Below, one piece after another: positions 1 through 64,000 of a DNA stretch of 64,000 nt (within the stretch, counting starts at the first letter, position 1; the number at the start of each line of letters is the position of its first letter). The translations under genes and the position numbers were made by a program. The notes beneath the pieces are model-generated. The model did not search any database and was not told the DNA's origin. It saw nothing but the letters and a program-made list of their open reading frames with translations. This DNA is from Actinoplanes cyaneus (lineage in GTDB: Bacteria > Actinomycetota > Actinomycetes > Mycobacteriales > Micromonosporaceae): positions 124,001-188,000 of the forward strand of contig NZ_BOMH01000020.1 of NCBI RefSeq assembly GCF_016862095.1. Direction: 5' to 3'.

Positions 1-135
1 CAGGTTGTTGCGGCCGGCGAAGGCGTGCCCGATGTGGTTGGCCTCGCTGGAGTACGCGTTGAGCAGATCGACGAGCCGGGATCGCAGCCGCTGCCGTTCG
101 GCCGTTTCCCCGGCGAGGGTTTCTGTTTCCTCCAC
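1..135 (-). CDS. MarR-family regulator, N-terminal fragment (runs off left edge)
   Basis: Only the first 45 codons are present, read from a GTG at 133-135 to the window edge without a stop. The tail LLNAYSSEANHIGHAFAGRNNL is typical of the first helices of MarR-type transcription factors (an R/L-x-LNAxSxEAxHIGHxFA start precedes the winged helix). The gene is divergent from the MMPL exporter at 209, and a perfect inverted repeat lies between them, the usual layout of a MarR repressor controlling an efflux gene and itself. No clear ribosome-binding site precedes the GTG, so the message may be leaderless or the start slightly different. The family call rests on a short fragment, so it is moderately sure. 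Confidence 0.6.
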   Translation of the reverse strand, partial: MEETETLAGETAERQRLRSRLVDLLNAYSSEANHIGHAFAGRNNL

Positions 136-168
136 GGTGTCAGTGTTGCAGATCCTGCCACGACGGGT

Positions 169-193
169 AAGAATCTCGGCAATCGAGATTCTT
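169..193. promoter_or_regulatory. Perfect inverted repeat, probable MarR operator
   Basis: The arms AAGAATCTCG and CGAGATTCTT are exact reverse complements separated by 5 nt. The dyad sits between the divergent MarR fragment (start 135) and the MMPL gene (start 209) and ends 15 nt before the MMPL start codon. MarR dimers commonly bind ATCTCG/CGAGAT-like dyads of this size, so autoregulation plus repression of the exporter is the natural reading. Confidence 0.65.
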
Positions 194-208
194 CAGGTTG
201 GAGGCTTC

Positions 209-2206
209 ATGAGACGGGCATGGGCGACGCTGCTCCTGGCCCTGGTGCTCGGCGGTCTGGTGATCGGCCTCTCCGGGTCGACGAGAACCACGAACGATCC
301 GAACGCCTCGCTGCCGTCATCCGCCGAGTCCACCCGGGTAGCTCAGCTGCAGAAGGAACTGCCCTCCGGCCGGACGTCAGCGGCCCTGATCGTGGTCGCG
401 AAGGGCGGTCAGGCGCTCGCCGACACCGACCTGGCCACCGTCCAGAGCCTGGGCCGGCCGATCCTCAGCGACGACCGGAAAGCGGCGATCGTCTCGGTGC
501 CGCTGCCGGCCGGCGTCTCGTCGGACGAGACCATCAAGCAGGTCGCCGACCTGCGCGCCAAGGTCGGGGAGGGGCTGCCGGCCGGCGTGACCGCGCAGGT
601 CACCGGCGGAGCCGGCTTCAGCGCCGACCTGGCGGACAGCTTCACCGGGGCGAACACGCGCCTGCTGCTGGTCACCGTCGTGGTGGTCGCGCTGCTGCTC
701 CTGGTGACGTACCGCAGCCCGCTGCTCTGGCTGGTCCCGCTCTTCGTGGTGGGTCTCGCCGACCGGGTCACGACCGGGATCGTCGCGCTCATCTCGCAGC
801 ACACCAGCCTGCCGGTCAGCGGCTCGACCACGGGCATCGTGACGGTGCTGGTCTTCGGCGCGGGCACGGACTACGCGCTGCTGCTGATCTCGCGCTACCG
901 CGAGGAGCTGCACCACCACGAGAACCGGTTCACGGCGATGGCCAGGGCGTTGCGCGGCGCCGGGCCGGCCATCGCCGCGAGCGCCGGCACGGTCATCCTG
1001 AGCCTGCTCACCCTGCTGCTGGCCAGCCTGGAGAGCAACGTGTCGCTGGGCGTCACGGCCGCGGCCGGCATCGCGGTCGCCGCGCTCTTCGCGCTGCTGG
1101 TGCTGCCGGCCGCGCTGGTGATCTGCGGGCGTGGACTGTTCTGGCCGTTCGTGCCACGGGTCGGTCAGGCCGGCGTCGAGGCGGAGAAGGGTGTCTGGGC
1201 GCGGATCGGCCGGGCCGTCTCCCGCAAGCCGGTCGCGGTCACCGTCGCCTCGGTGATCATCCTGGGCGTGCTCTCGGCAGGCGCGCTCGGCACCCGGCTC
1301 GGGCTGTCACAGACCGAGCAGTTCCGGGTCGAGTCCGAGTCGGTGGCCGGGCTGGAGACGCTGTCGAAGTACTTCCCGGCCGGCGCGGCCAGCCCCACCG
1401 TGGTGCTGACCAGCCCGGATCAGGCGCCGTCGGTGCTGTCGGCGGTCTCCGGGACGCCCGGGGTCGCGCAGGCCCGGATCGCCGAGCAGACCGCGTCGCA
1501 GGCAAGCATCCAGGTGATCCTCGACGCGGCGCCGGACACGACCGAGGCGTTCGACGCGATCCGCGCTCTGCGCTCGGAGCTGGACGGGCGGGCGCTCGTC
1601 GGCGGCAGTGTCGCGACCAGTCTGGACACCCGCAACGCGACCCGGCACGACCTCGAGGTGATCGCCCCGGTGATCCTGCTCGTGGTGCTGCTCGTGCTGG
1701 TGGTCCTGCTCCGGGCCCTGGTCGCGCCCCTGCTCCTGATCCTCACGGTGATCCTCAGTTACGCCGCGGCGCTCGGGGCCGGATCGTTCCTGTTCGACCA
1801 CGCGCTGGACAACCAGGTGCCGCTCTTCTCGTTCCTGTTCCTGGTGGCGCTCGGGGTGGACTACAACATCTTCCTGGTCACGCGGGCACGGGAGGAGGCC
1901 GGCAAGCGCGGCACGCGGGACGGGATGGTCCACGCGGTCGCGGTCACCGGCGCGGTGATCACGAGCGCGGGCATCCTGCTGGCGGCCGTGTTCGCGGTCC
2001 TCGGGGTGCTGCCGGTGATCACGCTGACCCAGATCGGCGTGATCGTGATGATCGGGGTGCTGCTGGACACGCTGCTCGTCCGTACCGTCCTGGTCCCGGC
2101 CCTGGCCACGATTCTCGGGGACCGTTTCTGGTGGCCGGGCCGCCCGCACGCGCCGGCCGCGGAGGAGAGCGGCACCCCGGACGGGGAGGCCGTCGACAGG
2201 AACTGA
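209..2206 (+). CDS. MMPL-family (RND-type) membrane transporter
   Basis: This 665-residue integral membrane protein has the duplicated MMPL layout: an N-terminal transmembrane helix, a periplasmic loop (about residues 25-150), a bundle of helices, a second extracytoplasmic loop (about 415-480) and a second bundle. The proton-relay motif GAGTDYALLLISRYREE appears in the first half and its counterpart ALGVDYNIFLVTRAREE in the second, as expected of proton-driven lipid or drug exporters. The ATG at 209 is chosen because GGAGG lies just upstream and the signal-anchor MRRAWATLLLALVLGG follows; the frame stays open further left but has no coding character. Control is probably by the divergent MarR protein through the dyad at 169-193. 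The substrate is unknown; a hydrophobic drug or lipid is the family expectation. Confidence 0.88.
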   Translation: MRRAWATLLLALVLGGLVIGLSGSTRTTNDPNASLPSSAESTRVAQLQKELPSGRTSAALIVVAKGGQALADTDLATVQSLGRPILSDDRKAAIVSVPLPAGVSSDETIKQVADLRAKVGEGLPAGVTAQVTGGAGFSADLADSFTGANTRLLLVTVVVVALLLLVTYRSPLLWLVPLFVVGLADRVTTGIVALISQHTSLPVSGSTTGIVTVLVFGAGTDYALLLISRYREELHHHENRFTAMARALRGAGPAIAASAGTVILSLLTLLLASLESNVSLGVTAAAGIAVAALFALLVLPAALVICGRGLFWPFVPRVGQAGVEAEKGVWARIGRAVSRKPVAVTVASVIILGVLSAGALGTRLGLSQTEQFRVESESVAGLETLSKYFPAGAASPTVVLTSPDQAPSVLSAVSGTPGVAQARIAEQTASQASIQVILDAAPDTTEAFDAIRALRSELDGRALVGGSVATSLDTRNATRHDLEVIAPVILLVVLLVLVVLLRALVAPLLLILTVILSYAAALGAGSFLFDHALDNQVPLFSFLFLVALGVDYNIFLVTRAREEAGKRGTRDGMVHAVAVTGAVITSAGILLAAVFAVLGVLPVITLTQIGVIVMIGVLLDTLLVRTVLVPALATILGDRFWWPGRPHAPAAEESGTPDGEAVDRN

Positions 2207-2208
2207 CC

Positions 2209-2281
2209 CGGCCGGCGCTCACGGTTCGTAGAAGGCCCGTCGCGAGCCGTGAGCGCCAGCCGGCGCTCACGGCTCGCGACG
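2209..2281. repeat. Palindromic repeat cluster between convergent genes
   Basis: Three alternating copies of the core GGCGCTCACGG / CCGTGAGCGCC occur in about 70 bp: forward at 2213-2224, reverse at about 2245-2256, forward again at about 2261-2272. They can form hairpins in either strand. The element fills the gap between the 3' ends of the MMPL gene and ssuD and belongs to the dispersed intergenic family also seen near 5.4, 12.4, 20.1 and 31.8 kb. It may act as a bidirectional terminator. Confidence 0.6.
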
Positions 2282-3427
2282 TCAGGACGGGGCAGGGGCC
2301 GGGACTCCGGCGAACGGGATGGCGGCCGGCGTCGTGTTCTTCTCCCCCGCCGGGTGCTGCCACACGCCGCGACGGCGCAGCTCCGGGAGCACGCCCTCGC
2401 CGAACCAGTACGCCTCCTCCAGATGCGGATACCCGGAGAGGATGAACTCGGAGATGCCGAGCGCCGCGTACTCCTCGATGCGGTCGGCGACCTCGGTGTG
2501 GCTCCCGACCAGCGCGGTCCCGGCGCCACCGCGGACCAGCCCCACCCCGGCCCACAGGTTCGGCGACACGACCAGGCCGTCCCGGTTGCCGCCGTGCAGG
2601 TCGAGCATCCGCCGCTGCCCCTCGGACTCGCTCGTGCGCAGCCCGGCCTGCACTCCGGCGATGTCGGACTCGGAGACGTTCTGCAGGAGCCGGGCCGCTT
2701 CCGCCCAGGCCGCCTCGGCAGTGTCGCGGGTGATCACGTGCAGCCGGATCCCGAACTTCATGTCCGGCTTGAGCGTCCGGATCCAGGCGAGCTTCTCGGC
2801 GACCTGGGCGGGCGGCTCACCCCAGGTCAGGTAGACGTCGGCGTGGTCGGCCGCGACCGGGCCGGCCGCTTTCGAGGAGCCGCCGAAGTAGATGGCGGGC
2901 GCGACCTCCGGCACCCGCGTGAGCCGGGCGTTCTCGACCCGGACATGCTCACCCTCGTACGTGATCGTCTCTCCCCGCAGCAACCCACGGACCACGGTGA
3001 GAAATTCGGCGGTCCGCGCGTAGCGCGAGTCCTTGTCCAGGAAGTCGCCGAACTGTCGCTGTTCGCTGGACTCCCCGCCGGTGACGACGTTGAGCAGCAG
3101 CCGCCCACCGGAGAGCCGCTGGAACGTCGACGACATCTGCGCCGCGAGGGTCGGCGAGATCAGCCCGGGCCGGAACGCGACCAGGAACTTCAGCCGCTCG
3201 GTGACCTCGGTGAGCATGGCCGTGGTCAGCCACGCGTCCTCGCACCAGGCGCCGGTCGGGGTGAGCGCGCCGACGAATCCGAGCTGCTCGGCGCTGCGCG
3301 CGATCTGGCCCAGGTATCCGATGGTCAGCGGCCGCACACCGCCGGCCGAGCCGACCGGGGTGCCGTGACCGCCACCGACGATGTCCCGGCTGTCGCCGTT
3401 GGTGGGAAGAAACCAGTGGAAGTCCAT
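2282..3427 (-). CDS. ssuD: FMNH2-dependent alkanesulfonate monooxygenase
   Basis: The enzyme splits the C-S bond of alkanesulfonates, releasing sulfite and an aldehyde, using reduced FMN supplied by a partner reductase. At 381 residues from the ATG at 3427 it has the length of E. coli SsuD, and the hallmark segments follow in order: FWFLPT-like start (FHWFLPTNGD), TGAWCEDAWL with the conserved Cys (residue 62), LTWGEPPAQV, GIRLHVI with the active-site His, and SPNLWAGVGLVRGGAGTALVG with the conserved Arg, then SGYPHLEEAY. No flavin reductase is adjacent. It is divergent from a sulfite-oxidase-like gene 49 bp away, and the shared gap contains the 19-bp sulfur dyad at 3449-3467. A longer open frame reaches 3703 but runs through the divergent gene and lacks family homology. 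Confidence 0.93.
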   Translation of the reverse strand: MDFHWFLPTNGDSRDIVGGGHGTPVGSAGGVRPLTIGYLGQIARSAEQLGFVGALTPTGAWCEDAWLTTAMLTEVTERLKFLVAFRPGLISPTLAAQMSSTFQRLSGGRLLLNVVTGGESSEQRQFGDFLDKDSRYARTAEFLTVVRGLLRGETITYEGEHVRVENARLTRVPEVAPAIYFGGSSKAAGPVAADHADVYLTWGEPPAQVAEKLAWIRTLKPDMKFGIRLHVITRDTAEAAWAEAARLLQNVSESDIAGVQAGLRTSESEGQRRMLDLHGGNRDGLVVSPNLWAGVGLVRGGAGTALVGSHTEVADRIEEYAALGISEFILSGYPHLEEAYWFGEGVLPELRRRGVWQHPAGEKNTTPAAIPFAGVPAPAPS

Positions 3428-3448
3428 GCCCCGGAGCCTACCCACAAG

Positions 3449-3467
3449 TCCCATCGACTCGATAGGA
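3449..3467. promoter_or_regulatory. 19-bp dyad TCCYAT-N7-ATAGGA, putative sulfur-regulator site
   Basis: The sequence reads TCCCAT-CGACTCG-ATAGGA between ssuD (start 3427) and the sulfite-oxidase-like gene (start 3477). Identical spacing and near-identical half-sites occur at 15128-15146, 15198-15216 and 29619-29637, all before sulfur-related operons. The block CCCACAAGTCC extending this site to the left is also found, on the opposite strand, next to the 15198 site. The ATAGGA half includes a plausible -10 (TAGGAT) for the rightward gene. Confidence 0.65.
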
Positions 3468-3476
3468 TGCCTCAGC

Positions 3477-4694
3477 ATGATCGATGAGGTTGCATACGAC
3501 GAGGCACGCCTGCGCGACTGGACGGCCGGGCGGGCCCGCGGCTTCTCCCGGCGTAACCTGTTCGCCCTGGCCACGGCGGTCGGCGCCGCCGGTCTGATCC
3601 CGAGCCCGGCTCGCGCGGCCGACTCCCCGATCGTCAAGCCGCTGCCGCCCGAGCTGTTCCGGGTGCTCGGCACGAACGCCGAGACGAAGTGGTCCGCCCT
3701 CAAGGACCAGGGCTACTTCGTCCCGATCGACCGGTTCTTCGTCCGCAATCACACCAGCACGCCGCGGCTCGACGCGTCCACCTGGAACCTGGAGATCTCC
3801 GGCTCGGGGCTGCGCGGCGACGCCGTACACCTCGATCTCGACGATCTTCGCCGGCTCCCGGCGGAAACCCACGCGGTCACCGTCGAATGCGCCGGGAACG
3901 GCCGCGGCTACTTCACCTCACAACAGGGACAAACCGTCTCCGGTACGGCCTGGGGCCTGGGCGCCGTCGGCGTGGCGCGCTGGCGCGGCGTGCGCCTGTC
4001 GACCGTTCTGCGCCGGGCCGGCCTGCACCGCGACGCCCTCGACGTGCAGGCGTCCGGCCTCGACCCGAACTACGTCACCGGCGGGGTGGATCTCGGCCCG
4101 GTCCGCCGTCCGATGCCGCTCACCAAGGCACTCGACGACGTGCTGCTCGCCTACGAGATGAACGGCGAGCCGCTCCCGCCCGACCACGGCCACCCGGTCC
4201 GGCTGATCGTCCCGCACTGGATCGGCATTGCCTCGATCAAGTGGGTCGGCAAGATCGAGGTGTCCGCCGAGCCGCTCTTCTCCCCGTGGAACACGCAGTT
4301 CTACCGGCTGTTCGGCCCGGAGTTCCCCGCCGAGGGCCGGCCCTTCGACAAGCAGGTCGTCAAGAGCGCCTTCGAGCTGGAACCCGGCACCACGTTCACG
4401 GCCGGCCGGCGGGTCAGGCTGACCGGGCGCTCCTGGTCCGCGAACGGCCCGATCCGCAAGGTCGAGGTCAGCACCGACGGCGGCACGACCTGGCGGCACG
4501 CCCGCTTCACCGGCCCGTCGTGGGACGGCGCGTGGCAGCGCTGGGAGTTGGACTTCAAGCCCGCCGCCGGCGCCCACGAGCTGCTCGCCCGGGCCACCGA
4601 CGTGCACGGCGTCACGCAGCCGGAGGTCGCCCGCTACAACACGCTCGGCTACCTGTTCGACGCGGTGGTCCGGGTGCCCGTCACCGCCGCATGA
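3477..4694 (+). CDS. Tat-exported sulfite-oxidase-family molybdopterin enzyme
   Basis: This 405-residue protein has a twin-arginine signal (SRRNLF at residues 24-29 followed by a hydrophobic stretch ending SPARAA), so it should fold with its cofactor in the cytoplasm and act outside the membrane. The mature part is a sulfite-oxidase molybdopterin domain with the Mo-ligating Cys in HAVTVECAGNGRG (Cys138), followed by the beta-sandwich dimerisation domain (FELEPGTTFTAGRRVRLTGRSWSANGPIRKVEVSTDGG). There is no haem domain, so electrons must go to a separate acceptor not encoded here. Divergence from ssuD, whose product is sulfite, fits sulfite detoxification or oxidation to sulfate. The ATG at 3477 is used because the open frame upstream overlaps the operator and ssuD. 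Substrate is inferred; related enzymes reduce methionine sulfoxide or other S-oxides. Confidence 0.85.
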   Translation: MIDEVAYDEARLRDWTAGRARGFSRRNLFALATAVGAAGLIPSPARAADSPIVKPLPPELFRVLGTNAETKWSALKDQGYFVPIDRFFVRNHTSTPRLDASTWNLEISGSGLRGDAVHLDLDDLRRLPAETHAVTVECAGNGRGYFTSQQGQTVSGTAWGLGAVGVARWRGVRLSTVLRRAGLHRDALDVQASGLDPNYVTGGVDLGPVRRPMPLTKALDDVLLAYEMNGEPLPPDHGHPVRLIVPHWIGIASIKWVGKIEVSAEPLFSPWNTQFYRLFGPEFPAEGRPFDKQVVKSAFELEPGTTFTAGRRVRLTGRSWSANGPIRKVEVSTDGGTTWRHARFTGPSWDGAWQRWELDFKPAAGAHELLARATDVHGVTQPEVARYNTLGYLFDAVVRVPVTAA

Positions 4695-4698
4695 GAAC

Positions 4699-4726
4699 GG
4701 GCCGGGGCTGATTACAGCCCCGGCCC
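4699..4726. terminator. Bidirectional hairpin terminator
   Basis: A perfect 12-bp stem, GGGCCGGGGCTG against CAGCCCCGGCCC, closes a 4-nt ATTA loop in the 46-bp gap between the convergent sulfite-oxidase-like and CsbD genes. There is no U-tract, which is usual for actinobacterial terminators. Confidence 0.8.
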
Positions 4727-4740
4727 GGTCACGCACTCAA

Positions 4741-4914
4741 TCAGGACTTGAAGACATCCTTGATCTTCTCGCCGGCCTGCTTCAGGTTGGCGCTGGTCTG
4801 GTCCGCCTTACCCTCGGCCTCGAGCTGCTCGTCGTCCGTGGCCTTACCGACGCCTTCCTTGGCCTTGCCGCCGATTTCCTCGGCCTTGTTGTCCACTTTG
4901 TCGTCGAAAGCCAT
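4741..4914 (-). CDS. CsbD-family stress protein
   Basis: This 57-residue, highly charged protein MAFDDKVDNKAEEIGGKAKEGVGKATDDEQLEAEGK... is a typical CsbD-like polypeptide (general-stress, predicted to fold as a small helical bundle, exact activity unknown). The ATG at 4914 is preceded by GGAGGTG at ideal spacing, which decides it against a longer open frame. It stands alone, convergent with the molybdoenzyme gene and followed by the shared hairpin at 4699-4726. In related actinobacteria such genes are usually under stress sigma factors; no promoter could be assigned confidently here. Confidence 0.88.
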   Translation of the reverse strand: MAFDDKVDNKAEEIGGKAKEGVGKATDDEQLEAEGKADQTSANLKQAGEKIKDVFKS

Positions 4915-5226
4915 CGCACACCTCCAGGTTGTCTGACCATTGCTATACCCCCCACCACGCCGCCCCATGCCTCCTGGGCCACGCCAACCTCAAATCAAGA
5001 TCTTCATGTCCTATCTCCGCTGTGGTTGCTCTCCGCTGCTCCCGCGGGGACCCCTGCGGGGTTCGCAGGCCGTTGACCGGCCAGAACGCGAACCCCTCCG
5101 GGGCGGCCTCCACGGCTGGTCCCGCTCAAAGCACAAAACCCGCCCACGAGCGACAGAGTGGATGGCACGGTCATCGCGCGCGGGGCCGCGAGGCCGCTGC
5201 GCTCACCCCAGAGGCGCGACGCACCG

Positions 5227-5287
5227 TTCCGGCTGGTGCTCATGGGCGTTATGCGTCCCGCATAACGCCCATGAGCACCAGCCGGAA
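5227..5287. repeat. Perfect 29-bp palindromic hairpin
   Basis: Two perfectly complementary 29-nt arms (5227-5255 and 5259-5287) enclose a 3-nt loop TCC. The outer part, TTCCGGCTGGTGCTCA, is the core of the dispersed palindromic family; the inner GGGCGTTATGCG is unique to this copy. No flanking target duplication or coding content is visible. Confidence 0.8.
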
Positions 5288-5370
5288 ACCCCTGCCCGCG
5301 CCGCCCAGCCGGAGCTGAGTCCCGCTCGCGAGCGCCCGCCAGCGAAGCACCCACTCACCCCGCGACGCGC

Positions 5371-5446
5371 GTCACGCCCGTCGGCTGGCGCTCACGGTTG
5401 TTTTAAGGGCCGAATACAACCGTGAGCACCAGCAGGCGGGCGTGAC
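5371..5446. repeat. Imperfect palindromic repeat of the dispersed family
   Basis: The left arm GTCACGCCCG + GGCTGGCGCTCACGGTTGT pairs with ACAACCGTGAGCACCAGC + CGGGCGTGAC on the right, around a 14-nt loop containing AAGGGCCGAAT. Arms differ at only a few positions. The loop resembles those of the copies at 12.4 kb and 20.2 kb (AGGGACGAAC, AGGAACGAAT). Confidence 0.75.
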
Positions 5447-5652
5447 CCGCGCGGGGAGCTTGGGTGGGCTGGGCGTCGCGGAGCTGGACTGCGAGAGCTG
5501 GCCGTCGCGAAGCGGGCCGCGAGTGCCCGGCGGGACCGGAGTGGGCCCAGGGCTGGGCGGGGTGGCGGATGGGGTGGTGGGGTGACGGTTGTGGGGTGGC
5601 GGGGAGGGGGCGGGGGCTGGGTTATGGTGGGCGCCGGACCCGGGGAGCGTGG

Positions 5653-6780
5653 ATGCCGTCGAAGAAGGACGTGGAAGGCGTGCCACGGGGCCGGACCCGA
5701 CGACCTGTTGCAAGAACCACCAGAACTTCCAACAGCCCAGCAGAAACAGCACCACCCAAGACGCTCAAAACCGGCAAAACCACCTCCACCGACGTCGCCA
5801 GAGCGGCCGGGGTGTCACGGTCGGCGGTGTCGTTCGCGTTCAACAATCCGCAACGGATCTCGACCGCCACCCGGGAGCGGATCCTCGCCGTCGCCGAGGA
5901 GCTCGGCTACACGCCGAACACGCTCGGGCGGATGCTGCAGGCCGGCACCACCAACTCGATCGGCGTGCTGTTGCCGCAGCGGCTGGCGCAGATCCTGGAG
6001 AACCCGTACTACTCACGGTTCCTGATGGGTGCCGGCCAGATCTGCGACCGGGAGGGCTACACGCTCCTGCTCACCCCGCCGCTGCAGGACTCGGTGCTGA
6101 AGGCGATTCCGTACGCCGCCGTCGACGGCTTCATCGTCTGCGGGCTGGAGATCGACCGCGGCGAGGTGGCCGAGCTGGACCGGCGCGGCATCCCGTTCGT
6201 GCTGATCGACTCGGACCGTCACGAGGGCGCTCCGCACGTCGAGGTGGACGACCGTGGCGGCGCCCGGGAAGTGGCTCGCTACCTGCTGGAACTCGGCCAC
6301 CGTCGGATCGCCGTGCTCTCCATCGGCCCCGCTCCGGAGGCGACCGGCCGCGGCCCTCTCGGCAGGCGGCTGGCCGGCATCGGGGACGCGCTGGCCGAGG
6401 CCGGGCTGACCATGAGCGACGTGACCCTCGCCGAGGTGCCGGCCACCCGGGCCGAGGGGTACCGGGCGACGAAGGCTCTCGCGCCCGGGAAGCCCACGGC
6501 GATCCTGGCCCTTTCCGACGTCCTCGCCTACGGCGCCGTGGACGCTCTGCAGGAGCTGGGCATCAGCGTCCCGGACGACGTCTCGGTGACCGGTTTCGAC
6601 GACTTGGCCGAGTCCGCGTGGTTCCGTCCCCGGCTCACCACGGTCCGGCAGCCGATCGTCACCAAGGGCCGGATGGCCGCCGACTTCCTGATCTCGGCGA
6701 TCCGCGGCGAGGATCAGCACCCGCACCAAACACTTGGCACGTCACTGATAGTGCGCGATTCGGCCGCAAAACGCCTATAA
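5653..6780 (+). CDS. LacI-family transcriptional regulator (maltose/alpha-glucoside type)
   Basis: A LacI helix-turn-helix (TSTDVARAAGVSRSAVSFAFNNPQRIS, about residues 44-70) follows an unusually long basic, low-complexity N-terminal tail of some 40 residues. The periplasmic-binding-protein-like sensor domain continues to the end (VGFDD-type motif VTGFDDLAESAWFRPRLTTVRQP). The ATG at 5653 has GGGGAG 6 nt upstream; starts further left are possible but poorer. The gene is 83 bp upstream of a GH13 alpha-glucosidase, and the gap holds a CTGCAAG-AA-CTTGCAG dyad of the kind bound by actinobacterial MalR/Reg1-type repressors. A related half-site, TTGCAAGAA, sits inside the early coding region near 5707. 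It probably represses the alpha-glucosidase until maltose or a related sugar appears. Confidence 0.85.
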   Translation: MPSKKDVEGVPRGRTRRPVARTTRTSNSPAETAPPKTLKTGKTTSTDVARAAGVSRSAVSFAFNNPQRISTATRERILAVAEELGYTPNTLGRMLQAGTTNSIGVLLPQRLAQILENPYYSRFLMGAGQICDREGYTLLLTPPLQDSVLKAIPYAAVDGFIVCGLEIDRGEVAELDRRGIPFVLIDSDRHEGAPHVEVDDRGGAREVARYLLELGHRRIAVLSIGPAPEATGRGPLGRRLAGIGDALAEAGLTMSDVTLAEVPATRAEGYRATKALAPGKPTAILALSDVLAYGAVDALQELGISVPDDVSVTGFDDLAESAWFRPRLTTVRQPIVTKGRMAADFLISAIRGEDQHPHQTLGTSLIVRDSAAKRL

Positions 6781-6788
6781 CCCCACCT

Positions 6789-6804
6789 CTGCAAGAACTT
6801 GCAG
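6789..6804. promoter_or_regulatory. CTGCAAG-N2-CTTGCAG operator for the LacI regulator
   Basis: Seven-base arms CTGCAAG and CTTGCAG are exact complements around AA, located just after the LacI stop codon and 60 bp before the alpha-glucosidase start. CTTGCAG repeats are the recognised operators of maltose/amylase repressors of the LacI family in Streptomyces and relatives. Confidence 0.65.
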
Positions 6805-6828
6805 AAAGAAAGCAGCCGTCGGGCTATG

Positions 6829-6840
6829 TAACACGTGTTA
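6829..6840. promoter_or_regulatory. 12-bp perfect palindrome upstream of alpha-glucosidase
   Basis: TAACACGTGTTA is its own reverse complement and lies 24 bp before the ATG, in the leader or promoter of the alpha-glucosidase gene. It could be a second regulatory site; which protein would bind is unknown. Confidence 0.35.
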
Positions 6841-6863
6841 GTTGCCTGCTAGATTTCCTCGCC

Positions 6864-8537
6864 ATGACGGATCAACTGATCGCACCGCCCACCGTCGAGG
6901 CGCCGCCGGCTTCCTGGTGGCGCAACGCGGTCATCTACCAGATCTACCCGCGCAGCTTCGCTGACTCCAACGGCGACGGCATCGGCGACCTCCCGGGCAT
7001 CACCGCCCGCCTGCCGTACCTCAAGGATCTCGGGGTCGACGCCGTCTGGCTCTCCCCGTTCTACGCGTCGCCGCAGGCGGACGCGGGTTACGACGTCTCG
7101 GACTACCGGACGGTCGACCCGATCTTCGGCACCGTCGCCGACGCCTCCGAGCTGATCGCCGGCGCCCACGCGCTGGGCCTGCGCGTCATCGTCGACCTCG
7201 TGCCCAACCACTCCTCCGACCAGCACGAGTGGTTCCAGAAGGCGCTCGCCGAGGGCCCCGGCTCGCTCTTCCGCGACCGCTACCACTTCCGCCCCGGCAA
7301 GGGCGAGAACGGCGAGCTGCCGCCGAACGACTGGCCCTCGATCTTCGGCGGGCCGGCGTGGACCCGCGTCGAGGACGGCGAGTGGTACCTGCACCTGTTC
7401 GCCGCCGAGCAGCCCGACTTCAACTGGGAGCACCCGGCCGTCCGGGACGAGTTCAAGACCATCCTGCGGTTCTGGCTGGACCTGGGCGTCGACGGCTTCC
7501 GGATCGACGTCGCGCACGGCCTGATCAAGGAGGACGGCCTGCCGGACGTCGGCGCGGACGCCGAGTGGCACCTCCTGGGCGTCGGCGAGAGCCCGTGCTT
7601 CGACCGCGACAGCGTGCACGAGATCTACCGCGCGTGGCGGCAGATCCTCGACGAGTACCCGGGCGAGCGCATCGCGGTCGCCGAGGCGTGGGCGCCGAAC
7701 CTGGCGCGGGTCGCCCACTACGTCCGCGAGGACGAGCTGCACCAGGCCTTCAACTTCAGCTATCTCGGTACGGCGTGGAACGTCCACGAGCAGCGCCAGA
7801 TGATCGACGAGTCCTTGGACGCGATGCGCGCCGTGGGCGCCCCGACCACGTGGACGCTGTCGAACCACGACGTCGTGCGCCACACCACCCGGCTGATGCA
7901 GACCGGGGACGGGGAGGTCGCGGGGCGCAAGGCGGTCGCCGTCGACGAGGAGGCCGGCCTGCGCCGCGCCCGTGCGGCGAGCGCGCTGATGCTGGCGCTG
8001 CCCGGCTCGGCGTACCTCTACCAGGGTGAGGAGCTCGGTCTTCCGGAGGTCGTCGACCTGCCGCCGGAGGTGCGTCAGGACCCGGCGTTCCACCGCGCCG
8101 AGGGCCAGGACGGCTACCGCGACGGCTGCCGGGTGCCGATCCCGTGGAGTGGCGACACCGCGCCGTACGGCTTCGGCCCGGAGGGCGGCGGGAGCTGGCT
8201 GCCGCAGCCGGAGTCCTGGGCGCGGCTGAGCGTGGCCGCGCAGGCCGACGTGCCCGGCTCGACGCTGGAGCTGTACCGCACGGCGCTGACCGTGCGCCGC
8301 ACCGACCCGGCCCTGCAGGCGATCGACAACCTGCGCTGGATCGCCGCGCCGTCCGGGGTGCTCGCGTTCGAGCGCGAGGTCACGGGCGCCCCGGTGTTCC
8401 GGTGCGTGGTCAACATGGGCGACGAGCCGGTGACCCTGCCCCGGGCCGGTGAGCTGCTGCTCGCCAGCGGCCCGGTCGAGGCCGGCCCGGACGGGATCGT
8501 GCTGCCGCCGGACACCACGGTGTGGTGGTCCCGCTGA
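6864..8537 (+). CDS. Alpha-glucosidase / oligo-1,6-glucosidase, glycoside hydrolase family 13
   Basis: A 557-residue cytoplasmic (no signal peptide) GH13 enzyme that should cleave terminal alpha-linked glucose from maltose, isomaltose or short oligosaccharides. The conserved regions occur in order: DAVWLSPFYASPQADAGYDVSDY, VIVDLVPNHSS, GFRIDVAHGL with the nucleophile Asp215, VAEAWAP with the acid/base Glu274, and LSNHDVVRHTTR with the transition-state Asp336. The C-terminal beta domain follows. The ATG at 6864 starts the protein at the usual distance before WWRNAVIYQIYPRSF. No sugar ABC transporter is adjacent in this window. Regulation is probably by the upstream LacI protein via 6789-6804. 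Linkage preference cannot be fixed from sequence by eye. Confidence 0.9.
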   Translation: MTDQLIAPPTVEAPPASWWRNAVIYQIYPRSFADSNGDGIGDLPGITARLPYLKDLGVDAVWLSPFYASPQADAGYDVSDYRTVDPIFGTVADASELIAGAHALGLRVIVDLVPNHSSDQHEWFQKALAEGPGSLFRDRYHFRPGKGENGELPPNDWPSIFGGPAWTRVEDGEWYLHLFAAEQPDFNWEHPAVRDEFKTILRFWLDLGVDGFRIDVAHGLIKEDGLPDVGADAEWHLLGVGESPCFDRDSVHEIYRAWRQILDEYPGERIAVAEAWAPNLARVAHYVREDELHQAFNFSYLGTAWNVHEQRQMIDESLDAMRAVGAPTTWTLSNHDVVRHTTRLMQTGDGEVAGRKAVAVDEEAGLRRARAASALMLALPGSAYLYQGEELGLPEVVDLPPEVRQDPAFHRAEGQDGYRDGCRVPIPWSGDTAPYGFGPEGGGSWLPQPESWARLSVAAQADVPGSTLELYRTALTVRRTDPALQAIDNLRWIAAPSGVLAFEREVTGAPVFRCVVNMGDEPVTLPRAGELLLASGPVEAGPDGIVLPPDTTVWWSR

Positions 8538-8575
8538 GCTGACACGGCCACCCGCGGACGGTGCGGGTGGGCGGG

Positions 8576-8619
8576 GTGCGGGCGTGACGCGGACTTGGGG
8601 GGACGCGTCACGCCCGCAC
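8576..8619. terminator. Hairpin terminator after alpha-glucosidase
   Basis: Two perfectly complementary 16-nt arms (GTGCGGGCGTGACGCG at 8576-8591 and its complement at 8604-8619) enclose a 12-nt loop and are followed by TTCTTGTC, 38 bp after the stop codon. Confidence 0.8.
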
Positions 8620-8641
8620 TTCTTGTCAGCGGCGCGGAAAC

Positions 8642-8667
8642 CTCAGCTTCACCACGTTCCGGCCGAT
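8642..8667 (+). promoter_or_regulatory. FliA-type promoter candidate for the GGDEF-EAL gene
   Basis: CTCA (8642-8645), 16 nt, then GCCGAT (8662-8667) matches the CTCA-N15-17-GCCGAA/T pattern of flagellar sigma factor promoters in motile actinomycetes, and lies 46 bp before the ATG at 8713. The same pattern with the same spacing precedes the chemoreceptor gene at 45.9 kb. Confidence 0.45.
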
Positions 8668-8712
8668 CGGACAGGTCAACTGATCGGCAACGCGCGGATA
8701 CGGCGGTGGAGC

Positions 8713-11013
8713 ATGCGGCTGACGCAACGACCGGCTCTCGTGGCCGGTCGGCTCGTGCTCCTCGCCTCGGTCTGGGTCGTGCTGGCCGTCGTGCTCGGCG
8801 TCGCCGGCCTGTTCGGGGACGCGCCGCCCTGGCTGCTCTGGCCGTCCGCGATCGGTGCGACCGGGACCGCGGCGTACGCGGGCCTGATCGCCGCCGGAGC
8901 GAGCGCGGGCAGCGCGCGGCTGTTCTGGTTGCGGCTCGCGGCCGCGGCCGGCGTCCTCACCGCCGGGACGGTCGCCCATGCCCTGCGGACAGCGCTGGCC
9001 GGTCACCTGACCTCGATGAACCTGTTCAGCGCGGTCTGTTACGTGGGTTCGGTGGCCGCCGTCGCGTACGCGATGGTGCGCCTCCCGCACCCACCCCGGA
9101 GCTGGCGGGCGAATCTGGCGATCTGCCTGGACATCGCGGTGGTCGGGGTCGCGGCGATGCTGATCATCACGCACTTCCTGCGGAGCTACCCGCAGTTGCC
9201 CGCCGGCGCGCCGGACATGCCGCATCCGGCCGGGCCGCCGATGCACGGGGCGCCGATGGCCGGGCTGGCCATCGGCACGACCCTGATCATGCTGGTCACC
9301 GCGATCACCGGGGTGCTGGCCGTGATCCGGATCGGGATCACCGGCGCGGGCCCGGTGCACGGGCCGGCTCTGTGGTTCCTGGCCCCGGCCGGTCTGCTGC
9401 CTCCCCTCTCGTGGCTGCTCCTTCCGCTGCTCCGGCCGTGGCCGCACCTGAGCGTCACCGCGATCGTGCTGGCGCCGATCGGGCTGATGTTCGCCCTGGC
9501 CGCGCGCTCGCAGATCCGCTCCCCCGAGCGGCCGGCCCGGCCGGTCGGCACCCGGTGGACGCGGCGATGGCGGCGGATCAGCGTGGTGCCGTACGCCGCG
9601 GTCGCGGTCACCGTCGGCATGCTGATCTTCGTCACCCTGCACCTCGGGTTCCTGCCGCCGGAGCTGGCCGGCGGCTCGGTCATGCTGATCACCCTCGTGG
9701 TGATCCGGCAGATCGCCGCGCTCTCCGACAACACCGTGCTGCTGGACCGCCTCGAGGAGCAGGCCAACCACGACGACCTGACGGGCCTGCCGAACCGGCG
9801 GAGGTTCGCCGCCGTGCTGCAGGAGCGCACCGAGCCGGCCACCGTCGCGGTCGCCGACCTCGACGGTTTCGGCACGCTCAACGACCGGCTCGGCGACGAG
9901 CGCGGCGACGCGCTGCTGCGAGCCGCGGCGGGCCGGATCGCCGAGACGTTCGGGCCCGACGCGTTCGTCGCGCGGCTGCTCGGCGACGAGTTCGGGGTGC
10001 TGGTCCCGGGCGAGGACGGGCACCTGGGCGAGCGGCTGGTCCGGGCGTTCCGGCAGCCGCTGCGAGTGGACGGGCACGACCTGCTGGTGACGGTCACGGC
10101 CGGGGTGGCGGCCGGCCGCGACGACATCGTCCCGGACCTGTTGCGGCGGGCCGAGCTGGCACTCAAGGCGGCCAAGCACGCCGGGGCCAACCGGTTCCAG
10201 GAGCACACCGCGGAGCTGGACAGCACCGCGCAGCACGACGCCGACCTGGCCGCGGCGCTGCGCCGGGGCTTGGACCGCGGCGAGTTCCACCTCGCGTACC
10301 AGCCGATCGTGGAACTTCCGGACGGCCGCATCATCGGGGTGGAGGCTCTGGTCCGCTGGCAGCCCCCGGACGGCGCGATGGTGTCGCCGGCCGACTTCAT
10401 CCCGGTCGCCGAGCGGACCGGGCTGATCCTCGATCTGGGCCTCTGGGTGATCGAGACGGCGTGCGCGGACGCGGCCCGGTGGCAGCGCGAGCACGGCCCG
10501 CGCGCGCCGCGGGTCAACATCAACGTCTCGGCGCGGCAGTTGCTCGACCCGGAGCTGCCGGATCAGGTCGCGTCGACGATGGCCCGGTACCGGCTCGATC
10601 CCGACAAGATCACCCTGGAGATCACCGAGACCGCGGTCTTCGGCGGCGGGGCGGCGCTGAGCACCGTCAAGGAGCTGCGCGAGCTGGGGGTCGGCGTGGC
10701 CCTGGACGACTTCGGCACCGGCCAGTCGTCGCTGACCCTGCTGCGCACCTGCCCGGTGACCACGCTGAAGGTGGACAAGTCGTTCATCGACGAGCTGAAC
10801 GGCACCGCCGAGCAGGAGGCGATCGCGACCTCGCTGAGCACGATCGCGGCGACGCTCGGGCTGCGCGCGGTGGCCGAGGGCGTCGAGACCTACGAGCAGG
10901 CGGTGCGGCTCGAGGCCCTCGGCTACCGGTACGCGCAGGGGTACTACTTCGCCAAGCCGGGCCCGGCCGCGCTGATCGACGCGGCGCTGGACCGGGACCG
11001 CGTTCAGCAGTAG
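8713..11013 (+). CDS. Membrane-bound GGDEF-EAL protein (cyclic-di-GMP phosphodiesterase, probable)
   Basis: 766 residues. The first ~330 form about nine to ten hydrophobic helices of an unnamed membrane sensor region. A short helical linker ([20 protein letters not shown]) leads into a GGDEF domain ([12 protein letters not shown]...), whose signature is RLLGDEF near residue 421: the first Gly of GGDEF is Leu, so cyclase activity is doubtful. The EAL domain that follows looks intact: VEALVRW near 544, [44 protein letters not shown] and [11 protein letters not shown] keep the expected metal- and substrate-binding residues. It therefore probably hydrolyses c-di-GMP, with the GGDEF part a regulatory GTP-binding module. 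GGTGGAG precedes the ATG. The 3' end overlaps the convergent carboxypeptidase gene by 10 bp. Confidence 0.88.
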
Positions 11014-12254
11014 GTGCTCTCCTTGCCGATCACCCGGTACGGGCAGTCGGCGATCTCGGCGAGCCGCAGCGCCGCCTCCCGGTTGCGGGCGGTCTGCGTC
11101 GTGATCACACTGCCCGGCGGGTAGAAGCCGCCACCGGACGAGGACTTCGGGTACATCTCGAAGGTGTACGCGAAGATCTTGTAGGTGCCCCACAGCCAGT
11201 CGAGCAGGTCACCGTCGGTGATGTAGAGGGCGCTGGACTGCTCGGCGGTGTAGTTGTTGGTCGCGGCCATCTGCCTGCCCAGGGTGGCCAGCGCGTTGTT
11301 GTCGTCGGTGGTCAGCCCAGGTGCCGTCTTCGACGTCGTGTACCCGAAGGGCCAGAGGACCAGCTCGCTGTACGAGTGGAAGTCCATCACCGCTTTGATC
11401 TGCTGCTTCCCGCCGACGACCCGGCCGGCCACGAAGTCGCGGACCACCTTGGTCTCCGGCGCGGAGAACGCCGACGGCCCCCGATAGGTCTCCGACGACT
11501 TGCTGCTGGAAGACCCACCACAACATCCCCAGTTGTACGAGTAGTTGCGGTTCAGGTCGGTGCCGACCGCCGTGGACCCGGAGTTCGGCTGCCGGTTCTT
11601 GCGCCACGACCGGTAGCTGCCGGACGCGATGTCGTACTCCGAGCCGTCCGGGTTGACCGACGGGACGATCCAGATCTCGCGACTGTCCACGATCTTCTTG
11701 ACCCGGCTGTCGGCCGCGTAGTCGTCGGTGAACTCGTGCATCAGGTACAACGCCTGCTCGATCGTGATGTGCTCCCGGGCGTGGTGGTTCGCGTCGTAGA
11801 GCACCTCCGGCTCGGCCTCGTCGGTCGCCACGTTGTCGGAGATCTTCACGGCGACGATGTCGCGGCCCTCGTAGCTCTTGCCGAGCACCCGCTTCGCGGC
11901 GATCGCCGGGTACTTGGCGACGATCGCGTTGATGTCGGTGATCATCTCCGCGTAGTTGTGGTACGCCGAGTCGCTCGGCGGGAAGTCCAGCACCCGGTTC
12001 ACCGGCTCCACGGTGAAGCCCTGCCGCTGCAGTCGCCGCACCTCGGCGGGGGTCGCGGTGATCTGCACGACCGCGTGCTCGACGCTGTCGATCGCGGCGC
12101 CGGCGCGGGCGATCGCGTTGCGCTGGGCGGAGGTGCGTACGTCGTAGACCTCGTACGCCCCCGATGCGTCCTCGTCGACGGCGGCCGTTGCCGGTTCCGA
12201 GGCGATCAGGGCGAGGCTGATGGCGGCGAGAGCCGCCAGGGCACGTCGTCTCAT
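11004..12254 (-). CDS. Secreted M14-family zinc carboxypeptidase
   Basis: 416 residues with a Sec signal peptide ([24 protein letters not shown]). After a propeptide-like segment (to about residue 95) comes the catalytic domain [19 protein letters not shown]. Zinc ligands are visible as His158 and Glu161 in NHHAREHIT and the His of [17 protein letters not shown]; the general base Glu is in YTFEMYP near the end. NPDGSEYD and TDLNRNY are further M14 markers. It should remove C-terminal residues from peptides outside the cell. GCCGGSSSS adds a vicinal Cys pair. It overlaps the end of the GGDEF-EAL gene by 10 bp in convergent orientation and appears monocistronic. Peptide specificity (A- or B-type) cannot be set from these features. 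Confidence 0.9.
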
Positions 12255-12341
12255 CCTCCCAATACATCAGCATTGATCGATGCGCGGAAATCCCGTCCCG
12301 CCCCGGATCCCGGCATGATGACCCCATCCCACCCGCCGGGG

Positions 12342-12424
12342 CCGGTGCCGGGTTCCCAGCTGGTTCTCACCGTCGTCATGAGGGACGAACAACGACGGTG
12401 AGAACCAGCCGGGAACCGGCACCG
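12342..12424. repeat. Long palindromic repeat of the dispersed family
   Basis: A left arm running from GGTGCCGGGTTCCC through AGCTGGTTCTCACCGTCGT pairs with its complement on the right with one mismatch and one indel, leaving a loop with GAGGGACGAAC. It lies in the gap between the 5' end of the carboxypeptidase gene and the 3' end of tauB, where it could terminate the tauCAB transcript. Confidence 0.75.
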
Positions 12425-12457
12425 CGACCGGAACCTCGCGCGGGTCCGGCCGGCCGC

Positions 12458-13216
12458 TCAGACGGTGGCGCGGTCGCGGATGGCGTGGCCGACCTCGGCG
12501 CGCAGGGCCGCGAACTCGGGTGAGCCGCGCAGCTCGTCGGCGGAGGCGCCGCTGCGGGGCAGACCGATCGGCAGGTCCAGCGCGATCTGCCCCGGCCGCG
12601 GGGTGAGGACCACGACCCGGCTGCCCAGGAACACCGCCTCGTCGACGCTGTGGGTGACGAAGACGCACGTACGCCCGGAGGCCGCGCTGACCTGCCGGAG
12701 GTCGGCCTGCAAGCGTTCCCGGGTGAGCGCGTCCAGCGCCGCGAACGGCTCGTCCAGCAGCAACAGTGGATTGTCGACGGCGAGCGCCCGCGCGATCGCG
12801 ACCCGCTGCTGCTGACCACCGGAGATCTGCCACGTGCGGCGGGAGGCCACGTCGTGCAGGCCGACCCGGGTCAGAAGCTCCTCGATGCGGTCCGGGGTGG
12901 CCGGCAGCCCGGCATAGCGCAGGGCCAGCGCGATGTTCCCCCCGACGGTCTTCCACGGGAAGAGTCGTGGCTGCTGGAACACCAGCCCGGCGCCACGGCC
13001 GGGGACCGGCGGCGAGCCCGCGGTCACGACCGTACCGGCGGAGGGCTTCTCGAATCCGGCGATCAGTCGCAGCAGGGTGCTCTTGCCGCAGCCGGACGCC
13101 CCGACCAGCACCAGGAACTCCCCCGCGGGCACGGTCAGGTCGATCGGCCCGACCGCGGTGACGTCTCCGTAGGAGTGGGTCACCCCGTCGATGACGACAG
13201 CGTCAGCCGAGGACAC
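12458..13216 (-). CDS. tauB: Taurine/sulfonate-type ABC transporter, ATP-binding protein
   Basis: 252 residues with Walker [11 protein letters not shown]-loop [12 protein letters not shown] signature ISGGQQQR, Walker [13 protein letters not shown] and switch His in [12 protein letters not shown], i.e. the nitrate/sulfonate/taurine importer subfamily. It energises the permease encoded by tauC and works with the lipoprotein TauA. It is the last gene of the tauC-tauA-tauB operon; its ATG at 13216 overlaps the end of tauA by 14 bp. The start is supported by the immediate [17 protein letters not shown] strand. It could alternatively serve aliphatic sulfonates (SsuB), since the two subfamilies are not separable by motif alone. 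Confidence 0.85.
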
Positions 13217-14222
13217 TGGGCAACCCCTTCACGTAGATCGACTTCTTGACCGCGTCGAGCGTCGGCACCGCGTCGATCTTCTGCTGGGACTTGAGGAACT
13301 CGGCGGCGCTGACCAGGTTGTCCGCGAGCTTGCCGACGTTGTTCTCGGTGCCCAGCCACTCGGCCGAGGAGATGTCGGCGGGCTTGAGGAAGACGCCCTG
13401 CTTGAGCTGGTTGAGCGCGTCGTCCGGGGAGAGGTTGAGCTCGGCGCCGACCGCCTGGGACGCGGCCGCCGGGTCGTTCGCGATCACCTCCAGGGCCTGC
13501 GCCTCGACCTTGCGCCACGCGTCGACCGCCTCCGGGTGCGCGTCGGCGAACGCGGTGGAGACGACGCCCAGGTCCAGGGTGGGCTTGCCGGCCGTAGCCA
13601 GCTGGCGGCTGCTGATCAGGACCTTGCCGGTCTTCTTGAGCTCGTCGAGCGAGGGCAGCCAGGTGTACGCGGCGTCCAGGTCACCCCGGGTCCACGCGGC
13701 CTGGATGTCCTGCGGTTCCAGGTCGACGATGGTCAGGTCGGACTCCTTCAGGCCGGCCTGATCGATCGCGGCGAGCAGGCTGTAGTGCGCGGTCGAGGCG
13801 AACGGGGTGCCGACCTTCTTGCCCTTGAGCGAGGCTATGTCGGTGACGCCGCTGCCGTTGCGGGCGACCAGGGCCTCGTTGTCCCCGGCGACATCGAGGA
13901 CGAAGGCCACCTGGTACGGAATGTTCAGCGGCGCCGACAGTCCCCGCGCGACCGGCGACGACCCGATGGCCGCGATGTCGAGGCTCTTCGCGACGAAGGC
14001 CGTGTTGATGGACGCGCCGGAGTCGAACTTGGTCCACGTGATCCGGTAGTCGGGCAGCGCCTTCTCCAGCAGCCCCTGATGCTTGACGATCAGGTCACCG
14101 CTGGGGAACGCCTGGTAGGCGATGCGGATCGACTTCTTGGAGGCGTCGCCCCCACCGCTGGCGGCACCGTTACCGCAGGCCGCGATCAACAGGACGGACA
14201 CAAGGGCAGCGAATCTACGCAC
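13203..14222 (-). CDS. tauA: Taurine/sulfonate-binding lipoprotein
   Basis: 339 residues with a lipoprotein signal (MRRFAALVSVLLIAACGNG, lipobox AAC) followed by a two-lobed binding domain. The segment WTKFDSGASINTAFVAKSLDIAAIGSSPVARGL matches the TauA pattern (W-x-K-F-DSG-x-x..A-x-AGSLDI-x-x-GSSP), and KGKKVGTPFASTAHYSL is the usual phosphate/sulfonate-contacting loop of this family. It captures taurine or a related sulfonate outside the membrane and delivers it to TauC. It lies 11 bp after tauC and overlaps tauB. No taurine dioxygenase (tauD) is in the window; the nearest desulfonating enzyme is SsuD at 2.3 kb. Confidence 0.85.
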   Translation of the reverse strand: MRRFAALVSVLLIAACGNGAASGGGDASKKSIRIAYQAFPSGDLIVKHQGLLEKALPDYRITWTKFDSGASINTAFVAKSLDIAAIGSSPVARGLSAPLNIPYQVAFVLDVAGDNEALVARNGSGVTDIASLKGKKVGTPFASTAHYSLLAAIDQAGLKESDLTIVDLEPQDIQAAWTRGDLDAAYTWLPSLDELKKTGKVLISSRQLATAGKPTLDLGVVSTAFADAHPEAVDAWRKVEAQALEVIANDPAAASQAVGAELNLSPDDALNQLKQGVFLKPADISSAEWLGTENNVGKLADNLVSAAEFLKSQQKIDAVPTLDAVKKSIYVKGLPSVLG

Positions 14223-14233
14223 GATCAGTTCCT

Positions 14234-15088
14234 TTAACTAATGCCGCGCCACGGGATCAGCCGTTCCTCGGCGATCCGCAGCAGGGCGTCGATGAGCAGG
14301 CCGGAGAGGCCGATGGCGAAGAGCCCGAGCACGACCACGTCGGTCTGGGAGTAGCGCTGGGCGTCACGGACCATGCCGCCGATGCCGGGCACCCCGTTGA
14401 TCGTCTCGGCGGCGACCACCGACGAGTACGCGACGCCGACCGCCAGCCGGATCCCGGTGAAGATCTCCGGAAGCGCGCTGGGCAGCACCACGTCCCGGAC
14501 CGACTGCCACCTGTTCGCGCCGAGCGCACGGGCGGCCTCGACCAGCCCGGACGGCGCGTTGTGGACCGCGGCGGCGGTGGCGACGGCGACCGGCGGCAGC
14601 GCGGCGATCGAGAGCAGCCACAGCTTCGGGGTCTCGTCGATGCCGAACCAGATGATGAACAGGCTGAAGTACGCCAGGGGCGGCAGCGCCCGCACGAACG
14701 TGACCACCGGCTCGGCAACCACGCGCAGCCAGCTGACCGTGCCGAGCAGCACCCCGATCAGCAGGCCGCCGGCCACGCCGATGGCCGAGCCGATCAGGAT
14801 CCGCCGCAGGCTGACGCCGAGGTGCTCGATGAGCAGGTGACCGCTGTACCCGCGGACGCCGTCGTGCACGGTCGAGGTGAGGACCAGCTGGTGCCAGACC
14901 GCGCCGGGCCCCGGGATGAACGTCGGGTTCTTCAGGGTCCGGGCGGCGATCTCCCAGAGAACGTAAAGCACCAGTAACGCGAGCAGCCGGAGAGCGACGC
15001 GGCGGCGCAGGCCGCCGCCGGGCGCGAGCGCCGCTGCCGGCTTCGCGGCGCGCTCCGGCGCCGGAGCGGGGGCAAGCAAGGTGGTCAC
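14234..15088 (-). CDS. tauC: Taurine/sulfonate ABC transporter permease
   Basis: 284 residues, six or so membrane helices, with the ATPase-docking loop EAARALGANRWQSVRDVVLPSALPEIFTG. The segment VRALPPLAYFSLFIIWFGIDETPKLWLL is characteristic of TauC-type permeases. It is the first gene of a three-gene operon and starts 40 bp downstream of the sulfur dyad at 15128-15146, where TTGCCA and TAGGAA at 18 nt form a plausible promoter whose -10 is inside the dyad. The N-terminus is an Ala/Pro-rich cytoplasmic tail. Confidence 0.86.
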   Translation of the reverse strand: MTTLLAPAPAPERAAKPAAALAPGGGLRRRVALRLLALLVLYVLWEIAARTLKNPTFIPGPGAVWHQLVLTSTVHDGVRGYSGHLLIEHLGVSLRRILIGSAIGVAGGLLIGVLLGTVSWLRVVAEPVVTFVRALPPLAYFSLFIIWFGIDETPKLWLLSIAALPPVAVATAAAVHNAPSGLVEAARALGANRWQSVRDVVLPSALPEIFTGIRLAVGVAYSSVVAAETINGVPGIGGMVRDAQRYSQTDVVVLGLFAIGLSGLLIDALLRIAEERLIPWRGIS

Positions 15089-15127
15089 GGGAAACTCCAG
15101 GCAGAGGTGTGCGGGAATGCCTGCTAT

Positions 15128-15146
15128 TCCTATCGTGCCGATGGAC
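15128..15146. promoter_or_regulatory. Sulfur-type dyad at the tauCAB promoter
   Basis: Read toward tauC the site is GTCCAT-CGGCACG-ATAGGA, the same 6-7-6 layout as at 3449, 15198 and 29619. TTGCCA lies 17 nt before ATAGGA, so the right half-site covers the probable -10 and a bound protein would block transcription. The preceding AAGTCC matches the extension of the 3449 site. Confidence 0.65.
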
Positions 15147-15197
15147 TTAATGGCAATCGCCGTCCCGCTTGATGGATGGTTGTAACTTTCTCGTAAA

Positions 15198-15216
15198 ACA
15201 TATTAGACCGATAGGA
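15198..15216. promoter_or_regulatory. Sulfur-type dyad at the amino-acid ABC promoter
   Basis: The plus strand reads ACATAT-TAGACCG-ATAGGA, 38 bp before the permease start at 15255. On the opposite strand it begins CCCACAAGTCCTATCG, almost identical to the left part of the 3449 site. The left half (ACATAT) is the weakest half-site of the four copies. Confidence 0.55.
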
Positions 15217-15254
15217 CTTGTGGGCAAGCCTGCCCGGTACCTAGCGTCAGCGGG

Positions 15255-16169
15255 GTGAGCGTCATATCCCCACCCCGAGAGGCCGGCCACGCCACGGCCG
15301 GCGAGCTCGTCGTCGTGCCCGCCCGTCACCCCTGGCGCTGGGCCGGCACCGCTCTGGTGCTGATCCTGCTCGCCCAGTTCGCCCATGGCCTGGCCACCAA
15401 CCCCGGCTGGGACTGGTCCACGTTCACCGGCTACTTCTTCGAGAAGTCGGTGCTGCAGGCCCTCCTGCTGACCGTCGAGCTGACCCTGGCCGGCGCGGTG
15501 CTCGGCTTCCTCGGCGGCATCCCGCTCGCCGCGATGCGCCTGTCCCGCAACCCGGTCCTCGCGGCGGTCAGCTGGACCTACATCTGGGTGTTCCGGTCCG
15601 TGCCGCTGATCGTGCAGCTGCTGTTCTGGGCCAACCTCGGCTACCTCTACGACAAGCTCCAGGTCGGCATCCCGTTCGGGCCGGGCTGGTCGTTCAGCAC
15701 CTCGAGCCTGGTCAGCGCGTTCGGCGCGGCGCTGCTCGGGCTGTCGCTGCACGAGGCCGCGTTCGCCGGCGAGATCATCCGCTCCGGCCTGCTCAGCGTC
15801 GACCAGGGCCAGCACGAGGCGGCCGCCGCGCTCGGTCTCCCCCGGCGCCGGCAGTTCTTGCGCATCGTGCTGCCGCAGGCGATGCGGGCGATCCTGCCGA
15901 ACGCCGCGAACCTGCTGGTCAACCTCCTGAAAAGCACGTCGATCGTGTACGTCCTGGCGATCGGCGAGCTCTTCTACCAGGTCCAGGTGGTCTACGGCCG
16001 GAACGGACGGGTCGTGCCCCTGCTGATGGTCGCCACCGTCTGGTACGTCGTCCTCACCGCCCTGCTCTCGATCCTGCAGTACTACGTGGAGCGGCACTTC
16101 GCCCGCGGCGCCGTCCGCACGCTGCCGCCCACCCCGTTCCAGCGACTGAAGGCGGCGATCCGGCGATGA
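15255..16169 (+). CDS. Polar amino-acid-type ABC transporter permease
   Basis: 304 residues of the HisM/GlnP family with a docking loop EAAAALGLPRRRQFLRIVLPQAMRAILP and a TVELTLAGAVLGFLGGIPLAAMRLSRNP first-domain signature. A GTG at 15255 is the start; the ribosome-binding site is weak (CAGCGGG). It is the first gene of an operon permease-ATPase-binding protein-acetyltransferase and is the only permease, so the channel is probably a homodimer. Position opposite tauCAB, and under one of the shared dyads, suggests a sulfur-containing amino acid (cystine, S-alkyl-cysteine or similar) as substrate rather than a bulk amino acid. Confidence 0.86.
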   Translation: MSVISPPREAGHATAGELVVVPARHPWRWAGTALVLILLAQFAHGLATNPGWDWSTFTGYFFEKSVLQALLLTVELTLAGAVLGFLGGIPLAAMRLSRNPVLAAVSWTYIWVFRSVPLIVQLLFWANLGYLYDKLQVGIPFGPGWSFSTSSLVSAFGAALLGLSLHEAAFAGEIIRSGLLSVDQGQHEAAAALGLPRRRQFLRIVLPQAMRAILPNAANLLVNLLKSTSIVYVLAIGELFYQVQVVYGRNGRVVPLLMVATVWYVVLTALLSILQYYVERHFARGAVRTLPPTPFQRLKAAIRR

Positions 16170-16921
16170 TCGAACTGACCGGGGTGCACAAGTCCTTCGG
16201 CACCCTCGAGGTGCTGCGCGGCATCGACCTGACCGTCGAGTCCGGCACAGTCACCGTGATCCTCGGCCCGTCCGGCTCCGGCAAGTCCACCTTGCTGCGC
16301 AGCATCAACCACCTGGAGAAGATCGACCGTGGACGGGTCCGCGTCGACGGCGAGTTGATCGGTTATCGCCAGGCCGGCGACAAGCTGCACGAGCTCGGCG
16401 AGCGGCAGATCCTCAAGCAGCGCGCCAAGATCGGTTTCGTCTTCCAGAACTTCAACCTCTTCCCGCACCTCACGGCCCTGGAGAACGTCGCGGAAGCGCC
16501 GATCTCGGCCTTGCGGAAGAACAAGTCCGAGACGTACGAACGGGCGCGCGCCCTGCTCGGCCGCGTCGGTCTCGCGGACAAGGCGGACGTGTACCCCCGC
16601 CAGCTCTCCGGCGGCCAGCAGCAGCGGGTCGCGATCGCCCGCGCGCTGGCCCTGGAGCCGCGCCTGATCCTCTTCGACGAACCCACCTCGGCCCTCGACC
16701 CGGAGCTGGTCGGCGAGGTCCTCGACGTGCTGCGGGACCTGGCCGCGGCGGGCACCACGATGATCGTCGTGACGCACGAGATCGGCTTCGCCCGGGAGGC
16801 GGCCGACACGGTGATCTTCATGGACGAGGGCCGCATCGTCGAGCAGGGACCTCCCGCCCGGGTCCTCGACAACCCCCGGCACGACCGGACCCGGACGTTC
16901 CTGTCCAAGGTCCTCAGCTGA
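16166..16921 (+). CDS. Polar amino-acid-type ABC transporter ATPase
   Basis: 251 residues, GlnQ/HisP type: Walker [11 protein letters not shown]-loop [11 protein letters not shown], signature LSGGQQQR, Walker [15 protein letters not shown], switch [13 protein letters not shown] and the [13 protein letters not shown] tail typical of this subfamily. It overlaps the permease stop by 4 nt (ATGA), so the two should be translationally coupled. Partner of the proteins at 15255 and 16945. Confidence 0.9.
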
Positions 16922-16944
16922 TCCGCACCCACAAGGAGTCTTCC

Positions 16945-17925
16945 GTGCGTACCACAAGATTGGTCTTTGCCCTGGTTGCAGCCGCGTCGCTGAGCCTGGC
17001 CGCCTGCGCCGCCCCGGAGGAGAAGCCGGCGGCTGCGGCGGGCGGGCCGGCCGCGTCGGCAGGCCCCGCCCTCAACCTCACGCCCGAGCAGAACCGGATC
17101 GTGCCGGCCAAGGACGACGCCCTCGCGGCCCTGGTCCCGGCGGACATCCGGGCCACCGGCAAGCTCACCATCGGCGTCGGCGCGTCCGGTTCCGGCTTCC
17201 CACCGATCGCGTTCACCGCCACCGACAACAAGACGCTGATCGGCAACGATCCGGACATCGGTTACGCCGTCGCCGGGCTGCTCGGCCTCGAGCCGGTCGT
17301 CGAGAACACCTCGTGGGAGAACCTGTTCATCGGCCTGGACAGCGCCAAGTTCAACGTCGGCGTCTCCAACATCACCGTCACCGAGGAGCGCAAGGAGAAG
17401 TACGACTTCGCCACCTACCGCCTCGACAACCTGGCCTTCGTCACCAAGAAGGGCAGCGGCTGGAAGGTGACCGGCCCGGCGGACGTGGCCGGCAAGACCG
17501 TAGCGGTCAGCTCCGGAACCAACCAGGAGAAGATCCTGGTCGAGTGGAGCAAGGAGGCCGAGAAGCAGGGCCTCAAGCCGGTCACCATCAAGTACTACCA
17601 GACCAACCAGGCCACCTACCTCGCTCTGGGCGCCGGCCAGATCGACCTCTACCTCGGCCCGAACCCCAGCGTCGCCTACGAGGTGGCGATCGAGCCCAAG
17701 TTCGAGATCGTCGGCACCTACTCGGGCGCCGGCGCGTCGCTCCAGGGCAAGATCGCGCTGACCACCAAGAAGGACAACGGACTGGTCAAGGCGCTCGGCG
17801 GGGCGGTCGACAAGCTGATCGCGACCGGTGACTACCAGAAGATCCTGCAGCGGTGGAACCTCGCCAACGAGGCGATGCCCTCCTCCGAGATCAACCCGCA
17901 GGGCCTGCCCAAGGAAGGCAAGTGA
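16945..17925 (+). CDS. Amino-acid-type substrate-binding lipoprotein
   Basis: 326 residues of the bacterial extracellular solute-binding family 3. The signal [24 protein letters not shown] ends in a lipobox, followed by an Ala/Pro/Gly linker to about residue 45. The ligand domain contains [59 protein letters not shown], the usual arrangement in cystine- and polar-amino-acid-binding proteins. The GTG at 16945 is preceded by AAGGAG. It lies 23 bp after the ATPase gene and overlaps the acetyltransferase start by 4 nt. Ligand inferred as a sulfur amino acid from context only. Confidence 0.88.
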
Positions 17926-18614
17926 CCACCTCGGTCGAAGACAGCCGCGTGCTGGACGATCCGGCGTGGCTCGCACTGCACGGCGAGCACGCCAGGTTCG
18001 CCCAGATCAACGGTCTGGCGGCGCGGTATCACAGCGAGGTGGCGCCGTTCCACGCGCTCGGTGACCCGGCAGACCCACAAGCGTGGCAAGACCTCGACGC
18101 GTTCGTCCCACCCGGGCAGCCCGTGATGCTGGCCGGCCTCGGCTCCCGGCCCGGCCCCGGCTGGGAGGTGGAACGCAGCATCGCCGGCGTGCAACTCGTC
18201 GACGTGTCCCTGCGCGCCGAACCCGACCCGTCGCTGGTCGTGCTGACCGCCGCCGACGTGCCGGAGATCCTCGACCTGATCGCGCGCACCCAGCCCGGGC
18301 CGTTCCTGCGGCGGACGGTCGAGCTCGGCACGTACCTGGGCATCCGGGACGAAGGGAGGCTGATCGCGATGGCCGGCGAACGGCTGCACCCGCCGGGGTG
18401 GACCGAGATCAGCGCGGTCTGCACCGACGCCGCCTACCGGGGCCGGGGCCTGGCGACGCGCTTGATCCGGGCGGTGGCGGCGGGGATCCGGGCGCGGGGC
18501 GAGACCCCGTTCCTGCACACCGGGGCGGCCAACGTCACGGCGATCCGCCTCTACGAGCAGCTCGGATTCCACCTGCGGCGGACGGTGGACTTCACGGCGT
18601 ACCGCCGCACCTGA
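17922..18614 (+). CDS. GNAT-family N-acetyltransferase
   Basis: 230 residues. The N-terminal half (to about residue 100) is less conserved; the C-terminal half is a GNAT fold with the acetyl-CoA loop [14 protein letters not shown] and the closing [25 protein letters not shown] at 17922 overlaps the binding-protein stop (GTGA) and has AAGGAAGG before it, so the gene is the last of the transporter operon. The set of amino-acid importer plus GNAT resembles the Bacillus tcyJKLMN-snaA locus, in which SnaA acetylates imported S-substituted cysteines before an LLM monooxygenase cleaves them; here LLM enzymes are encoded 2 kb away. The substrate is thus inferred to be a modified cysteine. Confidence 0.82.
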
Positions 18615-18623
18615 CCGGCGCGC

Positions 18624-18694
18624 GGTCGCGAGGCCCGCACGGGGCCGGTCCGCGAGGCCCGCACGGGGCCGGTCCGCGAGGCCCGCACGGGGCC
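18624..18694. repeat. Three 24-bp tandem repeats
   Basis: The unit GGTCCGCGAGGCCCGCACGG + GGCC occurs at 18647-18670 and 18671-18694, with a 23-bp first copy (one C missing) at 18624-18646. It starts 10 bp after the acetyltransferase stop and sits between that gene and the convergent LysR gene. Each unit contains GGCCCGCACGGGGCC-like dyad symmetry, so it may act in termination. Confidence 0.85.
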
Positions 18695-18744
18695 GGGCAA
18701 GCGACGCGAGTGACGCCGCCGACACCGGAGCGATCGATCTTCGG

Positions 18745-19686
18745 TCATTCGGCGAGGTGTCCGCCGGCGGGGGTGCCCACCGGCACCGGCGGGAACGAGC
18801 GGTGGGCGGCCTGCTCCACAAGGACGTGCCGGCACGCCTGGACCGCCGGGGTCAGCGGCCGGTCGCGGTGGTGGATCACCCCGATGGGCGGGTGGACCGG
18901 CGGGGCGTGCAGATTGCGTACCGTGATCGCCGGCCCCTGATCGTCCTCGGCCACCGACCGGGCCAGCAGGCCGACGCCGAGACCGGCCGCGACCAGGTCC
19001 CGGATGCTCCGCGGGCTGTGCGTCTCGAACGGGACCTTCGGGGCGAAACCGGCGGTACGCGCCGCGTTCTCCAGAATCCAGCGCAGCCCACTGCCCTCGG
19101 GCAGGCAGACGAACGGCTCGTCGCGGAACTCCCCGAGCGTCAGCCGGCCGGAGCCACTCAGCGGGTGACCGACCGGCAGCGCGAGCACGAGCTGTTCGTC
19201 GGCGAGCGGCAGCGCCTCGAAGCGGGCCGGCAGGTCGGCGTGGACCGGCCCGACGACGAGGTCCAGCTCGCCGTTGTCGAGCGCGCCGAGCAGGCCCGTG
19301 ATCAGGCCGGACCTCAACCGCAAGGCCAGCCCGGGGAACCGGTCGTGGAAGCGGGCGAGCGCGGCCGGCAGGTCGTAGGGGCCGAGCACCGCCGTCGCGC
19401 CGACCGTCACCCGGCCGGTGACGACAGCGGTGATCTCGCCCATCTCGATCCGGGCGCCGTCGAGCTCGGCTAGCACCCGGCGGGCCCGGGCTACGAACAT
19501 CTCCCCGGCCGGGGTGAGCGCCACCCGCCGGGTCGTCCGCGCGAACAGCGCCACCCCGAGTTCGGCCTCCAGTGCCCTGATCTGCGCGGAGACCGCCGAC
19601 TGGGCGACATGCAGCCGCTCGGCGGCACGGGTGAAGCCGCCGTAACGGGCGACCGCCTCCACGTAGCTGAGTTGTCGAAGCTCCAC
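18745..19686 (-). CDS. LysR-family transcriptional regulator
   Basis: 313 residues from GTG at 19686: VELRQLSYVEAVARYGGFTRAAERLHVAQSAVSAQIRALEAELG is a standard LysR winged helix, followed by the effector-binding domain. An in-frame ATG ten codons upstream (19716) would place a perfect LysR-type T-N11-A dyad (19690-19710) inside the coding sequence, so the GTG is preferred and the dyad becomes an autoregulatory site immediately before it. It is convergent with the amino-acid ABC/GNAT operon. Like YtlI/AscR of Bacillus it may respond to a sulfur precursor, but no second target promoter with the same dyad is seen here. Confidence 0.85.
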   Translation of the reverse strand: MELRQLSYVEAVARYGGFTRAAERLHVAQSAVSAQIRALEAELGVALFARTTRRVALTPAGEMFVARARRVLAELDGARIEMGEITAVVTGRVTVGATAVLGPYDLPAALARFHDRFPGLALRLRSGLITGLLGALDNGELDLVVGPVHADLPARFEALPLADEQLVLALPVGHPLSGSGRLTLGEFRDEPFVCLPEGSGLRWILENAARTAGFAPKVPFETHSPRSIRDLVAAGLGVGLLARSVAEDDQGPAITVRNLHAPPVHPPIGVIHHRDRPLTPAVQACRHVLVEQAAHRSFPPVPVGTPAGGHLAE

Positions 19687-19689
19687 GCG

Positions 19690-19710
19690 TTCATCGTGCA
19701 GCACGATGAA
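19690..19710. promoter_or_regulatory. LysR-type T-N11-A dyad
   Basis: Perfect 10-nt arms TTCATCGTGC and GCACGATGAA flank a single central A, containing ATCGTGC-A-GCACGAT, i.e. the T-N11-A core of LysR operators. It lies 3 bp upstream of the GTG start of the LysR gene. Confidence 0.7.
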
Positions 19711-19868
19711 TCCCATCGGGCACGTGTCTTGGACATATCAATCCGGCGGGACCGTATGTTCAATGACGCGACCGGGACGGGCTTCTCGCAGGCGTACCGG
19801 CCGGCCGGCGACGAGCAGTCCCTCCTCACCATACGGACGGCGCCGGATCACGGGGTGAGTCTGCTCGA

Positions 19869-20004
19869 CACCGCCCACCAGCCACCTCCGCACCGGCCCC
19901 GCCGGCCACGCCACTCACCGTCCGCCCCGGGCTGAGCACCGCCCGCCAGCCACCTGCGCACCGGTCCCGTCCGCCACGCCGCTCGCGGTCCGCCGCGGGC
20001 TGAG
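19869..20004. repeat. 68-bp tandem duplication
   Basis: Two adjacent 68-nt copies (19869-19936 and 19937-20004) begin CACCGCCC and end GGGCTGAG and differ at roughly a dozen positions. Non-coding. Confidence 0.8.
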
Positions 20005-20077
20005 GCCGCCGGCACCTGGGCTGGCCCTCACGGGTGCATCCCGCCGTTGACACACCCCTCAAAACCAGCCCAGCACC

Positions 20078-20261
20078 CGCCGGCTGGTGCTCACGGCTCC
20101 CGTGGAGATCAACTACAGCCGTCAGCGCCAGCCGCCGCCCGCCAGCTGGCGGTGAGGGCTGTTGTGGAGATCAACTGCAGCCGTCAGCGCCAGCCGGCGG
20201 GTGTTGAGCTGGTGCTCAGGGTGGTCACGAGGAACGAATGGCGACCGTGAGCACCAGCCGG
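20078..20261. repeat. Three palindromic repeats of the dispersed family
   Basis: Elements at 20078-20134, 20141-20197 and 20207-20261. The first two share a 33-nt block (20102-20134 and 20164-20196) beginning GTGGAGATCAACT and ending CGCCAGCCG with one mismatch. The third, AGCTGGTGCTCAGGGTGGT...ACCGTGAGCACCAGCC, has a loop GTCACGAGGAACGAAT close to that of the 12.4-kb copy. They lie just after the 3' end of the eight-gene operon and could terminate it. Confidence 0.75.
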
Positions 20262-20286
20262 GGAAGCGCGGGGGAGTTGGCGGGTG

Positions 20287-21402
20287 TCAGCCGGCCCACT
20301 CCTTGGCGAGGAGCTCGAAGGAGCGGACCCGGTCGGCGTGGTCGTGCGTGATCGTGGTGATCAGGAGCTCGTCGGCACCGGTGACCCGGCGCAGGGTCTC
20401 GAGCTTGGCCGCCACCGTGGACGGGGAGCCCACGAACTGCGTGTCGACGCGGTCGGCGACGAGCGCGCGGTCCTCGTCGGTCCATTCGGCGGCCGCCGCT
20501 TCGGCCTCGCTGGGGAACGGGACCGCGCCCAGGCCGGTACGGATGCTGCGGACCCAGTGGGCATAGGGCGCGGCGAGGCGGCGGGCGGTCTCGTCGTCCT
20601 CGGCGACGACCACGTCGGCGGAGACCATCAGGTGTGGTTTCGCCAGGGACGCCGACGGGACGAACGATTCCTTGTACGCGGCGGCCGCTTCCAGGACTTT
20701 CGCGGGCGCCACGTGGTAGTTCGCGGCGAAGGGCAGGCCGCGGGCACCGGCTGTCCGGGCGCTCTCCCCGCCGCTGCTGCCGAGCAGCCAGATCTGCAGG
20801 TCGGCGCCGGCGCCGGGGACCGCGGTCACCTCGTTGCCCTTGCCGTCGCCGTAGGGGCCGGCGAGCAGCCCGCCGATCTGGTCGAGGATCTCGTCGAGGC
20901 CGAGCGGCTCGGCGCCGGGCTGCGCGAGGAGGCTGGCGGCCAGGGCGGTCCGGTCGGAGGCGAAGATCGGCGCCCAGGAGAACGGCTTCGGGATCAGCAG
21001 CCCGTCGACGACCCGTTCTTCGGTTTCCACGAAGGACGAAGTCTGCCGCAGCGCCTCTTTCTTGGCCTGTCCGGAACGGCCCAGGCCCAGGTCGAAGCGG
21101 CCGGGGTAGAGCGCGTCCAGCAGCCCGAACTGCTCCACGATGGAGAGCGCGGTCTGGTGGCCGGTCTGCACCGCGCCGGAGCCGAGCCGGATCCGCGAGG
21201 TGACCGCCGCGATCTGCCCGAGCAGCAGGGCCGGCTGGGCGGAGGCGACGCCGGGCGTGAAGTGGTGCTCGGCCACCCAGTAACGGTGGTAGCCGAAGTG
21301 CTCGGCGCTGCGCGCCAGGTCCAGGGTGCGGCGCAACGCATCCCCGACGTCACCGCCGGAGACGAGTGGGGCGAGGTCAAGAATGGAGAGGGGTACGGAC
21401 AT
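20287..21402 (-). CDS. LLM-class flavin-dependent oxidoreductase (MsnO8/YhbW type)
   Basis: 371 residues. The start MSVPLSILDLAPLVSGGDVGDALRRTLDLARSAEHFGYHRYWVAEHHFTPGVASAQPALLLGQIAAVT is typical of the single-subunit luciferase-like group that uses FMN (or F420), and RFDLGLGRSGQ supplies the cofactor loop. It is the last of four LLM genes in the operon, 5 bp after its neighbour. The set of LLM enzymes with an importer and a sulfur dyad suggests oxygenation of organosulfur compounds; no particular reaction can be assigned to this member. Palindromic repeats follow the stop codon. Confidence 0.85.
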   Translation of the reverse strand: MSVPLSILDLAPLVSGGDVGDALRRTLDLARSAEHFGYHRYWVAEHHFTPGVASAQPALLLGQIAAVTSRIRLGSGAVQTGHQTALSIVEQFGLLDALYPGRFDLGLGRSGQAKKEALRQTSSFVETEERVVDGLLIPKPFSWAPIFASDRTALAASLLAQPGAEPLGLDEILDQIGGLLAGPYGDGKGNEVTAVPGAGADLQIWLLGSSGGESARTAGARGLPFAANYHVAPAKVLEAAAAYKESFVPSASLAKPHLMVSADVVVAEDDETARRLAAPYAHWVRSIRTGLGAVPFPSEAEAAAAEWTDEDRALVADRVDTQFVGSPSTVAAKLETLRRVTGADELLITTITHDHADRVRSFELLAKEWAG

Positions 21403-21407
21403 CGGCT

Positions 21408-22421
21408 CTACCGCCCTTTCAACTGGCGTAGCACGGGGGCGACCTCGCTCGCGAACAGTTCCAGCGAAGCACGCTGCTGCTTCTCGGTGAGGCCTTCGGT
21501 GTCCGCGGACAGGTGGGTGACCTCGTGCCCGAACCGCTCGTGGTAGCGGTGCACCTTGTCGATGATCTGCTGCGGGCTGCCGATCAGCGCGGAGCTGCGC
21601 TCGACGGCGTCCTCGATGGTCGGGAAGACCGGCTCGACGCCGACCTTGCGGAACTGATCGATCCGGGCCTGCCAGATCGGCCGGTAGACGTCGAGCGCCT
21701 CCTGCGACGTGCGCGCCACGTAGAAACCGGCACTACCGGCGCCGATCCGGATGGCGGCCGGGTCATGCCCGTGGAAGGCCCAGCGTTCGCGATAGAAATC
21801 GATGAGTTCGGCGTACGGCTCGATGGGGTTGGTCACGTTGGCGGAGAACAGCGGGTCGCCGTACTGAGCGGCGAGCTCGACGGACGCCCTGCTGGTGGCG
21901 CTGCCGTGCCAGACCGTGACCGGCTGCTGCAACGGTCGTGGCCAGGTCTCCGCGTCGGTGAGCGACGGCCGGAACTTCCCCTCCCAGGTGACCCTGGGTT
22001 CGCGCCAGAGCCGCCGGAACAGCTCGTAGCTCTCCCGTTGGCGTTCCCACTGGTCCTCGACGGTGACGTGGAACAGTTGCGCCTGCGCGGTGCCGTTGCC
22101 CTTGCCGACGATCAGTTCGAGGCGCCCGCCGGAGAGGTTGTCGAGGGTGCTGTAATCCTCGAACGCGCGCACCGGGTCGAGCAGGCTGAGCGTGGTGACG
22201 CCGGTCCAGAGCCGGATGGCCGACGTCTTCGCGGCGATGTGGCTGAGGATGACCGGCGGCGCCGAGGAGAGGAACGGCCGCTCGTGCCGCTCCCCCACGG
22301 CGAACCCGTCGAAGCCGAGCTCCTCGCCGAGCACAGCACTGTCGACCACCTCGCGCAGCCGCTGCGCCGGGCTCTTGTCCTTGTCGAAGTAGGTGATCAG
22401 GGTGAGCAGCAGGAACTTCAT
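21408..22421 (-). CDS. LLM-class flavin-dependent oxidoreductase
   Basis: 337 residues of the luciferase-like fold: MKFLLLTLITYFDKDKSPAQRLREVVDSAVLGEELGFDGFAVGERHERPFLSSAPPVILSHIAAKT, then FEDYSTLDNLSGGRLELIVGKGN with the cofactor-binding loop, and SPQQIIDKVHRYHERFGHEV near the end. Its ATG at 22421 overlaps the stop of the upstream gene by 4 nt. It belongs to the same operon as the dipeptide-type importer; role inferred as a monooxygenase in organosulfur breakdown. No clear orthologue with a known substrate was recognised. Confidence 0.86.
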   Translation of the reverse strand: MKFLLLTLITYFDKDKSPAQRLREVVDSAVLGEELGFDGFAVGERHERPFLSSAPPVILSHIAAKTSAIRLWTGVTTLSLLDPVRAFEDYSTLDNLSGGRLELIVGKGNGTAQAQLFHVTVEDQWERQRESYELFRRLWREPRVTWEGKFRPSLTDAETWPRPLQQPVTVWHGSATSRASVELAAQYGDPLFSANVTNPIEPYAELIDFYRERWAFHGHDPAAIRIGAGSAGFYVARTSQEALDVYRPIWQARIDQFRKVGVEPVFPTIEDAVERSSALIGSPQQIIDKVHRYHERFGHEVTHLSADTEGLTEKQQRASLELFASEVAPVLRQLKGR

Positions 22422-23686
22422 GCCAGCCCCAGGTTTGCGCGCAAGGTCGAGGACTCGTAGGAAGTGCGGAAGACGCCGCGTTCCTGCAGCAGCGGGACCA
22501 CCTGGTCGACGAAGTCGTCGAGCCCGGCCGGCGTCAGGTGCGGGACCAGGATGAACCCGTCACAGGCATCGGTCTGTACGTATTCGTTCAGAAGAGAAGC
22601 GACCCGGTCGGGCGTGCCGATGAAGTTCTGCCGCCCGGTCACCTCGATGACCAGGTCCCGGATCGACAGTTTCTTGGCCTCGGCGAGCGCGCGCCACTCG
22701 TTCGCGGTCTTCAGCCGGTCGGGGAACATCCCGGCCCGGCCCTTGATGATCGTGTCGGCCTCGTCGAGCACCGGGTCCACCGCCGGCAGCGGCCCCTCCG
22801 GGTCGTAGGCGGACAGATCCTGGTTCCAGAGCTGCTCCAGCAGCAGGATCGCGGTCTGCGGGGTGACCTGCTGCCGCCGGATGTGGTGCGCCTTCTCCTG
22901 GGCGTCGGCGTCGGTGTCCCCCAACACGTAGGAGACGCCCGGGATGATCTTCAGAGAATCACGGTTCCTGCCGTACGCGGGGAGCCGGTCCTTGACGTCG
23001 CGATAGAACTGCTGGGCGTCGTCGAGCTTGTGATGCCGCGAGAAGATCGCATCCGCGTAGCGGGCGGCCAGGTCACGCCCCTCGGAGGAGTCCCCGGCCT
23101 GCAGGACGACGGGCCGCCCCTGCGGGCTGCGCGGCACCCCGAACCGGCCCTTGATGTCGAACTGCGAGCTGGTGATCGCGAAGTCCCCGCCGTCGGAGTC
23201 CCACAGCGTGCGCGCGGCCTCGATGAACTCGCCGGCCCGCCGGTACCGGTCGGCGTGGTCGAGGAACCCGCCGCGGCGGAAGTTCTCGCCGAAGAACGCG
23301 CCGTGCGAGGTGACCACGTTCCACGCCGCCCGCCCGCCGGACAGGTGGTCGAGCGTCGCCAGTTGGCGGGCCAGTTCGTACGGCTCGTGGAAGGTGGCGT
23401 TCAGCGTGCCGGCCAGCCCGAGATGGGTGGTGACGGCGGCCAGCGCGGTCAGGACGGTCAGGGTGTCCGGGCGGCCGACCACATCCAGGTCGTGGATCAG
23501 TCCGCGCTGCTCGCGCAGGCGCAGGCCCTCCGCGAGGAAGAAGAAGTCGAACTTGCCCCGCTCCGCCGTACGCGCGAGGTGTTCGAAGGAGGAGAACTCG
23601 ATCTGGCTTCCCGAGCGTGGGTCGCTCCAGACGGTCGTGTTGTTCACGCCGGGGAAGTGGGCGGCGAGGATGATCTGCTTAGGCAT
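22418..23686 (-). CDS. NtaA/SnaA/DszA-family monooxygenase
   Basis: 422 residues. MPKQIILAAHFPGVNNTTVWSDPRSGSQIEFSSFEHLARTAERGKFDFFFLAEGLRLREQRG and the central GGRAAWNVVTS, FRRGGFLDHADRYRRAGEFIEAARTLWDSD are hallmarks of the family that includes nitrilotriacetate monooxygenase, DszA and the Bacillus S-alkyl-cysteine monooxygenase CmoJ (YtnJ). These use FMNH2 from a separate reductase to cleave C-N or C-S bonds. No reductase gene is adjacent. It overlaps both neighbours (8 nt upstream, 4 nt downstream). Of the four LLM proteins it is the best candidate for cleaving an acetylated S-substituted cysteine delivered through the GNAT at 17922; that link is inference. Confidence 0.88.
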   Translation of the reverse strand: MPKQIILAAHFPGVNNTTVWSDPRSGSQIEFSSFEHLARTAERGKFDFFFLAEGLRLREQRGLIHDLDVVGRPDTLTVLTALAAVTTHLGLAGTLNATFHEPYELARQLATLDHLSGGRAAWNVVTSHGAFFGENFRRGGFLDHADRYRRAGEFIEAARTLWDSDGGDFAITSSQFDIKGRFGVPRSPQGRPVVLQAGDSSEGRDLAARYADAIFSRHHKLDDAQQFYRDVKDRLPAYGRNRDSLKIIPGVSYVLGDTDADAQEKAHHIRRQQVTPQTAILLLEQLWNQDLSAYDPEGPLPAVDPVLDEADTIIKGRAGMFPDRLKTANEWRALAEAKKLSIRDLVIEVTGRQNFIGTPDRVASLLNEYVQTDACDGFILVPHLTPAGLDDFVDQVVPLLQERGVFRTSYESSTLRANLGLA

Positions 23687-24677
23687 TCGCGGCCTCCTGG
23701 GAATAGCGGTTGACCGCCACCGGCAGCCCGAGGCGTTCGCGCAGCGTGGTGGCGGTGGACGGCGCGAAGAGGCCGCGCTCGCGCAGCACTCCGGTCAGCT
23801 CACCGGTGATCGTGGTCAGGTCGGCGGGGGTGCCCGGGCGCAGCCGCACGCCCGCGATCCCGGCCGGCTCCCAGCTCGCGATCAGGTCCGCGAGCTGGGC
23901 GGGAGTGCCGGCGAAGACGGCCGCGTCCGAGGTGGTGGCGCCGCGCCGCCGGATCGCGGTCTCCTGGTCGGCGTCGAGGAACACGACGACGTCGGCGAAG
24001 ACCTTCTTCTCCGCCGGGAGCTGACGGACGATCGTCGCGGCATTGTCCACGTCGGCCGGTGTCACGAAGTAGACGTCGACGTCGAGGCGCTCCCAGACCC
24101 GGGCCTGGTGCGTGAGCGCGGCGATCACCGGCTGCCCCTGCGGCGGCCGCGGCACGATCGAGGGCCCCTTGACCGTGAAGTGCTCGCCGGCGAAGTCGAT
24201 GTAGTGCAGCTTGTCCCGGTCGACGAACCGGCCGGTGGCGACGTCCTTGATGATCGCGTCGTCCTCCCAGCTGTCCCAGAGGCGGCGCACCACCTCGACC
24301 GCGTCGGCCGCCTCGGTGAACAGGTCGTCGAAGCCGAGCGGCGCCCGCTGCCCGAGCAGGTCCGCCTCGGCCGGGTCGGCGGAGACCCGCACCTGCCAGC
24401 CGGCCCGTCCCCGGCTGACCCAGTCGAGCGTGGCCAGCGCGGTCGACAGGTGGAACGGCTCGGTGTGGGTGGTGGTCGCCACCGGAACGAGCCCGATGTG
24501 CCGGGTGACCGGCGCGACCCGGGAGGCGACCAGCACCGCGTCCGGTCCCCGTCGCCCGAACGCGTCGTCGAAGGTCACGAAGTCCAGCCGGGCGTCATCG
24601 GCCTGCTGCACCGCCGCGACCCAGTCCTGCGCCGCGAACGATCGATCGTCGAGGGCGACCGCGACCTGCAGTGTCAT
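23679..24677 (-). CDS. LLM-class flavin-dependent oxidoreductase (short NtaA-like)
   Basis: 332 residues: [65 protein letters not shown]... DWVSRGRAGWQVRVSADPAEADLLG. The order of the secondary-structure blocks and the WVSRGRAGWQV loop relate it to the NtaA/DszA group but it is about 90 residues shorter. It overlaps the ATPase gene end by 4 nt and the next monooxygenase by 8 nt. Predicted FMN-dependent monooxygenase; substrate unknown. Confidence 0.83.
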   Translation of the reverse strand: MTLQVAVALDDRSFAAQDWVAAVQQADDARLDFVTFDDAFGRRGPDAVLVASRVAPVTRHIGLVPVATTTHTEPFHLSTALATLDWVSRGRAGWQVRVSADPAEADLLGQRAPLGFDDLFTEAADAVEVVRRLWDSWEDDAIIKDVATGRFVDRDKLHYIDFAGEHFTVKGPSIVPRPPQGQPVIAALTHQARVWERLDVDVYFVTPADVDNAATIVRQLPAEKKVFADVVVFLDADQETAIRRRGATTSDAAVFAGTPAQLADLIASWEPAGIAGVRLRPGTPADLTTITGELTGVLRERGLFAPSTATTLRERLGLPVAVNRYSQEAANA

Positions 24678-26218
24678 GCTGAAACCTCCAAAGTGGGCAC
24701 GGCCGCCAGCAGCCGGCGCGTGTACTCGTGCTGGGGCTGCTCGAAGACGGCCTGCGACGTCCCCTGCTCCACGACCTGGCCGTCCTGCATGACCAGCACC
24801 CGGTCGGCGAGGTCACGGACCACGCCCAGGTCGTGCGAGATGAACAGCAGCGCCGTCCCGTCCCGCTCGCGGATCCCGGCGAGCAGATCGAGCACCTGCT
24901 CCTGCACCGAGACGTCGAGCGCGGAGACCGGCTCGTCGCAGATGATCAGACTCGGTCGCGGGGCGATGGCCCGGGCGATCGCGACGCGCTGCCGCTGACC
25001 GCCGGAGAGTTGCCGTGGATAGCGGTCGAGCACGTCCCCGCCGAGCCCGACCCGTTCCAGGACCGGCGTGACCGATTCGCCGCGGGGCAGGGCCTCGGCG
25101 ACGATGCGCCGGACGGTCCAGCGCGGGTCGAACGCCGACAGCGGGTCCTGCGCGATGAACTGCAACCGGCGCCGCAGCGGCCGCCGGGCCCGCTCGGGCA
25201 CCCCGCTGAACCGCTGGCCCTCGAATCGGACCTGGCCGGAGGTGGGTTCGACGAGCCCGAACAGCAGCTGCGCGACGGTCGTCTTGCCCGAGCCGGACTC
25301 GCCGACCAGGCCGACGATCTCGCCGCGCCGGATCGTCACGCCGACGTCGCGGACCACGGCGCGGTCGCCGTAGACCTTGCGCAGCGCGGTCGCCTCGGCG
25401 ACGACCGGCCCGGGCTCGGCGGTGCTCTCGCGCCGGCGGCCGCTCGCCGCGGCGATCAACTTCCTGGTGTACGGGTGGTCAGCTCCGGACAACAGCCGCT
25501 TGGTGGTTCCCGACTCGACGAGCCGGCCGTCCTTCATCACCAGCACCCGGTCGGCGAGCCGGGACACCACGGCCAGGTCGTGGCTGATCAGCAGCAGGGT
25601 GTCGCCCAACGAGCGGCGCTCGGCGAGCAGTTTCAGGATCTGCGCCTGGACCGTGGCGTCCAGGGCGGTGGTGGGCTCGTCGGCGATCAGCAGTTTCGGG
25701 CCGCCGGCCAGCGCGGAGGCGATCAACGCGCGCTGGCGCAGGCCGCCGGAGAGCTGGTGCGGGTACTGCCCGGCGCGGCGCTCCGGCTCGGGGACGTGCA
25801 CCTCGTCGAGCAGTCGGAGGGCTTCCCTCGTACGCTCGGATCGGCTTCTCGAGGAGTGGACCCGCAGCACCTCGGCGATCTCGGCGCCCACCGTGCGCAG
25901 CGGATCGAGCGAGACCAGGGCGTCCTGCAGGACCAGCCCGGCGAAGCCACCCCGCAGGCGCCGCCAGTCGCGGGGGGCGAAGCGGCGCGCGTCCTGACCG
26001 TCGACCTCCAGCGTGGCGGCGTCCACCCGCGCGCCCGGACCGGCCAGTCCGACCAGGCTGCGGGCGGTGACGCTCTTGCCGGAGCCGGACTCGCCGACGA
26101 TCGCGACGCACTCGCCCGGCTCGATCGTGAAGCTGACGCCGCGGACCGCCTCGACCGTGCGCCGGGGCAGGTGGAACGTGATCGTGAGGTCCTCGACCCG
26201 GACCAGTGGCGGCGTCAC
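24674..26218 (-). CDS. Dipeptide/oligopeptide-type ABC ATPase, two domains fused
   Basis: 514 residues containing two complete nucleotide-binding domains, equivalent to DppD-DppF in one chain. Domain 1: Walker [11 protein letters not shown], signature [12 protein letters not shown], Walker [13 protein letters not shown]. Domain 2 (from about residue 265): [34 protein letters not shown]. Each is followed by an HPYTRKL / HEYTRRLL peptide-transporter tail. The GTG at 26218 overlaps the permease stop (GTGA); a much longer open frame upstream crosses the permease genes and is not real. It energises the permease pair at 26215 and 27073. Confidence 0.92.
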
Positions 26219-27069
26219 GCGAGCTCCCTTCCCTCGAAGCGGCGCTGGAAGAAGCGCCCGACGACGGTCAGGGAGATGATCGTGGCGGTGACCACGAGGC
26301 CCGGCAGGACCGATGCCCACCAGGCGATGTGCAGGTATCCACGGCCTTCGGAGATCATCGCGCCCCATTCCGGCGAGGGTGGTTGCGGGCCCATGCCGAG
26401 GAAGCTGAGGCCCGCGGCGAGCAGGATCGCCTCGCCGAGACCGATCACGGCGAGGACCGGGATCGGGCCCAGCACGTTCGGCAGCACGTGCCGCAGCACC
26501 AGGCGGGGCCGGGTGGCGCCGAACGCGACGGCGTGGGTAACGTACGCGGCCCGGCGCACCACGAACGTCTGCGCCCGCACCACCCGCGCGAAGTGCGGCA
26601 CCAGGGCGATGCCGATCGCCACGATCAGGCTGGTGGTGCCGGTCCCGGCGATCGCGATGAACAGCAGCGCGAGCAGGACCAGCGGGAACGCCGACAGCGC
26701 GTCGAACGAGCGGCTCAGCGCCTCGTCGGCGACCCGGTGGCCGAGGCCGGCGAGCAGGCCGAGCAGGATGCCGGTGCCGACCGCGATCAGCGTCGCGGAG
26801 ACCCCGATCGACAGCGAGTGCCGGGCGCCGTGCACGACCCGGGCGAACACGTCGCGCCCGAGCTGATCGGTGCCGAACCAGTGGCTCCCGGACGGCGCTC
26901 CGAGCACGTGCAGCGGGTCGGCCCGCAGCGGATCGCCGGCGAACAGCGACGGCCACGCGGCCGCCAGCAGGGCCACCAGCAGGAACAGGACGGCCACGAC
27001 GACGCCCGGGCGGGCCGGGCGCAGCGAGCGGAGACGGACGGCCCGGGGGCCGGTCAGCGCGATCGTCAT
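26215..27069 (-). CDS. Dipeptide/oligopeptide-type ABC permease (DppC-like)
   Basis: 284 residues, about six membrane helices, with HWFGTDQLGRDVFARVVHGARHSLSIGV, the DppC/OppC signature, and the docking loop (AVAFGATRPRLVLRHVLPNVLGPI). SFLGMGPQPPSPEWGAMISEGRGY is another C-type marker. It overlaps the fused ATPase by 4 nt and lies 3 bp after the B-type permease. Works with the SBP at 27969; in this operon probably imports a sulfur-containing peptide-like or sulfonated compound. Confidence 0.92.
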   Translation of the reverse strand: MTIALTGPRAVRLRSLRPARPGVVVAVLFLLVALLAAAWPSLFAGDPLRADPLHVLGAPSGSHWFGTDQLGRDVFARVVHGARHSLSIGVSATLIAVGTGILLGLLAGLGHRVADEALSRSFDALSAFPLVLLALLFIAIAGTGTTSLIVAIGIALVPHFARVVRAQTFVVRRAAYVTHAVAFGATRPRLVLRHVLPNVLGPIPVLAVIGLGEAILLAAGLSFLGMGPQPPSPEWGAMISEGRGYLHIAWWASVLPGLVVTATIISLTVVGRFFQRRFEGRELA

Positions 27070-27072
27070 CGG

Positions 27073-27972
27073 TCAGCTCCTTCGCAACCGTGGGTCGATG
27101 AGCAGGTACGCGAGGTCGGTGACGGTGTTGATGACGACGAAGACGGCAGCGGCCAGGATGACGACGGCGAGCACCACCGGCAGGTCGCTGGAGTTGACCG
27201 CCTGCACGGTGACCTGCCCGAGCCCGGGGCGGCCGAAGACCTGCTCGATGATCACCGTGCCGCCGATCAGCACCCCGAACGACCAGCTGAGCATGGTCAC
27301 CGCCGGCAGCAGCGCGTGCTTGAGCGCGTGCCGGGTCAGGACCGCTCGTTCCCGCAGCCCGCGGGCCCGGGCGGTGACCGCGAACGGCTCCTCCAGCGCC
27401 CGGTCCAGACCCTCGCGCAGCACCTGCGCGAGGGTGCCGGCGATCGGCAGGCCCATCGTGATCGCCGGCAGCACCAGGGCCGCGAAGCTCCGGTCGCCGG
27501 AGACCGGGAACCAGCCCAGGGTGAACGAGAAGACGCTGAGCAGCACGATCCCGATCAGGAACGGCGGGGTGGAGACCAGAACCAGCCCGATCACCGAGGT
27601 GAGGCGGCGGGCGAAGATCGCGAAGACCAGGGCGAGGACGAGCCCGAAGACGGCCGCGGCGACGGCCAGCTTCAGGGTCGGCACCAGTTGGCTGCCGATC
27701 ACCGCGGAGACCGGGCGCTGCAGCAGGTAGGACCGGCCGAGGTCGCCGTGCGCCGCGCGCCAGAGGAAGTCCAGGTACTGCACCAGGGCCGGGCGGTCGA
27801 GGTGCCATTCGTCGATGATCTGCGCGCGGATGCCCGGGGTGTCGGCGCCGTCTCCGATGATCGCGTCGACAGTGCTGCCCGGGGCGGCGAGCAGCGCCAG
27901 GTAGGCGGCGGACGCGGCGGCCCAGAGGACCAGCACGCCCGCGCCCACCCGGCGCAGGACGGCCGTGATCAC
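27073..27972 (-). CDS. Dipeptide/oligopeptide-type ABC permease (DppB-like)
   Basis: 299 residues: DEWHLDRPALVQYLDFLWRAAHGDLGRSYLLQRPVSAVIGSQLVPTLKLAVAA is the DppB/OppB signature, with docking loop ARARGLRERAVLTRHALKHALLPAVTML and the closing IEQVFGRPGLGQVTVQAV. It overlaps the SBP stop by 4 nt. Partner of the permease at 26215. Confidence 0.92.
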   Translation of the reverse strand: MITAVLRRVGAGVLVLWAAASAAYLALLAAPGSTVDAIIGDGADTPGIRAQIIDEWHLDRPALVQYLDFLWRAAHGDLGRSYLLQRPVSAVIGSQLVPTLKLAVAAAVFGLVLALVFAIFARRLTSVIGLVLVSTPPFLIGIVLLSVFSFTLGWFPVSGDRSFAALVLPAITMGLPIAGTLAQVLREGLDRALEEPFAVTARARGLRERAVLTRHALKHALLPAVTMLSWSFGVLIGGTVIIEQVFGRPGLGQVTVQAVNSSDLPVVLAVVILAAAVFVVINTVTDLAYLLIDPRLRRS

Positions 27973-29597
27973 TTGCTCAGCCAGAGGTTGTAGGCGTCGA
28001 CCGGGACACCGGCGGTCGGCTCGAACCCGGTGCCGCCGACCGACTTCGACGCGGCGATCTGGTCCTGCGGGGCGTAGAGCGGCTGCACCAGCGCCTGGTC
28101 GGCGACCACCAGCTTCTGGACCTGCTTGTACGTCTCGGCACGGTTGGCCTGGTCGGTGGTGGCGATCGCGGCGTCGAGCAGCTTGTCCAGCTCGGGGCTC
28201 TTGTAGCCGGTGCGGTTGATCGAGCCGGTCGAGTAGAGCAGCAGGTTCAGCGCGGCGCCGGCGTCGGTGTCGGCACGGGAGTTGTCGAACAGCTCGTACT
28301 CGCCGTCCGCGAGGGCCTTGGTGGCGGTGCCCTGGTCGACCAGCTGGATCTGCACGTCGATGCCGGCGCTCTGCTTCACCGCGGCCTGCACGGCCTGTGC
28401 CAGCACGTCACGGCGGTCGCGGATGTACGGGGCGGACTGCACGAGACGTACCGTCAATCGCTTCCCGTCCTTTGTCCGGAAGCCCTCGGCGTCCTTGGCG
28501 GACCAGCCGGCCTGGTCCAGCAGCTGGTTGGCCTTGCCGGCGTCGCCGCCATAGCTGCCTTCCAGCGACTTGTCGTAGAACGGACTGGTCGGTCCGATCA
28601 CGCTCCACGCCCTCGTCGCGGTGTTCCGGTAGACCCCGTTGAGCACCGCGGGCACGTCCAGCGCCTCGCGGAACGCCTGCCGGACCAGCACGTCGTCGAA
28701 CGGCGCGTGGGCGGTGTTGAAGTAGTAGGAGTACGTGGAGCCGGAGTTCAGCCCGCGCACCAGCGACAGGTCGGGGTTGGCACTGATCAGCGACTCGTCG
28801 GTGGCCGGGACGCCCTCGATGATCTGGACCTGGCCGGAGGTCAGCGCGCCGACGCGCACCGACGACTCCTTCAGGAAGCGGTAGGTGATCCCGTCGAGGT
28901 ACGCCGGACCGGAGTGTCCGGCATTGGCCGGCGCCCAGTTGTACGCCGGGTTCTTGGCGAAGTGCACCTCCTGGCCGGGGGTGTAGCGGTCCAGGACGAA
29001 CGGGCCCGTCCCGGCCAGCTCGGTGCCGCCCGCCTTGAGGTTCTTCGCCTCCTTCAGCGACTTCGGCGAGACCTGCGCGCCCTGCGGCGAGGAGAGGAAG
29101 TCCAGGATCAGGACGTCCGGCTTCGTCAGCTGGAACACGACGGTGGAGTCGTCCTTGACCTCCACCCGGTCGAGGTTCTTGAGCTGGACGGCGGCGACGT
29201 TGGGCGCGTAGTTCGGCACCAGGAGCTGATCGATGTTGGTCTTGACCGCGGCGGCGTCGAACTTGGTGCCGTCCGAGAAGGTGACGCCGGGGCGCAGCGT
29301 GAAGGTGTACGTCCGGCCGTCCTGCGACACGTCGTAACCGCTGGCCAGCCAGGGCAGATAGCCACCCTTGTCGTCGTGGGTGAGCAGGGCCTCGAAGCTG
29401 TTCCAGACCAGCAGGCGAGCCTTGGCCTGTGAGTACAGATGGGGGTTGAACGTGATCGGCTCGGTCTCGACGGCCCAGGTCAGGGAGCCGCCGCTGACCG
29501 GGGCGCCGGCGTCGGCGGAGCTGCCCGGCGATCCGCCCGAGCAGCCGGCGACGGTGAGCAGGGCGATGGTAAGAATCGTGGCGCTGAAGCGGCGCAT
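27969..29597 (-). CDS. Dipeptide/oligopeptide-type substrate-binding lipoprotein
   Basis: 542 residues of solute-binding family 5. Lipoprotein signal MRRFSATILTIALLTVAGCSGG; then GGSLTWAVETEPITFNPHLYSQAKARLLVWNSFEALLT, the usual first lobe, and TYTFTLRPGVTFSDGTKFDAAAVKTNID, which is nearly diagnostic for the family. The ATG at 29597 has AGGAGG upstream; the frame stays open to 29780 without homology. It is the first gene of the eight-gene operon and starts 22 bp after the perfect dyad at 29619-29637. Binding specificity is inferred to be organosulfur from the regulon and the four downstream monooxygenases. Confidence 0.92.
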   Translation of the reverse strand: MRRFSATILTIALLTVAGCSGGSPGSSADAGAPVSGGSLTWAVETEPITFNPHLYSQAKARLLVWNSFEALLTHDDKGGYLPWLASGYDVSQDGRTYTFTLRPGVTFSDGTKFDAAAVKTNIDQLLVPNYAPNVAAVQLKNLDRVEVKDDSTVVFQLTKPDVLILDFLSSPQGAQVSPKSLKEAKNLKAGGTELAGTGPFVLDRYTPGQEVHFAKNPAYNWAPANAGHSGPAYLDGITYRFLKESSVRVGALTSGQVQIIEGVPATDESLISANPDLSLVRGLNSGSTYSYYFNTAHAPFDDVLVRQAFREALDVPAVLNGVYRNTATRAWSVIGPTSPFYDKSLEGSYGGDAGKANQLLDQAGWSAKDAEGFRTKDGKRLTVRLVQSAPYIRDRRDVLAQAVQAAVKQSAGIDVQIQLVDQGTATKALADGEYELFDNSRADTDAGAALNLLLYSTGSINRTGYKSPELDKLLDAAIATTDQANRAETYKQVQKLVVADQALVQPLYAPQDQIAASKSVGGTGFEPTAGVPVDAYNLWLSK

Positions 29598-29618
29598 GGA
29601 CGACCTCCTCTCCCTATT

Positions 29619-29637
29619 TCCTATAGGTCGAATAGGA
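29619..29637. promoter_or_regulatory. Perfect 19-bp dyad at the eight-gene operon promoter
   Basis: TCCTAT-AGGTCGA-ATAGGA: exact inverted repeat, the best match to the consensus shared with 3449, 15128 and 15198. On the operon strand TTGCCT and TAGGAA are 17 nt apart, so the -10 lies within the dyad, implying repression. Confidence 0.7.
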
Positions 29638-29711
29638 GAAAGGCAAGAGGCTATGACGTCCGCGACAACATCGGCTTGAACCATCCGGCGACACCGTGCG
29701 TTCCCCATGTC

Positions 29712-31400
29712 GTGCAACCTGACCTTGCCGATCAGCAGACCCCCGCCACCCCCGGCCGCGTACGCCGCCTCCTGCGGCACCCCTGGACCGGGCGTGGCGT
29801 GACCGTCCTCGCCTGCCTGATCGTCCTGGCCGAACTGCTGTTCCCGAACGTCCTGGCACGCCTCACCCTCGGGAGCTTCGTCCGCATCCCGATCGAGGCC
29901 GCGATCATCATCGGCGTGCTGATCGTGCTGCCCCGCCGCCCCCGGAAGATCGCCGCGGTCCTCGGCGGCATCGGCCTCGGCTGGCTCGTCCTGGAGAAGT
30001 GCCTCGACATGGGCTTCTTCGCCGTCCTCGCCCGCCCGTTCGACCCGGTGCTCGACTGGGTGCTGTTCGACGACGCGTACGACTTCGTCCGCGACTCCTA
30101 CGGCACGACCGGCCTGATCGGCGCGCTCACCGGCATCGCACTACTGGTCACCGGCGTGCTCGGCCTGACCGTCTGGGCGATGCTGCGAATCACCCGGCTG
30201 CTCGGCGAGAACCGGCGCAGATCCGCGTTCAGCGGCGCCGCCATCGCTGTCGCCTGGGCGCTCACCCTGACCCTCAACGTCCCCGGCCTGGTCGCCGACG
30301 TGCCACTGGCCGCGCGCACCTCCGTCATGTACGCCTGGGACCGCGCCGGGCAGGCCCGGGCCGGCGTCCAGCGCGAAGCCGAGTTCAACCGCGAGGTGCA
30401 GGTCGACGCGTACAAGAACGTGCCGTCCGACCAGCTGCTCACCGGCCTGGCCGGCAAGGACGTCATGCTCACCTTCGTCGAGAGCTACGGCCGCAACGCC
30501 GTCGAAGCGCCCAACCTGGCCCCCGGCGTCGACCCGGTCCTCGACGCCGGCACCGCCAAACTCAAAGCGGCCGGCTTCACCAGCCGCAGCGGCTGGCTCA
30601 CCTCCCCCACCTTCGGCGGCGGCAGCTGGCTCGCCCACTCCACCACCATGTCCGGGCTGTGGATCAACAACCAGGCCCGGTACCGCAACCTGACCGCCAG
30701 CAACCGGCTCACCCTGCCCAACCTGTTCCGCTCCGCCGGCTGGGACACCGTCAGCGTCATGCCCGGCGCCACCCGCGCCTGGCCCGAAGGCAACTTCTAC
30801 GGCTTCGACCGGGTCTGGGACAGCCGGAACCTCAGCTACAACGGGCCCCGGTTCAGCTGGGCGCCGATGCCCGACCAGTACACGCTCAAGCAGTTCGACC
30901 AGGTCGAGTACAACAAGACCGGGCGCAAGCCGCTCTTCGTCGAGATGCCGCTCGTCTCCAGCCACACCCCGTGGTCGCCGCTGCCCGAATTCATCGACTG
31001 GGACCAGGTCGGCGACGGCTCGGTCTACAACGCGATCGTCGCCAAGCAGCCGCCCAAGAACGAGATCTGGAAAGCCTCCGCGACAGTACGATCCCAGTAC
31101 GGCAAATCCGTCCAGTACACGCTGACGACCCTCACCGACTGGATCGCCAAGTACGGCAACGACAACCTCGTGATGGTCTTCCTCGGCGACCACCAGCCGT
31201 CCCCCGTCGTCACCGGCGACAATGCCAGCCACGACGTGCCCATCACCATCGTCGCCAAGGACCCGGCCGTCATCGACCGCATCGCGGGGTGGGGCTGGAC
31301 CGACGGGATCAAGCCCGCGCCGGACGCGCCGGTGTGGCCGATGAACGCCTTCCGCGACAAGTTCCTGACCGCGATGGGCCCGGGAGGCAACAGCCACTGA
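29712..31400 (+). CDS. Membrane-anchored sulfatase/phosphoglycerol-transferase-fold protein
   Basis: About 562 residues. Four to five hydrophobic helices occupy roughly residues 25-190, followed by a large extracytoplasmic domain of the alkaline-phosphatase/sulfatase superfamily. KDVMLTFVESYGRNAVEAP is the first metal-binding strand, GGGSWLAHSTTMSGLW carries the predicted catalytic Ser/Thr, and MVFLGDHQPSPVV gives the Asp-His metal ligands. The overall plan resembles LtaS/OpgB-type phosphoglycerol transferases or phosphatases more than formylglycine sulfatases, since there is no C/S-x-P-x-R. It is divergent from the organosulfur operon. The GTG at 29712 is a guess; no strong ribosome-binding site is visible and the true start may be some codons away. 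Confidence 0.75.
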   Translation: MQPDLADQQTPATPGRVRRLLRHPWTGRGVTVLACLIVLAELLFPNVLARLTLGSFVRIPIEAAIIIGVLIVLPRRPRKIAAVLGGIGLGWLVLEKCLDMGFFAVLARPFDPVLDWVLFDDAYDFVRDSYGTTGLIGALTGIALLVTGVLGLTVWAMLRITRLLGENRRRSAFSGAAIAVAWALTLTLNVPGLVADVPLAARTSVMYAWDRAGQARAGVQREAEFNREVQVDAYKNVPSDQLLTGLAGKDVMLTFVESYGRNAVEAPNLAPGVDPVLDAGTAKLKAAGFTSRSGWLTSPTFGGGSWLAHSTTMSGLWINNQARYRNLTASNRLTLPNLFRSAGWDTVSVMPGATRAWPEGNFYGFDRVWDSRNLSYNGPRFSWAPMPDQYTLKQFDQVEYNKTGRKPLFVEMPLVSSHTPWSPLPEFIDWDQVGDGSVYNAIVAKQPPKNEIWKASATVRSQYGKSVQYTLTTLTDWIAKYGNDNLVMVFLGDHQPSPVVTGDNASHDVPITIVAKDPAVIDRIAGWGWTDGIKPAPDAPVWPMNAFRDKFLTAMGPGGNSH

Positions 31401-31430
31401 CGCCCTCCCCGGCGTCGCCCCTTCCCGGCG

Positions 31431-31470
31431 CAGCCCGCCCGGCGCAGCCCGCCCGGCGCAGCCCGCCCAG
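31431..31470. repeat. 14-bp tandem repeats
   Basis: CAGCCCGCCCGGCG is repeated at 31431 and 31445 with a partial third copy (CAGCCCGCCCAG) at 31459, just after the stop of the preceding gene. Confidence 0.75.
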
Positions 31471-31661
31471 CCCACCCGGCGCAAGCCCCGCCGAGCACGA
31501 GCCCGCCCGGCACGAGCCCATCGGGCGCTGGCTTTCGCGGAGCGCGAGCTTTCCCAGGCGGGCTTTCTCGGAGCGCGAGCTCTCTCAGGCCGCGTGCGGC
31601 ACCGACCTCCACCGGTGCCGCACGCCCCCGCTCCCCCGCAGTCCCCGCGCTGTGTTCCACG

Positions 31662-31785
31662 AAGCAGCCCAGCTGGCCCCCAGGGGTGTATCCGCGCCCG
31701 GAAACACCCGCAGCGACCAGCCAAAGCAGCCCAGCTGGACTCCAAGGGTGTATCCGCGCTCGGAAACACCTCCAGCGACCAGCCG
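31662..31785. repeat. Two ~61-bp direct repeats with internal hairpins
   Basis: Each copy runs AAGCAGCCCAGCTGG ... AGGGGTGT-ATCCGCGC-CGGAA-ACACC ... CAGCGACCAGCC. GGTGT/ACACC form an inner stem and AGCTGG/CCAGC the outer ends, the same architecture as the dispersed palindromic family. Confidence 0.75.
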
Positions 31786-31822
31786 GCGAGCGCGGAGCGC
31801 GGGCAGCCGAGCCGACCACAGC

Positions 31823-31938
31823 CAGCTGGTACTCAGGGTCGAAAACAAGCCGGGAAACAACCACCACCACCAGCCGACCGCAGTCAGCTGGCACTCACGG
31901 TCGAAAACGGGCCGGAGAACAACCACCAGCACCAGCCG
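31823..31938. repeat. Two 54-bp copies of the palindromic family
   Basis: Copies at 31823-31876 and 31885-31938 both begin CAGCTGG(T/C)ACTCA, contain GGTCGAAAAC and end CACCAGCCG, with short self-complementary ends and a long conserved centre. Confidence 0.75.
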
Positions 31939-32103
31939 CCCGCGGCCGGCCAACCCCAACCCGCCGCCCAAGTCCCGGTCCCCACCCCAACCAAGGGGGC
32001 AGACCGCCCACTCACCATCCTTGCGGGGGATCGGGGCGGGCGGCGGGTGGCCTGTGGACGGAGCAACAATGTGGACAACCGGGAATGATCTTCGGGGCGT
32101 GGT

Positions 32104-34089
32104 TCAATCGGTGGGTCGCAGCAGCGGCCGGAGGGCGTCGAGCACGGCGGGGTCCTCGATCGTCGACGGGATGGGGGTGTCAGCGCCGTCGGCGAGGCCG
32201 CGCATCGTCGCCCGGAGGATCTTGCCGGATCGGGTCTTCGGGAGCGCGGGGACGACGTCCACCCGGCGCAGGGCCGCGACCGGGCCGATCTCGGCACGGA
32301 CCCGGGCGACCAGTTCCAGCCTGATCTGCCGTAACTGTTCGGCCTGGTCATGCCCTGACGAGCCGAAGGACACGGTCTCTGACGGATCGGAGGTCACAAC
32401 GTCTGACGAGCCGGGGGCAACAGCGCCCGACGAGCCGGGGGTCACGGCGCCGGCTTTGAGGACGACGAAGGCGCGCGGGACCTGGCCCTTGACCGGGTCG
32501 TGGACGCCGATCACCGCGCACTCGGCAACCGCGGGGTGGGCGGCGAGCACCTCCTCCATCGCGCCGGTGGACAGCCGGTGCCCGGCCACGTTGATGACGT
32601 CGTCGGTGCGGCCCAGTACGTACAGGTAGCCGTCCTCGTCGAACCGCCCGCCGTCTCCCGTCAGGTAGTTGCCCTGATGGGACGACAGGTACGAACGTAC
32701 GTACCGCTCGTCGTCCTGCCACAGTGTCGGCAGGCAGCCGGGTGGCAGTGGCAGGCCGAGGACGATCGAGCCTTCTACACCGGGCGGCAGATCATTTCCG
32801 GACTCGTCGACGACTCGGACGCGGTAACCGGGCATCGGCAGGGACGGCGACCCCGGTCTGGTCGGCAACGGTTCGATGCCGCGGGGGCTCGCCGCGATCG
32901 GCCACCCGGTCTCGGTCTGCCACCAGTTGTCGATCACCGGCACGCCGAGCAGGTCACCCGCCCACCGGTAGGTCTGCGGGTCGAGCCGCTCGCCGGCGAG
33001 GAAGAGCAGGCGCAGCGGGCTGAGGTCGTACGCGGAAAGGTGTTTGCCCTCGGGGTCTTCCTTGCGGATCGCCCGCAGCGCTGTCGGCGCCGTGAACATG
33101 CTGGTCACACGGTGTTGGGCGGCGACTCGCCAGAACGCTCCGGCGTCCGGGGTGCCGACGGGTTTGCCCTCGTGGAGCACGGTCGTGGCACCGGCGAGCA
33201 GCGGTGCGTAGACGATGTACGAGTGCCCGACCACCCATCCGACGTCGGACGCCGCCCAGAACGTCTGCCCGGCCCGTACGTCGAAGATGTTCTCCATCGA
33301 CCATCGCAGCGCGACTGCGTGACCGCCGTTGTCGCGGACCACGCCTTTGGGCCGGCCGGTCGTCCCGGAGGTGTAGAGAATGTAGAGCGGGTCGGTCGCG
33401 CGGACCGGCACGCACGCCGCGGGTTCCGCGCCCGCGATCGCTTCGGCCCAGGTCAGGTCGCGGTCGTCGAGCAGGGTCGCCGGGTGTTCGGGGCGTTGCA
33501 GGATCACGCGACGGGCCGGCACGTGGGTGGCCGTGTCGAGGGCGGCGTCGAGCATCGGCTGGTACGGGATGATCCGCCCGGCCTCGATCCCGCAGGACGT
33601 CGCAACGATCACTTTCGGACGCGCGTCGTCGATGCGGGCTGCCAACTCGCGGGCGCCGAAGCCGCCGAAGACGACGGAGTGCACCGCGCCGAGCCGGGCG
33701 CAGGCAAGCATCGCGATCACCGTCTCCGGCACCATCGCCATGTAGATCACGACCCGGTCGCCACGGGTGACCCCGAGGCGGCTCAGTGCTCCTGCGAAGA
33801 CCGCGACTTCGTCACGCAGCTGCGCGTACGAGTAGGTTCGTGTCACGCCCGTGACCGGGCTGTCGTAGATCAGCGCCGTCTGCTCGCCGCGCCCCTGGTC
33901 GACGTGCCGGTCCAGGGCGTTGTGGCAGGTGTTCAGCTCCGCGTCGGGGTACCAGCGGAAGATCGGCGCCTCGCTGTCGTCGAGGATCCGGGTCGGCGGG
34001 ACGTGCCAGTCGATGCCGGCGGCGGCCTCGCGCCAGAACGCCTCCGGATCCGTGATGCTGCGCTGGTAGGTCTGCCGGTAGTCAGCCAT
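32104..34089 (-). CDS. prpE: Propionyl-CoA synthetase (acyl-CoA synthetase, AMP-forming)
   Basis: 661 residues activating propionate (possibly acetate) to its CoA thioester via an acyl-AMP. The N-terminus DYRQTYQRSITDPEAFWREAAAGIDWHVPPTRILDDS is PrpE-like, the P-loop is YTSGTTGRPKG near residue 240, WQTETGWPIA and YLTGDGGRFDEDGYLYVLGRTDDVINVAGHRLSTG follow, and the acetylatable Lys is in LPKTRSGKILR near residue 617. Between FVVLKAG and the last subdomain (about residues 547-578) lies an insertion of four 8-residue repeats encoded by a 24-bp minisatellite (32356-32451). The ATG at 34089 is chosen over a GTG at 34125 because GGAG precedes it and family proteins begin with this segment. Confidence 0.9.
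   Translation of the reverse strand: MADYRQTYQRSITDPEAFWREAAAGIDWHVPPTRILDDSEAPIFRWYPDAELNTCHNALDRHVDQGRGEQTALIYDSPVTGVTRTYSYAQLRDEVAVFAGALSRLGVTRGDRVVIYMAMVPETVIAMLACARLGAVHSVVFGGFGARELAARIDDARPKVIVATSCGIEAGRIIPYQPMLDAALDTATHVPARRVILQRPEHPATLLDDRDLTWAEAIAGAEPAACVPVRATDPLYILYTSGTTGRPKGVVRDNGGHAVALRWSMENIFDVRAGQTFWAASDVGWVVGHSYIVYAPLLAGATTVLHEGKPVGTPDAGAFWRVAAQHRVTSMFTAPTALRAIRKEDPEGKHLSAYDLSPLRLLFLAGERLDPQTYRWAGDLLGVPVIDNWWQTETGWPIAASPRGIEPLPTRPGSPSLPMPGYRVRVVDESGNDLPPGVEGSIVLGLPLPPGCLPTLWQDDERYVRSYLSSHQGNYLTGDGGRFDEDGYLYVLGRTDDVINVAGHRLSTGAMEEVLAAHPAVAECAVIGVHDPVKGQVPRAFVVLKAGAVTPGSSGAVAPGSSDVVTSDPSETVSFGSSGHDQAEQLRQIRLELVARVRAEIGPVAALRRVDVVPALPKTRSGKILRATMRGLADGADTPIPSTIEDPAVLDALRPLLRPTD
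32356..32451. repeat. In-frame 24-bp minisatellite inside prpE
   Basis: Four consecutive 24-nt units (32356-32379, 32380-32403, 32404-32427, 32428-32451), each starting TGACG or CGACG on the plus strand, encode GAVTPGSS, GAVAPGSS, DVVTSDPS and ETVSFGSS. Units three and four differ at few positions; the first two are more diverged. Confidence 0.88.
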
Positions 34090-34150
34090 GATCTGACGCT
34101 CCGCCGGGGTGGCCCTTTTGTCCACCCGTCTTCACTCCACGGGAGTTCCG

Positions 34151-34287
34151 GCAAAGCCAGCAGGGAAGGCACAGCCAATAGGAAAGGCACAGCCAGTAAG
34201 GAAGGCGCAGCCAGCAGGGAAGGCACAGCAGTAGGGCAGGGAAGGCACAGCCAGTAGGGCAGCACAGCCAGTAGGGCCGGCCAGTAG
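34151..34287. repeat. 18-bp minisatellite in the prpE/histidine-kinase gap
   Basis: Seven complete or partial units of GGAAGGCACAGCCAGTAG; perfect or near-perfect copies start at 34164, 34182, 34200, 34218 (17 nt), 34240, and shortened ones at 34258 and 34275. It fills most of the 209 bp between the divergent starts of prpE and the sensor kinase and ends 11 bp before the kinase ATG. Confidence 0.9.
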
Positions 34288-34298
34288 GGTTCGGGGGC

Positions 34299-35408
34299 AT
34301 GGGGGACGGCTACGAGGCCCGGCTGTCGCCGCGGTGGCGGCGCGCCCTGCTGCTGCTGGCAACGGTGCTGGTCTCGCCCGCGTTCTGGCTGGGCACCACC
34401 GGTCTGCCCGCCGCTCCGGCCCGGGTCTGCGCGATCGTGCTGGCCGTGGGCCAGGTCGCCGCCCTGTGGTGGCTGGACCGGGCGCCGCGGCCGGTCACAG
34501 CGGGGATCCTGCTGGCCGGGGCGGCACTGCAGTTGCTGGTGCCGGGGTTCGGGCCGGGGCTGGCGTTCGTGGTGCTGTGCACGTTCGCGTGGGCGAGACC
34601 GGCCGGCGAGAGTCTGTGGGCGCTGGGCGCGGCGATCGTCGCGGTGTGCGGGCCGGCCGCGATTCAGGGGCGGTGGCTGCTGGCCGCTGGGTGGCTGGCC
34701 GCTTCGCTGCTGGCGTGGAGCTGGGGCGCGCTGGGCCGAGCCCGCGCCGCGCGGCAGGAGTGGGAGCGGCGGCGGGCGGTGCTGGAGGAGCGCGGGCGGA
34801 TCGCCCGGGAGCTGCACGACGTGCTGGCCCACACGGTGTCGGTGATGGTGGTGCAGGCCGCTGCCGCCGACGATGTCTTCGAGCTGAATCCGGCCCAGGC
34901 CCGGGCCGCGATCCGGCGCACCGAGACGGCGGGGCGCGAGGCGCTGGCCGAATTGCGGACCTTTCTGCGTACGGTGCGTGACGGCGACGAGGCGCACGAC
35001 GCGTCCCCGCAGCCGGGCCTGGCCGGTGTCGAGCAGCTCGCCGCGACGATGAGTGGTGCCGGGCTGGCGGTGACCGTGCGCCGGGAGGGTGACGGTGAGC
35101 CGCCTGCCGGGGTGCAGCTCGGGGCGTACCGGATCGTGCAGGAGGCGCTGACCAACACGCTGCGGCACTCGGGCGCACGCACAGCGGACGTCCTGGTCCG
35201 GATCACCGGCACGGCGGTGGAGGTCGAGGTGTGCGACGACGGCAACGGCGGGGCCGGCAGCACGCCCGGCAACGGCATCCGCGGCATGCGGGAACGGGCC
35301 GCGCTGCTCAACGGCGCCCTCACCGCCGAGCCGGGCCCGGACGGCGGCTTCCGGGTGCGGGCACGACTCCCCCTGGGGAGCGCCCATCTGAGCAAGGGAG
35401 ACGCCTGA
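34299..35408 (+). CDS. NarL-type sensor histidine kinase
   Basis: 369 residues. Four to five hydrophobic helices fill the first ~145 residues, followed by a HisKA_3 dimerisation domain (RGRIARELHDVLAHTVSVMVVQAAAA, phospho-His near residue 173) and an HATPase domain with the N box QEALTNTLRHSGA and the G box GNGIRGMRERAALLNGALTAEPGPDGGFRVRARLP. GGGGGC precedes the ATG. It is paired with the response regulator 16 bp downstream. The signal sensed is unknown. The promoter region is the 18-bp minisatellite. Confidence 0.9.
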   Translation: MGDGYEARLSPRWRRALLLLATVLVSPAFWLGTTGLPAAPARVCAIVLAVGQVAALWWLDRAPRPVTAGILLAGAALQLLVPGFGPGLAFVVLCTFAWARPAGESLWALGAAIVAVCGPAAIQGRWLLAAGWLAASLLAWSWGALGRARAARQEWERRRAVLEERGRIARELHDVLAHTVSVMVVQAAAADDVFELNPAQARAAIRRTETAGREALAELRTFLRTVRDGDEAHDASPQPGLAGVEQLAATMSGAGLAVTVRREGDGEPPAGVQLGAYRIVQEALTNTLRHSGARTADVLVRITGTAVEVEVCDDGNGGAGSTPGNGIRGMRERAALLNGALTAEPGPDGGFRVRARLPLGSAHLSKGDA

Positions 35409-35424
35409 TGAGGGGAACCGCCGC

Positions 35425-36087
35425 ATGAGTGTCCGAGTGTTGATCGTGGACGATCAGGCGCTGGTCCGCGTCGGCTTCCGCATGATCATCGATGCGCGGG
35501 ACGATCTCGAGGTGGTGGGCGAGGCGGGTGACGGCGAGCAGGCGGTGCGGCTCGCCGGGCAGACGCGGCCCGACGTCGTCCTGATGGATGTCCGCATGCC
35601 CGGGATGGACGGCCTGACCGCGACGGCCCGGCTGACCGCGGCCCCCGACCCGCCTCGCGTGATCATGCTGACGACCTATGACCTGGACGAGTCGCTCTAC
35701 GCCGCGTTGCGGGCCGGGGCGAGCGGATTCCTGCTCAAGGATGTCCGTCCCGGCGATCTGGTCGAGGCGATCCGGGTCGTGGCGCGCGGCGAGGCCCTGC
35801 TCGCCCCGACCGCGACCCGGCGGCTGCTGGACCATTTCGTCGCCGCGGACCTGACCCCGCCCGGCGCCGACGCCCGCCTGGACCGGCTGACCGGTCGTGA
35901 GCGCGAGGTCCTGGAGTTGCTGGCCCGCGGCGCGTCGAACGCGGAGATCGCCACGCAGTTGACCGTCACGGAGGCCACCGTGAAGACCCATGTCTCGGCG
36001 GTGCTGCGCAAACTCGACGTGCGGGACCGGGTCCAGGCGGTCGTGCTCGCCTACGATCTGGGGGTCGTCCGGCCGAGGTCATCCTGA
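35425..36087 (+). CDS. NarL/LuxR-type response regulator
   Basis: 220 residues: a receiver domain with acidic pair Asp9-Asp10, phospho-acceptor Asp55 in VVLMDVRMPGMDG and switch Thr/Lys in LTTYD / GFLLKDV, then a LuxR helix-turn-helix (LTGREREVLELLARGASNAEIATQLTVTEATVKTHVSAVLRKLDVRDRVQAVVLA). Cognate partner of the kinase at 34299. The downstream membrane-protein gene, 66 bp away, is a likely target or functional neighbour. Confidence 0.92.
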   Translation: MSVRVLIVDDQALVRVGFRMIIDARDDLEVVGEAGDGEQAVRLAGQTRPDVVLMDVRMPGMDGLTATARLTAAPDPPRVIMLTTYDLDESLYAALRAGASGFLLKDVRPGDLVEAIRVVARGEALLAPTATRRLLDHFVAADLTPPGADARLDRLTGREREVLELLARGASNAEIATQLTVTEATVKTHVSAVLRKLDVRDRVQAVVLAYDLGVVRPRSS

Positions 36088-36153
36088 AGTCGTAGAGGGA
36101 AGACCGGTCTCGGGCCGGAGGATCGGCGACGACGGAATTCCTAGCGTCGTGGC

Positions 36154-37623
36154 ATGACGAAGAAGACCGTTGTCGCCCTGCTGGTCACGAACCTCGCGGT
36201 GAGTGTGCTCTTCGCGCTGATCACGCTGCTCCTGCACGACCCGATCCTCGCCTACCAGCACGGGCACGACCCTTCGGCGGATCCGGCGGCGCTCTCCCGG
36301 ACACTGTGGACCCGGCCGTTGCCGATCCTTGGCGTGGCCATGCTCTACGCCCGGTTCGTCCGTCAGTTGCTGGCCGGCGACCCGCGAGCGCTGCGCCGGG
36401 TCCGGATCGTCTCCGCCGCCGGGCTGATCGGTGTCGGCTGGCTGCTGCTCAGCGGCGAGTACCCGGCCTGGCTCCGGATCGTCGAGGGCGTCCAGCTGCT
36501 GCTCCTGGCCGCGCTGGTGATCACGGTGAATCTGCGGGCCGTCCGGTCCGCGTTCGACGCCCCGATTCCGGCCGACTCCCGCCCGCGAAACCGGCGGGCG
36601 GCGTGGACCCTGGTCCTGCTGGCGCCGGTGGTGGCCGAGCTCATGCTGGGCAACATCCCGGTGCGTCAGCTCTGGGCGTTCCCGGCCTTCATCCCGATCT
36701 ACGGCGCCGGGGCGCTGCTGATCCGCGAGGTCACCCGCCGCACCGGACGCGGCGTTGCGACGATGCTGCTGCTGGGTCTCGCCTACGGCCTGATCGAGGA
36801 GGGCCTGGTCCTGCAGAGCCTGACCAGCCCGACGATCTACCGCGCGGCGCAGTGGGCGCCGCGGCTGCTGTGCGTGAACAGTGCCTACACCGAGCTGAAC
36901 CTGGTCTACCACCCGGTCTTCAGCATCACGATCCCGATTGTCCTGACCGAGCTGTTGTTCGCGCGGCACGGCCGGCTGCCGTACCTGCGCCGGGGCGGCC
37001 TGATCGCCACCGGGGTCGTCGCGGTGCTGGGCGCGCTGCTGGTGCGGTTCGCGGTGCTGCCGTCGGAGGACCCCGGCTACACGATGCCGGTGGTCGCTGC
37101 CGCTGCCGTTCTCGCCGTCGCGCTGCTGGTCACGGTCATTGCTTTGCGCGTACGTCGTGAGCCCGCCAGCCGCACCGCCACCGCCACGAGGGTCCTCTCC
37201 CCCGCCGTGACGGCCGTCGTGACCGGCGCCGGCGCGTTCGCGTTCGTCGCGCTGCTGTTCCCGTTCGCCGGTTCCGAGCAGTCGTTCTTCACCCACGGCG
37301 CCTGGGCGTTCGCCCCGATGGCCGCCGCGGCGGGGATCACGGCCGGCACGGGTCTCCTCCTGCGCCGGTGGACGGCGGCCCGGTCCTGGACCCGTGCCCA
37401 CCTGTTCGGGGCCGTCCTGGGAGCGACCGTCGGCCACGCCGTGTTCGGTCTGGTGGCCAACGCCGGGACGCTCGCGGACCGGTTGTTCCTGGGAACGTTG
37501 ACGCTACTCACCGTGGTTCTGGGAACGATGGCGCTGCGCCGGACGAGGCCGGACCAGGCAGTGCCGAACCAGGCGGTACCGGACCAGACGGTAACGGACC
37601 GAGCGGTTACGGACCGGCGCTAA
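36154..37623 (+). CDS. Polytopic membrane protein, unknown function
   Basis: 489 residues with about twelve predicted membrane helices and no family I can name with confidence. A conserved-looking GLAYGLIEEGLVLQS motif (two adjacent Glu in a membrane segment) is reminiscent of CPBP-type intramembrane proteases or FtsX-independent permease cores, but the second CPBP motif is not evident. The C-terminus is hydrophilic and repetitive (PDQAVPNQAVPDQTVTDRAVTDRR), derived from a 15-nt DNA repeat of CCGGACCAG-type units at about 37549-37620. CCTAGCGTCGTGGC precedes the ATG, a possible leaderless-type promoter. It follows the two-component genes on the same strand, suggesting it is regulated by or contributes to that system. 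Confidence 0.7.
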   Translation: MTKKTVVALLVTNLAVSVLFALITLLLHDPILAYQHGHDPSADPAALSRTLWTRPLPILGVAMLYARFVRQLLAGDPRALRRVRIVSAAGLIGVGWLLLSGEYPAWLRIVEGVQLLLLAALVITVNLRAVRSAFDAPIPADSRPRNRRAAWTLVLLAPVVAELMLGNIPVRQLWAFPAFIPIYGAGALLIREVTRRTGRGVATMLLLGLAYGLIEEGLVLQSLTSPTIYRAAQWAPRLLCVNSAYTELNLVYHPVFSITIPIVLTELLFARHGRLPYLRRGGLIATGVVAVLGALLVRFAVLPSEDPGYTMPVVAAAAVLAVALLVTVIALRVRREPASRTATATRVLSPAVTAVVTGAGAFAFVALLFPFAGSEQSFFTHGAWAFAPMAAAAGITAGTGLLLRRWTAARSWTRAHLFGAVLGATVGHAVFGLVANAGTLADRLFLGTLTLLTVVLGTMALRRTRPDQAVPNQAVPDQTVTDRAVTDRR

Positions 37624-37642
37624 CGGACGGAACGGTCCGGGC

Positions 37643-38290
37643 TCATGTGGCCTGAGGGAAGACCTTCTCGACCATGGCCAGCAGCGTGGTGGTCAGCAGC
37701 GTGTGCACCTGTTCCCGGGTCAGCGCTCCCCGCTGCAACCATTCCCGGGCCGTGCAGGTCGCCATCCCGACGTAGGCCCGGGCCATCCCCCGCAGCGCCT
37801 CGCCGGGGTCGGCGCCGAGCCCGGTCGCGGTCAGGATGCTGTCCGCGGCGACGTCGACGGCCTCGGCGATGACCTGGTCGACGTCGGGGTCCCCGGCCAT
37901 CCCGCCGGCGGTGATCGCGGCCAGCCAGGAGGTGCTGTGCCGGGAGACCACGTCGAGGAACCAGCCGACGATCGCGTCGGCGCGCTCGGCGGGGCCGCCG
38001 TCGGGCAGGAGCGAGAGGGCCACCTCGGGCACGGTCAGCATCACCCGTACGACTTCGAGGTAGAGCTCCTTCTTCGTCCCGAAGTAGTGGTTGACCAGCC
38101 CCCGGGCCACTCCGGCGTCACGGGCCACGTCGGTGGTGGAGACCTCCGGGTACGGCCGCTCGCCGAACAGGCGCACGGCGACGGAGAGGATCTGTTCGCG
38201 CCGGGCGTCCGGTTCCAGCCGGCGTCCCCTGATCACCGGCGGGCGCAGCGCCCCGGCGGCCGGGGCGGGCGGCGTTCCTGCTGACGACAC
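37643..38290 (-). CDS. TetR-family regulator (fatty-acid degradation type)
   Basis: 215 residues from GTG 38290 (AAGG 8 nt upstream). The N-terminal helix-turn-helix is RREQILSVAVRLFGERPYPEVSTTDVARDAGVARGLVNHYFGTKKELYLEV; the C-terminal ligand domain is longer and hydrophobic. A longer reading from 38431 would run into the divergent fadE start and is rejected. Divergent from fadE-fadA-fadB, it is likely the acyl-CoA-responsive repressor of that operon and of itself. Convergent with the membrane-protein gene, 19 bp apart. Confidence 0.86.
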   Translation of the reverse strand: MSSAGTPPAPAAGALRPPVIRGRRLEPDARREQILSVAVRLFGERPYPEVSTTDVARDAGVARGLVNHYFGTKKELYLEVVRVMLTVPEVALSLLPDGGPAERADAIVGWFLDVVSRHSTSWLAAITAGGMAGDPDVDQVIAEAVDVAADSILTATGLGADPGEALRGMARAYVGMATCTAREWLQRGALTREQVHTLLTTTLLAMVEKVFPQAT

Positions 38291-38314
38291 GTTCGTGACC
38301 TTACGGCACGTCGA

Positions 38315-38390
38315 TTCATCGGGCTCCGAGATGCGTGGTGCGTCGATGTTTTCATCGGGCGAACAGATGGATGACGCCAATTCATCGCGA
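38315..38390. promoter_or_regulatory. Three TTCATCGSG direct repeats between TetR gene and fadE
   Basis: TTCATCGGGC occurs at 38315-38324 and 38351-38360, and TTCATCGCGA at 38381-38390. Spacing of 36 and 30 nt places them on similar faces of the helix. They may be regulator-binding sites. Confidence 0.35.
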
Positions 38391-38393
38391 GCT

Positions 38394-38412
38394 TGTTGAC
38401 AGAGCGCCAACA
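38394..38412. promoter_or_regulatory. Putative TetR operator and -35 at fadE
   Basis: TGTTG-N9-CAACA is an inverted repeat overlapping a good -35 hexamer TTGACA (38396-38401), 19 bp before the fadE ATG. TetR-type fatty-acid regulators often bind such TGTTG/CAACA dyads; a matching -10 is not obvious. Confidence 0.4.
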
Positions 38413-38430
38413 GTGATCGAGGGTGTGTCA

Positions 38431-39592
38431 ATGTCGACGCCTGGACTGGACGGCTACGCCGAGCCGTGGCGCAAGCCGGAACACGACGACCTGGCCGAGA
38501 TGGCCCGCGCCTTCTTCCTGAAGGAGGTGGTGCCGCACACGGCCCGCCTCGAACAGCAGGGCCACCCCGACCGGGCGCACTACCTCAAGGCCGGCGAGCT
38601 CGGCCTGCTCGGTCTTTCCGTCCCGGAGGAGTACGGCGGCGGGGGCGGCGACTTCACCCACGAGGCGGTGATGTTGCACGAGCAGCAGCTGGCCGGTGAG
38701 GGCAGTCTGGGCCTGGCCGTGCACAGCGGGATCGTGACGGGCTACCTGAACGCGTACGGCACCGAGGAGCAGAAGCGGCGCTGGCTCCCGAAGCTCTGCT
38801 CGGGTGAGATGATCGGCGCGATCGCGATGACCGAGCCGGCCGGCGGGTCGGACGTCCAGGCGATACGGACCCGTGCGGTCCGGACCGGCGAGGACTACCT
38901 CGTGACCGGCTCCAAAACCTTCATCACCAATGGGTATCTGGCGGACCTATTGGTCCTGGCGGTCAAGACCGATCAGTCCGCCAAGGCGCACGGCATCTCG
39001 CTGCTGGTCTGCGAGCTGGACGACGACGCGCCCGGTTTCCGGCGGGGACGCAACCTGGAGAAGATCGGGCTGCACGCGAACGACACCGCGGAGCTGTTCT
39101 TCGACGAGTTCCGGGTGCCGGCCGCGAACCTGCTGGGCGGGGAGCAGGCCGAGAACACCGGCTTCTACCAGCTCATGCGGCAGCTCCCGCAGGAACGGCT
39201 GGTGATCGGCGTCGGCGCGGTGGCCGCGATGCAGCGCGCGGTCGGGCTCGCCACGGCGTACGCGAAGGAGCGAACCGCCTTCGGCAAGCCGCTCGTGGGG
39301 CACCAGAACACCCGCATGGTGCTGGCCGAGTGCGCGACCCGGACCCGGGTGTCACGAGTTTTCCTGGACGATTGCATCGCCCGGCACCAGCGGGGTGAAC
39401 TGGACGTGGCGACGGCCGCGATGGCCAAGCTCCACCTGACCGAGGGACAGTGCGAGGTGGTGGACCGCTGCCTGCAGATCTTCGGCGGGTACGGCTACAC
39501 CACCGAGTACCCGATCGCCCGGATGTACGCCGACGCCCGGGTGCAGAAGATCTACGGCGGCACCAACGAGATCATGAAGGAGCTGATCGCCC

Positions 39593-39603
<11 letters not shown>
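38431..39603 (+). CDS. fadE: Acyl-CoA dehydrogenase
   Basis: 390 residues. FAD-dependent first step of beta-oxidation. [44 protein letters not shown] and YVQERQAFGKP-like [19 protein letters not shown] are family signatures, with [40 protein letters not shown] at the end. The position usually holding the catalytic Glu (YEGT) is Gly (YGGT); instead Glu255 in LPQERLVIG occupies the catalytic position of long-chain and isovaleryl-CoA dehydrogenases, so a long- or branched-chain substrate is likely. First gene of fadE-fadA-fadB, divergent from TetR. The next gene overlaps its end by 11 nt. Confidence 0.92.
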
Positions 39604-40818
<1,215 letters not shown>

Positions 40819-40822
<4 letters not shown>

Positions 40823-42849
40823 TCGACTACTCGAAGGACGACGCCGGGATCGTCACGCTGACGATGAATGACCCGGACCAATCGGCCAACACGATGAATG
40901 CCGCCTACGTGGCCGCCATGACCGCCGCCCTCGACCGCCTGGAGGCCGAGAAGGAGCAGGTCACCGGCGTGATCGTGGCGAGCGGCAAGACCACGTTCTT
41001 CGCCGGCGGTGACCTGCCGACGATGAGCACGGCCCGGCCGGAGGACGCGCCCGCGCTGTTCGAGCTGCTCGGCACGATCAAGCGGGATCTGCGACGGCTG
41101 GAGACGTACGGACGGCCGGTCGTCGCCGCGATCAACGGCGCGGCCCTGGGCGGTGGCTTCGAGATCGCGCTCGCCTGCCACCACCGCATCGCCCTGGACG
41201 CGCCCGGCACGCGCGTCGGGTTCCCGGAGGTCACGCTGGGTCTGCTGCCCGGGGCGGGCGGCGTGACCCGGACGGTCCGGATGCTCGGCATCGCCCCGGC
41301 ACTGACGACCTGGCTGCTCACCGGCAAACGGCTCAAGCCGGCCGCGGCCCGGGACGCCGGCATGATCGACGAGGTCGTCGCCACGCCCGACGAGCTGATC
41401 ACGCGCGCGCGGGAGTGGATCGCGGCGAACCCGGACGCGGCCCAGCCGTGGGACCGGCCCGGCTACCGGATGCCCGGCGGCACCCCGGCCACCCCGAAGC
41501 TCGCCCTGCAGCTGCCGGCGTTCCCGGCCACCCTGCGCAAGCAGCTCAAGGGCAACCGGATGCCGGCGCCCGAGGCGATCCTGGAGACGGCGGTCGAGGG
41601 CGCGCAGGTCGACCTCGAGACCGCGTTCACCATCGAGACGCGGCGGCTGATCACGCTGCTCACCGGCCGGGTCGCGAAGAACATGATCGGCGCGTTCTTC
41701 TTCGACATGAAGGCGGTCAACGGCGGCGCGGCCCGCCCGGACGCCGAGGTCGCCCCGGCCACGAAGGTCGCGGTGCTCGGCGCCGGGATGATGGGCGCCG
41801 GGATCGCGTACGCGTGCGCCCGCGCGGGCCTGCCCGTCGTGGTCAAGGACGTCTCCGCCGAGGCCGCGGCACGTGCGGTGGCCGAGGGCGACCCGGCGGT
41901 GCTGGCCCGGATCACGCCGACCGCCGACGTCGAGGACCTACGCGGCTGTGACGTGGTGATCGAGGCGGTCTTCGAGGACCCGAAGCTCAAGCACCAGGTG
42001 TTCGCCGAGGTCGAGCCGGTGCTCGCGCCGGGCGCGCTGCTCGCCTCGAACACGTCGACGCTGCCGATCACCGGGCTCGCCGGCGGCGTGTCCCGGCCGG
42101 CCGACTTCATCGGCATGCACTTCTTCTCCCCGGTCGGCAAGATGCCCCTGCTGGAGATCGTGGTCGGCGAGCAGACCTCGGACGCCGCGATCGCCCGCGC
42201 GTTCGACCTGGGCCGCCGGATCGGCAAGACACCGATCGTGGTCAACGATGGGCGCGGGTTCTTCACCAGCCGGGTGATCGGCCAGTTCATCAACGAGGCG
42301 GTCACCATGGTCGCCGAGGGGGTGCCGGCCGCGTCGGTCGAGCAGGCGGCGCTGCAGGCCGGCTACCCGACCGGGCCGCTCGCGCTGGCCGACGAGGTCA
42401 CGCTCACGCTGATGGGCAAGATCCACAAGGCGTACGTGGCGGCCGGGGTGAACGTGGGCTACGAGAAGGCGCACGCGCTGGTGCAGGACCTGCTGGAGAA
42501 CCACGGGCGGGCGGGCCGCTCGTCGGGGAAGGGCTTCTACGCGTACGAGAACGGTCGCCGCGGCCGGCTCTGGAGCGGGCTGGCCGGGCTCGCCACCGAC
42601 GCCGGTCGCGCCGTGCCCTTCGCCGACCTGCAGGAACGTCTGCTGTTCAGCGAGGCTCTGGACGCGCTGCGCTGCCGGGCCGAGGGGGTGCTGCGCACCG
42701 ACGCGGACGGCAACATCGGCTCGATCCTCGGCATCGGCTTCCCGGCCTGGACGGGCGGCGTCATCCGGTACGTCGAGCAGCACCCCGACTTCAAGGGCCG
42801 CGCCTCGGAGCTGGCGGCGCGATACGGCGAGCGGTTCGCCCCGGCATGA
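40819..42849 (+). CDS. fadB: Enoyl-CoA hydratase / 3-hydroxyacyl-CoA dehydrogenase fusion
   Basis: 676 residues. The N-terminal hydratase carries the two catalytic glutamates, Glu115 in [15 protein letters not shown] and Glu137 in [15 protein letters not shown]. The C-terminal dehydrogenase begins with the NAD-binding [14 protein letters not shown] (about residue 320) and has the catalytic His434 in [17 protein letters not shown], followed by GFFTSRVIG and [12 protein letters not shown]. Overlaps fadA by 4 nt. Completes the inner steps of fatty-acid beta-oxidation in one polypeptide. Confidence 0.94.
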
Positions 42850-42895
42850 GCCCCGCCGCCGGGGACCCGCAGCGCATGCCGGAGGAGGGCACCGC

Positions 42896-43978
42896 ATGGG
42901 CGCGCTGAACGGCATCCGGGTCGTCGAGCTGGCCGGGCTCGCTCCCGGCCCGTTCGGCTGCATGGTGCTGGCCGACCTCGGCGCCGACGTCGTGCTCGTC
43001 GACCGGCCCGGCGGGGCGGGACCGCTCGTTCCGCCGCCCGGTCCGCTGCAGCGTGGCCGGCGGGCGGTCGCCCTGGACCTCAAGACCCCGGACGGACTGG
43101 CCGGTCTGCTGTCGCTGGCCGAGCGGGCGGACGTCCTGGTCGAGGGCTTCCGTCCCGGGGTCGCCGAACGCCTCGGCTTCGGCCCGGAGACCTGCGAGAA
43201 GATCAACCCCCGGCTGGTGTACGCACGGATGACCGGCTGGGGACAGGACGGTCCGCTCGCCGCGGCGGCGGGTCACGACATCGACTACCTGGCCGTCGCC
43301 GGGGCGCTGGAGCCGCTGGGCCGTGCCGGGGACCGCCCGCACGCCCCGATCAACCTGCTCGCCGACTTCGCCGGGGGCGGCATGCTGCTCGCCGTCGGGG
43401 TGCTCGCCGCGCTGCTGGAACGGGAACGGTCCGGGCGCGGCCAGGTCGTCGACGCGGCGATGGTGGACGGGTCGGCGCTGCTCACCACGTTCCTGCACGG
43501 GATGATCGGCAACGGGATGTGGCGCGGCGGCCGCGGGGAGAACCTGCTCGACGGCGGGGCACCGTTCTACGACACGTACCAGGCGGCGGACGGCGGCTAC
43601 CTCGCGGTCGGGGCGCTCGAACCGCAGTTCTACGCGGCGCTGCTCACCGGGCTCGGGCTCGACGGCGACCCGGACCTGCCGTCGCAGTTCGAGCGCCGGC
43701 GCTGGCCGGAACTGCGGCAGATCTTCACCGAACGGTTCGCGTCGAGGACCCGGGACGCCTGGGCGGAGATCTTCGCGGGACTCGACGCCTGTGTGAGCCC
43801 GGTCCTCACGCCGGCCGAGGCGCCGCGGCATCCGCACAACCGGGCGCGGTCGACCTTCGTCGAGGTGGGCGGGACGGTGCAACCGGCTCCGGCGCCCCGC
43901 TTCGGCCGTACGCCGGCAAGCGTCCCGGAACCGAGCAGGGCCGCGACCGTACCGGAGATCCTGGCGTCGTGGTCCTGA
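42896..43978 (+). CDS. Family III CoA-transferase / alpha-methylacyl-CoA racemase
   Basis: 360 residues of the CaiB/BaiF family: [83 protein letters not shown], and GHDIDYLAVAGALEPLG with the Asp-Ile-Asp expected of methylacyl-CoA racemases. It would convert (2R)- to (2S)-methylacyl-CoA so that branched fatty acids can enter beta-oxidation, which fits its place 46 bp after fadB and the isovaleryl-type FadE. CGGAGGAGGG precedes the ATG. A CoA-transferase activity is the alternative. Confidence 0.88.
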   Translation: MGALNGIRVVELAGLAPGPFGCMVLADLGADVVLVDRPGGAGPLVPPPGPLQRGRRAVALDLKTPDGLAGLLSLAERADVLVEGFRPGVAERLGFGPETCEKINPRLVYARMTGWGQDGPLAAAAGHDIDYLAVAGALEPLGRAGDRPHAPINLLADFAGGGMLLAVGVLAALLERERSGRGQVVDAAMVDGSALLTTFLHGMIGNGMWRGGRGENLLDGGAPFYDTYQAADGGYLAVGALEPQFYAALLTGLGLDGDPDLPSQFERRRWPELRQIFTERFASRTRDAWAEIFAGLDACVSPVLTPAEAPRHPHNRARSTFVEVGGTVQPAPAPRFGRTPASVPEPSRAATVPEILASWS

Positions 43979-44013
43979 TCTTGGCGTTGAGTTCAAGGGC
44001 CGCTCGGTGAGGG

Positions 44014-44057
44014 GCCGCCCAGCCGGACTGTTTGCCGGACCGGCCCGACTGGGCGGC
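44014..44057. terminator. Hairpin after the fad/racemase operon
   Basis: GCCGCCCAG (44014-44022) pairs with CTGGGCGGC (44049-44057); the loop contains a smaller CCGG...CCGG stem. Located 36 bp after the stop codon. Confidence 0.6.
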
Positions 44058-44285
44058 GTCTGACCGCGGCCGCGAGCCGCGTGTCCGTTTCCGGTCAGAA
44101 TCAGCTTTCGGTCAAATCATGCCGAAGTGCGCAAGGAACTCCAACCGGCGTACGTGGTCTCAACGCCGTCCGGGGTGGAACGGCACGCCCCGGCCGCGGA
44201 ACGTCAGATGGTGCATCACGCCGTCGGCCCGCAACGCCCGGACGCGGGAGAAGGGCCGGTCGCGATCGGCGCCCGGACATGGGGA

Positions 44286-44316
44286 AAGGGCCGGTCGCGC
44301 TCGGCGACCGGCCCTT
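44286..44316. terminator. Hairpin terminator after the chemoreceptor gene
   Basis: Perfect 13-bp stem AAGGGCCGGTCGC / GCGACCGGCCCTT with a 5-nt loop, 13 bp beyond the chemoreceptor stop. Confidence 0.82.
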
Positions 44317-44329
44317 CCCTGACGTCGGA

Positions 44330-45889
44330 TCAGAACGTGAAGTTACCGACCAGCGTGCGCAGCTCCTCGGCGGTCCGGGAGACCTCCTCGCTCGCCTCGC
44401 GGGTCTGGTTCACGCCGCTGACCGTGGCGCCGCTGGCCGCCGAGACGTCGTTGATGTTCGCGGCGATCCGGCTCGACCCGGCCGCCACCTCACCGATGCT
44501 GCGCGACATCTCGCCAGTCGTGGCGGTCTGCTCCTCCACCGCCGAGGCGATGGTGGTCTGGAAGTCGTTGATCTGCGCGATGACCTCGGAGATGCGGTTG
44601 ATGACCTCGACCGCGCCGCCGGTGTCCTGCTGGATCGCGAGGACCCGGGCGCCGATGTCCTCGGTGGCGCGGGCGGTCTCCTGGGCCAGGTCCTTGACCT
44701 CGGAGGCGACCACGGCGAAGCCCTTGCCGGCGTCGCCGGCGCGCGCGGCCTCGATGGTGGCGTTCAGCGCGAGCAGGTTGGTCTGCTCGGCGATGCTGGT
44801 GATCAGCTTGATCACGTTGCCGATCTCGGCCGACGACTCGCCGAGCTTGCGGATCGTCTCGGTGGCCGCGGCGGCCTCGGAGACGGCGATCGAGGCGACC
44901 TGGGCGGCGTCGGCCGCGTTGCGTGAGATCTCCCGGATCGACAGGCCCATCTCCTCCGAGCCGGCCGCGACGCTCTGCACGTTGCGGGAGATCTCGTCGG
45001 CCTCGGCGGCGGCCGAGGAGCTCTGCCGGTCGGTGTTGTCGACGGCGGCGGCGATCTCGCCGGAGACCGCGGCGAGCTCGGTGGAGGCGGTGGCCAGCGC
45101 GTCGGAGTCCTTCGCGATGGTGTTCATCGACTCGCGCAGCTTGTCGAGGGTCCGGTCGAGGCTCTGGGCCATGGTGCCGAGCTCGTCGCGGCTGGTGATG
45201 CCGCTGCGCACGGTCAGGTCGCCCTTGTCCAGCGCGTCGATCACCGCACCGATCTTGCGGATCGGGCCGAGGATCGAGCGGACCATCGGGACCGCCATGC
45301 CGATCAGCAGGACCAGCCCGGCCACCACCACGATGATGGCGAGCCAGCGGGTGCTCTTGACCGTGCTCTCCATCGCGGCCTGCTCGACCTCGATCTGCTT
45401 GGTGACCGACTCGGTGAGCGCGTCGAGCTCGTCGTCGGTCTTGCCGTTCGCCTCGCCGATCCCGTCGGTCTTGCCTTTCACCGAGGCCGGGTCCTTGACA
45501 CCCGCCGCGACGAAGTTCGTGATGAACGTGTTGAAGTCGTCGAAGTCGCCCTTGTAGCCGTTGAGCTCCGTGACGATGCCGGCCGGCAGGTCGCAGGCGT
45601 AGATGTCGGCGATCGCGTCGACCGAGGACTGCACGTCGTCGGCGACGTCCTGGTTGACGTCGTCGCCGAGCGCCGAGCGGTAGCCGTCGACCTTGAGCTC
45701 GCTCTGGCGGTTGTTGAGGTGATTCAGCGCGGCCAGGCCACACTGCAGCTTGCTGACCGTCCGCGCCTGGTCGGCCACGTCGTTCTGGCCGATCAGGGCG
45801 ATCGCGCCCAGGCCGCTGAGGGCGATCGCCCCGGTCGCGACGATGATGCCCAGCCGTTTGGCTGTTCCGATGTTTTCCAGGCCGAGCAT
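44330..45889 (-). CDS. Methyl-accepting chemotaxis protein
   Basis: 519 residues. TM1 (residues ~10-33), an extracytoplasmic ligand domain with two cysteines (LQCGLA and IYACDLP), TM2 (~180-205), a HAMP linker (RSILGPIRKIGAVIDALDKGDLTVR) and a cytoplasmic signalling domain with the invariant hairpin tip IAEQTNLLALNATIEAARAGDAGKGFAVVASEVKDLAQETARATEDIG. It should report extracellular ligands to CheA/CheW, not encoded here. The ATG at 45889 is preceded by GGGGGG at good spacing, preferred over a GTG at 45916. A FliA-type promoter lies at 45922-45947, consistent with expression in motile spores. Confidence 0.93.
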   Translation of the reverse strand: MLGLENIGTAKRLGIIVATGAIALSGLGAIALIGQNDVADQARTVSKLQCGLAALNHLNNRQSELKVDGYRSALGDDVNQDVADDVQSSVDAIADIYACDLPAGIVTELNGYKGDFDDFNTFITNFVAAGVKDPASVKGKTDGIGEANGKTDDELDALTESVTKQIEVEQAAMESTVKSTRWLAIIVVVAGLVLLIGMAVPMVRSILGPIRKIGAVIDALDKGDLTVRSGITSRDELGTMAQSLDRTLDKLRESMNTIAKDSDALATASTELAAVSGEIAAAVDNTDRQSSSAAAEADEISRNVQSVAAGSEEMGLSIREISRNAADAAQVASIAVSEAAAATETIRKLGESSAEIGNVIKLITSIAEQTNLLALNATIEAARAGDAGKGFAVVASEVKDLAQETARATEDIGARVLAIQQDTGGAVEVINRISEVIAQINDFQTTIASAVEEQTATTGEMSRSIGEVAAGSSRIAANINDVSAASGATVSGVNQTREASEEVSRTAEELRTLVGNFTF

Positions 45890-45921
45890 CGTCCCCCCAA
45901 GTTTGTCCAACTGCACACACT

Positions 45922-45947
45922 TTCGGCCGTGTGCTGGATCACCTGAG
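45922..45947 (-). promoter_or_regulatory. FliA-type promoter of the chemoreceptor gene
   Basis: On the minus strand CTCA (45947-45944), 16 nt, GCCGAA (45927-45922), matching CTCA-N15-17-GCCGAA of flagellar sigma factor promoters, 33 bp before the ATG. Confidence 0.65.
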
Positions 45948-45966
45948 GAGGACGAAGGTCGTTCGT

Positions 45967-46001
45967 CCCGTTTGCTGGGTTTCCTTCTGGTTGCAAACGG
46001 G
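45967..46001. terminator. Hairpin after the UBP zinc-finger gene
   Basis: CCCGTTTGC (45967-45975) and GCAAACGGG (45993-46001) are exact complements around a 17-nt loop, 25 bp downstream of the stop of the zinc-finger gene on the minus strand. Confidence 0.55.
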
Positions 46002-46026
46002 CTGCCGGCCCGAAGTCGCGCGTGGC

Positions 46027-46371
46027 CTAGCGGTGGATCTTGAAGCGCCAGTCGTCGGGGACCGCGCCGGCCGGGCCGGGCGTCGGCTGGCTCTCCGGGC
46101 GGCTGTGCGCCGGGGCGAGGACCGGGCCGTCGAAGCCCTCTTCGGTCTCGAAGTTCCAGAACCAGTCCTCGCCGGGCTCGAACGACTGGATCACCGGGTG
46201 CCCGGTCTCGCGGAAGTGGGCCGTGGCGTGCTGCGACGGGGAGGTGTCACAGCAGCCGATGTGCCCGCACTGCGCGCACCGGCGCAGGTGGACCCACCAA
46301 CCCTGGGACTCGAGGCACTCCACACAACCGGTGCCGGACGGCGGAACATCGGGCTGAATCGTCGCGCTCAC
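46027..46371 (-). CDS. UBP-type zinc-finger protein
   Basis: 114 residues. GCVECLESQGWWVHLRRCAQCGHIGCCDTSPSQHATAHFRETGHPVIQSFEPGEDWFWNFETEEGF is a ubiquitin-hydrolase-type zinc finger (Cys pairs at 16/19 and in CAQCGHIGCC, His in QHATAHFRETGH). The family is widespread in actinobacteria as stand-alone small proteins of unknown function. GTG start at 46371. It lies 10 bp after the HxlR gene on the same strand, so the two may be cotranscribed. Confidence 0.88.
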   Translation of the reverse strand: MSATIQPDVPPSGTGCVECLESQGWWVHLRRCAQCGHIGCCDTSPSQHATAHFRETGHPVIQSFEPGEDWFWNFETEEGFDGPVLAPAHSRPESQPTPGPAGAVPDDWRFKIHR

Positions 46372-46381
46372 GCGAGGAAAC

Positions 46382-46762
46382 CTACCTCACGACCCGGTCG
46401 TAATCCTCCTGCGCGGCCCGCATCTGACCGATCTCACTCTCGAGCAGGTCGATCAGCTCCTTCAGCTTGCCCGCGACGCGCTCGCCCAGCGGGGTCAAGC
46501 TGTACTCCACCCTTGGCGGGATGGTGGCCTGCACCTCGCGCCGGACCAGGCCGTCGCGCTCCAGCGCCTGCAGGGTCTGGGCCAGCATCTTCTCGCTCAC
46601 GCCGTCGACGCGGCGGCGCAGGGCGTTGAAGCGGTAGGCGCCGTCGAGCAGCGCGGCCAGGGCGAGACCGCCCCATTTGCCGGTGACGTCGGCCATCACG
46701 CCGCGGGAGGCACAGTCCCGGGCGAAGACGCTGGGGATCAGGTCGTCGGCGGGATCTGTCAT
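46382..46762 (-). CDS. HxlR/DUF24-family redox-type regulator
   Basis: 126 residues with the HxlR winged helix (GKWGGLALAALLDGAYRFNALRRRVDGVSEKMLAQTLQALERDGLVRREV, PPRVEYSLTPLGERV). The only cysteine is Cys17 in FARDCASRGVMADVTGKW, the position used as a thiol sensor by QorR/YodB-type members. It is divergent from an NmrA-type oxidoreductase, the same partnership as QorR and its quinone reductase in Corynebacterium, and a dyad lies between them. ATG at 46762 is chosen by family length; an upstream open frame to 46813 lacks a start signal. Confidence 0.88.
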   Translation of the reverse strand: MTDPADDLIPSVFARDCASRGVMADVTGKWGGLALAALLDGAYRFNALRRRVDGVSEKMLAQTLQALERDGLVRREVQATIPPRVEYSLTPLGERVAGKLKELIDLLESEIGQMRAAQEDYDRVVR

Positions 46763-46822
46763 GCGAAGAAGAATACCCAGTTCCGCCGTACTTCCCGGAG
46801 TGACGGCGCACACTGGCGGTTG

Positions 46823-46843
46823 GCACTTTCTAAAAGTTAGTGC
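46823..46843. promoter_or_regulatory. Putative HxlR operator
   Basis: GCACTTTCT-AAA-AGTTAGTGC is an imperfect dyad (GCACT/AGTGC outer arms, ACTTT/AAAGT-like core) between the divergent HxlR and NmrA genes, in an AT-richer stretch. HxlR operators in other bacteria have a similar ACT...AGT arrangement. Confidence 0.55.
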
Positions 46844-46887
46844 ATTCTCTGAGTCAGCACTTGCCGTTGAACCTTCAAGGAGTTCCC

Positions 46888-47745
46888 ATGACCACCATCG
46901 CTGTCACCGGCGCCACCGGACACCTCGGCCGTCTCGTCGTGGACGCCCTGATCGACCGGGGCGTCGAGCCCGGCTCGATCGTCGCCGCGGTGCGCAGCCC
47001 GGAGAAGGCGGCCGGCCTGCTCGCCCGCGGCGTGCAGGTGCGCGAGGCCGACTTCGACAAGCCGGAGACCCTCCCGGCCGCGTTCGCCGGCGTCGACAAG
47101 CTGCTCCTGATCTCGACCAGCGACCCGGGCAGCCGGCTCGCGCAGCACACCGCGGCGATCGACGCCGCCAAGGCGGCCGGGGTCGGCTTCGTGGCCTACA
47201 CCAGCATCCTGCGCGCCGGCACCACGCCCGTCCTGCTCGCCGCCGACCACAAGGCGACCGAGGAGCTGCTCGCGGCCTCCGGCCTGCGGCACTCATTCCT
47301 GCGCAACGGGTGGTATGTCGAGAACTACACGAGCCAGATCCCGACCGTGAAGCAGACCGGCGGGTTCATCGGCAGCGCCGGCGAGGGGCGGATCGCGGCC
47401 GCGACCCGGCTCGACTACGCCGAGGCGGCCGCCGCGGTGCTGCTGCTGGAGAACCCGCGGGCCGTGTACGAGCTGGGCGGCGACCAGCCGTTCACGATGG
47501 CCGAGCTCGCCGCCGAGGTCGGCAAGCAGCTCGGGACGGAGATCGGTTACACCGACCTGCCGGCCGAGAAGCTGGTCGAGATCCTCGCCGGCGCGGGCGT
47601 GCCCGAGGGCTTCGCCGCGATCCTGGCGGACACGGACGTGCACGTGCGGGAGAACGGCGCGCTCGACAACCCGGGCACCGACCTGCGCGACCTGATCGGC
47701 CGCCCGACGACCTCGCTCGCCGACGCCGTCAAGCAGGCTCGGTAA
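46888..47745 (+). CDS. NmrA-family NAD(P)H quinone oxidoreductase (QorB-like)
   Basis: 285 residues: Rossmann motif TGATGHLGRLVVDAL, then KLLLISTSDPGSRLAQHTAAIDAAKAAGVGFVAYTSIL, the arrangement seen in QorB/YtfG-type quinone reductases. AAGGAG precedes the ATG at 46888. Likely reduces quinones or related electrophiles at the expense of NADPH and is repressed by the divergent HxlR regulator until its cysteine is oxidised. The 3' end overlaps the convergent YbaK gene by 17 bp. Confidence 0.86.
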   Translation: MTTIAVTGATGHLGRLVVDALIDRGVEPGSIVAAVRSPEKAAGLLARGVQVREADFDKPETLPAAFAGVDKLLLISTSDPGSRLAQHTAAIDAAKAAGVGFVAYTSILRAGTTPVLLAADHKATEELLAASGLRHSFLRNGWYVENYTSQIPTVKQTGGFIGSAGEGRIAAATRLDYAEAAAAVLLLENPRAVYELGGDQPFTMAELAAEVGKQLGTEIGYTDLPAEKLVEILAGAGVPEGFAAILADTDVHVRENGALDNPGTDLRDLIGRPTTSLADAVKQAR

Positions 47746-48190
47746 CGTCGGCGAAGGTGCCGTTGAGCGCGGCGACCGCGTCGTCGGCGGCGACCCGCAG
47801 GCCGACGCCGCGCTCGCCCGCGCCGAGGCTGATCGTGCGGCCCTTGGTGCGCTCGTCGGCGATCACCGGCCAGGCGGTCGACGAGCCGAACGGGGTGATC
47901 GTGCCCCGCTCATATCCCGTGGCGTCCTTCGCCGTCGACGCGTCGGGCATCGACAACCGGTTCACGCCGAGCAGCGCGCGCAGCTTGGGCCACGAGATCG
48001 AACGGTCGCCCGGCACCAGCACGAACAGGTACGCGTCGGGCCCACGACGGACCACCAGGGTCTTGACCAGATCCTGGAGGTCGACGCCCTGCACCGCGGC
48101 GGCCTCGGCGACGCTGCTCACCGGCCCGTGGCGGACCACCTCGTGCGCGAGCCCGAGTTCCGTCACGGCGTCGATGGCAGCGTTCGTCAC
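47729..48190 (-). CDS. YbaK/ProXp-type aminoacyl-tRNA deacylase
   Basis: 153 residues. AAAVQGVDLQDLVKTLVVRRGPDAYLFVLVPGDRSISWPKLRALLGVNRLSMPDASTAKDATGYERGTITPFG follows the YbaK fold with the conserved Lys of VKTLVV and the GxxxGxxxPFG substrate loop. These enzymes hydrolyse mischarged tRNAs (e.g. Cys- or Ala-tRNA). GTG start at 48190; the open frame further upstream overlaps the DUF427 gene and is rejected. Confidence 0.87.
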   Translation of the reverse strand: MTNAAIDAVTELGLAHEVVRHGPVSSVAEAAAVQGVDLQDLVKTLVVRRGPDAYLFVLVPGDRSISWPKLRALLGVNRLSMPDASTAKDATGYERGTITPFGSSTAWPVIADERTKGRTISLGAGERGVGLRVAADDAVAALNGTFADVTEPA

Positions 48191-48238
48191 GCGATCACCG
48201 TAGTAGTTTGGGAGCGGTCCGACCCAGGAGGGAACCCC

Positions 48239-48613
48239 ATGAGTGACAGGCCTCGCAAGCAGCCCGGACCAGATCACCCCATCACCGTCACGCCGACCGG
48301 CGAGCGGGTCGTCGTGACCGTCGCCGGCAAGGTGGTGGCGGACACGCAGAACGCGCTCAGCCTGCACGAGGCGACGTACCCCGCGGTGCAGTACGTGCCG
48401 CTCGCGGACGTCGACCAGTCGCTGCTCGAGCGCACGGGCACGCAGACCTACTGCCCGTACAAGGGTGAGGCCGGCTACTACTCGATCAAGGTCGACGACA
48501 CGACGGTCGCCGACGCGATCTGGGAGTACCAGGCGCCCCACGACGCCGTCTCGCAGATCAAGGGACACGTCGCCTTCTACCCGGACAGGGTGGAGAGCAT
48601 CACGATCGGCTGA
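48239..48613 (+). CDS. DUF427 domain protein
   Basis: 124 residues. The whole length is a DUF427 domain: ERVVVTVAGKVVADTQNALSLHEATYPAVQYVPLADVDQSLLERTGTQTYCPYKGEAGYYSI...DAIWEYQAPHDAVSQIKGHVAFYPDRV. The TYCPYKGEA motif is the family hallmark. Function is unknown; a beta-tent fold with a buried pocket is reported for relatives. AGGAGGG precedes the ATG. It overlaps the convergent LLM gene by 14 bp. Confidence 0.9.
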   Translation: MSDRPRKQPGPDHPITVTPTGERVVVTVAGKVVADTQNALSLHEATYPAVQYVPLADVDQSLLERTGTQTYCPYKGEAGYYSIKVDDTTVADAIWEYQAPHDAVSQIKGHVAFYPDRVESITIG

Positions 48614-49607
48614 GCTCCGCGCGGACCGCTGCCAGCTGGTAGCGGTCCGCGTCGTACGGGGTGTAAAGCGAGATCCGGTCGATGGTCGTGCCGAAGCGGG
48701 ACTTCAACTGACCGGCGACCGCGGCCGGGTCACCGGCCACCGCGAAGGCGTCCAGGACCTCGTCGGTGATCTCGGCGCCCATCGCCGCCCATTCCTGCCG
48801 CCGTGAGAGCAGGTTGAGCCGGTCGGCGAGCTCACCCCAGCCGTGCAGGTCGAGCACGGCACGGTAGGACGGCGTCGACGCGTAGAACGCGATCTGTCGC
48901 CGGACCGCCTCCTCGGCCTTAGCGCGCTGACCCTCGTCGGCGCCGAGCACCACCATGGCGGACATGCTGAGGCCGAAACCGTCCAGCGAGCCGCCACGCG
49001 CCTCGCGCAGCGCCGGGAGCAGCTTCCCGGTCAGATAGGGCACGCTGGTCAGCGGGTGCACGAGCAGCCCGTCGGCGACCCGGCCGGCGGTCGCCGTCAT
49101 CAACTCCCCCACCGCGGCCAGCTCGACCGGCGGGTTGCCGTGCGGGTTCGGCCCCGGGTCGAAGAACTCGCTCATCAGCGTGTGCTTGTAAAACTCGCCG
49201 CGGAACATCAGCCGCTCGCCGGTCGCCCACGCCTGCCAGATGGCCCGCAGCGCCGCCACGAACTCCTCCATCCGCGCCGCCGGCCGGCTCCACGGCATCG
49301 AGAAGCGCCGCTCGATGTGCGGCTTGACCTGCGAACCGAGGCCCAGCCGGAACCGCCCTTCGGAGATCAGCCGCAGGTCGTTCGCGAGCACCGCGACGTT
49401 CATCGGATTGCGCGCGAACGCCACCGCGATCGCGGACTGCAGCGTGATCCGCGTCGTCGCCCGCGCCACCAGGGTCAGCGTGGTGAAGACGTCGTGCCTG
49501 GTCTCGGCCGCGCCGAAGCCGTCATAGCCGACCTGCTCGGCGGAGACGGCCGCCGCCTCGGCCTCGGCGGGGGACGCACTGACCGCGGCGGTGAAGTCAA
49601 CCAGCAT
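48600..49607 (-). CDS. LLM-class F420-dependent oxidoreductase (TIGR03617-like)
   Basis: 335 residues of the luciferase-like fold. GYDGFGAAETRHDVFTTLTLVARATTRITLQSAIAVAFARNPMNVAVLANDLRLISEGRFRLGLGSQVKPHIERRFSMPWSRPAARMEEFVAALRAIW is typical of F420-dependent LLM proteins of actinobacteria. GDPAAVAGQLKSRFG closes the barrel. The ATG at 49607 gives the family length; a longer frame to 50102 runs into the peptidase gene. Monocistronic; substrate unknown. It has no linkage to the sulfur dyads. Confidence 0.86.
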   Translation of the reverse strand: MLVDFTAAVSASPAEAEAAAVSAEQVGYDGFGAAETRHDVFTTLTLVARATTRITLQSAIAVAFARNPMNVAVLANDLRLISEGRFRLGLGSQVKPHIERRFSMPWSRPAARMEEFVAALRAIWQAWATGERLMFRGEFYKHTLMSEFFDPGPNPHGNPPVELAAVGELMTATAGRVADGLLVHPLTSVPYLTGKLLPALREARGGSLDGFGLSMSAMVVLGADEGQRAKAEEAVRRQIAFYASTPSYRAVLDLHGWGELADRLNLLSRRQEWAAMGAEITDEVLDAFAVAGDPAAVAGQLKSRFGTTIDRISLYTPYDADRYQLAAVRAELSRS

Positions 49608-49639
49608 CACCCAGTCATAACACCTGCTGAAACCCCAGA

Positions 49640-50623
49640 TCATCCCGGGGGTACGTCGTGGGCCGCGCCCGCCGGGCCACCCCCGGAGGGTGCCACTGCC
49701 GCGCGGATCGCCTCGGCCATCACCTCGGTGGCCACCGCCCGCAGCAGGTCCAGATCGACGCCCTCGGTGACCGCGCCGGTGGCCAGGGCGACCACCGCGT
49801 CCCCGTCGTAGCGCGAGTGCGCCGGGTGCAGGGCCCGCGCGAAGCCGGTGTGGCCGCTCTGCGCCAGCAGCTGACAGTCCGCCTTGGTGAGTCGCGCATC
49901 GGTGAGCAGCACCGCGATCGTGGTGTTCTCCCGGCCGGACGGCGCGGCCGGCCGGTCGACCGCGGCGCCGCCGAAGATCGGGCGGCCCTGCGCGTCCAGC
50001 ACATCGCCCCAGGCGTTGACCACGGCCAGGGCGGTGACCCGGGCCGTCCCCGCCTCGCCGTCGGCCCGGCCCAGGCCGCCGGGGTCGACACGGGCCCGCC
50101 ACCTTCCGGTCCGGGCTCCCGCGCCGGCGCCGACCGGGCCGGTCCGGAACTCGTCGCCGCGCAGCGCCGCGAGGGCCGCGGCCCGGCCGGACTCGGCGGT
50201 GGGCGGACCGGCCGCCGCCCGGTCCCCGGCGAGCGCGCCGGCCGACCCGTCGAAGGCAGTGGGCGGGCCGGCCGCCACCCGGTCGCCGGCGAGCGCCTCG
50301 ACGGACCCGTCGAAGATCGACATTCCGACGACGATCGGCACCGGCCCGAGCGTGGTCGGGAAGCCGAGCCCACGCTCCCGCAGCAACCGCATCACCCCGT
50401 CCCCGGCGGCCAGGCCGAACGCCGACCCTCCGGAGAGGACCACCGCGTCCACCCGGTCGACGAGCCGCACCGGGTCGAGCAGATCGAACTCGCGGGTCGC
50501 CGGCGCCCCGCCACGGACCTCGCCGGAACCCACGGTCCCCGGTGGCGGCAGGATGACGGTGACGCCGGTGCCGTCGCCGGTCCAGTTGCCGGCGTGGGCC
50601 CCGAGCAGTTGCGGTTCACTCAC
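49640..50623 (-). CDS. P1-family peptidase / DmpA-like aminopeptidase
   Basis: 327 residues. GVTVILPPPGTVGSGEVRGGAPATREFDLLDPVRLVDRVDAVVLSGGSAFGLAAGDGVMRLLRERG is the P1/ESTHR signature. The self-cleavage region is GRENTTIAVLLTDARL, where the nucleophile follows an Asn-Thr junction. Between IVVGMSIFDGS and the core lies a duplicated 20-residue segment (about 104-145), encoded by two exact 60-bp periods at 50199-50318. Likely an Ntn-type self-processing aminopeptidase or amidase. No operon partner. Confidence 0.85.
   Translation of the reverse strand: MSEPQLLGAHAGNWTGDGTGVTVILPPPGTVGSGEVRGGAPATREFDLLDPVRLVDRVDAVVLSGGSAFGLAAGDGVMRLLRERGLGFPTTLGPVPIVVGMSIFDGSVEALAGDRVAAGPPTAFDGSAGALAGDRAAAGPPTAESGRAAALAALRGDEFRTGPVGAGAGARTGRWRARVDPGGLGRADGEAGTARVTALAVVNAWGDVLDAQGRPIFGGAAVDRPAAPSGRENTTIAVLLTDARLTKADCQLLAQSGHTGFARALHPAHSRYDGDAVVALATGAVTEGVDLDLLRAVATEVMAEAIRAAVAPSGGGPAGAAHDVPPG
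50199..50318. repeat. Two 60-bp tandem copies inside the P1 peptidase gene
   Basis: Units 50199-50258 and 50259-50318 start GTGGGCGG(A/G)CCGGCCGCC and differ at several bases. They encode FDGSVEALAGDRVAAGPPTA followed by FDGSAGALAGDRAAAGPPTA, preserving frame. Confidence 0.88.
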
Positions 50624-50654
50624 CCGCCCATGCTAGGCGGAGGCCGGCCCGGGC

Positions 50655-53600
50655 TCAGGGAACCCGGCGCAGCGTCCGACGGCCGGCCAGCAGCGCCGTC
50701 CCCCCGAGCAGGATCGCCAGCGCCGCCCCCGCCACCAGCAGACTGATCCATCCCGGCCACGACGGCAGCGGCAGCGGCGGCGGGTGCAGCCCGGAGAGCG
50801 GCAGCGCCCAGCCGGTCGCCGCCCACCCCGCCAGCCCGATCACCAGCCCGGCCGGCACCGCCGCCAGGGCCAGCATCGGGTACGACCAGAGCGCCGCCCG
50901 GCGCACCGCCGCCCGGGACAGCCCCTGGGCCCGCAACGCGGACAGGTCCTCCACCTGCCGCTCGCGTCCCGCCGCGGCGGTGAGCACCAGGACCCCGGCG
51001 GCCAGCAGCGCCACCAGCACCCCGACCACCGCGGCGTAGCCGAGCGCGACGGCCGGGCCCTGCCGGGCGAGGCGGGCGGCGAGCTGCGTGGACCGGAGAT
51101 CCCCGGTGATCGTGAGGCCCTGCGCGGTGAGCCGGTCCACCATGTCGGCCGGCGCCCTCGGCGACAGCCACACCTGGCCGCTCGGGGTGGGCGCCCCGTC
51201 GGTGGCGATCCGGTCGGCATACTCCAGATCGACCATCAGCGCGGGCCCGCCGGCCTGCGGGATCGCGGGCAGCCGCCCGGCGACGGCCACCCGCGCCGGG
51301 CGGTAGTCGAGACCGGTCACCGCCCCGGGCACGAACGTTCCGGTCGCCACCGCCGGCAGCGGCCACGGGGTGATCACCGGCTGCACCAGGATGCCTTCGG
51401 GCACCCGGTCCAGGTCGGTCACCTCGATGCGCAGCCCGTCCGGCCCGGCGGCGACCTGGCCGCCCTGGCTGATCCGCCACCCCGCCGGGTCGGTCCCGCC
51501 CAGGCCGTGCAGGGTGAGCGTCCCCCGCACGCCGAGCGAGTTCGACCCGCTCACGTGCAGCGCGTTGAGCCGGCAGCCGTTCTTCTGGCATTGCGGCGCC
51601 GGGTACTTGTAGGTATGGCGCCCCGGCTGGGCCACCCCCATCGGCGCGACCACGTCCGGCCCGCTCCCGTCCATCGGGGACAGCACGGCGTCCACACTCA
51701 CCTGCCGGCCCGGCCCGAATCCCTCGGCGCTCAGCTCCATGGTGAACTCGGCCGTGCGCGGTGTCACGACGGGTTCCGGCGCCGCCTGCCGGAGAAGATC
51801 GGCGACTTGCCGGTACGGCGTCCCACCCGGCCAGTTCGCCACGGCCGCCAGCCGCGTGGTGTCCACGGCCAGCACCGGCGGCTGACCGGGGCGCTGCGAG
51901 ACGGCGACCGCGGCCATCGCGACCCGGGCGCCCGGGTCGGCCCGGGCCACGGCGGCGATCAGCTGGGCGCGGCCGACCGGGGCGACCGACAGCACCCGGT
52001 CCGCACCGACACCCAGGTCGGCCTGGATCCGGCGGCTGTGCGCGGCCACGTCGGAGGCGGCGACCATGTACGCGCTGACCGCCACCGCCGCCATGAGCAG
52101 CGCGAGCACCCGCCCGGTCGCCCCGCGCCGCGCCAGCAGCAGCCAGGTCAGGCCGGCCCCGAGCCGGCCGCGGCCCAGCGCGCGGTGCCCGGAGCGGGCG
52201 GTGAGCGGCCGCAGCGACCGTGCCACCAGCAGCGCGAGCGCGAGCATGACCAGCGCCGGCGCGGCCGAGCCGACCCCGACCAGGTCGCCGCCGCCGACGG
52301 CGAGTTGCACGACGGCGCCGGCGGCCAGCGCGACGATCAGGATGTCGATCGCGATGCCGGCCCAGCGTCCGGGCGTCGGGGTGCGGCGCAGCAGCTCGCT
52401 GACCGGGCGCAGCATCGTGACGCCCTGGGCCAGGAGCACGGCGAGGATCGCGGCGGCCGCGGCCAGCGGTGCGTACTTCAGCGAGTCCGGGTGCGGGTCG
52501 GCGCCGACGCCGGGCCAGCGGACCGCGACCACGGCGTCGACCAGCAGCTGCCCGGCGAGGGCCCCCGCGACGGTGCCGGCGAGCACGGCGACCAGGCTTT
52601 CCCCGGCCGCCAGCAGCCAGCGGTGCGGTTGCCGCGCACCGCGCAGCGCGATCACCGCGGTCTCCGGGCGGCGGACCTCGGCGCCGGCCGCGACGGCCAG
52701 CAGGATGGCCAGGCAGGCGAGCACGACCAGGGCGACCGCGGGCACGGGCACGATCCGGCGGGCGGTGGTGTGTCCCTCGTCGATGCGGGCCAGCAACTGC
52801 GGGATCCCGGTCTGCAGCTTCAGGCTGTCGGTGCCGACGTCCAGGCCGGCGCCCATGTCGGCGATGCCGGCTTGCAGCCGGGTGAGAGCCTCGCGCAGGG
52901 CGGGCAGCCGGTCGGCGTCGAGCGCGCCGGGCCCGGCGTACCCGTCGACGCTGAGTTCGACCTTGCCGCGGTTCATCAGGTCGAAGGTGGTCTGCCCGGT
53001 GAACGCGGGCTCGCCTGCATGGGTGCCGGTGGTGGACTCCTCCGGGGCGAAGTAGCCGTGCTCACCCCAGTAGATCTCGCCCGGGTCCGCCGGCCGGTAG
53101 ACGCCGGCGAGGAAGAAGCGCTTGGGTTCCCCGTCCAGGATGTACGCCATCACCTGCGGGTCGTTGTTGTAGTAGGCGTACGTGAGCTCCACCGACTGCC
53201 CCACGGTCAGCTCGAGCCGTTTCGCCATCTGCTCCCCGATCACCAGGTCGCCCTCGCCGAGCAGGCAGCGACCGGCGACGATGACCAGGTGCGCGCAGAC
53301 GTCCTGCCGATGCACCAGGCGGGTCCGGAAGCGGACGTCCGGTTCCAGGCCCACGGCCGACAGCTCGGCCGCGTACGCGTACTCGAACCCGGGCAGCTCG
53401 GCCACCCCGGCCGCGGTCGTGGCGATGTCGATGCCGCCGGTCGCGCTGCTGCCGCCGTCCTCCCGGCGGTCCCGGTCGACGGCCCGGATGCTCATCTCCT
53501 TCTCGCCCCGGTCGGCCTGGGCGACCTGCCCGGCGGCCACCACCCGGTCGGCGGCGCGCAGGTACGCGGGCGCCGCCACGGCGGGGGCGACGGCGAACGC

Positions 53601-53669
53601 GGCGAGCACGGCGAGCACGATGGCCGGTCCGCGCCGGGCCCACACCATCGTGAGGATCAGCGAGATCAT
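50655..53669 (-). CDS. Large FtsX-type ABC permease
   Basis: 1004 residues. An N-terminal membrane helix is followed by a big extracytoplasmic MacB_PCD-like domain (to about residue 300), a cluster of helices, a second extracytoplasmic domain and a final FtsX-like helical block (EDLSALRAQGLSRAAVRRAALWSYPMLALAAVPAGL). The arrangement is that of lipoprotein- or substrate-extruding permeases. A Cys pair in CQKNGCRLN and another in VCAHLVIVAGRCLL may form disulfides. Start ATG at 53669 overlaps the upstream permease by 4 nt. No ATPase gene is linked, so a distant one must serve it. Start assigned against a spurious longer frame to 54377. Confidence 0.83.
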   Translation of the reverse strand: MISLILTMVWARRGPAIVLAVLAAFAVAPAVAAPAYLRAADRVVAAGQVAQADRGEKEMSIRAVDRDRREDGGSSATGGIDIATTAAGVAELPGFEYAYAAELSAVGLEPDVRFRTRLVHRQDVCAHLVIVAGRCLLGEGDLVIGEQMAKRLELTVGQSVELTYAYYNNDPQVMAYILDGEPKRFFLAGVYRPADPGEIYWGEHGYFAPEESTTGTHAGEPAFTGQTTFDLMNRGKVELSVDGYAGPGALDADRLPALREALTRLQAGIADMGAGLDVGTDSLKLQTGIPQLLARIDEGHTTARRIVPVPAVALVVLACLAILLAVAAGAEVRRPETAVIALRGARQPHRWLLAAGESLVAVLAGTVAGALAGQLLVDAVVAVRWPGVGADPHPDSLKYAPLAAAAAILAVLLAQGVTMLRPVSELLRRTPTPGRWAGIAIDILIVALAAGAVVQLAVGGGDLVGVGSAAPALVMLALALLVARSLRPLTARSGHRALGRGRLGAGLTWLLLARRGATGRVLALLMAAVAVSAYMVAASDVAAHSRRIQADLGVGADRVLSVAPVGRAQLIAAVARADPGARVAMAAVAVSQRPGQPPVLAVDTTRLAAVANWPGGTPYRQVADLLRQAAPEPVVTPRTAEFTMELSAEGFGPGRQVSVDAVLSPMDGSGPDVVAPMGVAQPGRHTYKYPAPQCQKNGCRLNALHVSGSNSLGVRGTLTLHGLGGTDPAGWRISQGGQVAAGPDGLRIEVTDLDRVPEGILVQPVITPWPLPAVATGTFVPGAVTGLDYRPARVAVAGRLPAIPQAGGPALMVDLEYADRIATDGAPTPSGQVWLSPRAPADMVDRLTAQGLTITGDLRSTQLAARLARQGPAVALGYAAVVGVLVALLAAGVLVLTAAAGRERQVEDLSALRAQGLSRAAVRRAALWSYPMLALAAVPAGLVIGLAGWAATGWALPLSGLHPPPLPLPSWPGWISLLVAGAALAILLGGTALLAGRRTLRRVP

Positions 53670-56632
53670 CGGTCGGCCCGGCCTTCGCGGTAGGAGTCGG
53701 GGTTTCTGCCGGACACGGCGATCAGCCAGGCCAGCGCGGCCAGGCAGATCATGGCGGCCAGGCCGGAGACCAGGAGCGCCGCCCAGCCGAGCACGCCGGG
53801 CGGGGCCAGCAGCCGCCACCCGTCGACGAAGAGCGAGTCCGGCTCGCCGGCCAGGCGCCGGGACGCCAGCGCGGCCAGCACCCCGGGCAGCACCGCACCG
53901 ATGACCAGCGCGAACGGGCCGAGGTAGCGGGTCGCGGCGAGCGTCCGCGCGGACACCCCCTGCACGCGCAGGGCGGCCGCCGCGGCGCGCTGCGGCCCGC
54001 GGTCGACGGAGGCCGCCACCGCCGTCGCGGCGGCCGCGGTGAGCAGCGCGATCACCGCGCAGAACACCGGGAACCAGCCGGCCGGCGCGGTGCCCCGGCC
54101 CACGGTGCGGGAGGCCCGGCCGGCGGCGGTCTCGTCGGCGAGCACGGTCAGCCCGGCCTCCTTGAGGCGGTCGACGACGGCGGCGGGCGCGCCGGCGGTC
54201 AGCCACACCTGGGTGACCCCGGTCGGGTCGGCCTCCCCGGCGAGCCGGCGCAACGCGTCGAAGTCGGTCAGCAGCCCGCCCGCGCCGAGCACCGGCAGAA
54301 CCGGGGCCACGGCGGTGACCCGGGCAGGGACCTGCCCGGCGCCGGTCACGGTCAGCGCCGCCTCGCCGTACCGCCACGGCACCGGCGCCGGCCCGGCCAG
54401 CGTCACCGGCAGCGGCAGGGCGGTGTCGACGGCGTAGAGCCGGTCGCTCTCGGTGCGGGCCGAGCCCCGGGCCGGGCCGACGGCCAGCCCGTCCCGGGTG
54501 CCGGACAGCTCCAGGCCGCCGTCGCCGGACACGGTGCGCCAGCGGGTCGTGTCGGTCAGCCGGTCCGTGCCGAGCAGCTCGGCGTCCGGGCCGCGCTGGG
54601 CCAGCGAGCGCAGCGTGAGGGGTTTCCTGGTCGGCTTGCCGTCCGGCCCGAGCTGGGTGGGGATCTGCCAGCGGACGAGGCGGCAGCCGCCGTCACAGTC
54701 GCCGGCGGCGACCGGCTCGGTGACGGTCTGCTCGACGGCCCGGGAGAGCACGAAGGTGACCTTGACCCGGCTGCCCGTGCGGTTGTTCTGCAGGATCACG
54801 TCGACGGCGGACGGCATGCCGCGGTCGTTGCGCACCTGCAGGACGAGCTCGCGGCCGGTGACCGGCGGGACCGGTTCGCTCTCGGCGGGCGGCTGGGGGC
54901 GCGGCCCGTACTCCGGGCGCCAGGCGGCGACGGCGGCGAGCCGCCGGGTGTCGACCGCGAGCACCTGTGGTGCGCCGGCCCGGTCGACGGCGGCGGCCAT
55001 CGCGTACCGGCCCTGCGGGTCGGCGGTCGCGACCGCCTGCTTCAGCGTCGTCCAGCTCGGCGCGCTGACCGTCAGCACCCGGGCCGCGCCCAGCTCGGAG
55101 AGCGCACGCTCGGTCTGCGCCTCCCGGTCCGCCGTGGTCTGGCCGGCCGTGGTGACCAGGATCGTGACCGCGACCGCGAGCAGCGCGAAGACCCGGTCCA
55201 TCCCGGCCAGCCGGGACATCCGGACCGCGGTGAGACCGGACCGCAGCCGCCCGCCGCGCAGCGCGGCCGAGCCGCCCCGGTCGGCGGCGCGGATCAGCAC
55301 CCTGGCCAGCAGCACGACCACCGCGACGGCGACAGCGGTCGGGGCGAGCGCGCCGATGCCGGCGTCCGGGCTGCCGGACCGGGCCTGGTAGGCCGCCGCG
55401 ACAGCGACCGCGACGAGCAGCACGTCGGCGAGCAGCGCGGCGATGCCACCCCGGGTCGCCGGCACCTCACGTTGCAGGGCGACCACCGGCGTACGGATCA
55501 GCAGCAGATCGGACGCCGCGAGAGTGACCAGCGCGACGACCGGCACCACCGCGGCCGCCGCGACCGACCAGGCGGCCGTGGCCGGCGTCCCGGGGCCGGC
55601 CAGCAGCCGCCCGGCGGCGAGCCCGGCGGCCGCGCCGAGCAGGCCACCGGCGAGCAACGGCGCGAGATGCTGCCCGGAGAGCAGGGTGATCAGCCGCCGC
55701 CGGTTGCCGCCGCGCATCTTGAGCAGCGCGGCGTCGCGTCGCCGGTCCCGGGCCGTGTACCGGCCGGCCAGCGCGATCGCGTACCACCCCAGCAGCAGCA
55801 CCGGGACGGCGGCGAGCAGCACGGCCCGCAGGAGCCGTGCGCCGGCGCCGGACAGGTCCGCGCGCAGCGCCGCCGTCGGGTCGACGACCTCGCCGAGCGT
55901 GCCGGCCCGGGCCACGGCCTCGCCCAGGTCGTACCCACCGTCGCCGCGCAGCAGCGGCACCGGGACCTCGGCGGACCAGGTGAAGACCGGCTTGCCCAGC
56001 GGGGTGCCGGTGAACGTCGCGGCGACCGTGTAGATCGGGTCGAGGCCGCTCTCCACCCGGAACAGCTCGTCGGCCCAGTAGCCGGTGGACGGGTCGGTGA
56101 TCGCGTAGATGCCGGTGACCCGCATCGCGATCTTCGGGGCGGCCGGGGTGGACTGCACGGCGATCGGGTCGCCGGGGCCCACCCCGAGCCGGCCGGCGAC
56201 CGCCTCGGTCAGCGCCGCGTCGCCGGCCGCGGCCGGGCACCGGCCGGCGGCGAGGGTGACGTGCTCGCAGAAGCCGTCGCGGTAGTCGACGTTGACGTGG
56301 TCGGCGACGCCGGTCGCGTCGGTGACGCTCATCGGCCGGGCGAGCCCGGTGACGCCCTCGGCGCCGGGCATCGGCAGCGTGCGCCGCACCGACTCGCCGA
56401 AGGCGGCCAGCGCCCCGGCCGGGTCACCGCCGGTGTCGCTGTCCGCGTGCACGACGACCGTGCGCTGGGCGGCCGGGATCGACTCGGCCGCGGTCACCGC
56501 GCCGCGAGCGGCCGCGGTCACCGCGAACCACGGCACCGCCGCGGCGATCGCGGCCGGCAACGCGGTCAGCACCAGCAATGTGCAGGCCTGCGCGGCCCGT
56601 GAGCGCACGGCGCCCCAGAGGATCGTGAACAT
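53666..56632 (-). CDS. Large FtsX-type ABC permease
   Basis: 988 residues with the same plan as its neighbour: MFTILWGAVRSRAAQACTLLVLTALPAAIAAAVPWFAVTAAARGAV, an extracytoplasmic domain (including DYRDGFCEHVTLAAGRC), helix block with LLKMRGGNRRRLITLL, second extracytoplasmic domain, and a final helix block (AAAALRVQGVSARTLAATRYLGPFALVIGAVLPGV). First gene of a two-gene unit; TGAGGCGGGGGC precedes the ATG. Together the two could form a heterodimeric transporter. Function unknown; proposed cell-envelope export by family. Confidence 0.83.
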   Translation of the reverse strand: MFTILWGAVRSRAAQACTLLVLTALPAAIAAAVPWFAVTAAARGAVTAAESIPAAQRTVVVHADSDTGGDPAGALAAFGESVRRTLPMPGAEGVTGLARPMSVTDATGVADHVNVDYRDGFCEHVTLAAGRCPAAAGDAALTEAVAGRLGVGPGDPIAVQSTPAAPKIAMRVTGIYAITDPSTGYWADELFRVESGLDPIYTVAATFTGTPLGKPVFTWSAEVPVPLLRGDGGYDLGEAVARAGTLGEVVDPTAALRADLSGAGARLLRAVLLAAVPVLLLGWYAIALAGRYTARDRRRDAALLKMRGGNRRRLITLLSGQHLAPLLAGGLLGAAAGLAAGRLLAGPGTPATAAWSVAAAAVVPVVALVTLAASDLLLIRTPVVALQREVPATRGGIAALLADVLLVAVAVAAAYQARSGSPDAGIGALAPTAVAVAVVVLLARVLIRAADRGGSAALRGGRLRSGLTAVRMSRLAGMDRVFALLAVAVTILVTTAGQTTADREAQTERALSELGAARVLTVSAPSWTTLKQAVATADPQGRYAMAAAVDRAGAPQVLAVDTRRLAAVAAWRPEYGPRPQPPAESEPVPPVTGRELVLQVRNDRGMPSAVDVILQNNRTGSRVKVTFVLSRAVEQTVTEPVAAGDCDGGCRLVRWQIPTQLGPDGKPTRKPLTLRSLAQRGPDAELLGTDRLTDTTRWRTVSGDGGLELSGTRDGLAVGPARGSARTESDRLYAVDTALPLPVTLAGPAPVPWRYGEAALTVTGAGQVPARVTAVAPVLPVLGAGGLLTDFDALRRLAGEADPTGVTQVWLTAGAPAAVVDRLKEAGLTVLADETAAGRASRTVGRGTAPAGWFPVFCAVIALLTAAAATAVAASVDRGPQRAAAAALRVQGVSARTLAATRYLGPFALVIGAVLPGVLAALASRRLAGEPDSLFVDGWRLLAPPGVLGWAALLVSGLAAMICLAALAWLIAVSGRNPDSYREGRADR

Positions 56633-56704
56633 GCCCCCGCCTCACCCCCTGGGGCACAGCTTCACGCCCGCGCGCCCGAAAGGCACGCCCCGGCCGTCAG
56701 ACCG

Positions 56705-57631
56705 TTATCCCTCTGATATGGACAGCGCCACCGTACGGAAGCCCAGGTTGCCCGTCGACGAGTCGGGGGTGTTCGACGAGCGGGCCGCGTTGCGGTACCG
56801 ATTGCAGTAGGAGTCGTGGCACAGATACGACCCGCCGCGGATGGCCCGGGCCGTCCCCAGCGCGGGTCCGCGCGGGTCGTCGACCGGCGACTGGGCGTAG
56901 TAGCGCGGCGAGAACCAGTCCGCGCACCACTCCCACACGTTGCCGACGCTCTGGTAGAGGCCGTAGTCGTTGGGGGCGAACGACCGGACCGGCGCCGTGG
57001 TGATCCAGCCGTCGGCGCCGGTGTTGGTCTCCGGGAACTGCCCCTGCCAGATGTTGCACGCCCACCCGGCCCCCGGCAGCTCGTCGCCCCACGGATAGCG
57101 CAGGCCGGCCCGGCCGCCGCGGGCCGCGCACTCCCACTGCGCCTCGCTGGGCAGCCGCCGGCCCGCCCAGGCGCAGTAGGCCTGCGCGTCGTTCCAGCTG
57201 ACGTGCACGACCGGGTGATCATTCTCGGCCGCCGACGAGGGTCCTCCGGGGTGCGCCCAGTCGGCTCCCTCGACGCCGAGCCACCACGGGGTGCCGGCCA
57301 TCCGCCCGGCCACCCGTTCCGGGTCGGTCACCGCGAGGTGGAACACGGCGGACCAGCCGTACTGCTCGGCGTCCGTGCGGAACCCTGTCGCCTCGACGAA
57401 CGCCCGGAAGTCCGCGACGGTCACCGCCGTGGCATCGATGTCGAAGGCCTGCACCCGTACGCGATGAACAGGCCCTTCCCCGTCGGCGGGATGACCGTCG
57501 CCGTGCGCGTCGCCCATCAGGAAATCCTGATCGGGAACGGTCACCTGCGGCACGTGGTGAGTCCCGGTCCCGCGCTCGCCGAGCACGAGCGGGGCGGCGG
57601 GCCGGTCCGGCGACGGGGTGCAGCAACTCAT
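56705..57631 (-). CDS. Formylglycine-generating enzyme (sulfatase-modifying factor)
   Basis: 308 residues. It oxidises the sulfatase active-site Cys to formylglycine, using copper and O2. ATGFRTDAEQYGWS, HPVVHVSWNDAQAYCAWAGRRLPSEAQWECAARGG and GNVWEWCADWFSPRYY are FGE hallmarks; the active Cys pair is Cys271 and Cys276 in RGGSYLCHDSYCNRYR, followed by AARSSNTPDSSTGNLGFR as in characterised enzymes. The ATG at 57631 overlaps the sulfatase stop by 4 nt, so it modifies the sulfatase translated just before it. Last gene of the ROK-sulfatase operon. Confidence 0.94.
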   Translation of the reverse strand: MSCCTPSPDRPAAPLVLGERGTGTHHVPQVTVPDQDFLMGDAHGDGHPADGEGPVHRVRVQAFDIDATAVTVADFRAFVEATGFRTDAEQYGWSAVFHLAVTDPERVAGRMAGTPWWLGVEGADWAHPGGPSSAAENDHPVVHVSWNDAQAYCAWAGRRLPSEAQWECAARGGRAGLRYPWGDELPGAGWACNIWQGQFPETNTGADGWITTAPVRSFAPNDYGLYQSVGNVWEWCADWFSPRYYAQSPVDDPRGPALGTARAIRGGSYLCHDSYCNRYRNAARSSNTPDSSTGNLGFRTVALSISEG

Positions 57632-59097
57632 GGTCGATACGATAGGTCGTCGAGGCCGCTCAACGTCGGATCGTGGTCCACCGCGCCGACCGGGTACATC
57701 GACGTCATCCAGTGGTAGAAGCGGTCGTCCCGCTCGACCAGCAGGGTGTAGAGGCGGTGCAGCATCCGCTCGCGGACCGGCGCCAGCTCCGGGTGGTGGT
57801 AGATGTTGAGCAGCTCGTCCGGGTCGCGCAGCAGGTCGTAGAGCTCGTTCGTCGACTCCGGATTGACGACCAGCTTGTAACGGTCCTCGCGGAGCATCCG
57901 CTGCGGGTAGGGGAAGTGGTGGCCGTGGAACTCGCAGACGATGTCCGGCTGCCAGTCCGGGTTCTCCCCGGTGACCAGCGGGACCAGGCTGCGCGAGTCG
58001 ACGGCCGGCGCCGGGTCCACGCCGGCCAGGTCCAGGATGGTGGCGGTGCAGTCGAGCAGGCTCACGAACTCGTCGCGGACCTGCGGATCCGCGCCCGGGA
58101 TCCGGACGATGCCGGGGGTGCGGTAGATGTCCTCGTACATCGCCGGGCCCTTGTCGTGCAGCCGGTGCGAGCCGGTGAACTCGCCGTGGTCGCAGGTGAA
58201 GAACACCGTGGTGTCCTGGCTGAGCCCCAGCTCGTCGGCCGCGTCGAGGATCCGCCCGATCTCGTGGTCGATCATCGAGACGTAACCCCAGTACACCGCG
58301 ATCAGCTTGCGGGTGACCTCGATCGGCATCGAGTCGAACGTCCAGTGCGCGCTGTAGTTGCGCTGCACCGGCGGCTTGCCCTCGAACGTCTCCGCGATCG
58401 ACTTCGGCAGCTCCACGACGGCCGGGTCGATCAGGTCGAAGTACTCGTCGGGCACGATGTAGGGCAGGTGCGGCCCGAAGAAGTGGGTGGCGAGGTAGAA
58501 CGGCTTCCCGTCCGCCGCGTACCGCTGGAGCAGCTCGATCGTCCGGGTCGCGAGGTAGTGCTCGAACGTCGCTTCCAAGGGCTGGTTCAGGCGGGCCGCG
58601 AGCAGGTTCCCCGGGCCGCCGTTGGGCAGCGTCCCCCGGATCCGGTCGTGGATCTCGTACGGCGGGAGGTCGTGCTCCTTCAGGTAGCCGAGATAGTCCG
58701 GGTGGTCGACAGGGTTGTGCCACCCCGGCAGGTGCGGCCCGTCGAAACCGTAGTCCGCCGGGGTGTTGGCCGTGCTGGCGTGCCATTTGCCGAGCAGTCC
58801 GCAGTTGTAGCCGCGGTCCTTGAGCGCGAGCCCGAACGTGAACGCGTCCTCCGGCAGGTCCTCCTGGTAACCGACGTTGCGCTCCTGGTTGGCGAGCACC
58901 TTGTGGCGGAACGGGGCCTGCCCGGTGAGCAGGCTGGCCCGTGCCGGCGTGCAGATGGCGGTCGGGGTGTACCACCTGTCGAACCGGGTGCCGGTGGCGG
59001 CGAGCCGGTCCAGGTTCGGGGTGCGCACGTGCGGGTTGCCGTACGCGCCGAGCGTGTCGACCCGGTGCTGGTCGGTCATCAGGAAGAGGAAGTTCAC
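57628..59097 (-). CDS. Type I (formylglycine) sulfatase
   Basis: 489 residues, cytoplasmic (no signal peptide). Starts directly with the metal-binding strand VNFLFLMTDQHRVDTLGAYG; the formylglycine motif is C-T-P-A-R at Cys49 within AICTPARASLLTG. LLGKWHAS, HFFGPHLPY and FFTCDHGEFTGSHRLHDKG provide the remaining metal and sulfate ligands. A GTG at 59097 overlaps the binding-protein stop by 4 nt. It releases inorganic sulfate from a sulfate ester imported by the adjacent transporter. The exact ester (aryl, alkyl, sugar) is not determined; a ROK regulator suggests a sugar-containing compound. Confidence 0.92.
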   Translation of the reverse strand: MNFLFLMTDQHRVDTLGAYGNPHVRTPNLDRLAATGTRFDRWYTPTAICTPARASLLTGQAPFRHKVLANQERNVGYQEDLPEDAFTFGLALKDRGYNCGLLGKWHASTANTPADYGFDGPHLPGWHNPVDHPDYLGYLKEHDLPPYEIHDRIRGTLPNGGPGNLLAARLNQPLEATFEHYLATRTIELLQRYAADGKPFYLATHFFGPHLPYIVPDEYFDLIDPAVVELPKSIAETFEGKPPVQRNYSAHWTFDSMPIEVTRKLIAVYWGYVSMIDHEIGRILDAADELGLSQDTTVFFTCDHGEFTGSHRLHDKGPAMYEDIYRTPGIVRIPGADPQVRDEFVSLLDCTATILDLAGVDPAPAVDSRSLVPLVTGENPDWQPDIVCEFHGHHFPYPQRMLREDRYKLVVNPESTNELYDLLRDPDELLNIYHHPELAPVRERMLHRLYTLLVERDDRFYHWMTSMYPVGAVDHDPTLSGLDDLSYRP

Positions 59098-60047
59098 TTC
59101 TTGAAGCCCTCGCCGGAGTAGTAGGTCGACGGGTCCGGGTTGGACGGCAGCTTGCCGGCGCCCACGAAGTAGTCGCCCATCGCGGACAGCCACTTGGTGA
59201 TCGTCCCGTCGGCGGTGTAGCCGTCCAGGGTCTTCGCGTCGAGCATCTCGCTGTTCGCCGCGTCCGCCTTCACGACGTCCACGGGCTGCTTGTTGAGCTT
59301 CGCGACCAGCGCGATCGTCTCGTCCGGGTGCGCCGCCCGGTAGTCCATGGCCTCCCGCAGCACCTGGATCACCTTGGTGTTCTTGTCCGCGGCGACCTCG
59401 TTGCGGCCGACGAACGCGGTCGGGAACGCCATGGTGTCGGCGAAGTCCGAGTCCTTGGCCAGCTCGACCAGGTTCGGCTGCTTGGTCTTGATGGTGCCGA
59501 TCGCCGGGTACCAGAAGCCGGCCGCGTCGATCTGGCCCGCGCCGAACGCGGTGACGATGGTGGCAGCGTCCATCGGGGTGCGCTTGATGTCGTCACTGGT
59601 CAGCCCGGCCTTCTTCAGCGCCAGGGTGAGGATCATGTCGCCCGAGGTGCCCTCCGGGACGCCGACCTTCTTGCCCTTGAGCTGGCTCAGGTCGGTGATG
59701 CCGGGCTGCGCGATCACCCGGTCGGCGTTGCCCAGCGAGTTCAGCGCGATGATCTTGGCTTTGCCGGAGGCGGGCAGCCAGGCCGCGCCCGGGCCGATGT
59801 AGCCGTAGTCGAGGTCACCGGACTGCATCGCGGTGATCTGCAGCGGGCCGTTGGTGAACACCTTGGCGGAGACCTCGAGGCCGTGCTTGGCCCACAGCTT
59901 CTGGTCGTCCGCGACGGCCAGCAGGCTCGCCCCGTTGAAATCGGCTATATAGCCGAAGCTCACCTTTTCCGATGATTTTTCGCCTGCGGAATCGCCGCAG
60001 CCGGCGAGCAAGGTCAGCGCGGCGAGCGCCGCGATCAGCTTCTTCAC
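59094..60047 (-). CDS. NitT/TauT-type substrate-binding lipoprotein
   Basis: 317 residues. Lipoprotein signal [19 protein letters not shown]; then VSFGYIADFNGASLLAVADDQKLWAKHGLEVSAKVFTNGPLQITAMQSGDLDYGYIGPGAAWLPASG, the layout of SsuA/TauA/AtsR proteins. GTG at 60047 overlaps the ATPase stop by 4 nt; AGGAG is 8 nt upstream. It should bind the organosulfate processed by the downstream sulfatase. It differs clearly from the tauA product at 13.2 kb. Confidence 0.89.
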   Translation of the reverse strand: MKKLIAALAALTLLAGCGDSAGEKSSEKVSFGYIADFNGASLLAVADDQKLWAKHGLEVSAKVFTNGPLQITAMQSGDLDYGYIGPGAAWLPASGKAKIIALNSLGNADRVIAQPGITDLSQLKGKKVGVPEGTSGDMILTLALKKAGLTSDDIKRTPMDAATIVTAFGAGQIDAAGFWYPAIGTIKTKQPNLVELAKDSDFADTMAFPTAFVGRNEVAADKNTKVIQVLREAMDYRAAHPDETIALVAKLNKQPVDVVKADAANSEMLDAKTLDGYTADGTITKWLSAMGDYFVGAGKLPSNPDPSTYYSGEGFKK

Positions 60048-60805
60048 GGGACCAACTCCTGATGGTGAACTGCGCTCCACACGCGATTGCGGAGGGCGGC
60101 GAATTCGGGACTGAGACGAACCTGCTCGGTACGGGGGTAGGGCAGCCGCACGTCGACGATCCGGTCGATGCGTCCCGGCCGCGCGGCCATCACGACCACC
60201 CGGTTCGCCAGGAAGACCGCCTCGTCGACGTCGTGCGTGATGAACAGGACGGTGCGCTTCTCCTGCTCCCAGGTGGCGAGCAACTGCTCCTGGAGACGGA
60301 CCCGGGTCATCGCGTCGACAGCGCCGAACGGCTCGTCCATCAGCAGGATCGACGGGTTCACCGCGTACGCGCGGGCGATCGCCACCCGCTGCTTCATGCC
60401 GCCGGACAGCGTCTTGGGCAGCGCGTCGGCGAACCGTTCCAGCCCGACGAGCTCGATGAAGTGCTCAGCGATCCGGGTGCGCTCGGCGCGCGGCACCCCC
60501 TTCTCGCGCAGGCCGAACTCGACGTTCTTGCGGACGGTCAGCCACGGGAACAACGCGTACTGCTGGAAGATCACCCCGCGGTCGGGGCCGGGGCCGGTCA
60601 CCGGGGCGCCGTCGACCAGGACCTGCCCGCTCGTCGGGGTCTCCAGGCCGGCCAGGATGTTCATCAGCGTGGTCTTGCCGCAGCCGGACGGCCCGACGAC
60701 GGTGACGAACTCGTTGTCACCGATCTCCAGGTCGACCCCGCCGAGCGCGACGAACTCCGCGCTCGGCACGGGGAAGGTCTTGCGGACGTTCCGAAGAGAG
60801 ATCAT
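60044..60805 (-). CDS. NitT/TauT-type ABC transporter ATPase
   Basis: 253 residues: Walker [22 protein letters not shown], signature [12 protein letters not shown], Walker [36 protein letters not shown]. SsuB/TauB/AtsC-type. Overlaps the permease gene and the binding-protein gene by 4 nt each. Confidence 0.9.
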
Positions 60806-61608
60806 CGGGTCTCCTGCCAGGACGTGAGGCGGCGTTCGGCAAGCAGCAGGAGCCGGTCCATGATCAGGCCGAGCACGCCGATGCTGATCAGCCCGACGAA
60901 GATCGTCGGCAGGTCGTAGTAGAGCTGCGCGCTCTGCATCCGGTACCCGAGGCCCTGCTGCGCGGCGATCAGCTCGGCGGCGACCAGCGTGGCCCACGAC
61001 GAGCCGAGCCCGATGCGCATCCCGACCAGGATGAACGGCGACGACGCCGGGATCACCACGCGGGCGAAGATGGTGTGGTCCCGGGCGCCGAGCACGCGGG
61101 CCGCGTTGATCAGCGTCCGGTCCACGCTGACCACCCCCTGCAGGGTCGCGATCACGCAGGACAGGAACGACGCCAGGAAGATCACGAAGATCTTCGGGGT
61201 CTCCTCGATGCCCATCAGCACGATCGCCAGGGGGATCAGCGCGAGCGGCGGGATCGTCCGGAAGAACTGGATCCACGGCTCGATCAGCGCGCGTACCGGC
61301 GGATACCACCCCATCAGGAAGCCGACCGGCACGGCCGCGAGCACCCCGAGCAGGAACCCGGCGAGCACCCGTCGCACGCTCGCCAGGATGTCGCCACCCA
61401 GCGTGCCGTCCTTGATCAGGTCGATCCCGCGGCTCAGCACCACCGGCGGCGACGGGATGTCCAGCCCGGAAGCCGACAGCGCCCACCACCCCCCGATCCC
61501 CGCCAGGATCGAGACCACATTCAGAGCCGATTGGGGTACGGCCCTGCGCCGCCCGCCCCGCGAAGGCGCCGCCGTGGGCACCTCGGTGTCCGCCTCCACC
61601 ACGGTCAT
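60802..61608 (-). CDS. NitT/TauT-type ABC transporter permease
   Basis: 268 residues, five to six helices, docking loop [29 protein letters not shown] and the [29 protein letters not shown] segment of this permease family. Overlaps the ROK gene stop and ATPase start by 4 nt each. Delivers the organosulfate to the cytoplasm. Confidence 0.9.
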
Positions 61609-62780
61609 GCCGCGCTCCCGTCGAGATTCGAATAGCCGGCCAGCAGCGGTGACTGCCGGTAGAGAGCGGCGACCGCCCCGCGCGCCCCGTCGTCGTCACC
61701 GAGCCGCGCGGCCCGCACCACCGGCCGCGGCTCCCCGCCGTCGCGCCGGCCGGCCCCCGCCACGTCGTGCCCCGGCGGCACCCGCTCCACGGCCACCACC
61801 CCGGCCGCCCGGTCCACGATCACCGGTGCCGCCCGGGACAGGTCACCACCGATCACGATCAGTTCCGGGTCCAGGACCAGGGCGGCCGCGGCCAGGACCC
61901 GCCCGACCGCGTCGCCGATCCGTTCCAGGGCGGCCGCCACGCCCGGCTCGTCGCGGCGCGCGGCCAGCTCGTCCAGGCTGTGCACCCCGGCCACGGCCAG
62001 CGCCGGGCCGATCGCGGCCACCGTCTCCAGGCAGCCGCGCTTGCCGCACCGGCACGGCGCGCCACCCGGCACGGCCGGCACGTGGCCGAACTCGCCGGCC
62101 GCTCCCCCGGCGCCCTCGACCAGCCGGCCGCCGACGATCAGGCCACCACCGATGCCGGCCGACAGGCGGATGTAGAGCACGTCGCGCGCGTCGGTCATGC
62201 CGGCCTCGGCGAGCGCCGCGAACCGGGTGTTGTTGTCCACGATCACCGGCGCGCGCAGCGTCTCGGTGAACGCGGCACGGACGTCGGCACGCGCTGTCCC
62301 GGCCGGGTACGGGCCGGTCACGCCGACCCCGATGCCCTGCAGCGCGGAGAGGTTGATGCCCTGCTCGCGGCCGAGCCCGTCGATCAGGGCCAGCCCGGCG
62401 CGGATGCGGGCGGGCAGGGACGTCGTCGCGGCGTACGGGGTGACTCCGCTCGCGATGATCTCGTGCGCCGCGTCGGTGACCACCGCCCGTACCCGGGAAT
62501 GCCCCAGATCGACGCCGAGGAACTGCCCGGACCGGGGGTCGAGGGCCAGCAGCTCGGCCGGGCGCCCACTGCCCGCCCGCCGGTGCGCGTCGGTCGTCAC
62601 CTTCACGATCGCGCCGCGGCCGAGCAGGTCACCGGTGATCTCGGAAAGGGTGGTGCGCGACAGGCCCGAGCGGGCCGCGATCTGGGCCCGGCTCAGGGTT
62701 CCGTGCTCGCGCAGGATGGCCAGGACGCGCTCCTCGTGAGCGCGTCTGACCAGCGCATGGACGCCTACTGTCACCGACAC
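61605..62780 (-). CDS. ROK-family transcriptional repressor
   Basis: 391 residues from GTG 62780. N-terminal winged helix ([38 protein letters not shown]), then a ROK domain with [32 protein letters not shown] and zinc motif [10 protein letters not shown]. The kinase Asp of ROK sugar kinases is replaced: [11 protein letters not shown] has Asn where kinases have Asp, so it is a non-catalytic sensor. First gene of the six-gene operon; it probably represses its own promoter through the dyad at 62849-62861. ROK effectors are usually sugars or sugar phosphates. A TTG 12 codons upstream is possible but less likely. Confidence 0.88.
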
Positions 62781-62828
62781 GCGGCAACCGTAGGCACCCG
62801 GTGATTTTTCCGTCAACGATCCGGCAGA

Positions 62829-62861
62829 ATTATCTCTGCAAAACCAGTAGGAAAACTTCCT
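62829..62861 (-). promoter_or_regulatory. Promoter and ROK-type operator of the sulfatase operon
   Basis: On the minus strand GATAAT (62834-62829) is a good -10. At -35 distance lies the dyad AGGAA-AAC-TTCCT (62849-62861). AGGAAA..TTTCCT-like dyads are typical ROK operators, so binding would exclude RNA polymerase. Confidence 0.55.
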
Positions 62862-62889
62862 CGCGTGGTTCCGCAGGCCCGCGGCCGGA

Positions 62890-63771
62890 TCAGGAGAACC
62901 GCGGGATGACCTCCTCGGCGATCGCCTGCATCGGCGCGTGGTCGTAGGCCACCCGCGGGATGTAGAGGATCACGTAGTCCGCCCCGGCCTCGGCGATCCG
63001 CTCGACCTGTTCACGAACCTCGGCCACGCCGGTGCCCTCCGCCACGTTGAGGCTGGTCGACTTCGCGATCCGGTCGTAGTCCGTGCCCTGCTCGTCACAG
63101 TGCCGCCGCAGCACCGCGAGCTTCTGCGCGATCAGCTCCGGGTCACCGCCGCCCACGTTGCACCCGTCCGCGTACTTCGCGACCAGCTTCAGCGTCACCT
63201 TCTCGCCACCGCCGCCCAGCCACAGGTCGGGTTTGCGGCCCCCGGCGCCCTTCGGCTCGTTGATCGGCCCGTCGACCCGGTAGTGCCGGCCCTCGAAGAC
63301 CGGCTTCTCCTCGGTCCACATCCGGTGCACGATCTCCACCGCCTCACGGAAGGCGCGCATCCGCTCCGGCACGTCGGCCCACTCGTACCCGTAGGCCTTC
63401 CACTCCTGCTCGTACCACCCCGCCCCCAGCCCGGCGTAGAGCCGCCCGTGACTGGCCACGTCCACGGTCGAGGCGATCTTCGCGAACAGCGACGGCTGCC
63501 GGTACCCGTTGCACCCCACCATCTGCCCGATCTTCACGCGGCTCGTGTCCCGCGCCAGGGTCGAGCTCACCGTCCACGCCTCGAACGTCGTGTTGATCGT
63601 CGGCTCCGGAACGGTGTGGAAGTGGTCGTACACCCACACGGAGTCCCACGGCCCGGCGTCCGCCAGCTTCGCCACCGCGGTCATCGCCTCGTACTGCTCC
63701 ACCGGATCGTCGATCTCGACCAGGTCCATCCGCCAGCCCTGCGGCACGAAAAGCCCGAACTTGATGCTCAT
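62890..63771 (-). CDS. LLM-class F420-dependent oxidoreductase (TIGR03560-like)
   Basis: 293 residues. MSIKFGLFVPQGWRMDLVEIDDPVEQYEAMTAVAKLADAGPWDSVWVYDHFHTVPEP and SHGRLYAGLGAGWYEQEWKAYGYEW are typical F420-dependent LLM features (QGW start and GLGAGW cofactor loop). A single CGATAGG half-site 8 nt upstream of the ATG resembles the sulfur dyad half but its partner is absent. Monocistronic; substrate unknown. Confidence 0.88.
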   Translation of the reverse strand: MSIKFGLFVPQGWRMDLVEIDDPVEQYEAMTAVAKLADAGPWDSVWVYDHFHTVPEPTINTTFEAWTVSSTLARDTSRVKIGQMVGCNGYRQPSLFAKIASTVDVASHGRLYAGLGAGWYEQEWKAYGYEWADVPERMRAFREAVEIVHRMWTEEKPVFEGRHYRVDGPINEPKGAGGRKPDLWLGGGGEKVTLKLVAKYADGCNVGGGDPELIAQKLAVLRRHCDEQGTDYDRIAKSTSLNVAEGTGVAEVREQVERIAEAGADYVILYIPRVAYDHAPMQAIAEEVIPRFS

Positions 63772-64000
63772 GCAGCCAACCTATCGAGAAGATCAACCTT
63801 CCGCCGGGCCGACCAGCATGCCGGCTCCCCCGCCGCACGGCCGTCCCGCGGATCTTCCCACACAGCCGCCCCGCGGATCTCGCACCGCCGCTTGCCGATC
63901 TTGCCGCGCGGTGGCCTGGGCGTGCCGGGTGCGATGGTGGCGAACGTTGCGGATCCGCCACCATCGCCTCTCGATCCGCTCAGTTGCACCGCATCCAGGA
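63772..64000. other. Right-end intergenic region
   Basis: No coding sequence is supported in the last 229 bp. CCGCGGATCT occurs twice (near 63835 and 63874), and a 12-bp perfect hairpin lies at 63931-63967. Confidence 0.55.
63931..63967. terminator. Hairpin near right edge
   Basis: GCGATGGTGGCG (63931-63942) and CGCCACCATCGC (63956-63967) are exact complements around a 13-nt loop. It may terminate a gene entering from the right. Confidence 0.55.

Follow-up and report, generated by a model that had tools for sequence, protein, structure and literature searches.

A conserved palindrome at promoters in Actinoplanes and a candidate CymR-like Rrf2 regulator of sulfur scavenging

Which regulator, if any, joins the promoters of several transport and monooxygenase genes in Actinoplanes cyaneus? 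The stretch considered here, referred to as the window, comprises 64,000 nt of assembly GCF_016862095.1 (contig NZ_BOMH01000020.1, 124,001-188,000, forward strand). An original prediction held that four dyads of the form TCCTAT-N7-ATAGGA, at 3449, 15128, 15198 and 29619, define a sulfur regulon. All four are present at these positions. By Pfam, the adjoining genes encode a luciferase-like monooxygenase and a sulfite-oxidase-like protein, a tauC-like permease, an ABC permease and an OppA-type binding protein, in agreement with the genes named in the prediction. Read from the sequence, the dyads lie some 10-40 nt from start codons, and the TTGCC(A/T)-N17-ATAGGA/TAGGAA arrangement is found, as described, upstream of tauC and the oppA-like gene. 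The features of the window are as follows, with operators given without strand and scored by the matrix introduced below.

2282..3427, minus strand: luciferase-like (LLM) monooxygenase, ssuD-like (PF00296)
3448..3468: predicted operator 1, GTCCCATCGACTCGATAGGAT, 8.6 bits, rank 3 in the window
3477..4694, plus strand: molybdopterin oxidoreductase, sulfite-oxidase-like (PF00174, PF03404)
12458..15088, minus strand: tauC-like permease, NMT1/OpuAC-type binding protein and ABC ATPase (PF00528, PF09084, PF04069, PF00005)
15127..15147: predicted operator 2, TTCCTATCGTGCCGATGGACT, 22.4 bits, rank 1
15197..15217: predicted operator 3, atypical, AACATATTAGACCGATAGGAC, 8.25 bits, rank 4
15255..18614, plus strand: amino-acid-type ABC transporter (permease, ATPase, SBP_bac_3) and GNAT acetyltransferase (Pfam)
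18745..19716, minus strand: LysR-type regulator, a rival binder that is disfavoured (PF00126, PF03466)
20287..29597, minus strand: OppA-type binding protein, permease and ABC ATPase genes and four LLM monooxygenases (Pfam)
29618..29638: predicted operator 4, perfect core palindrome, TTCCTATAGGTCGAATAGGAG, 14.0 bits, rank 2
62833..62853: candidate operator 5, absent from the original prediction, TCTCTGCAAAACCAGTAGGAA, 7.97 bits, rank 5

The dyads differ in form. The copy at 29619 is the perfect inverted repeat it was said to be, with no mismatch to TCCTAT-N7-ATAGGA, and those at 3449, 15198 and 15128 carry one, two and three mismatches, respectively. The description of these three as retaining ATAGGA and most of TCCYAT needs amending at two of them: at 15128 ATAGGA is found solely on the minus strand, and the left half of 15198 reads ACATAT. 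Operator 1 is flanked by the divergent start codons of the LLM monooxygenase (ATG 3427, minus strand) and the sulfite-oxidase-like gene (ATG 3477, plus strand), and a site above 4 bits occurs in 27 of the 30 orthologous intergenic regions scanned, its own included. Operator 2 precedes the start of the tauC-like permease gene (15088, minus strand) by 40 nt, and in 28 of 30 orthologous permease loci, again counting its own, this intergenic region holds one or more sites above 4 bits. Operator 3 is situated upstream of the ABC permease gene, 39 nt from its start (15255, plus strand); the asymmetric element of this operator, TAAAACATAT-N7-GATAGGACTTGTGGG, is itself conserved at 22/30 orthologous loci, own locus counted. 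Operator 4 comes 22 nt before the ATG (29597, minus strand) of the gene for the OppA-type binding protein, homologues of which are preceded by sites in 10 of the 36 loci examined in other genomes. Candidate operator 5 precedes a cluster of ROK regulator, ABC permease, NMT1-type binding protein and sulfatase genes running from 62816 to 57628 on the minus strand (Pfam). The additional sequence reported to flank two of the sites, CCCACAAGTCC, does occur exactly at 3441 (plus strand) and 15214 (minus strand). With up to one mismatch, and counting the own locus, it is present at 19/30 orthologous ABC-permease loci versus 5/30 monooxygenase/sulfite-oxidase loci; it is thus chiefly a trait of the ABC-permease promoter, and was ruled out as an element of the regulon.

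Counting alone does not set the dyads apart. With up to three mismatches their number in the window is that of chance (shuffle mean 2.38, with 22 of 100 shuffles reaching four), and a genome-wide scan of the kind proposed with the prediction (TCCYATN7ATRGGA, two mismatches) returned 107 forward matches, versus 132 for the reversed pattern, a chance level at which signal is not separable from noise. Allowing a single mismatch to TCCYATN7ATAGGA gave 10 places in the genome (17 strand matches; control 2). Four of them are by sulfur genes (L001, L002, L003 and L008), and the remainder (L004-L007, L009 and L010) have no recognisable sulfur genes alongside. The predicted operator is longer than the 19-bp dyad, extending over approximately 25 bp with the consensus TATTCCTATC-N5-GATAGGAATA. 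With up to two mismatches, the pattern ATTCCTATN7ATAGGAAT occurs at 133 places, distributed over 55 of the 67 genomes of Actinoplanes sensu lato, and the reversed-pattern control at none in all 67; a 21-bp version of the palindrome gave one control place (G020) among 40 genomes. The genus-wide palindrome is real, and the four sites are members of it. A matrix that draws on 65 Rrf2-promoter sites (44 unique), all of them from other genomes, and is hence non-circular, ranks these four sites 1-4 in the window. In 40 Markov windows there was on average 0.1 position of at least 8 bits, the top single score being 15.6. The dyads therefore rise above chance because they are conserved and are ranked by an independently trained matrix. 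A sixth matrix match, with its core at 4231, falls inside the sulfite-oxidase coding sequence and was taken as chance.

It had been suggested that an Rrf2-family regulator might bind such dyads, although no Rrf2 gene lies in the window. Both of the full-length Rrf2 genes of this genome are indeed outside it, and one of them is the lead gene of an SsuA-family ABC operon, with the palindrome at its own promoter:

G000:C31:48878-49288: Rrf2 candidate regulator, first gene of an SsuA-family sulfonate ABC operon

The protein matches the family profile PF02082 over its full length with 108.8 bits (cut-off 30) and TIGR00738 with 110.1 bits (cut-off 73.3). An orthologue is found in 65 of the 67 genus genomes, including 55/55 motif-positive ones, and is missing in G008 and G022; 63 of the 65 orthologues have no cysteine and two have one. 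All 66 Rrf2 promoters scanned have the palindrome beside a conserved -10, with scores of at least 22.1 bits, 65 of them being training loci of the matrix and the promoter of the window genome itself being independent. Column conservation reaches 0.86 within the site, against 0.71 over the preceding 35 bases and 0.50 further upstream. At its own gene the palindrome is placed against the -10 of a TTGAC/[CT]ANNAT promoter, and elsewhere it lies near start codons. The C-terminal tails of the protein vary across the genus. Neither G008 nor G022 has a strict site, a co-loss which is consistent with a link but weak (Fisher p = 0.03), since both genomes also lack some regulon genes. Strict sites are likewise missing from ten genomes which have the Rrf2 candidate. 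A search of 26 genomes did not find the GCS2 gene (E <= 1e-30) in G008, G022, G002 and G017, the last two of which keep the Rrf2 gene.

The predicted extent of the regulon was examined with a model built from 89 sites outside the A. cyaneus genome. Twelve of the 101 sites drawn were dropped by eye, atypical ones included, so that this model is tighter. Among the 150 of 461 candidates scored, there were 16 matches at nine places, which adjoin a GCS2 ligase (presumably EgtA), an FMN reductase, the LLM/sulfite-oxidase pair, an SBP_bac_5 gene, the Rrf2-SsuA operon, MetQN, tauC, a cysteine dioxygenase and LLM genes. Neither 15198 nor 29619 is among these matches. E-values, which are rough for a model of this type, exceed 0.1 at seven of the nine places and 1 at five. 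Seven of these predicted operators are by clear sulfur or partner genes and two by plausible ones, and in other genomes 30 of the 36 sites examined (out of 38 such places in the 21-bp scan) lie beside homologues of the same gene classes. The proposal of a sulfur regulon is borne out to this extent, with the sites sharing a genus-wide palindrome and all nine places adjoining sulfur or sulfur-plausible genes. At the FMN-reductase site, a divergent winged-helix gene is closer than the FMN reductase.

Taken on sequence evidence, the dyads are probably operators of a sulfur-scavenging regulon, with the cysteine-free, CymR-like Rrf2 protein (G000:C31:48878-49288) as their most likely binder, and a CymR-like, autorepressed sulfur regulon appears to be the best reading. 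With an ample supply of cysteine or sulfate, dimers of Rrf2 would occupy the palindromes and block RNA polymerase, repressing their own gene as well. When sulfur is short, a small-molecule or protein signal would free Rrf2 from the DNA. This would derepress uptake systems for sulfonates, peptides, amino acids and methionine, together with FMN reductase, flavin monooxygenases, the sulfite-oxidase-like enzyme, cysteine dioxygenase and glutamate-cysteine ligase. An iron-sulfur cluster in this Rrf2 is unlikely because the cysteines are missing. The palindrome at the Rrf2 promoter could instead serve another regulator which controls Rrf2.

LysR boxes follow a T-N11-A rule, as which CTAT-N7-ATAG can be read, and because of this fit a CysB/Cbl-like LysR-type sulfur activator was considered as the binder, for example the one encoded at 18745-19716 among the sulfur genes of the window. 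Distribution disfavours this particular LysR, the only one compared: it is present (E <= 1e-90) in 34/67 genus genomes and 32/55 motif-positive ones, compared with 55/55 for Rrf2. The best matrix position near its start scores -6.1 bits, and in other genera the palindrome is found at Rrf2 operons. Thus, although LysR proteins control sulfur metabolism in other bacteria according to the available text of two reports (PMC3141025, PMC2940859), a LysR binder is very unlikely here. The second Rrf2 paralogue, of L011 type (G000:C30:78277-78666), could be the binder or share the operator, since it groups with Phycicoccus/Janibacter proteins encoded beside sulfate-binding-protein or TauE genes, two of eight such loci (L224 and L228) having a site of at least 8 bits. 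It occurs in 67/67 genus genomes and lies approximately 17 kb from the FMN-reductase site. Its own gene, however, has no site nearby in the three loci scanned (best 2.5 bits), the two genomes keeping this paralogue alone have no strict sites, and its recognition helix, PRKFLEAVLADLR, differs from that of the first Rrf2, PLSFLQGILLDLR, all of which makes its involvement quite improbable.

Two further readings concern the meaning of the sites rather than the identity of the binder. That the dyads are chance pairs of AT-rich hexamers, unconnected by any shared regulator, at promoters of a GC-rich genome would fit the in-window count and the two-mismatch scan, both at chance; set against the 133 genus-wide places with none in the control, the conservation at orthologous loci and the ranks 1-4 given by a matrix from other promoters, it is extremely improbable. 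Chance is an unlikely origin for the palindrome as a whole, but may account for single weak candidates such as 15198 and 62833. Alternatively, the palindrome could be an Rrf2 operator answering to a signal other than sulfur supply, such as oxidative or thiol stress, given its presence by the GCS2 ligase, an AhpC/TSA protein (L049) and a carbonic anhydrase (L048). The majority of linked genes, by contrast, serve the uptake or release of organic sulfur, and in other genera the Rrf2 gene heads a sulfate-transport operon, so this reading is unlikely.

The preferred regulator, the cysteine-free Rrf2 protein, resembles CymR of Bacillus subtilis and Staphylococcus aureus in family (PF02082), in its predicted sulfur and cysteine targets and in lacking Fe-S ligand cysteines, which are absent from CymR also. 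The CymR structures 2Y75 and 3T8R score 49.7 and 51.7 bits against the family profile. The Actinoplanes protein reaches only 65.6 bits against the CymR model NF047409 (cut-off 195) and would thus be CymR-like in action, not classed as CymR; its linked genes, unlike those of CymR, are chiefly for organosulfur scavenging. IscR, NsrR and RirA belong to the same family, and profile matches to IscR structures were obtained, but their three conserved cluster-ligand cysteines are missing here. CymR forms a complex with CysK, which senses O-acetylserine, according to the available text of PMC2940859. Another comparable protein is IGTS8_peg394 of Rhodococcus qingshengii IGTS8, an actinobacterial 'CymR/Rrf2' put forward as a candidate global sulfur regulator and tied to sulfur limitation by proteomics; its likeness to the Actinoplanes protein is one of family and sulfur link. 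The available text of that report (PMC8557817) describes its immediate surroundings as free of sulfur metabolism genes and gives no DNA motif or regulon, whereas the Actinoplanes Rrf2 has a predicted operator, autoregulation and regulon. McbR/CysR of Corynebacterium and CysB/Cbl of enterobacteria are likewise regulators of sulfur supply in the portions available of PMC2580772, PMC8557817 and PMC3141025, but belong to the unrelated TetR, ROK and LysR families. In the same portions, counterparts of CysB/Cbl in mycobacteria were described as unidentified as of 2011 (PMC3141025), and Rhodococcus IGTS8 as lacking homologues of CysB, Cbl, CmbR and McbR (PMC8557817). Literature titles and abstract openings, with most subscription papers and bioRxiv outside scope, yielded no DNA motif for any Rrf2 protein linked to sulfur in Actinobacteria. 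With a candidate regulator gene, a predicted operator of 25 bp, a promoter that seems to be autoregulated and a set of targets, sulfur control becomes directly testable in the Micromonosporaceae, a family known for its antibiotic producers, and the regulon offers a way into the study of flavin monooxygenases and transporters that are as yet uncharacterised.

The same matrix was applied, without retraining, to loci of other genera. In Micromonospora (4 loci), Plantactinospora (1) and Virgisporangium (3) all eight loci have a site of at least 8 bits at the Rrf2 or ABC promoter. The Rrf2 operons there are for sulfonate or sulfate transport, with 7/7 binding proteins tested passing SsuA-family or sulfate-binding cut-offs. 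A further 29 loci of the same family gave such a site in four; in many of the others Rrf2 seemingly lies downstream of the ABC genes, with the operon promoter outside the scanned stretch. One locus, L138, has an Rrf2 gene and no site. In two of nine Streptomyces loci (L215 and L218, identical over these 25 letters) Rrf2 is preceded by a match of 11.4 bits, and the remaining seven have no match at 8 bits; a simple arm search of single sequences found different palindromes at Streptomyces loci. Two of eight Phycicoccus-like loci (L223, L224, L226, L228 and L230-L233) reach 8 bits. It is attractive to consider that this clade of mostly cysteine-free Rrf2 proteins acts across the Actinobacteria as a general repressor responding to sulfur limitation, travelling with sulfonate- and sulfate-transport operons and with an operator that varies with the recognition helix; the chances of this are perhaps a little short of even. 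If so, the clade would fill the place held by McbR/CysR in Corynebacterium. The sequences are suggestive of covariation between helix and operator beyond the Micromonosporaceae.

A score of 8 bits is also reached at L236, a locus from the Actinomycetota, and at L238, from the Clostridiales. As to the suggested pairings, the TTCCTA..TAGGAA operator would go with the helix SFLQGILLDLR in the Micromonosporaceae, related TCCTA..TAGGA forms with KFLEA..DLR in Phycicoccus and its relatives, and TTCAC..ATGAAC-type palindromes with RFLF..ELR in some Streptomyces.

All four of the 19-bp dyads (TCCTAT-N7-ATAGGA type) that the original prediction assembled into a sulfur regulon are present in the window, and the neighbouring genes it assigned match those found beside them. 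The count of four is by itself unremarkable, however, as shuffled windows contain a mean of 2.38 dyads and 22 of 100 shuffles hold at least four.

Genes adjoining the dyads, by dyad start
3449: luciferase-like monooxygenase and sulfite-oxidase-like enzyme
15128: tauC-like permease with NMT1-type binding protein
15198: amino-acid-type ABC transporter with GNAT
29619: OppA-type transporter and four further luciferase-like monooxygenases

Reading of the sequence also bears out TTGCC(A/T)-N17 before TAGGAA or ATAGGA at the oppA-like and tauC promoters, which places the predicted -10 inside the dyad.

In the A. cyaneus genome (10.36 Mb, 183 contigs), TCCYATN7ATAGGA with at most one mismatch gives 17 strand matches at 10 places versus two for the reversed control; sulfur genes are not recognisable beside six of these places. 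A two-mismatch genome scan of the kind originally proposed, run with a more degenerate pattern, yields no signal (107 versus 132 in the control). A longer palindrome separates cleanly from noise in the genus (Actinoplanes in the broad sense, Micromonosporaceae). With no more than a single mismatch, TTCCTATN7ATAGGAA is present in 18 of 40 genomes including our own, comprising 17 of 24 from the genus and one of 16 others; the control finds one place. Of the 67 genus genomes, 55 contain ATTCCTATN7ATAGGAAT at no more than two mismatches, for a total of 133 places and at most seven per genome; its reversed control has none in 67 of 67. The consensus from aligned sites is TATTCCTATC-N5-GATAGGAATA.

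An Rrf2 family search of the A. cyaneus genome returned two full-length proteins and four partial or weak matches. The likely regulator, here termed C31 Rrf2 (contig C31, 48878-49288), has the palindrome directly upstream and leads an operon that continues with a binding protein, an ABC ATPase and a permease; the binding protein scores 207.4 bits versus an SsuA-family cut-off of 163.5. Its closest relatives among named records are from Actinoplanes liguriensis (98% identical) and A. siamensis (97%). Orthologues are present in 65 of 67 genus genomes, G008 and G022 having the second paralogue only, and 63 of the 65 have no cysteine. Rrf2-promoter sites of other genomes, 65 in all and 44 of them unique, were combined into a matrix that leaves our own genome out. 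All 66 scanned C31-type promoters (G005 contributes two copies) contain a site of at least 22.1 bits, 65 being training loci and the own-genome promoter lying outside the training set. TTGAC is found at -29 in 52 of the 66, and [CT]ANNAT ends at the first base of the core in 64, so that the operator abuts the -10. Column conservation is 0.86 in the site, 0.71 in the 35 bases before it and 0.50 further upstream. Two genomes have a third, 58-59% identical paralogue (L128 in G001, L129 in G060), with no good palindrome match at either locus.

Over the window, where the test is not circular, the matrix places the four dyads at ranks 1-4 (22.4, 14.0, 8.6 and 8.25 bits). Markov windows (n=40) average 0.1 position scoring at least 8 bits, the highest score in any of them being 15.6. 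Rank 6 falls within coding sequence; rank 5, at 7.97 bits, is a new, weaker candidate.

62833-62853: core of candidate operator, upstream of a cluster of ROK regulator, ABC permease, NMT1-type binding protein and sulfatase

Sites above 4 bits recur in 28 of 30 ABC-permease orthologue loci (own included; best 30 of 52 matches listed) and in 28 of 30 monooxygenase orthologue loci (best 30 of 89 listed), or 27 once a locus with its site in coding sequence only is set aside. The 15198 site is atypical, with CATAT as its left half. Of 30 loci, 22 keep this asymmetric form, and most of them have ACTTGTGGG or a sequence close to it. The flank CCCACAAGTCC, originally described as shared between two sites, is therefore mostly a feature of the 15198 (ABC-permease) promoter. 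Positions 15197-15235 and their orthologues (L271-L299) have a conserved asymmetric element, TAAAACATAT-N7-GATAGGACTTGTGGG, after which CCTAGC or CCTACC recurs at about 15-20 nt.

Without retraining, the matrix finds sites of at least 8 bits in eight of eight named loci from other Micromonosporaceae. In three Micromonospora loci (23.9 to 29.4 bits) the site is directly upstream of an SsuA-family binding protein heading an ABC-Rrf2 operon. In M. endophytica, Plantactinospora and three Virgisporangium it lies upstream of Rrf2, with a second site before the following sulfate-type binding protein in all but one Virgisporangium. All seven binding proteins tested pass SsuA-family or sulfate-binding cut-offs. 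Among 29 further Micromonosporaceae loci, four have a site; in many others the operon promoter seemingly lies beyond the scanned stretch, and L138 is a plain negative. The palindrome fades outside the family, reaching 8 bits in two of eight Phycicoccus-like and two of nine Streptomyces loci. Where tested, the Phycicoccus-like Rrf2 genes adjoin TauE or sulfate-binding-protein genes; the recognition helix is not the same across these groups. Three Streptomyces relatives of C31 Rrf2 (L220, L221, L229) have TTCAC..ATGAAC-type palindromes upstream, the divergent gene at L229 encoding a FAD-NAD(P)-binding protein (PF13454).

These comparisons establish, as sequence-based predictions, an operator, its promoter position, its linked genes and a site in the regulator gene's own promoter. 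C31 Rrf2 would bind the palindromes and repress the target promoters, with sulfur shortage leading to repressor release; the signal may also be a non-sulfur one. The LysR encoded within the window (18745..19716, minus strand) is a disfavoured rival candidate; at E <= 1e-90 it is missing from 23 of the 55 genomes that carry the motif, whereas a C31-type Rrf2 is present in 55 of 55. A less probable binder is the second Rrf2 paralogue (L011, G000:C30:78277-78666). It is cysteine-free, about 46% identical, present in 67 of 67 genus genomes, and groups with sulfur-linked Rrf2 proteins of Phycicoccus/Janibacter.

C31 Rrf2 itself is predicted to work like CymR. It reaches 65.6 bits, far under the CymR equivalog cut-off of 195, and is therefore filed as an Rrf2 of CymR-like function and not as CymR. 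An Fe-S cluster is disfavoured because the protein lacks cysteines, and no conserved CysK-binding terminus is apparent in its variable tails. The nearest published lead found is an Rrf2/CymR-like candidate in Rhodococcus IGTS8, named in a proteomics paper (PMC8557817) in passages that give no motif.

A sequence-only model of 89 non-own sites, run over the A. cyaneus genome with 150 of 461 candidates scored, gave 16 matches, which fall at nine places and have a best E for each place of between 0.009 and 4.6. Seven of the nine adjoin genes with a clear sulfur role or a redox partner, and the other two adjoin plausible ones.

Predicted own-genome sites
GCS2 glutamate-cysteine ligase
FMN reductase and divergent winged-helix gene
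3449 monooxygenase/sulfite-oxidase pair
SBP_bac_5 protein (G013 homologue divergent from a monooxygenase)
Rrf2-SsuA operon
MetQ/MetN
tauC
cysteine dioxygenase
NtaA/DmoA-type monooxygenase

Given the fraction scored and the absence of the 15198 and 29619 sites, this list is incomplete. Elsewhere, 36 of the 38 non-own TTCCTATN7ATAGGAA places from the 40-genome scan were checked for neighbours, using query genes picked from those linked in our own genome. The ligase adjoins 11, OppA-type proteins 10, FMN reductase five and monooxygenases four, one of these last being weak and outside the genus. Six adjoin none of the query genes, and have among their neighbours carbonic anhydrase, AhpC/TSA, DUF1684, acyl-CoA-dehydrogenase-like and sub-threshold luciferase-like proteins. 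Palindromes lie upstream of the carbonic anhydrase (L048), the DUF1684 protein (L051) and the acyl-CoA-dehydrogenase-like protein (L035), the last presumably DszC-like; these three may be unsuspected sulfur genes.
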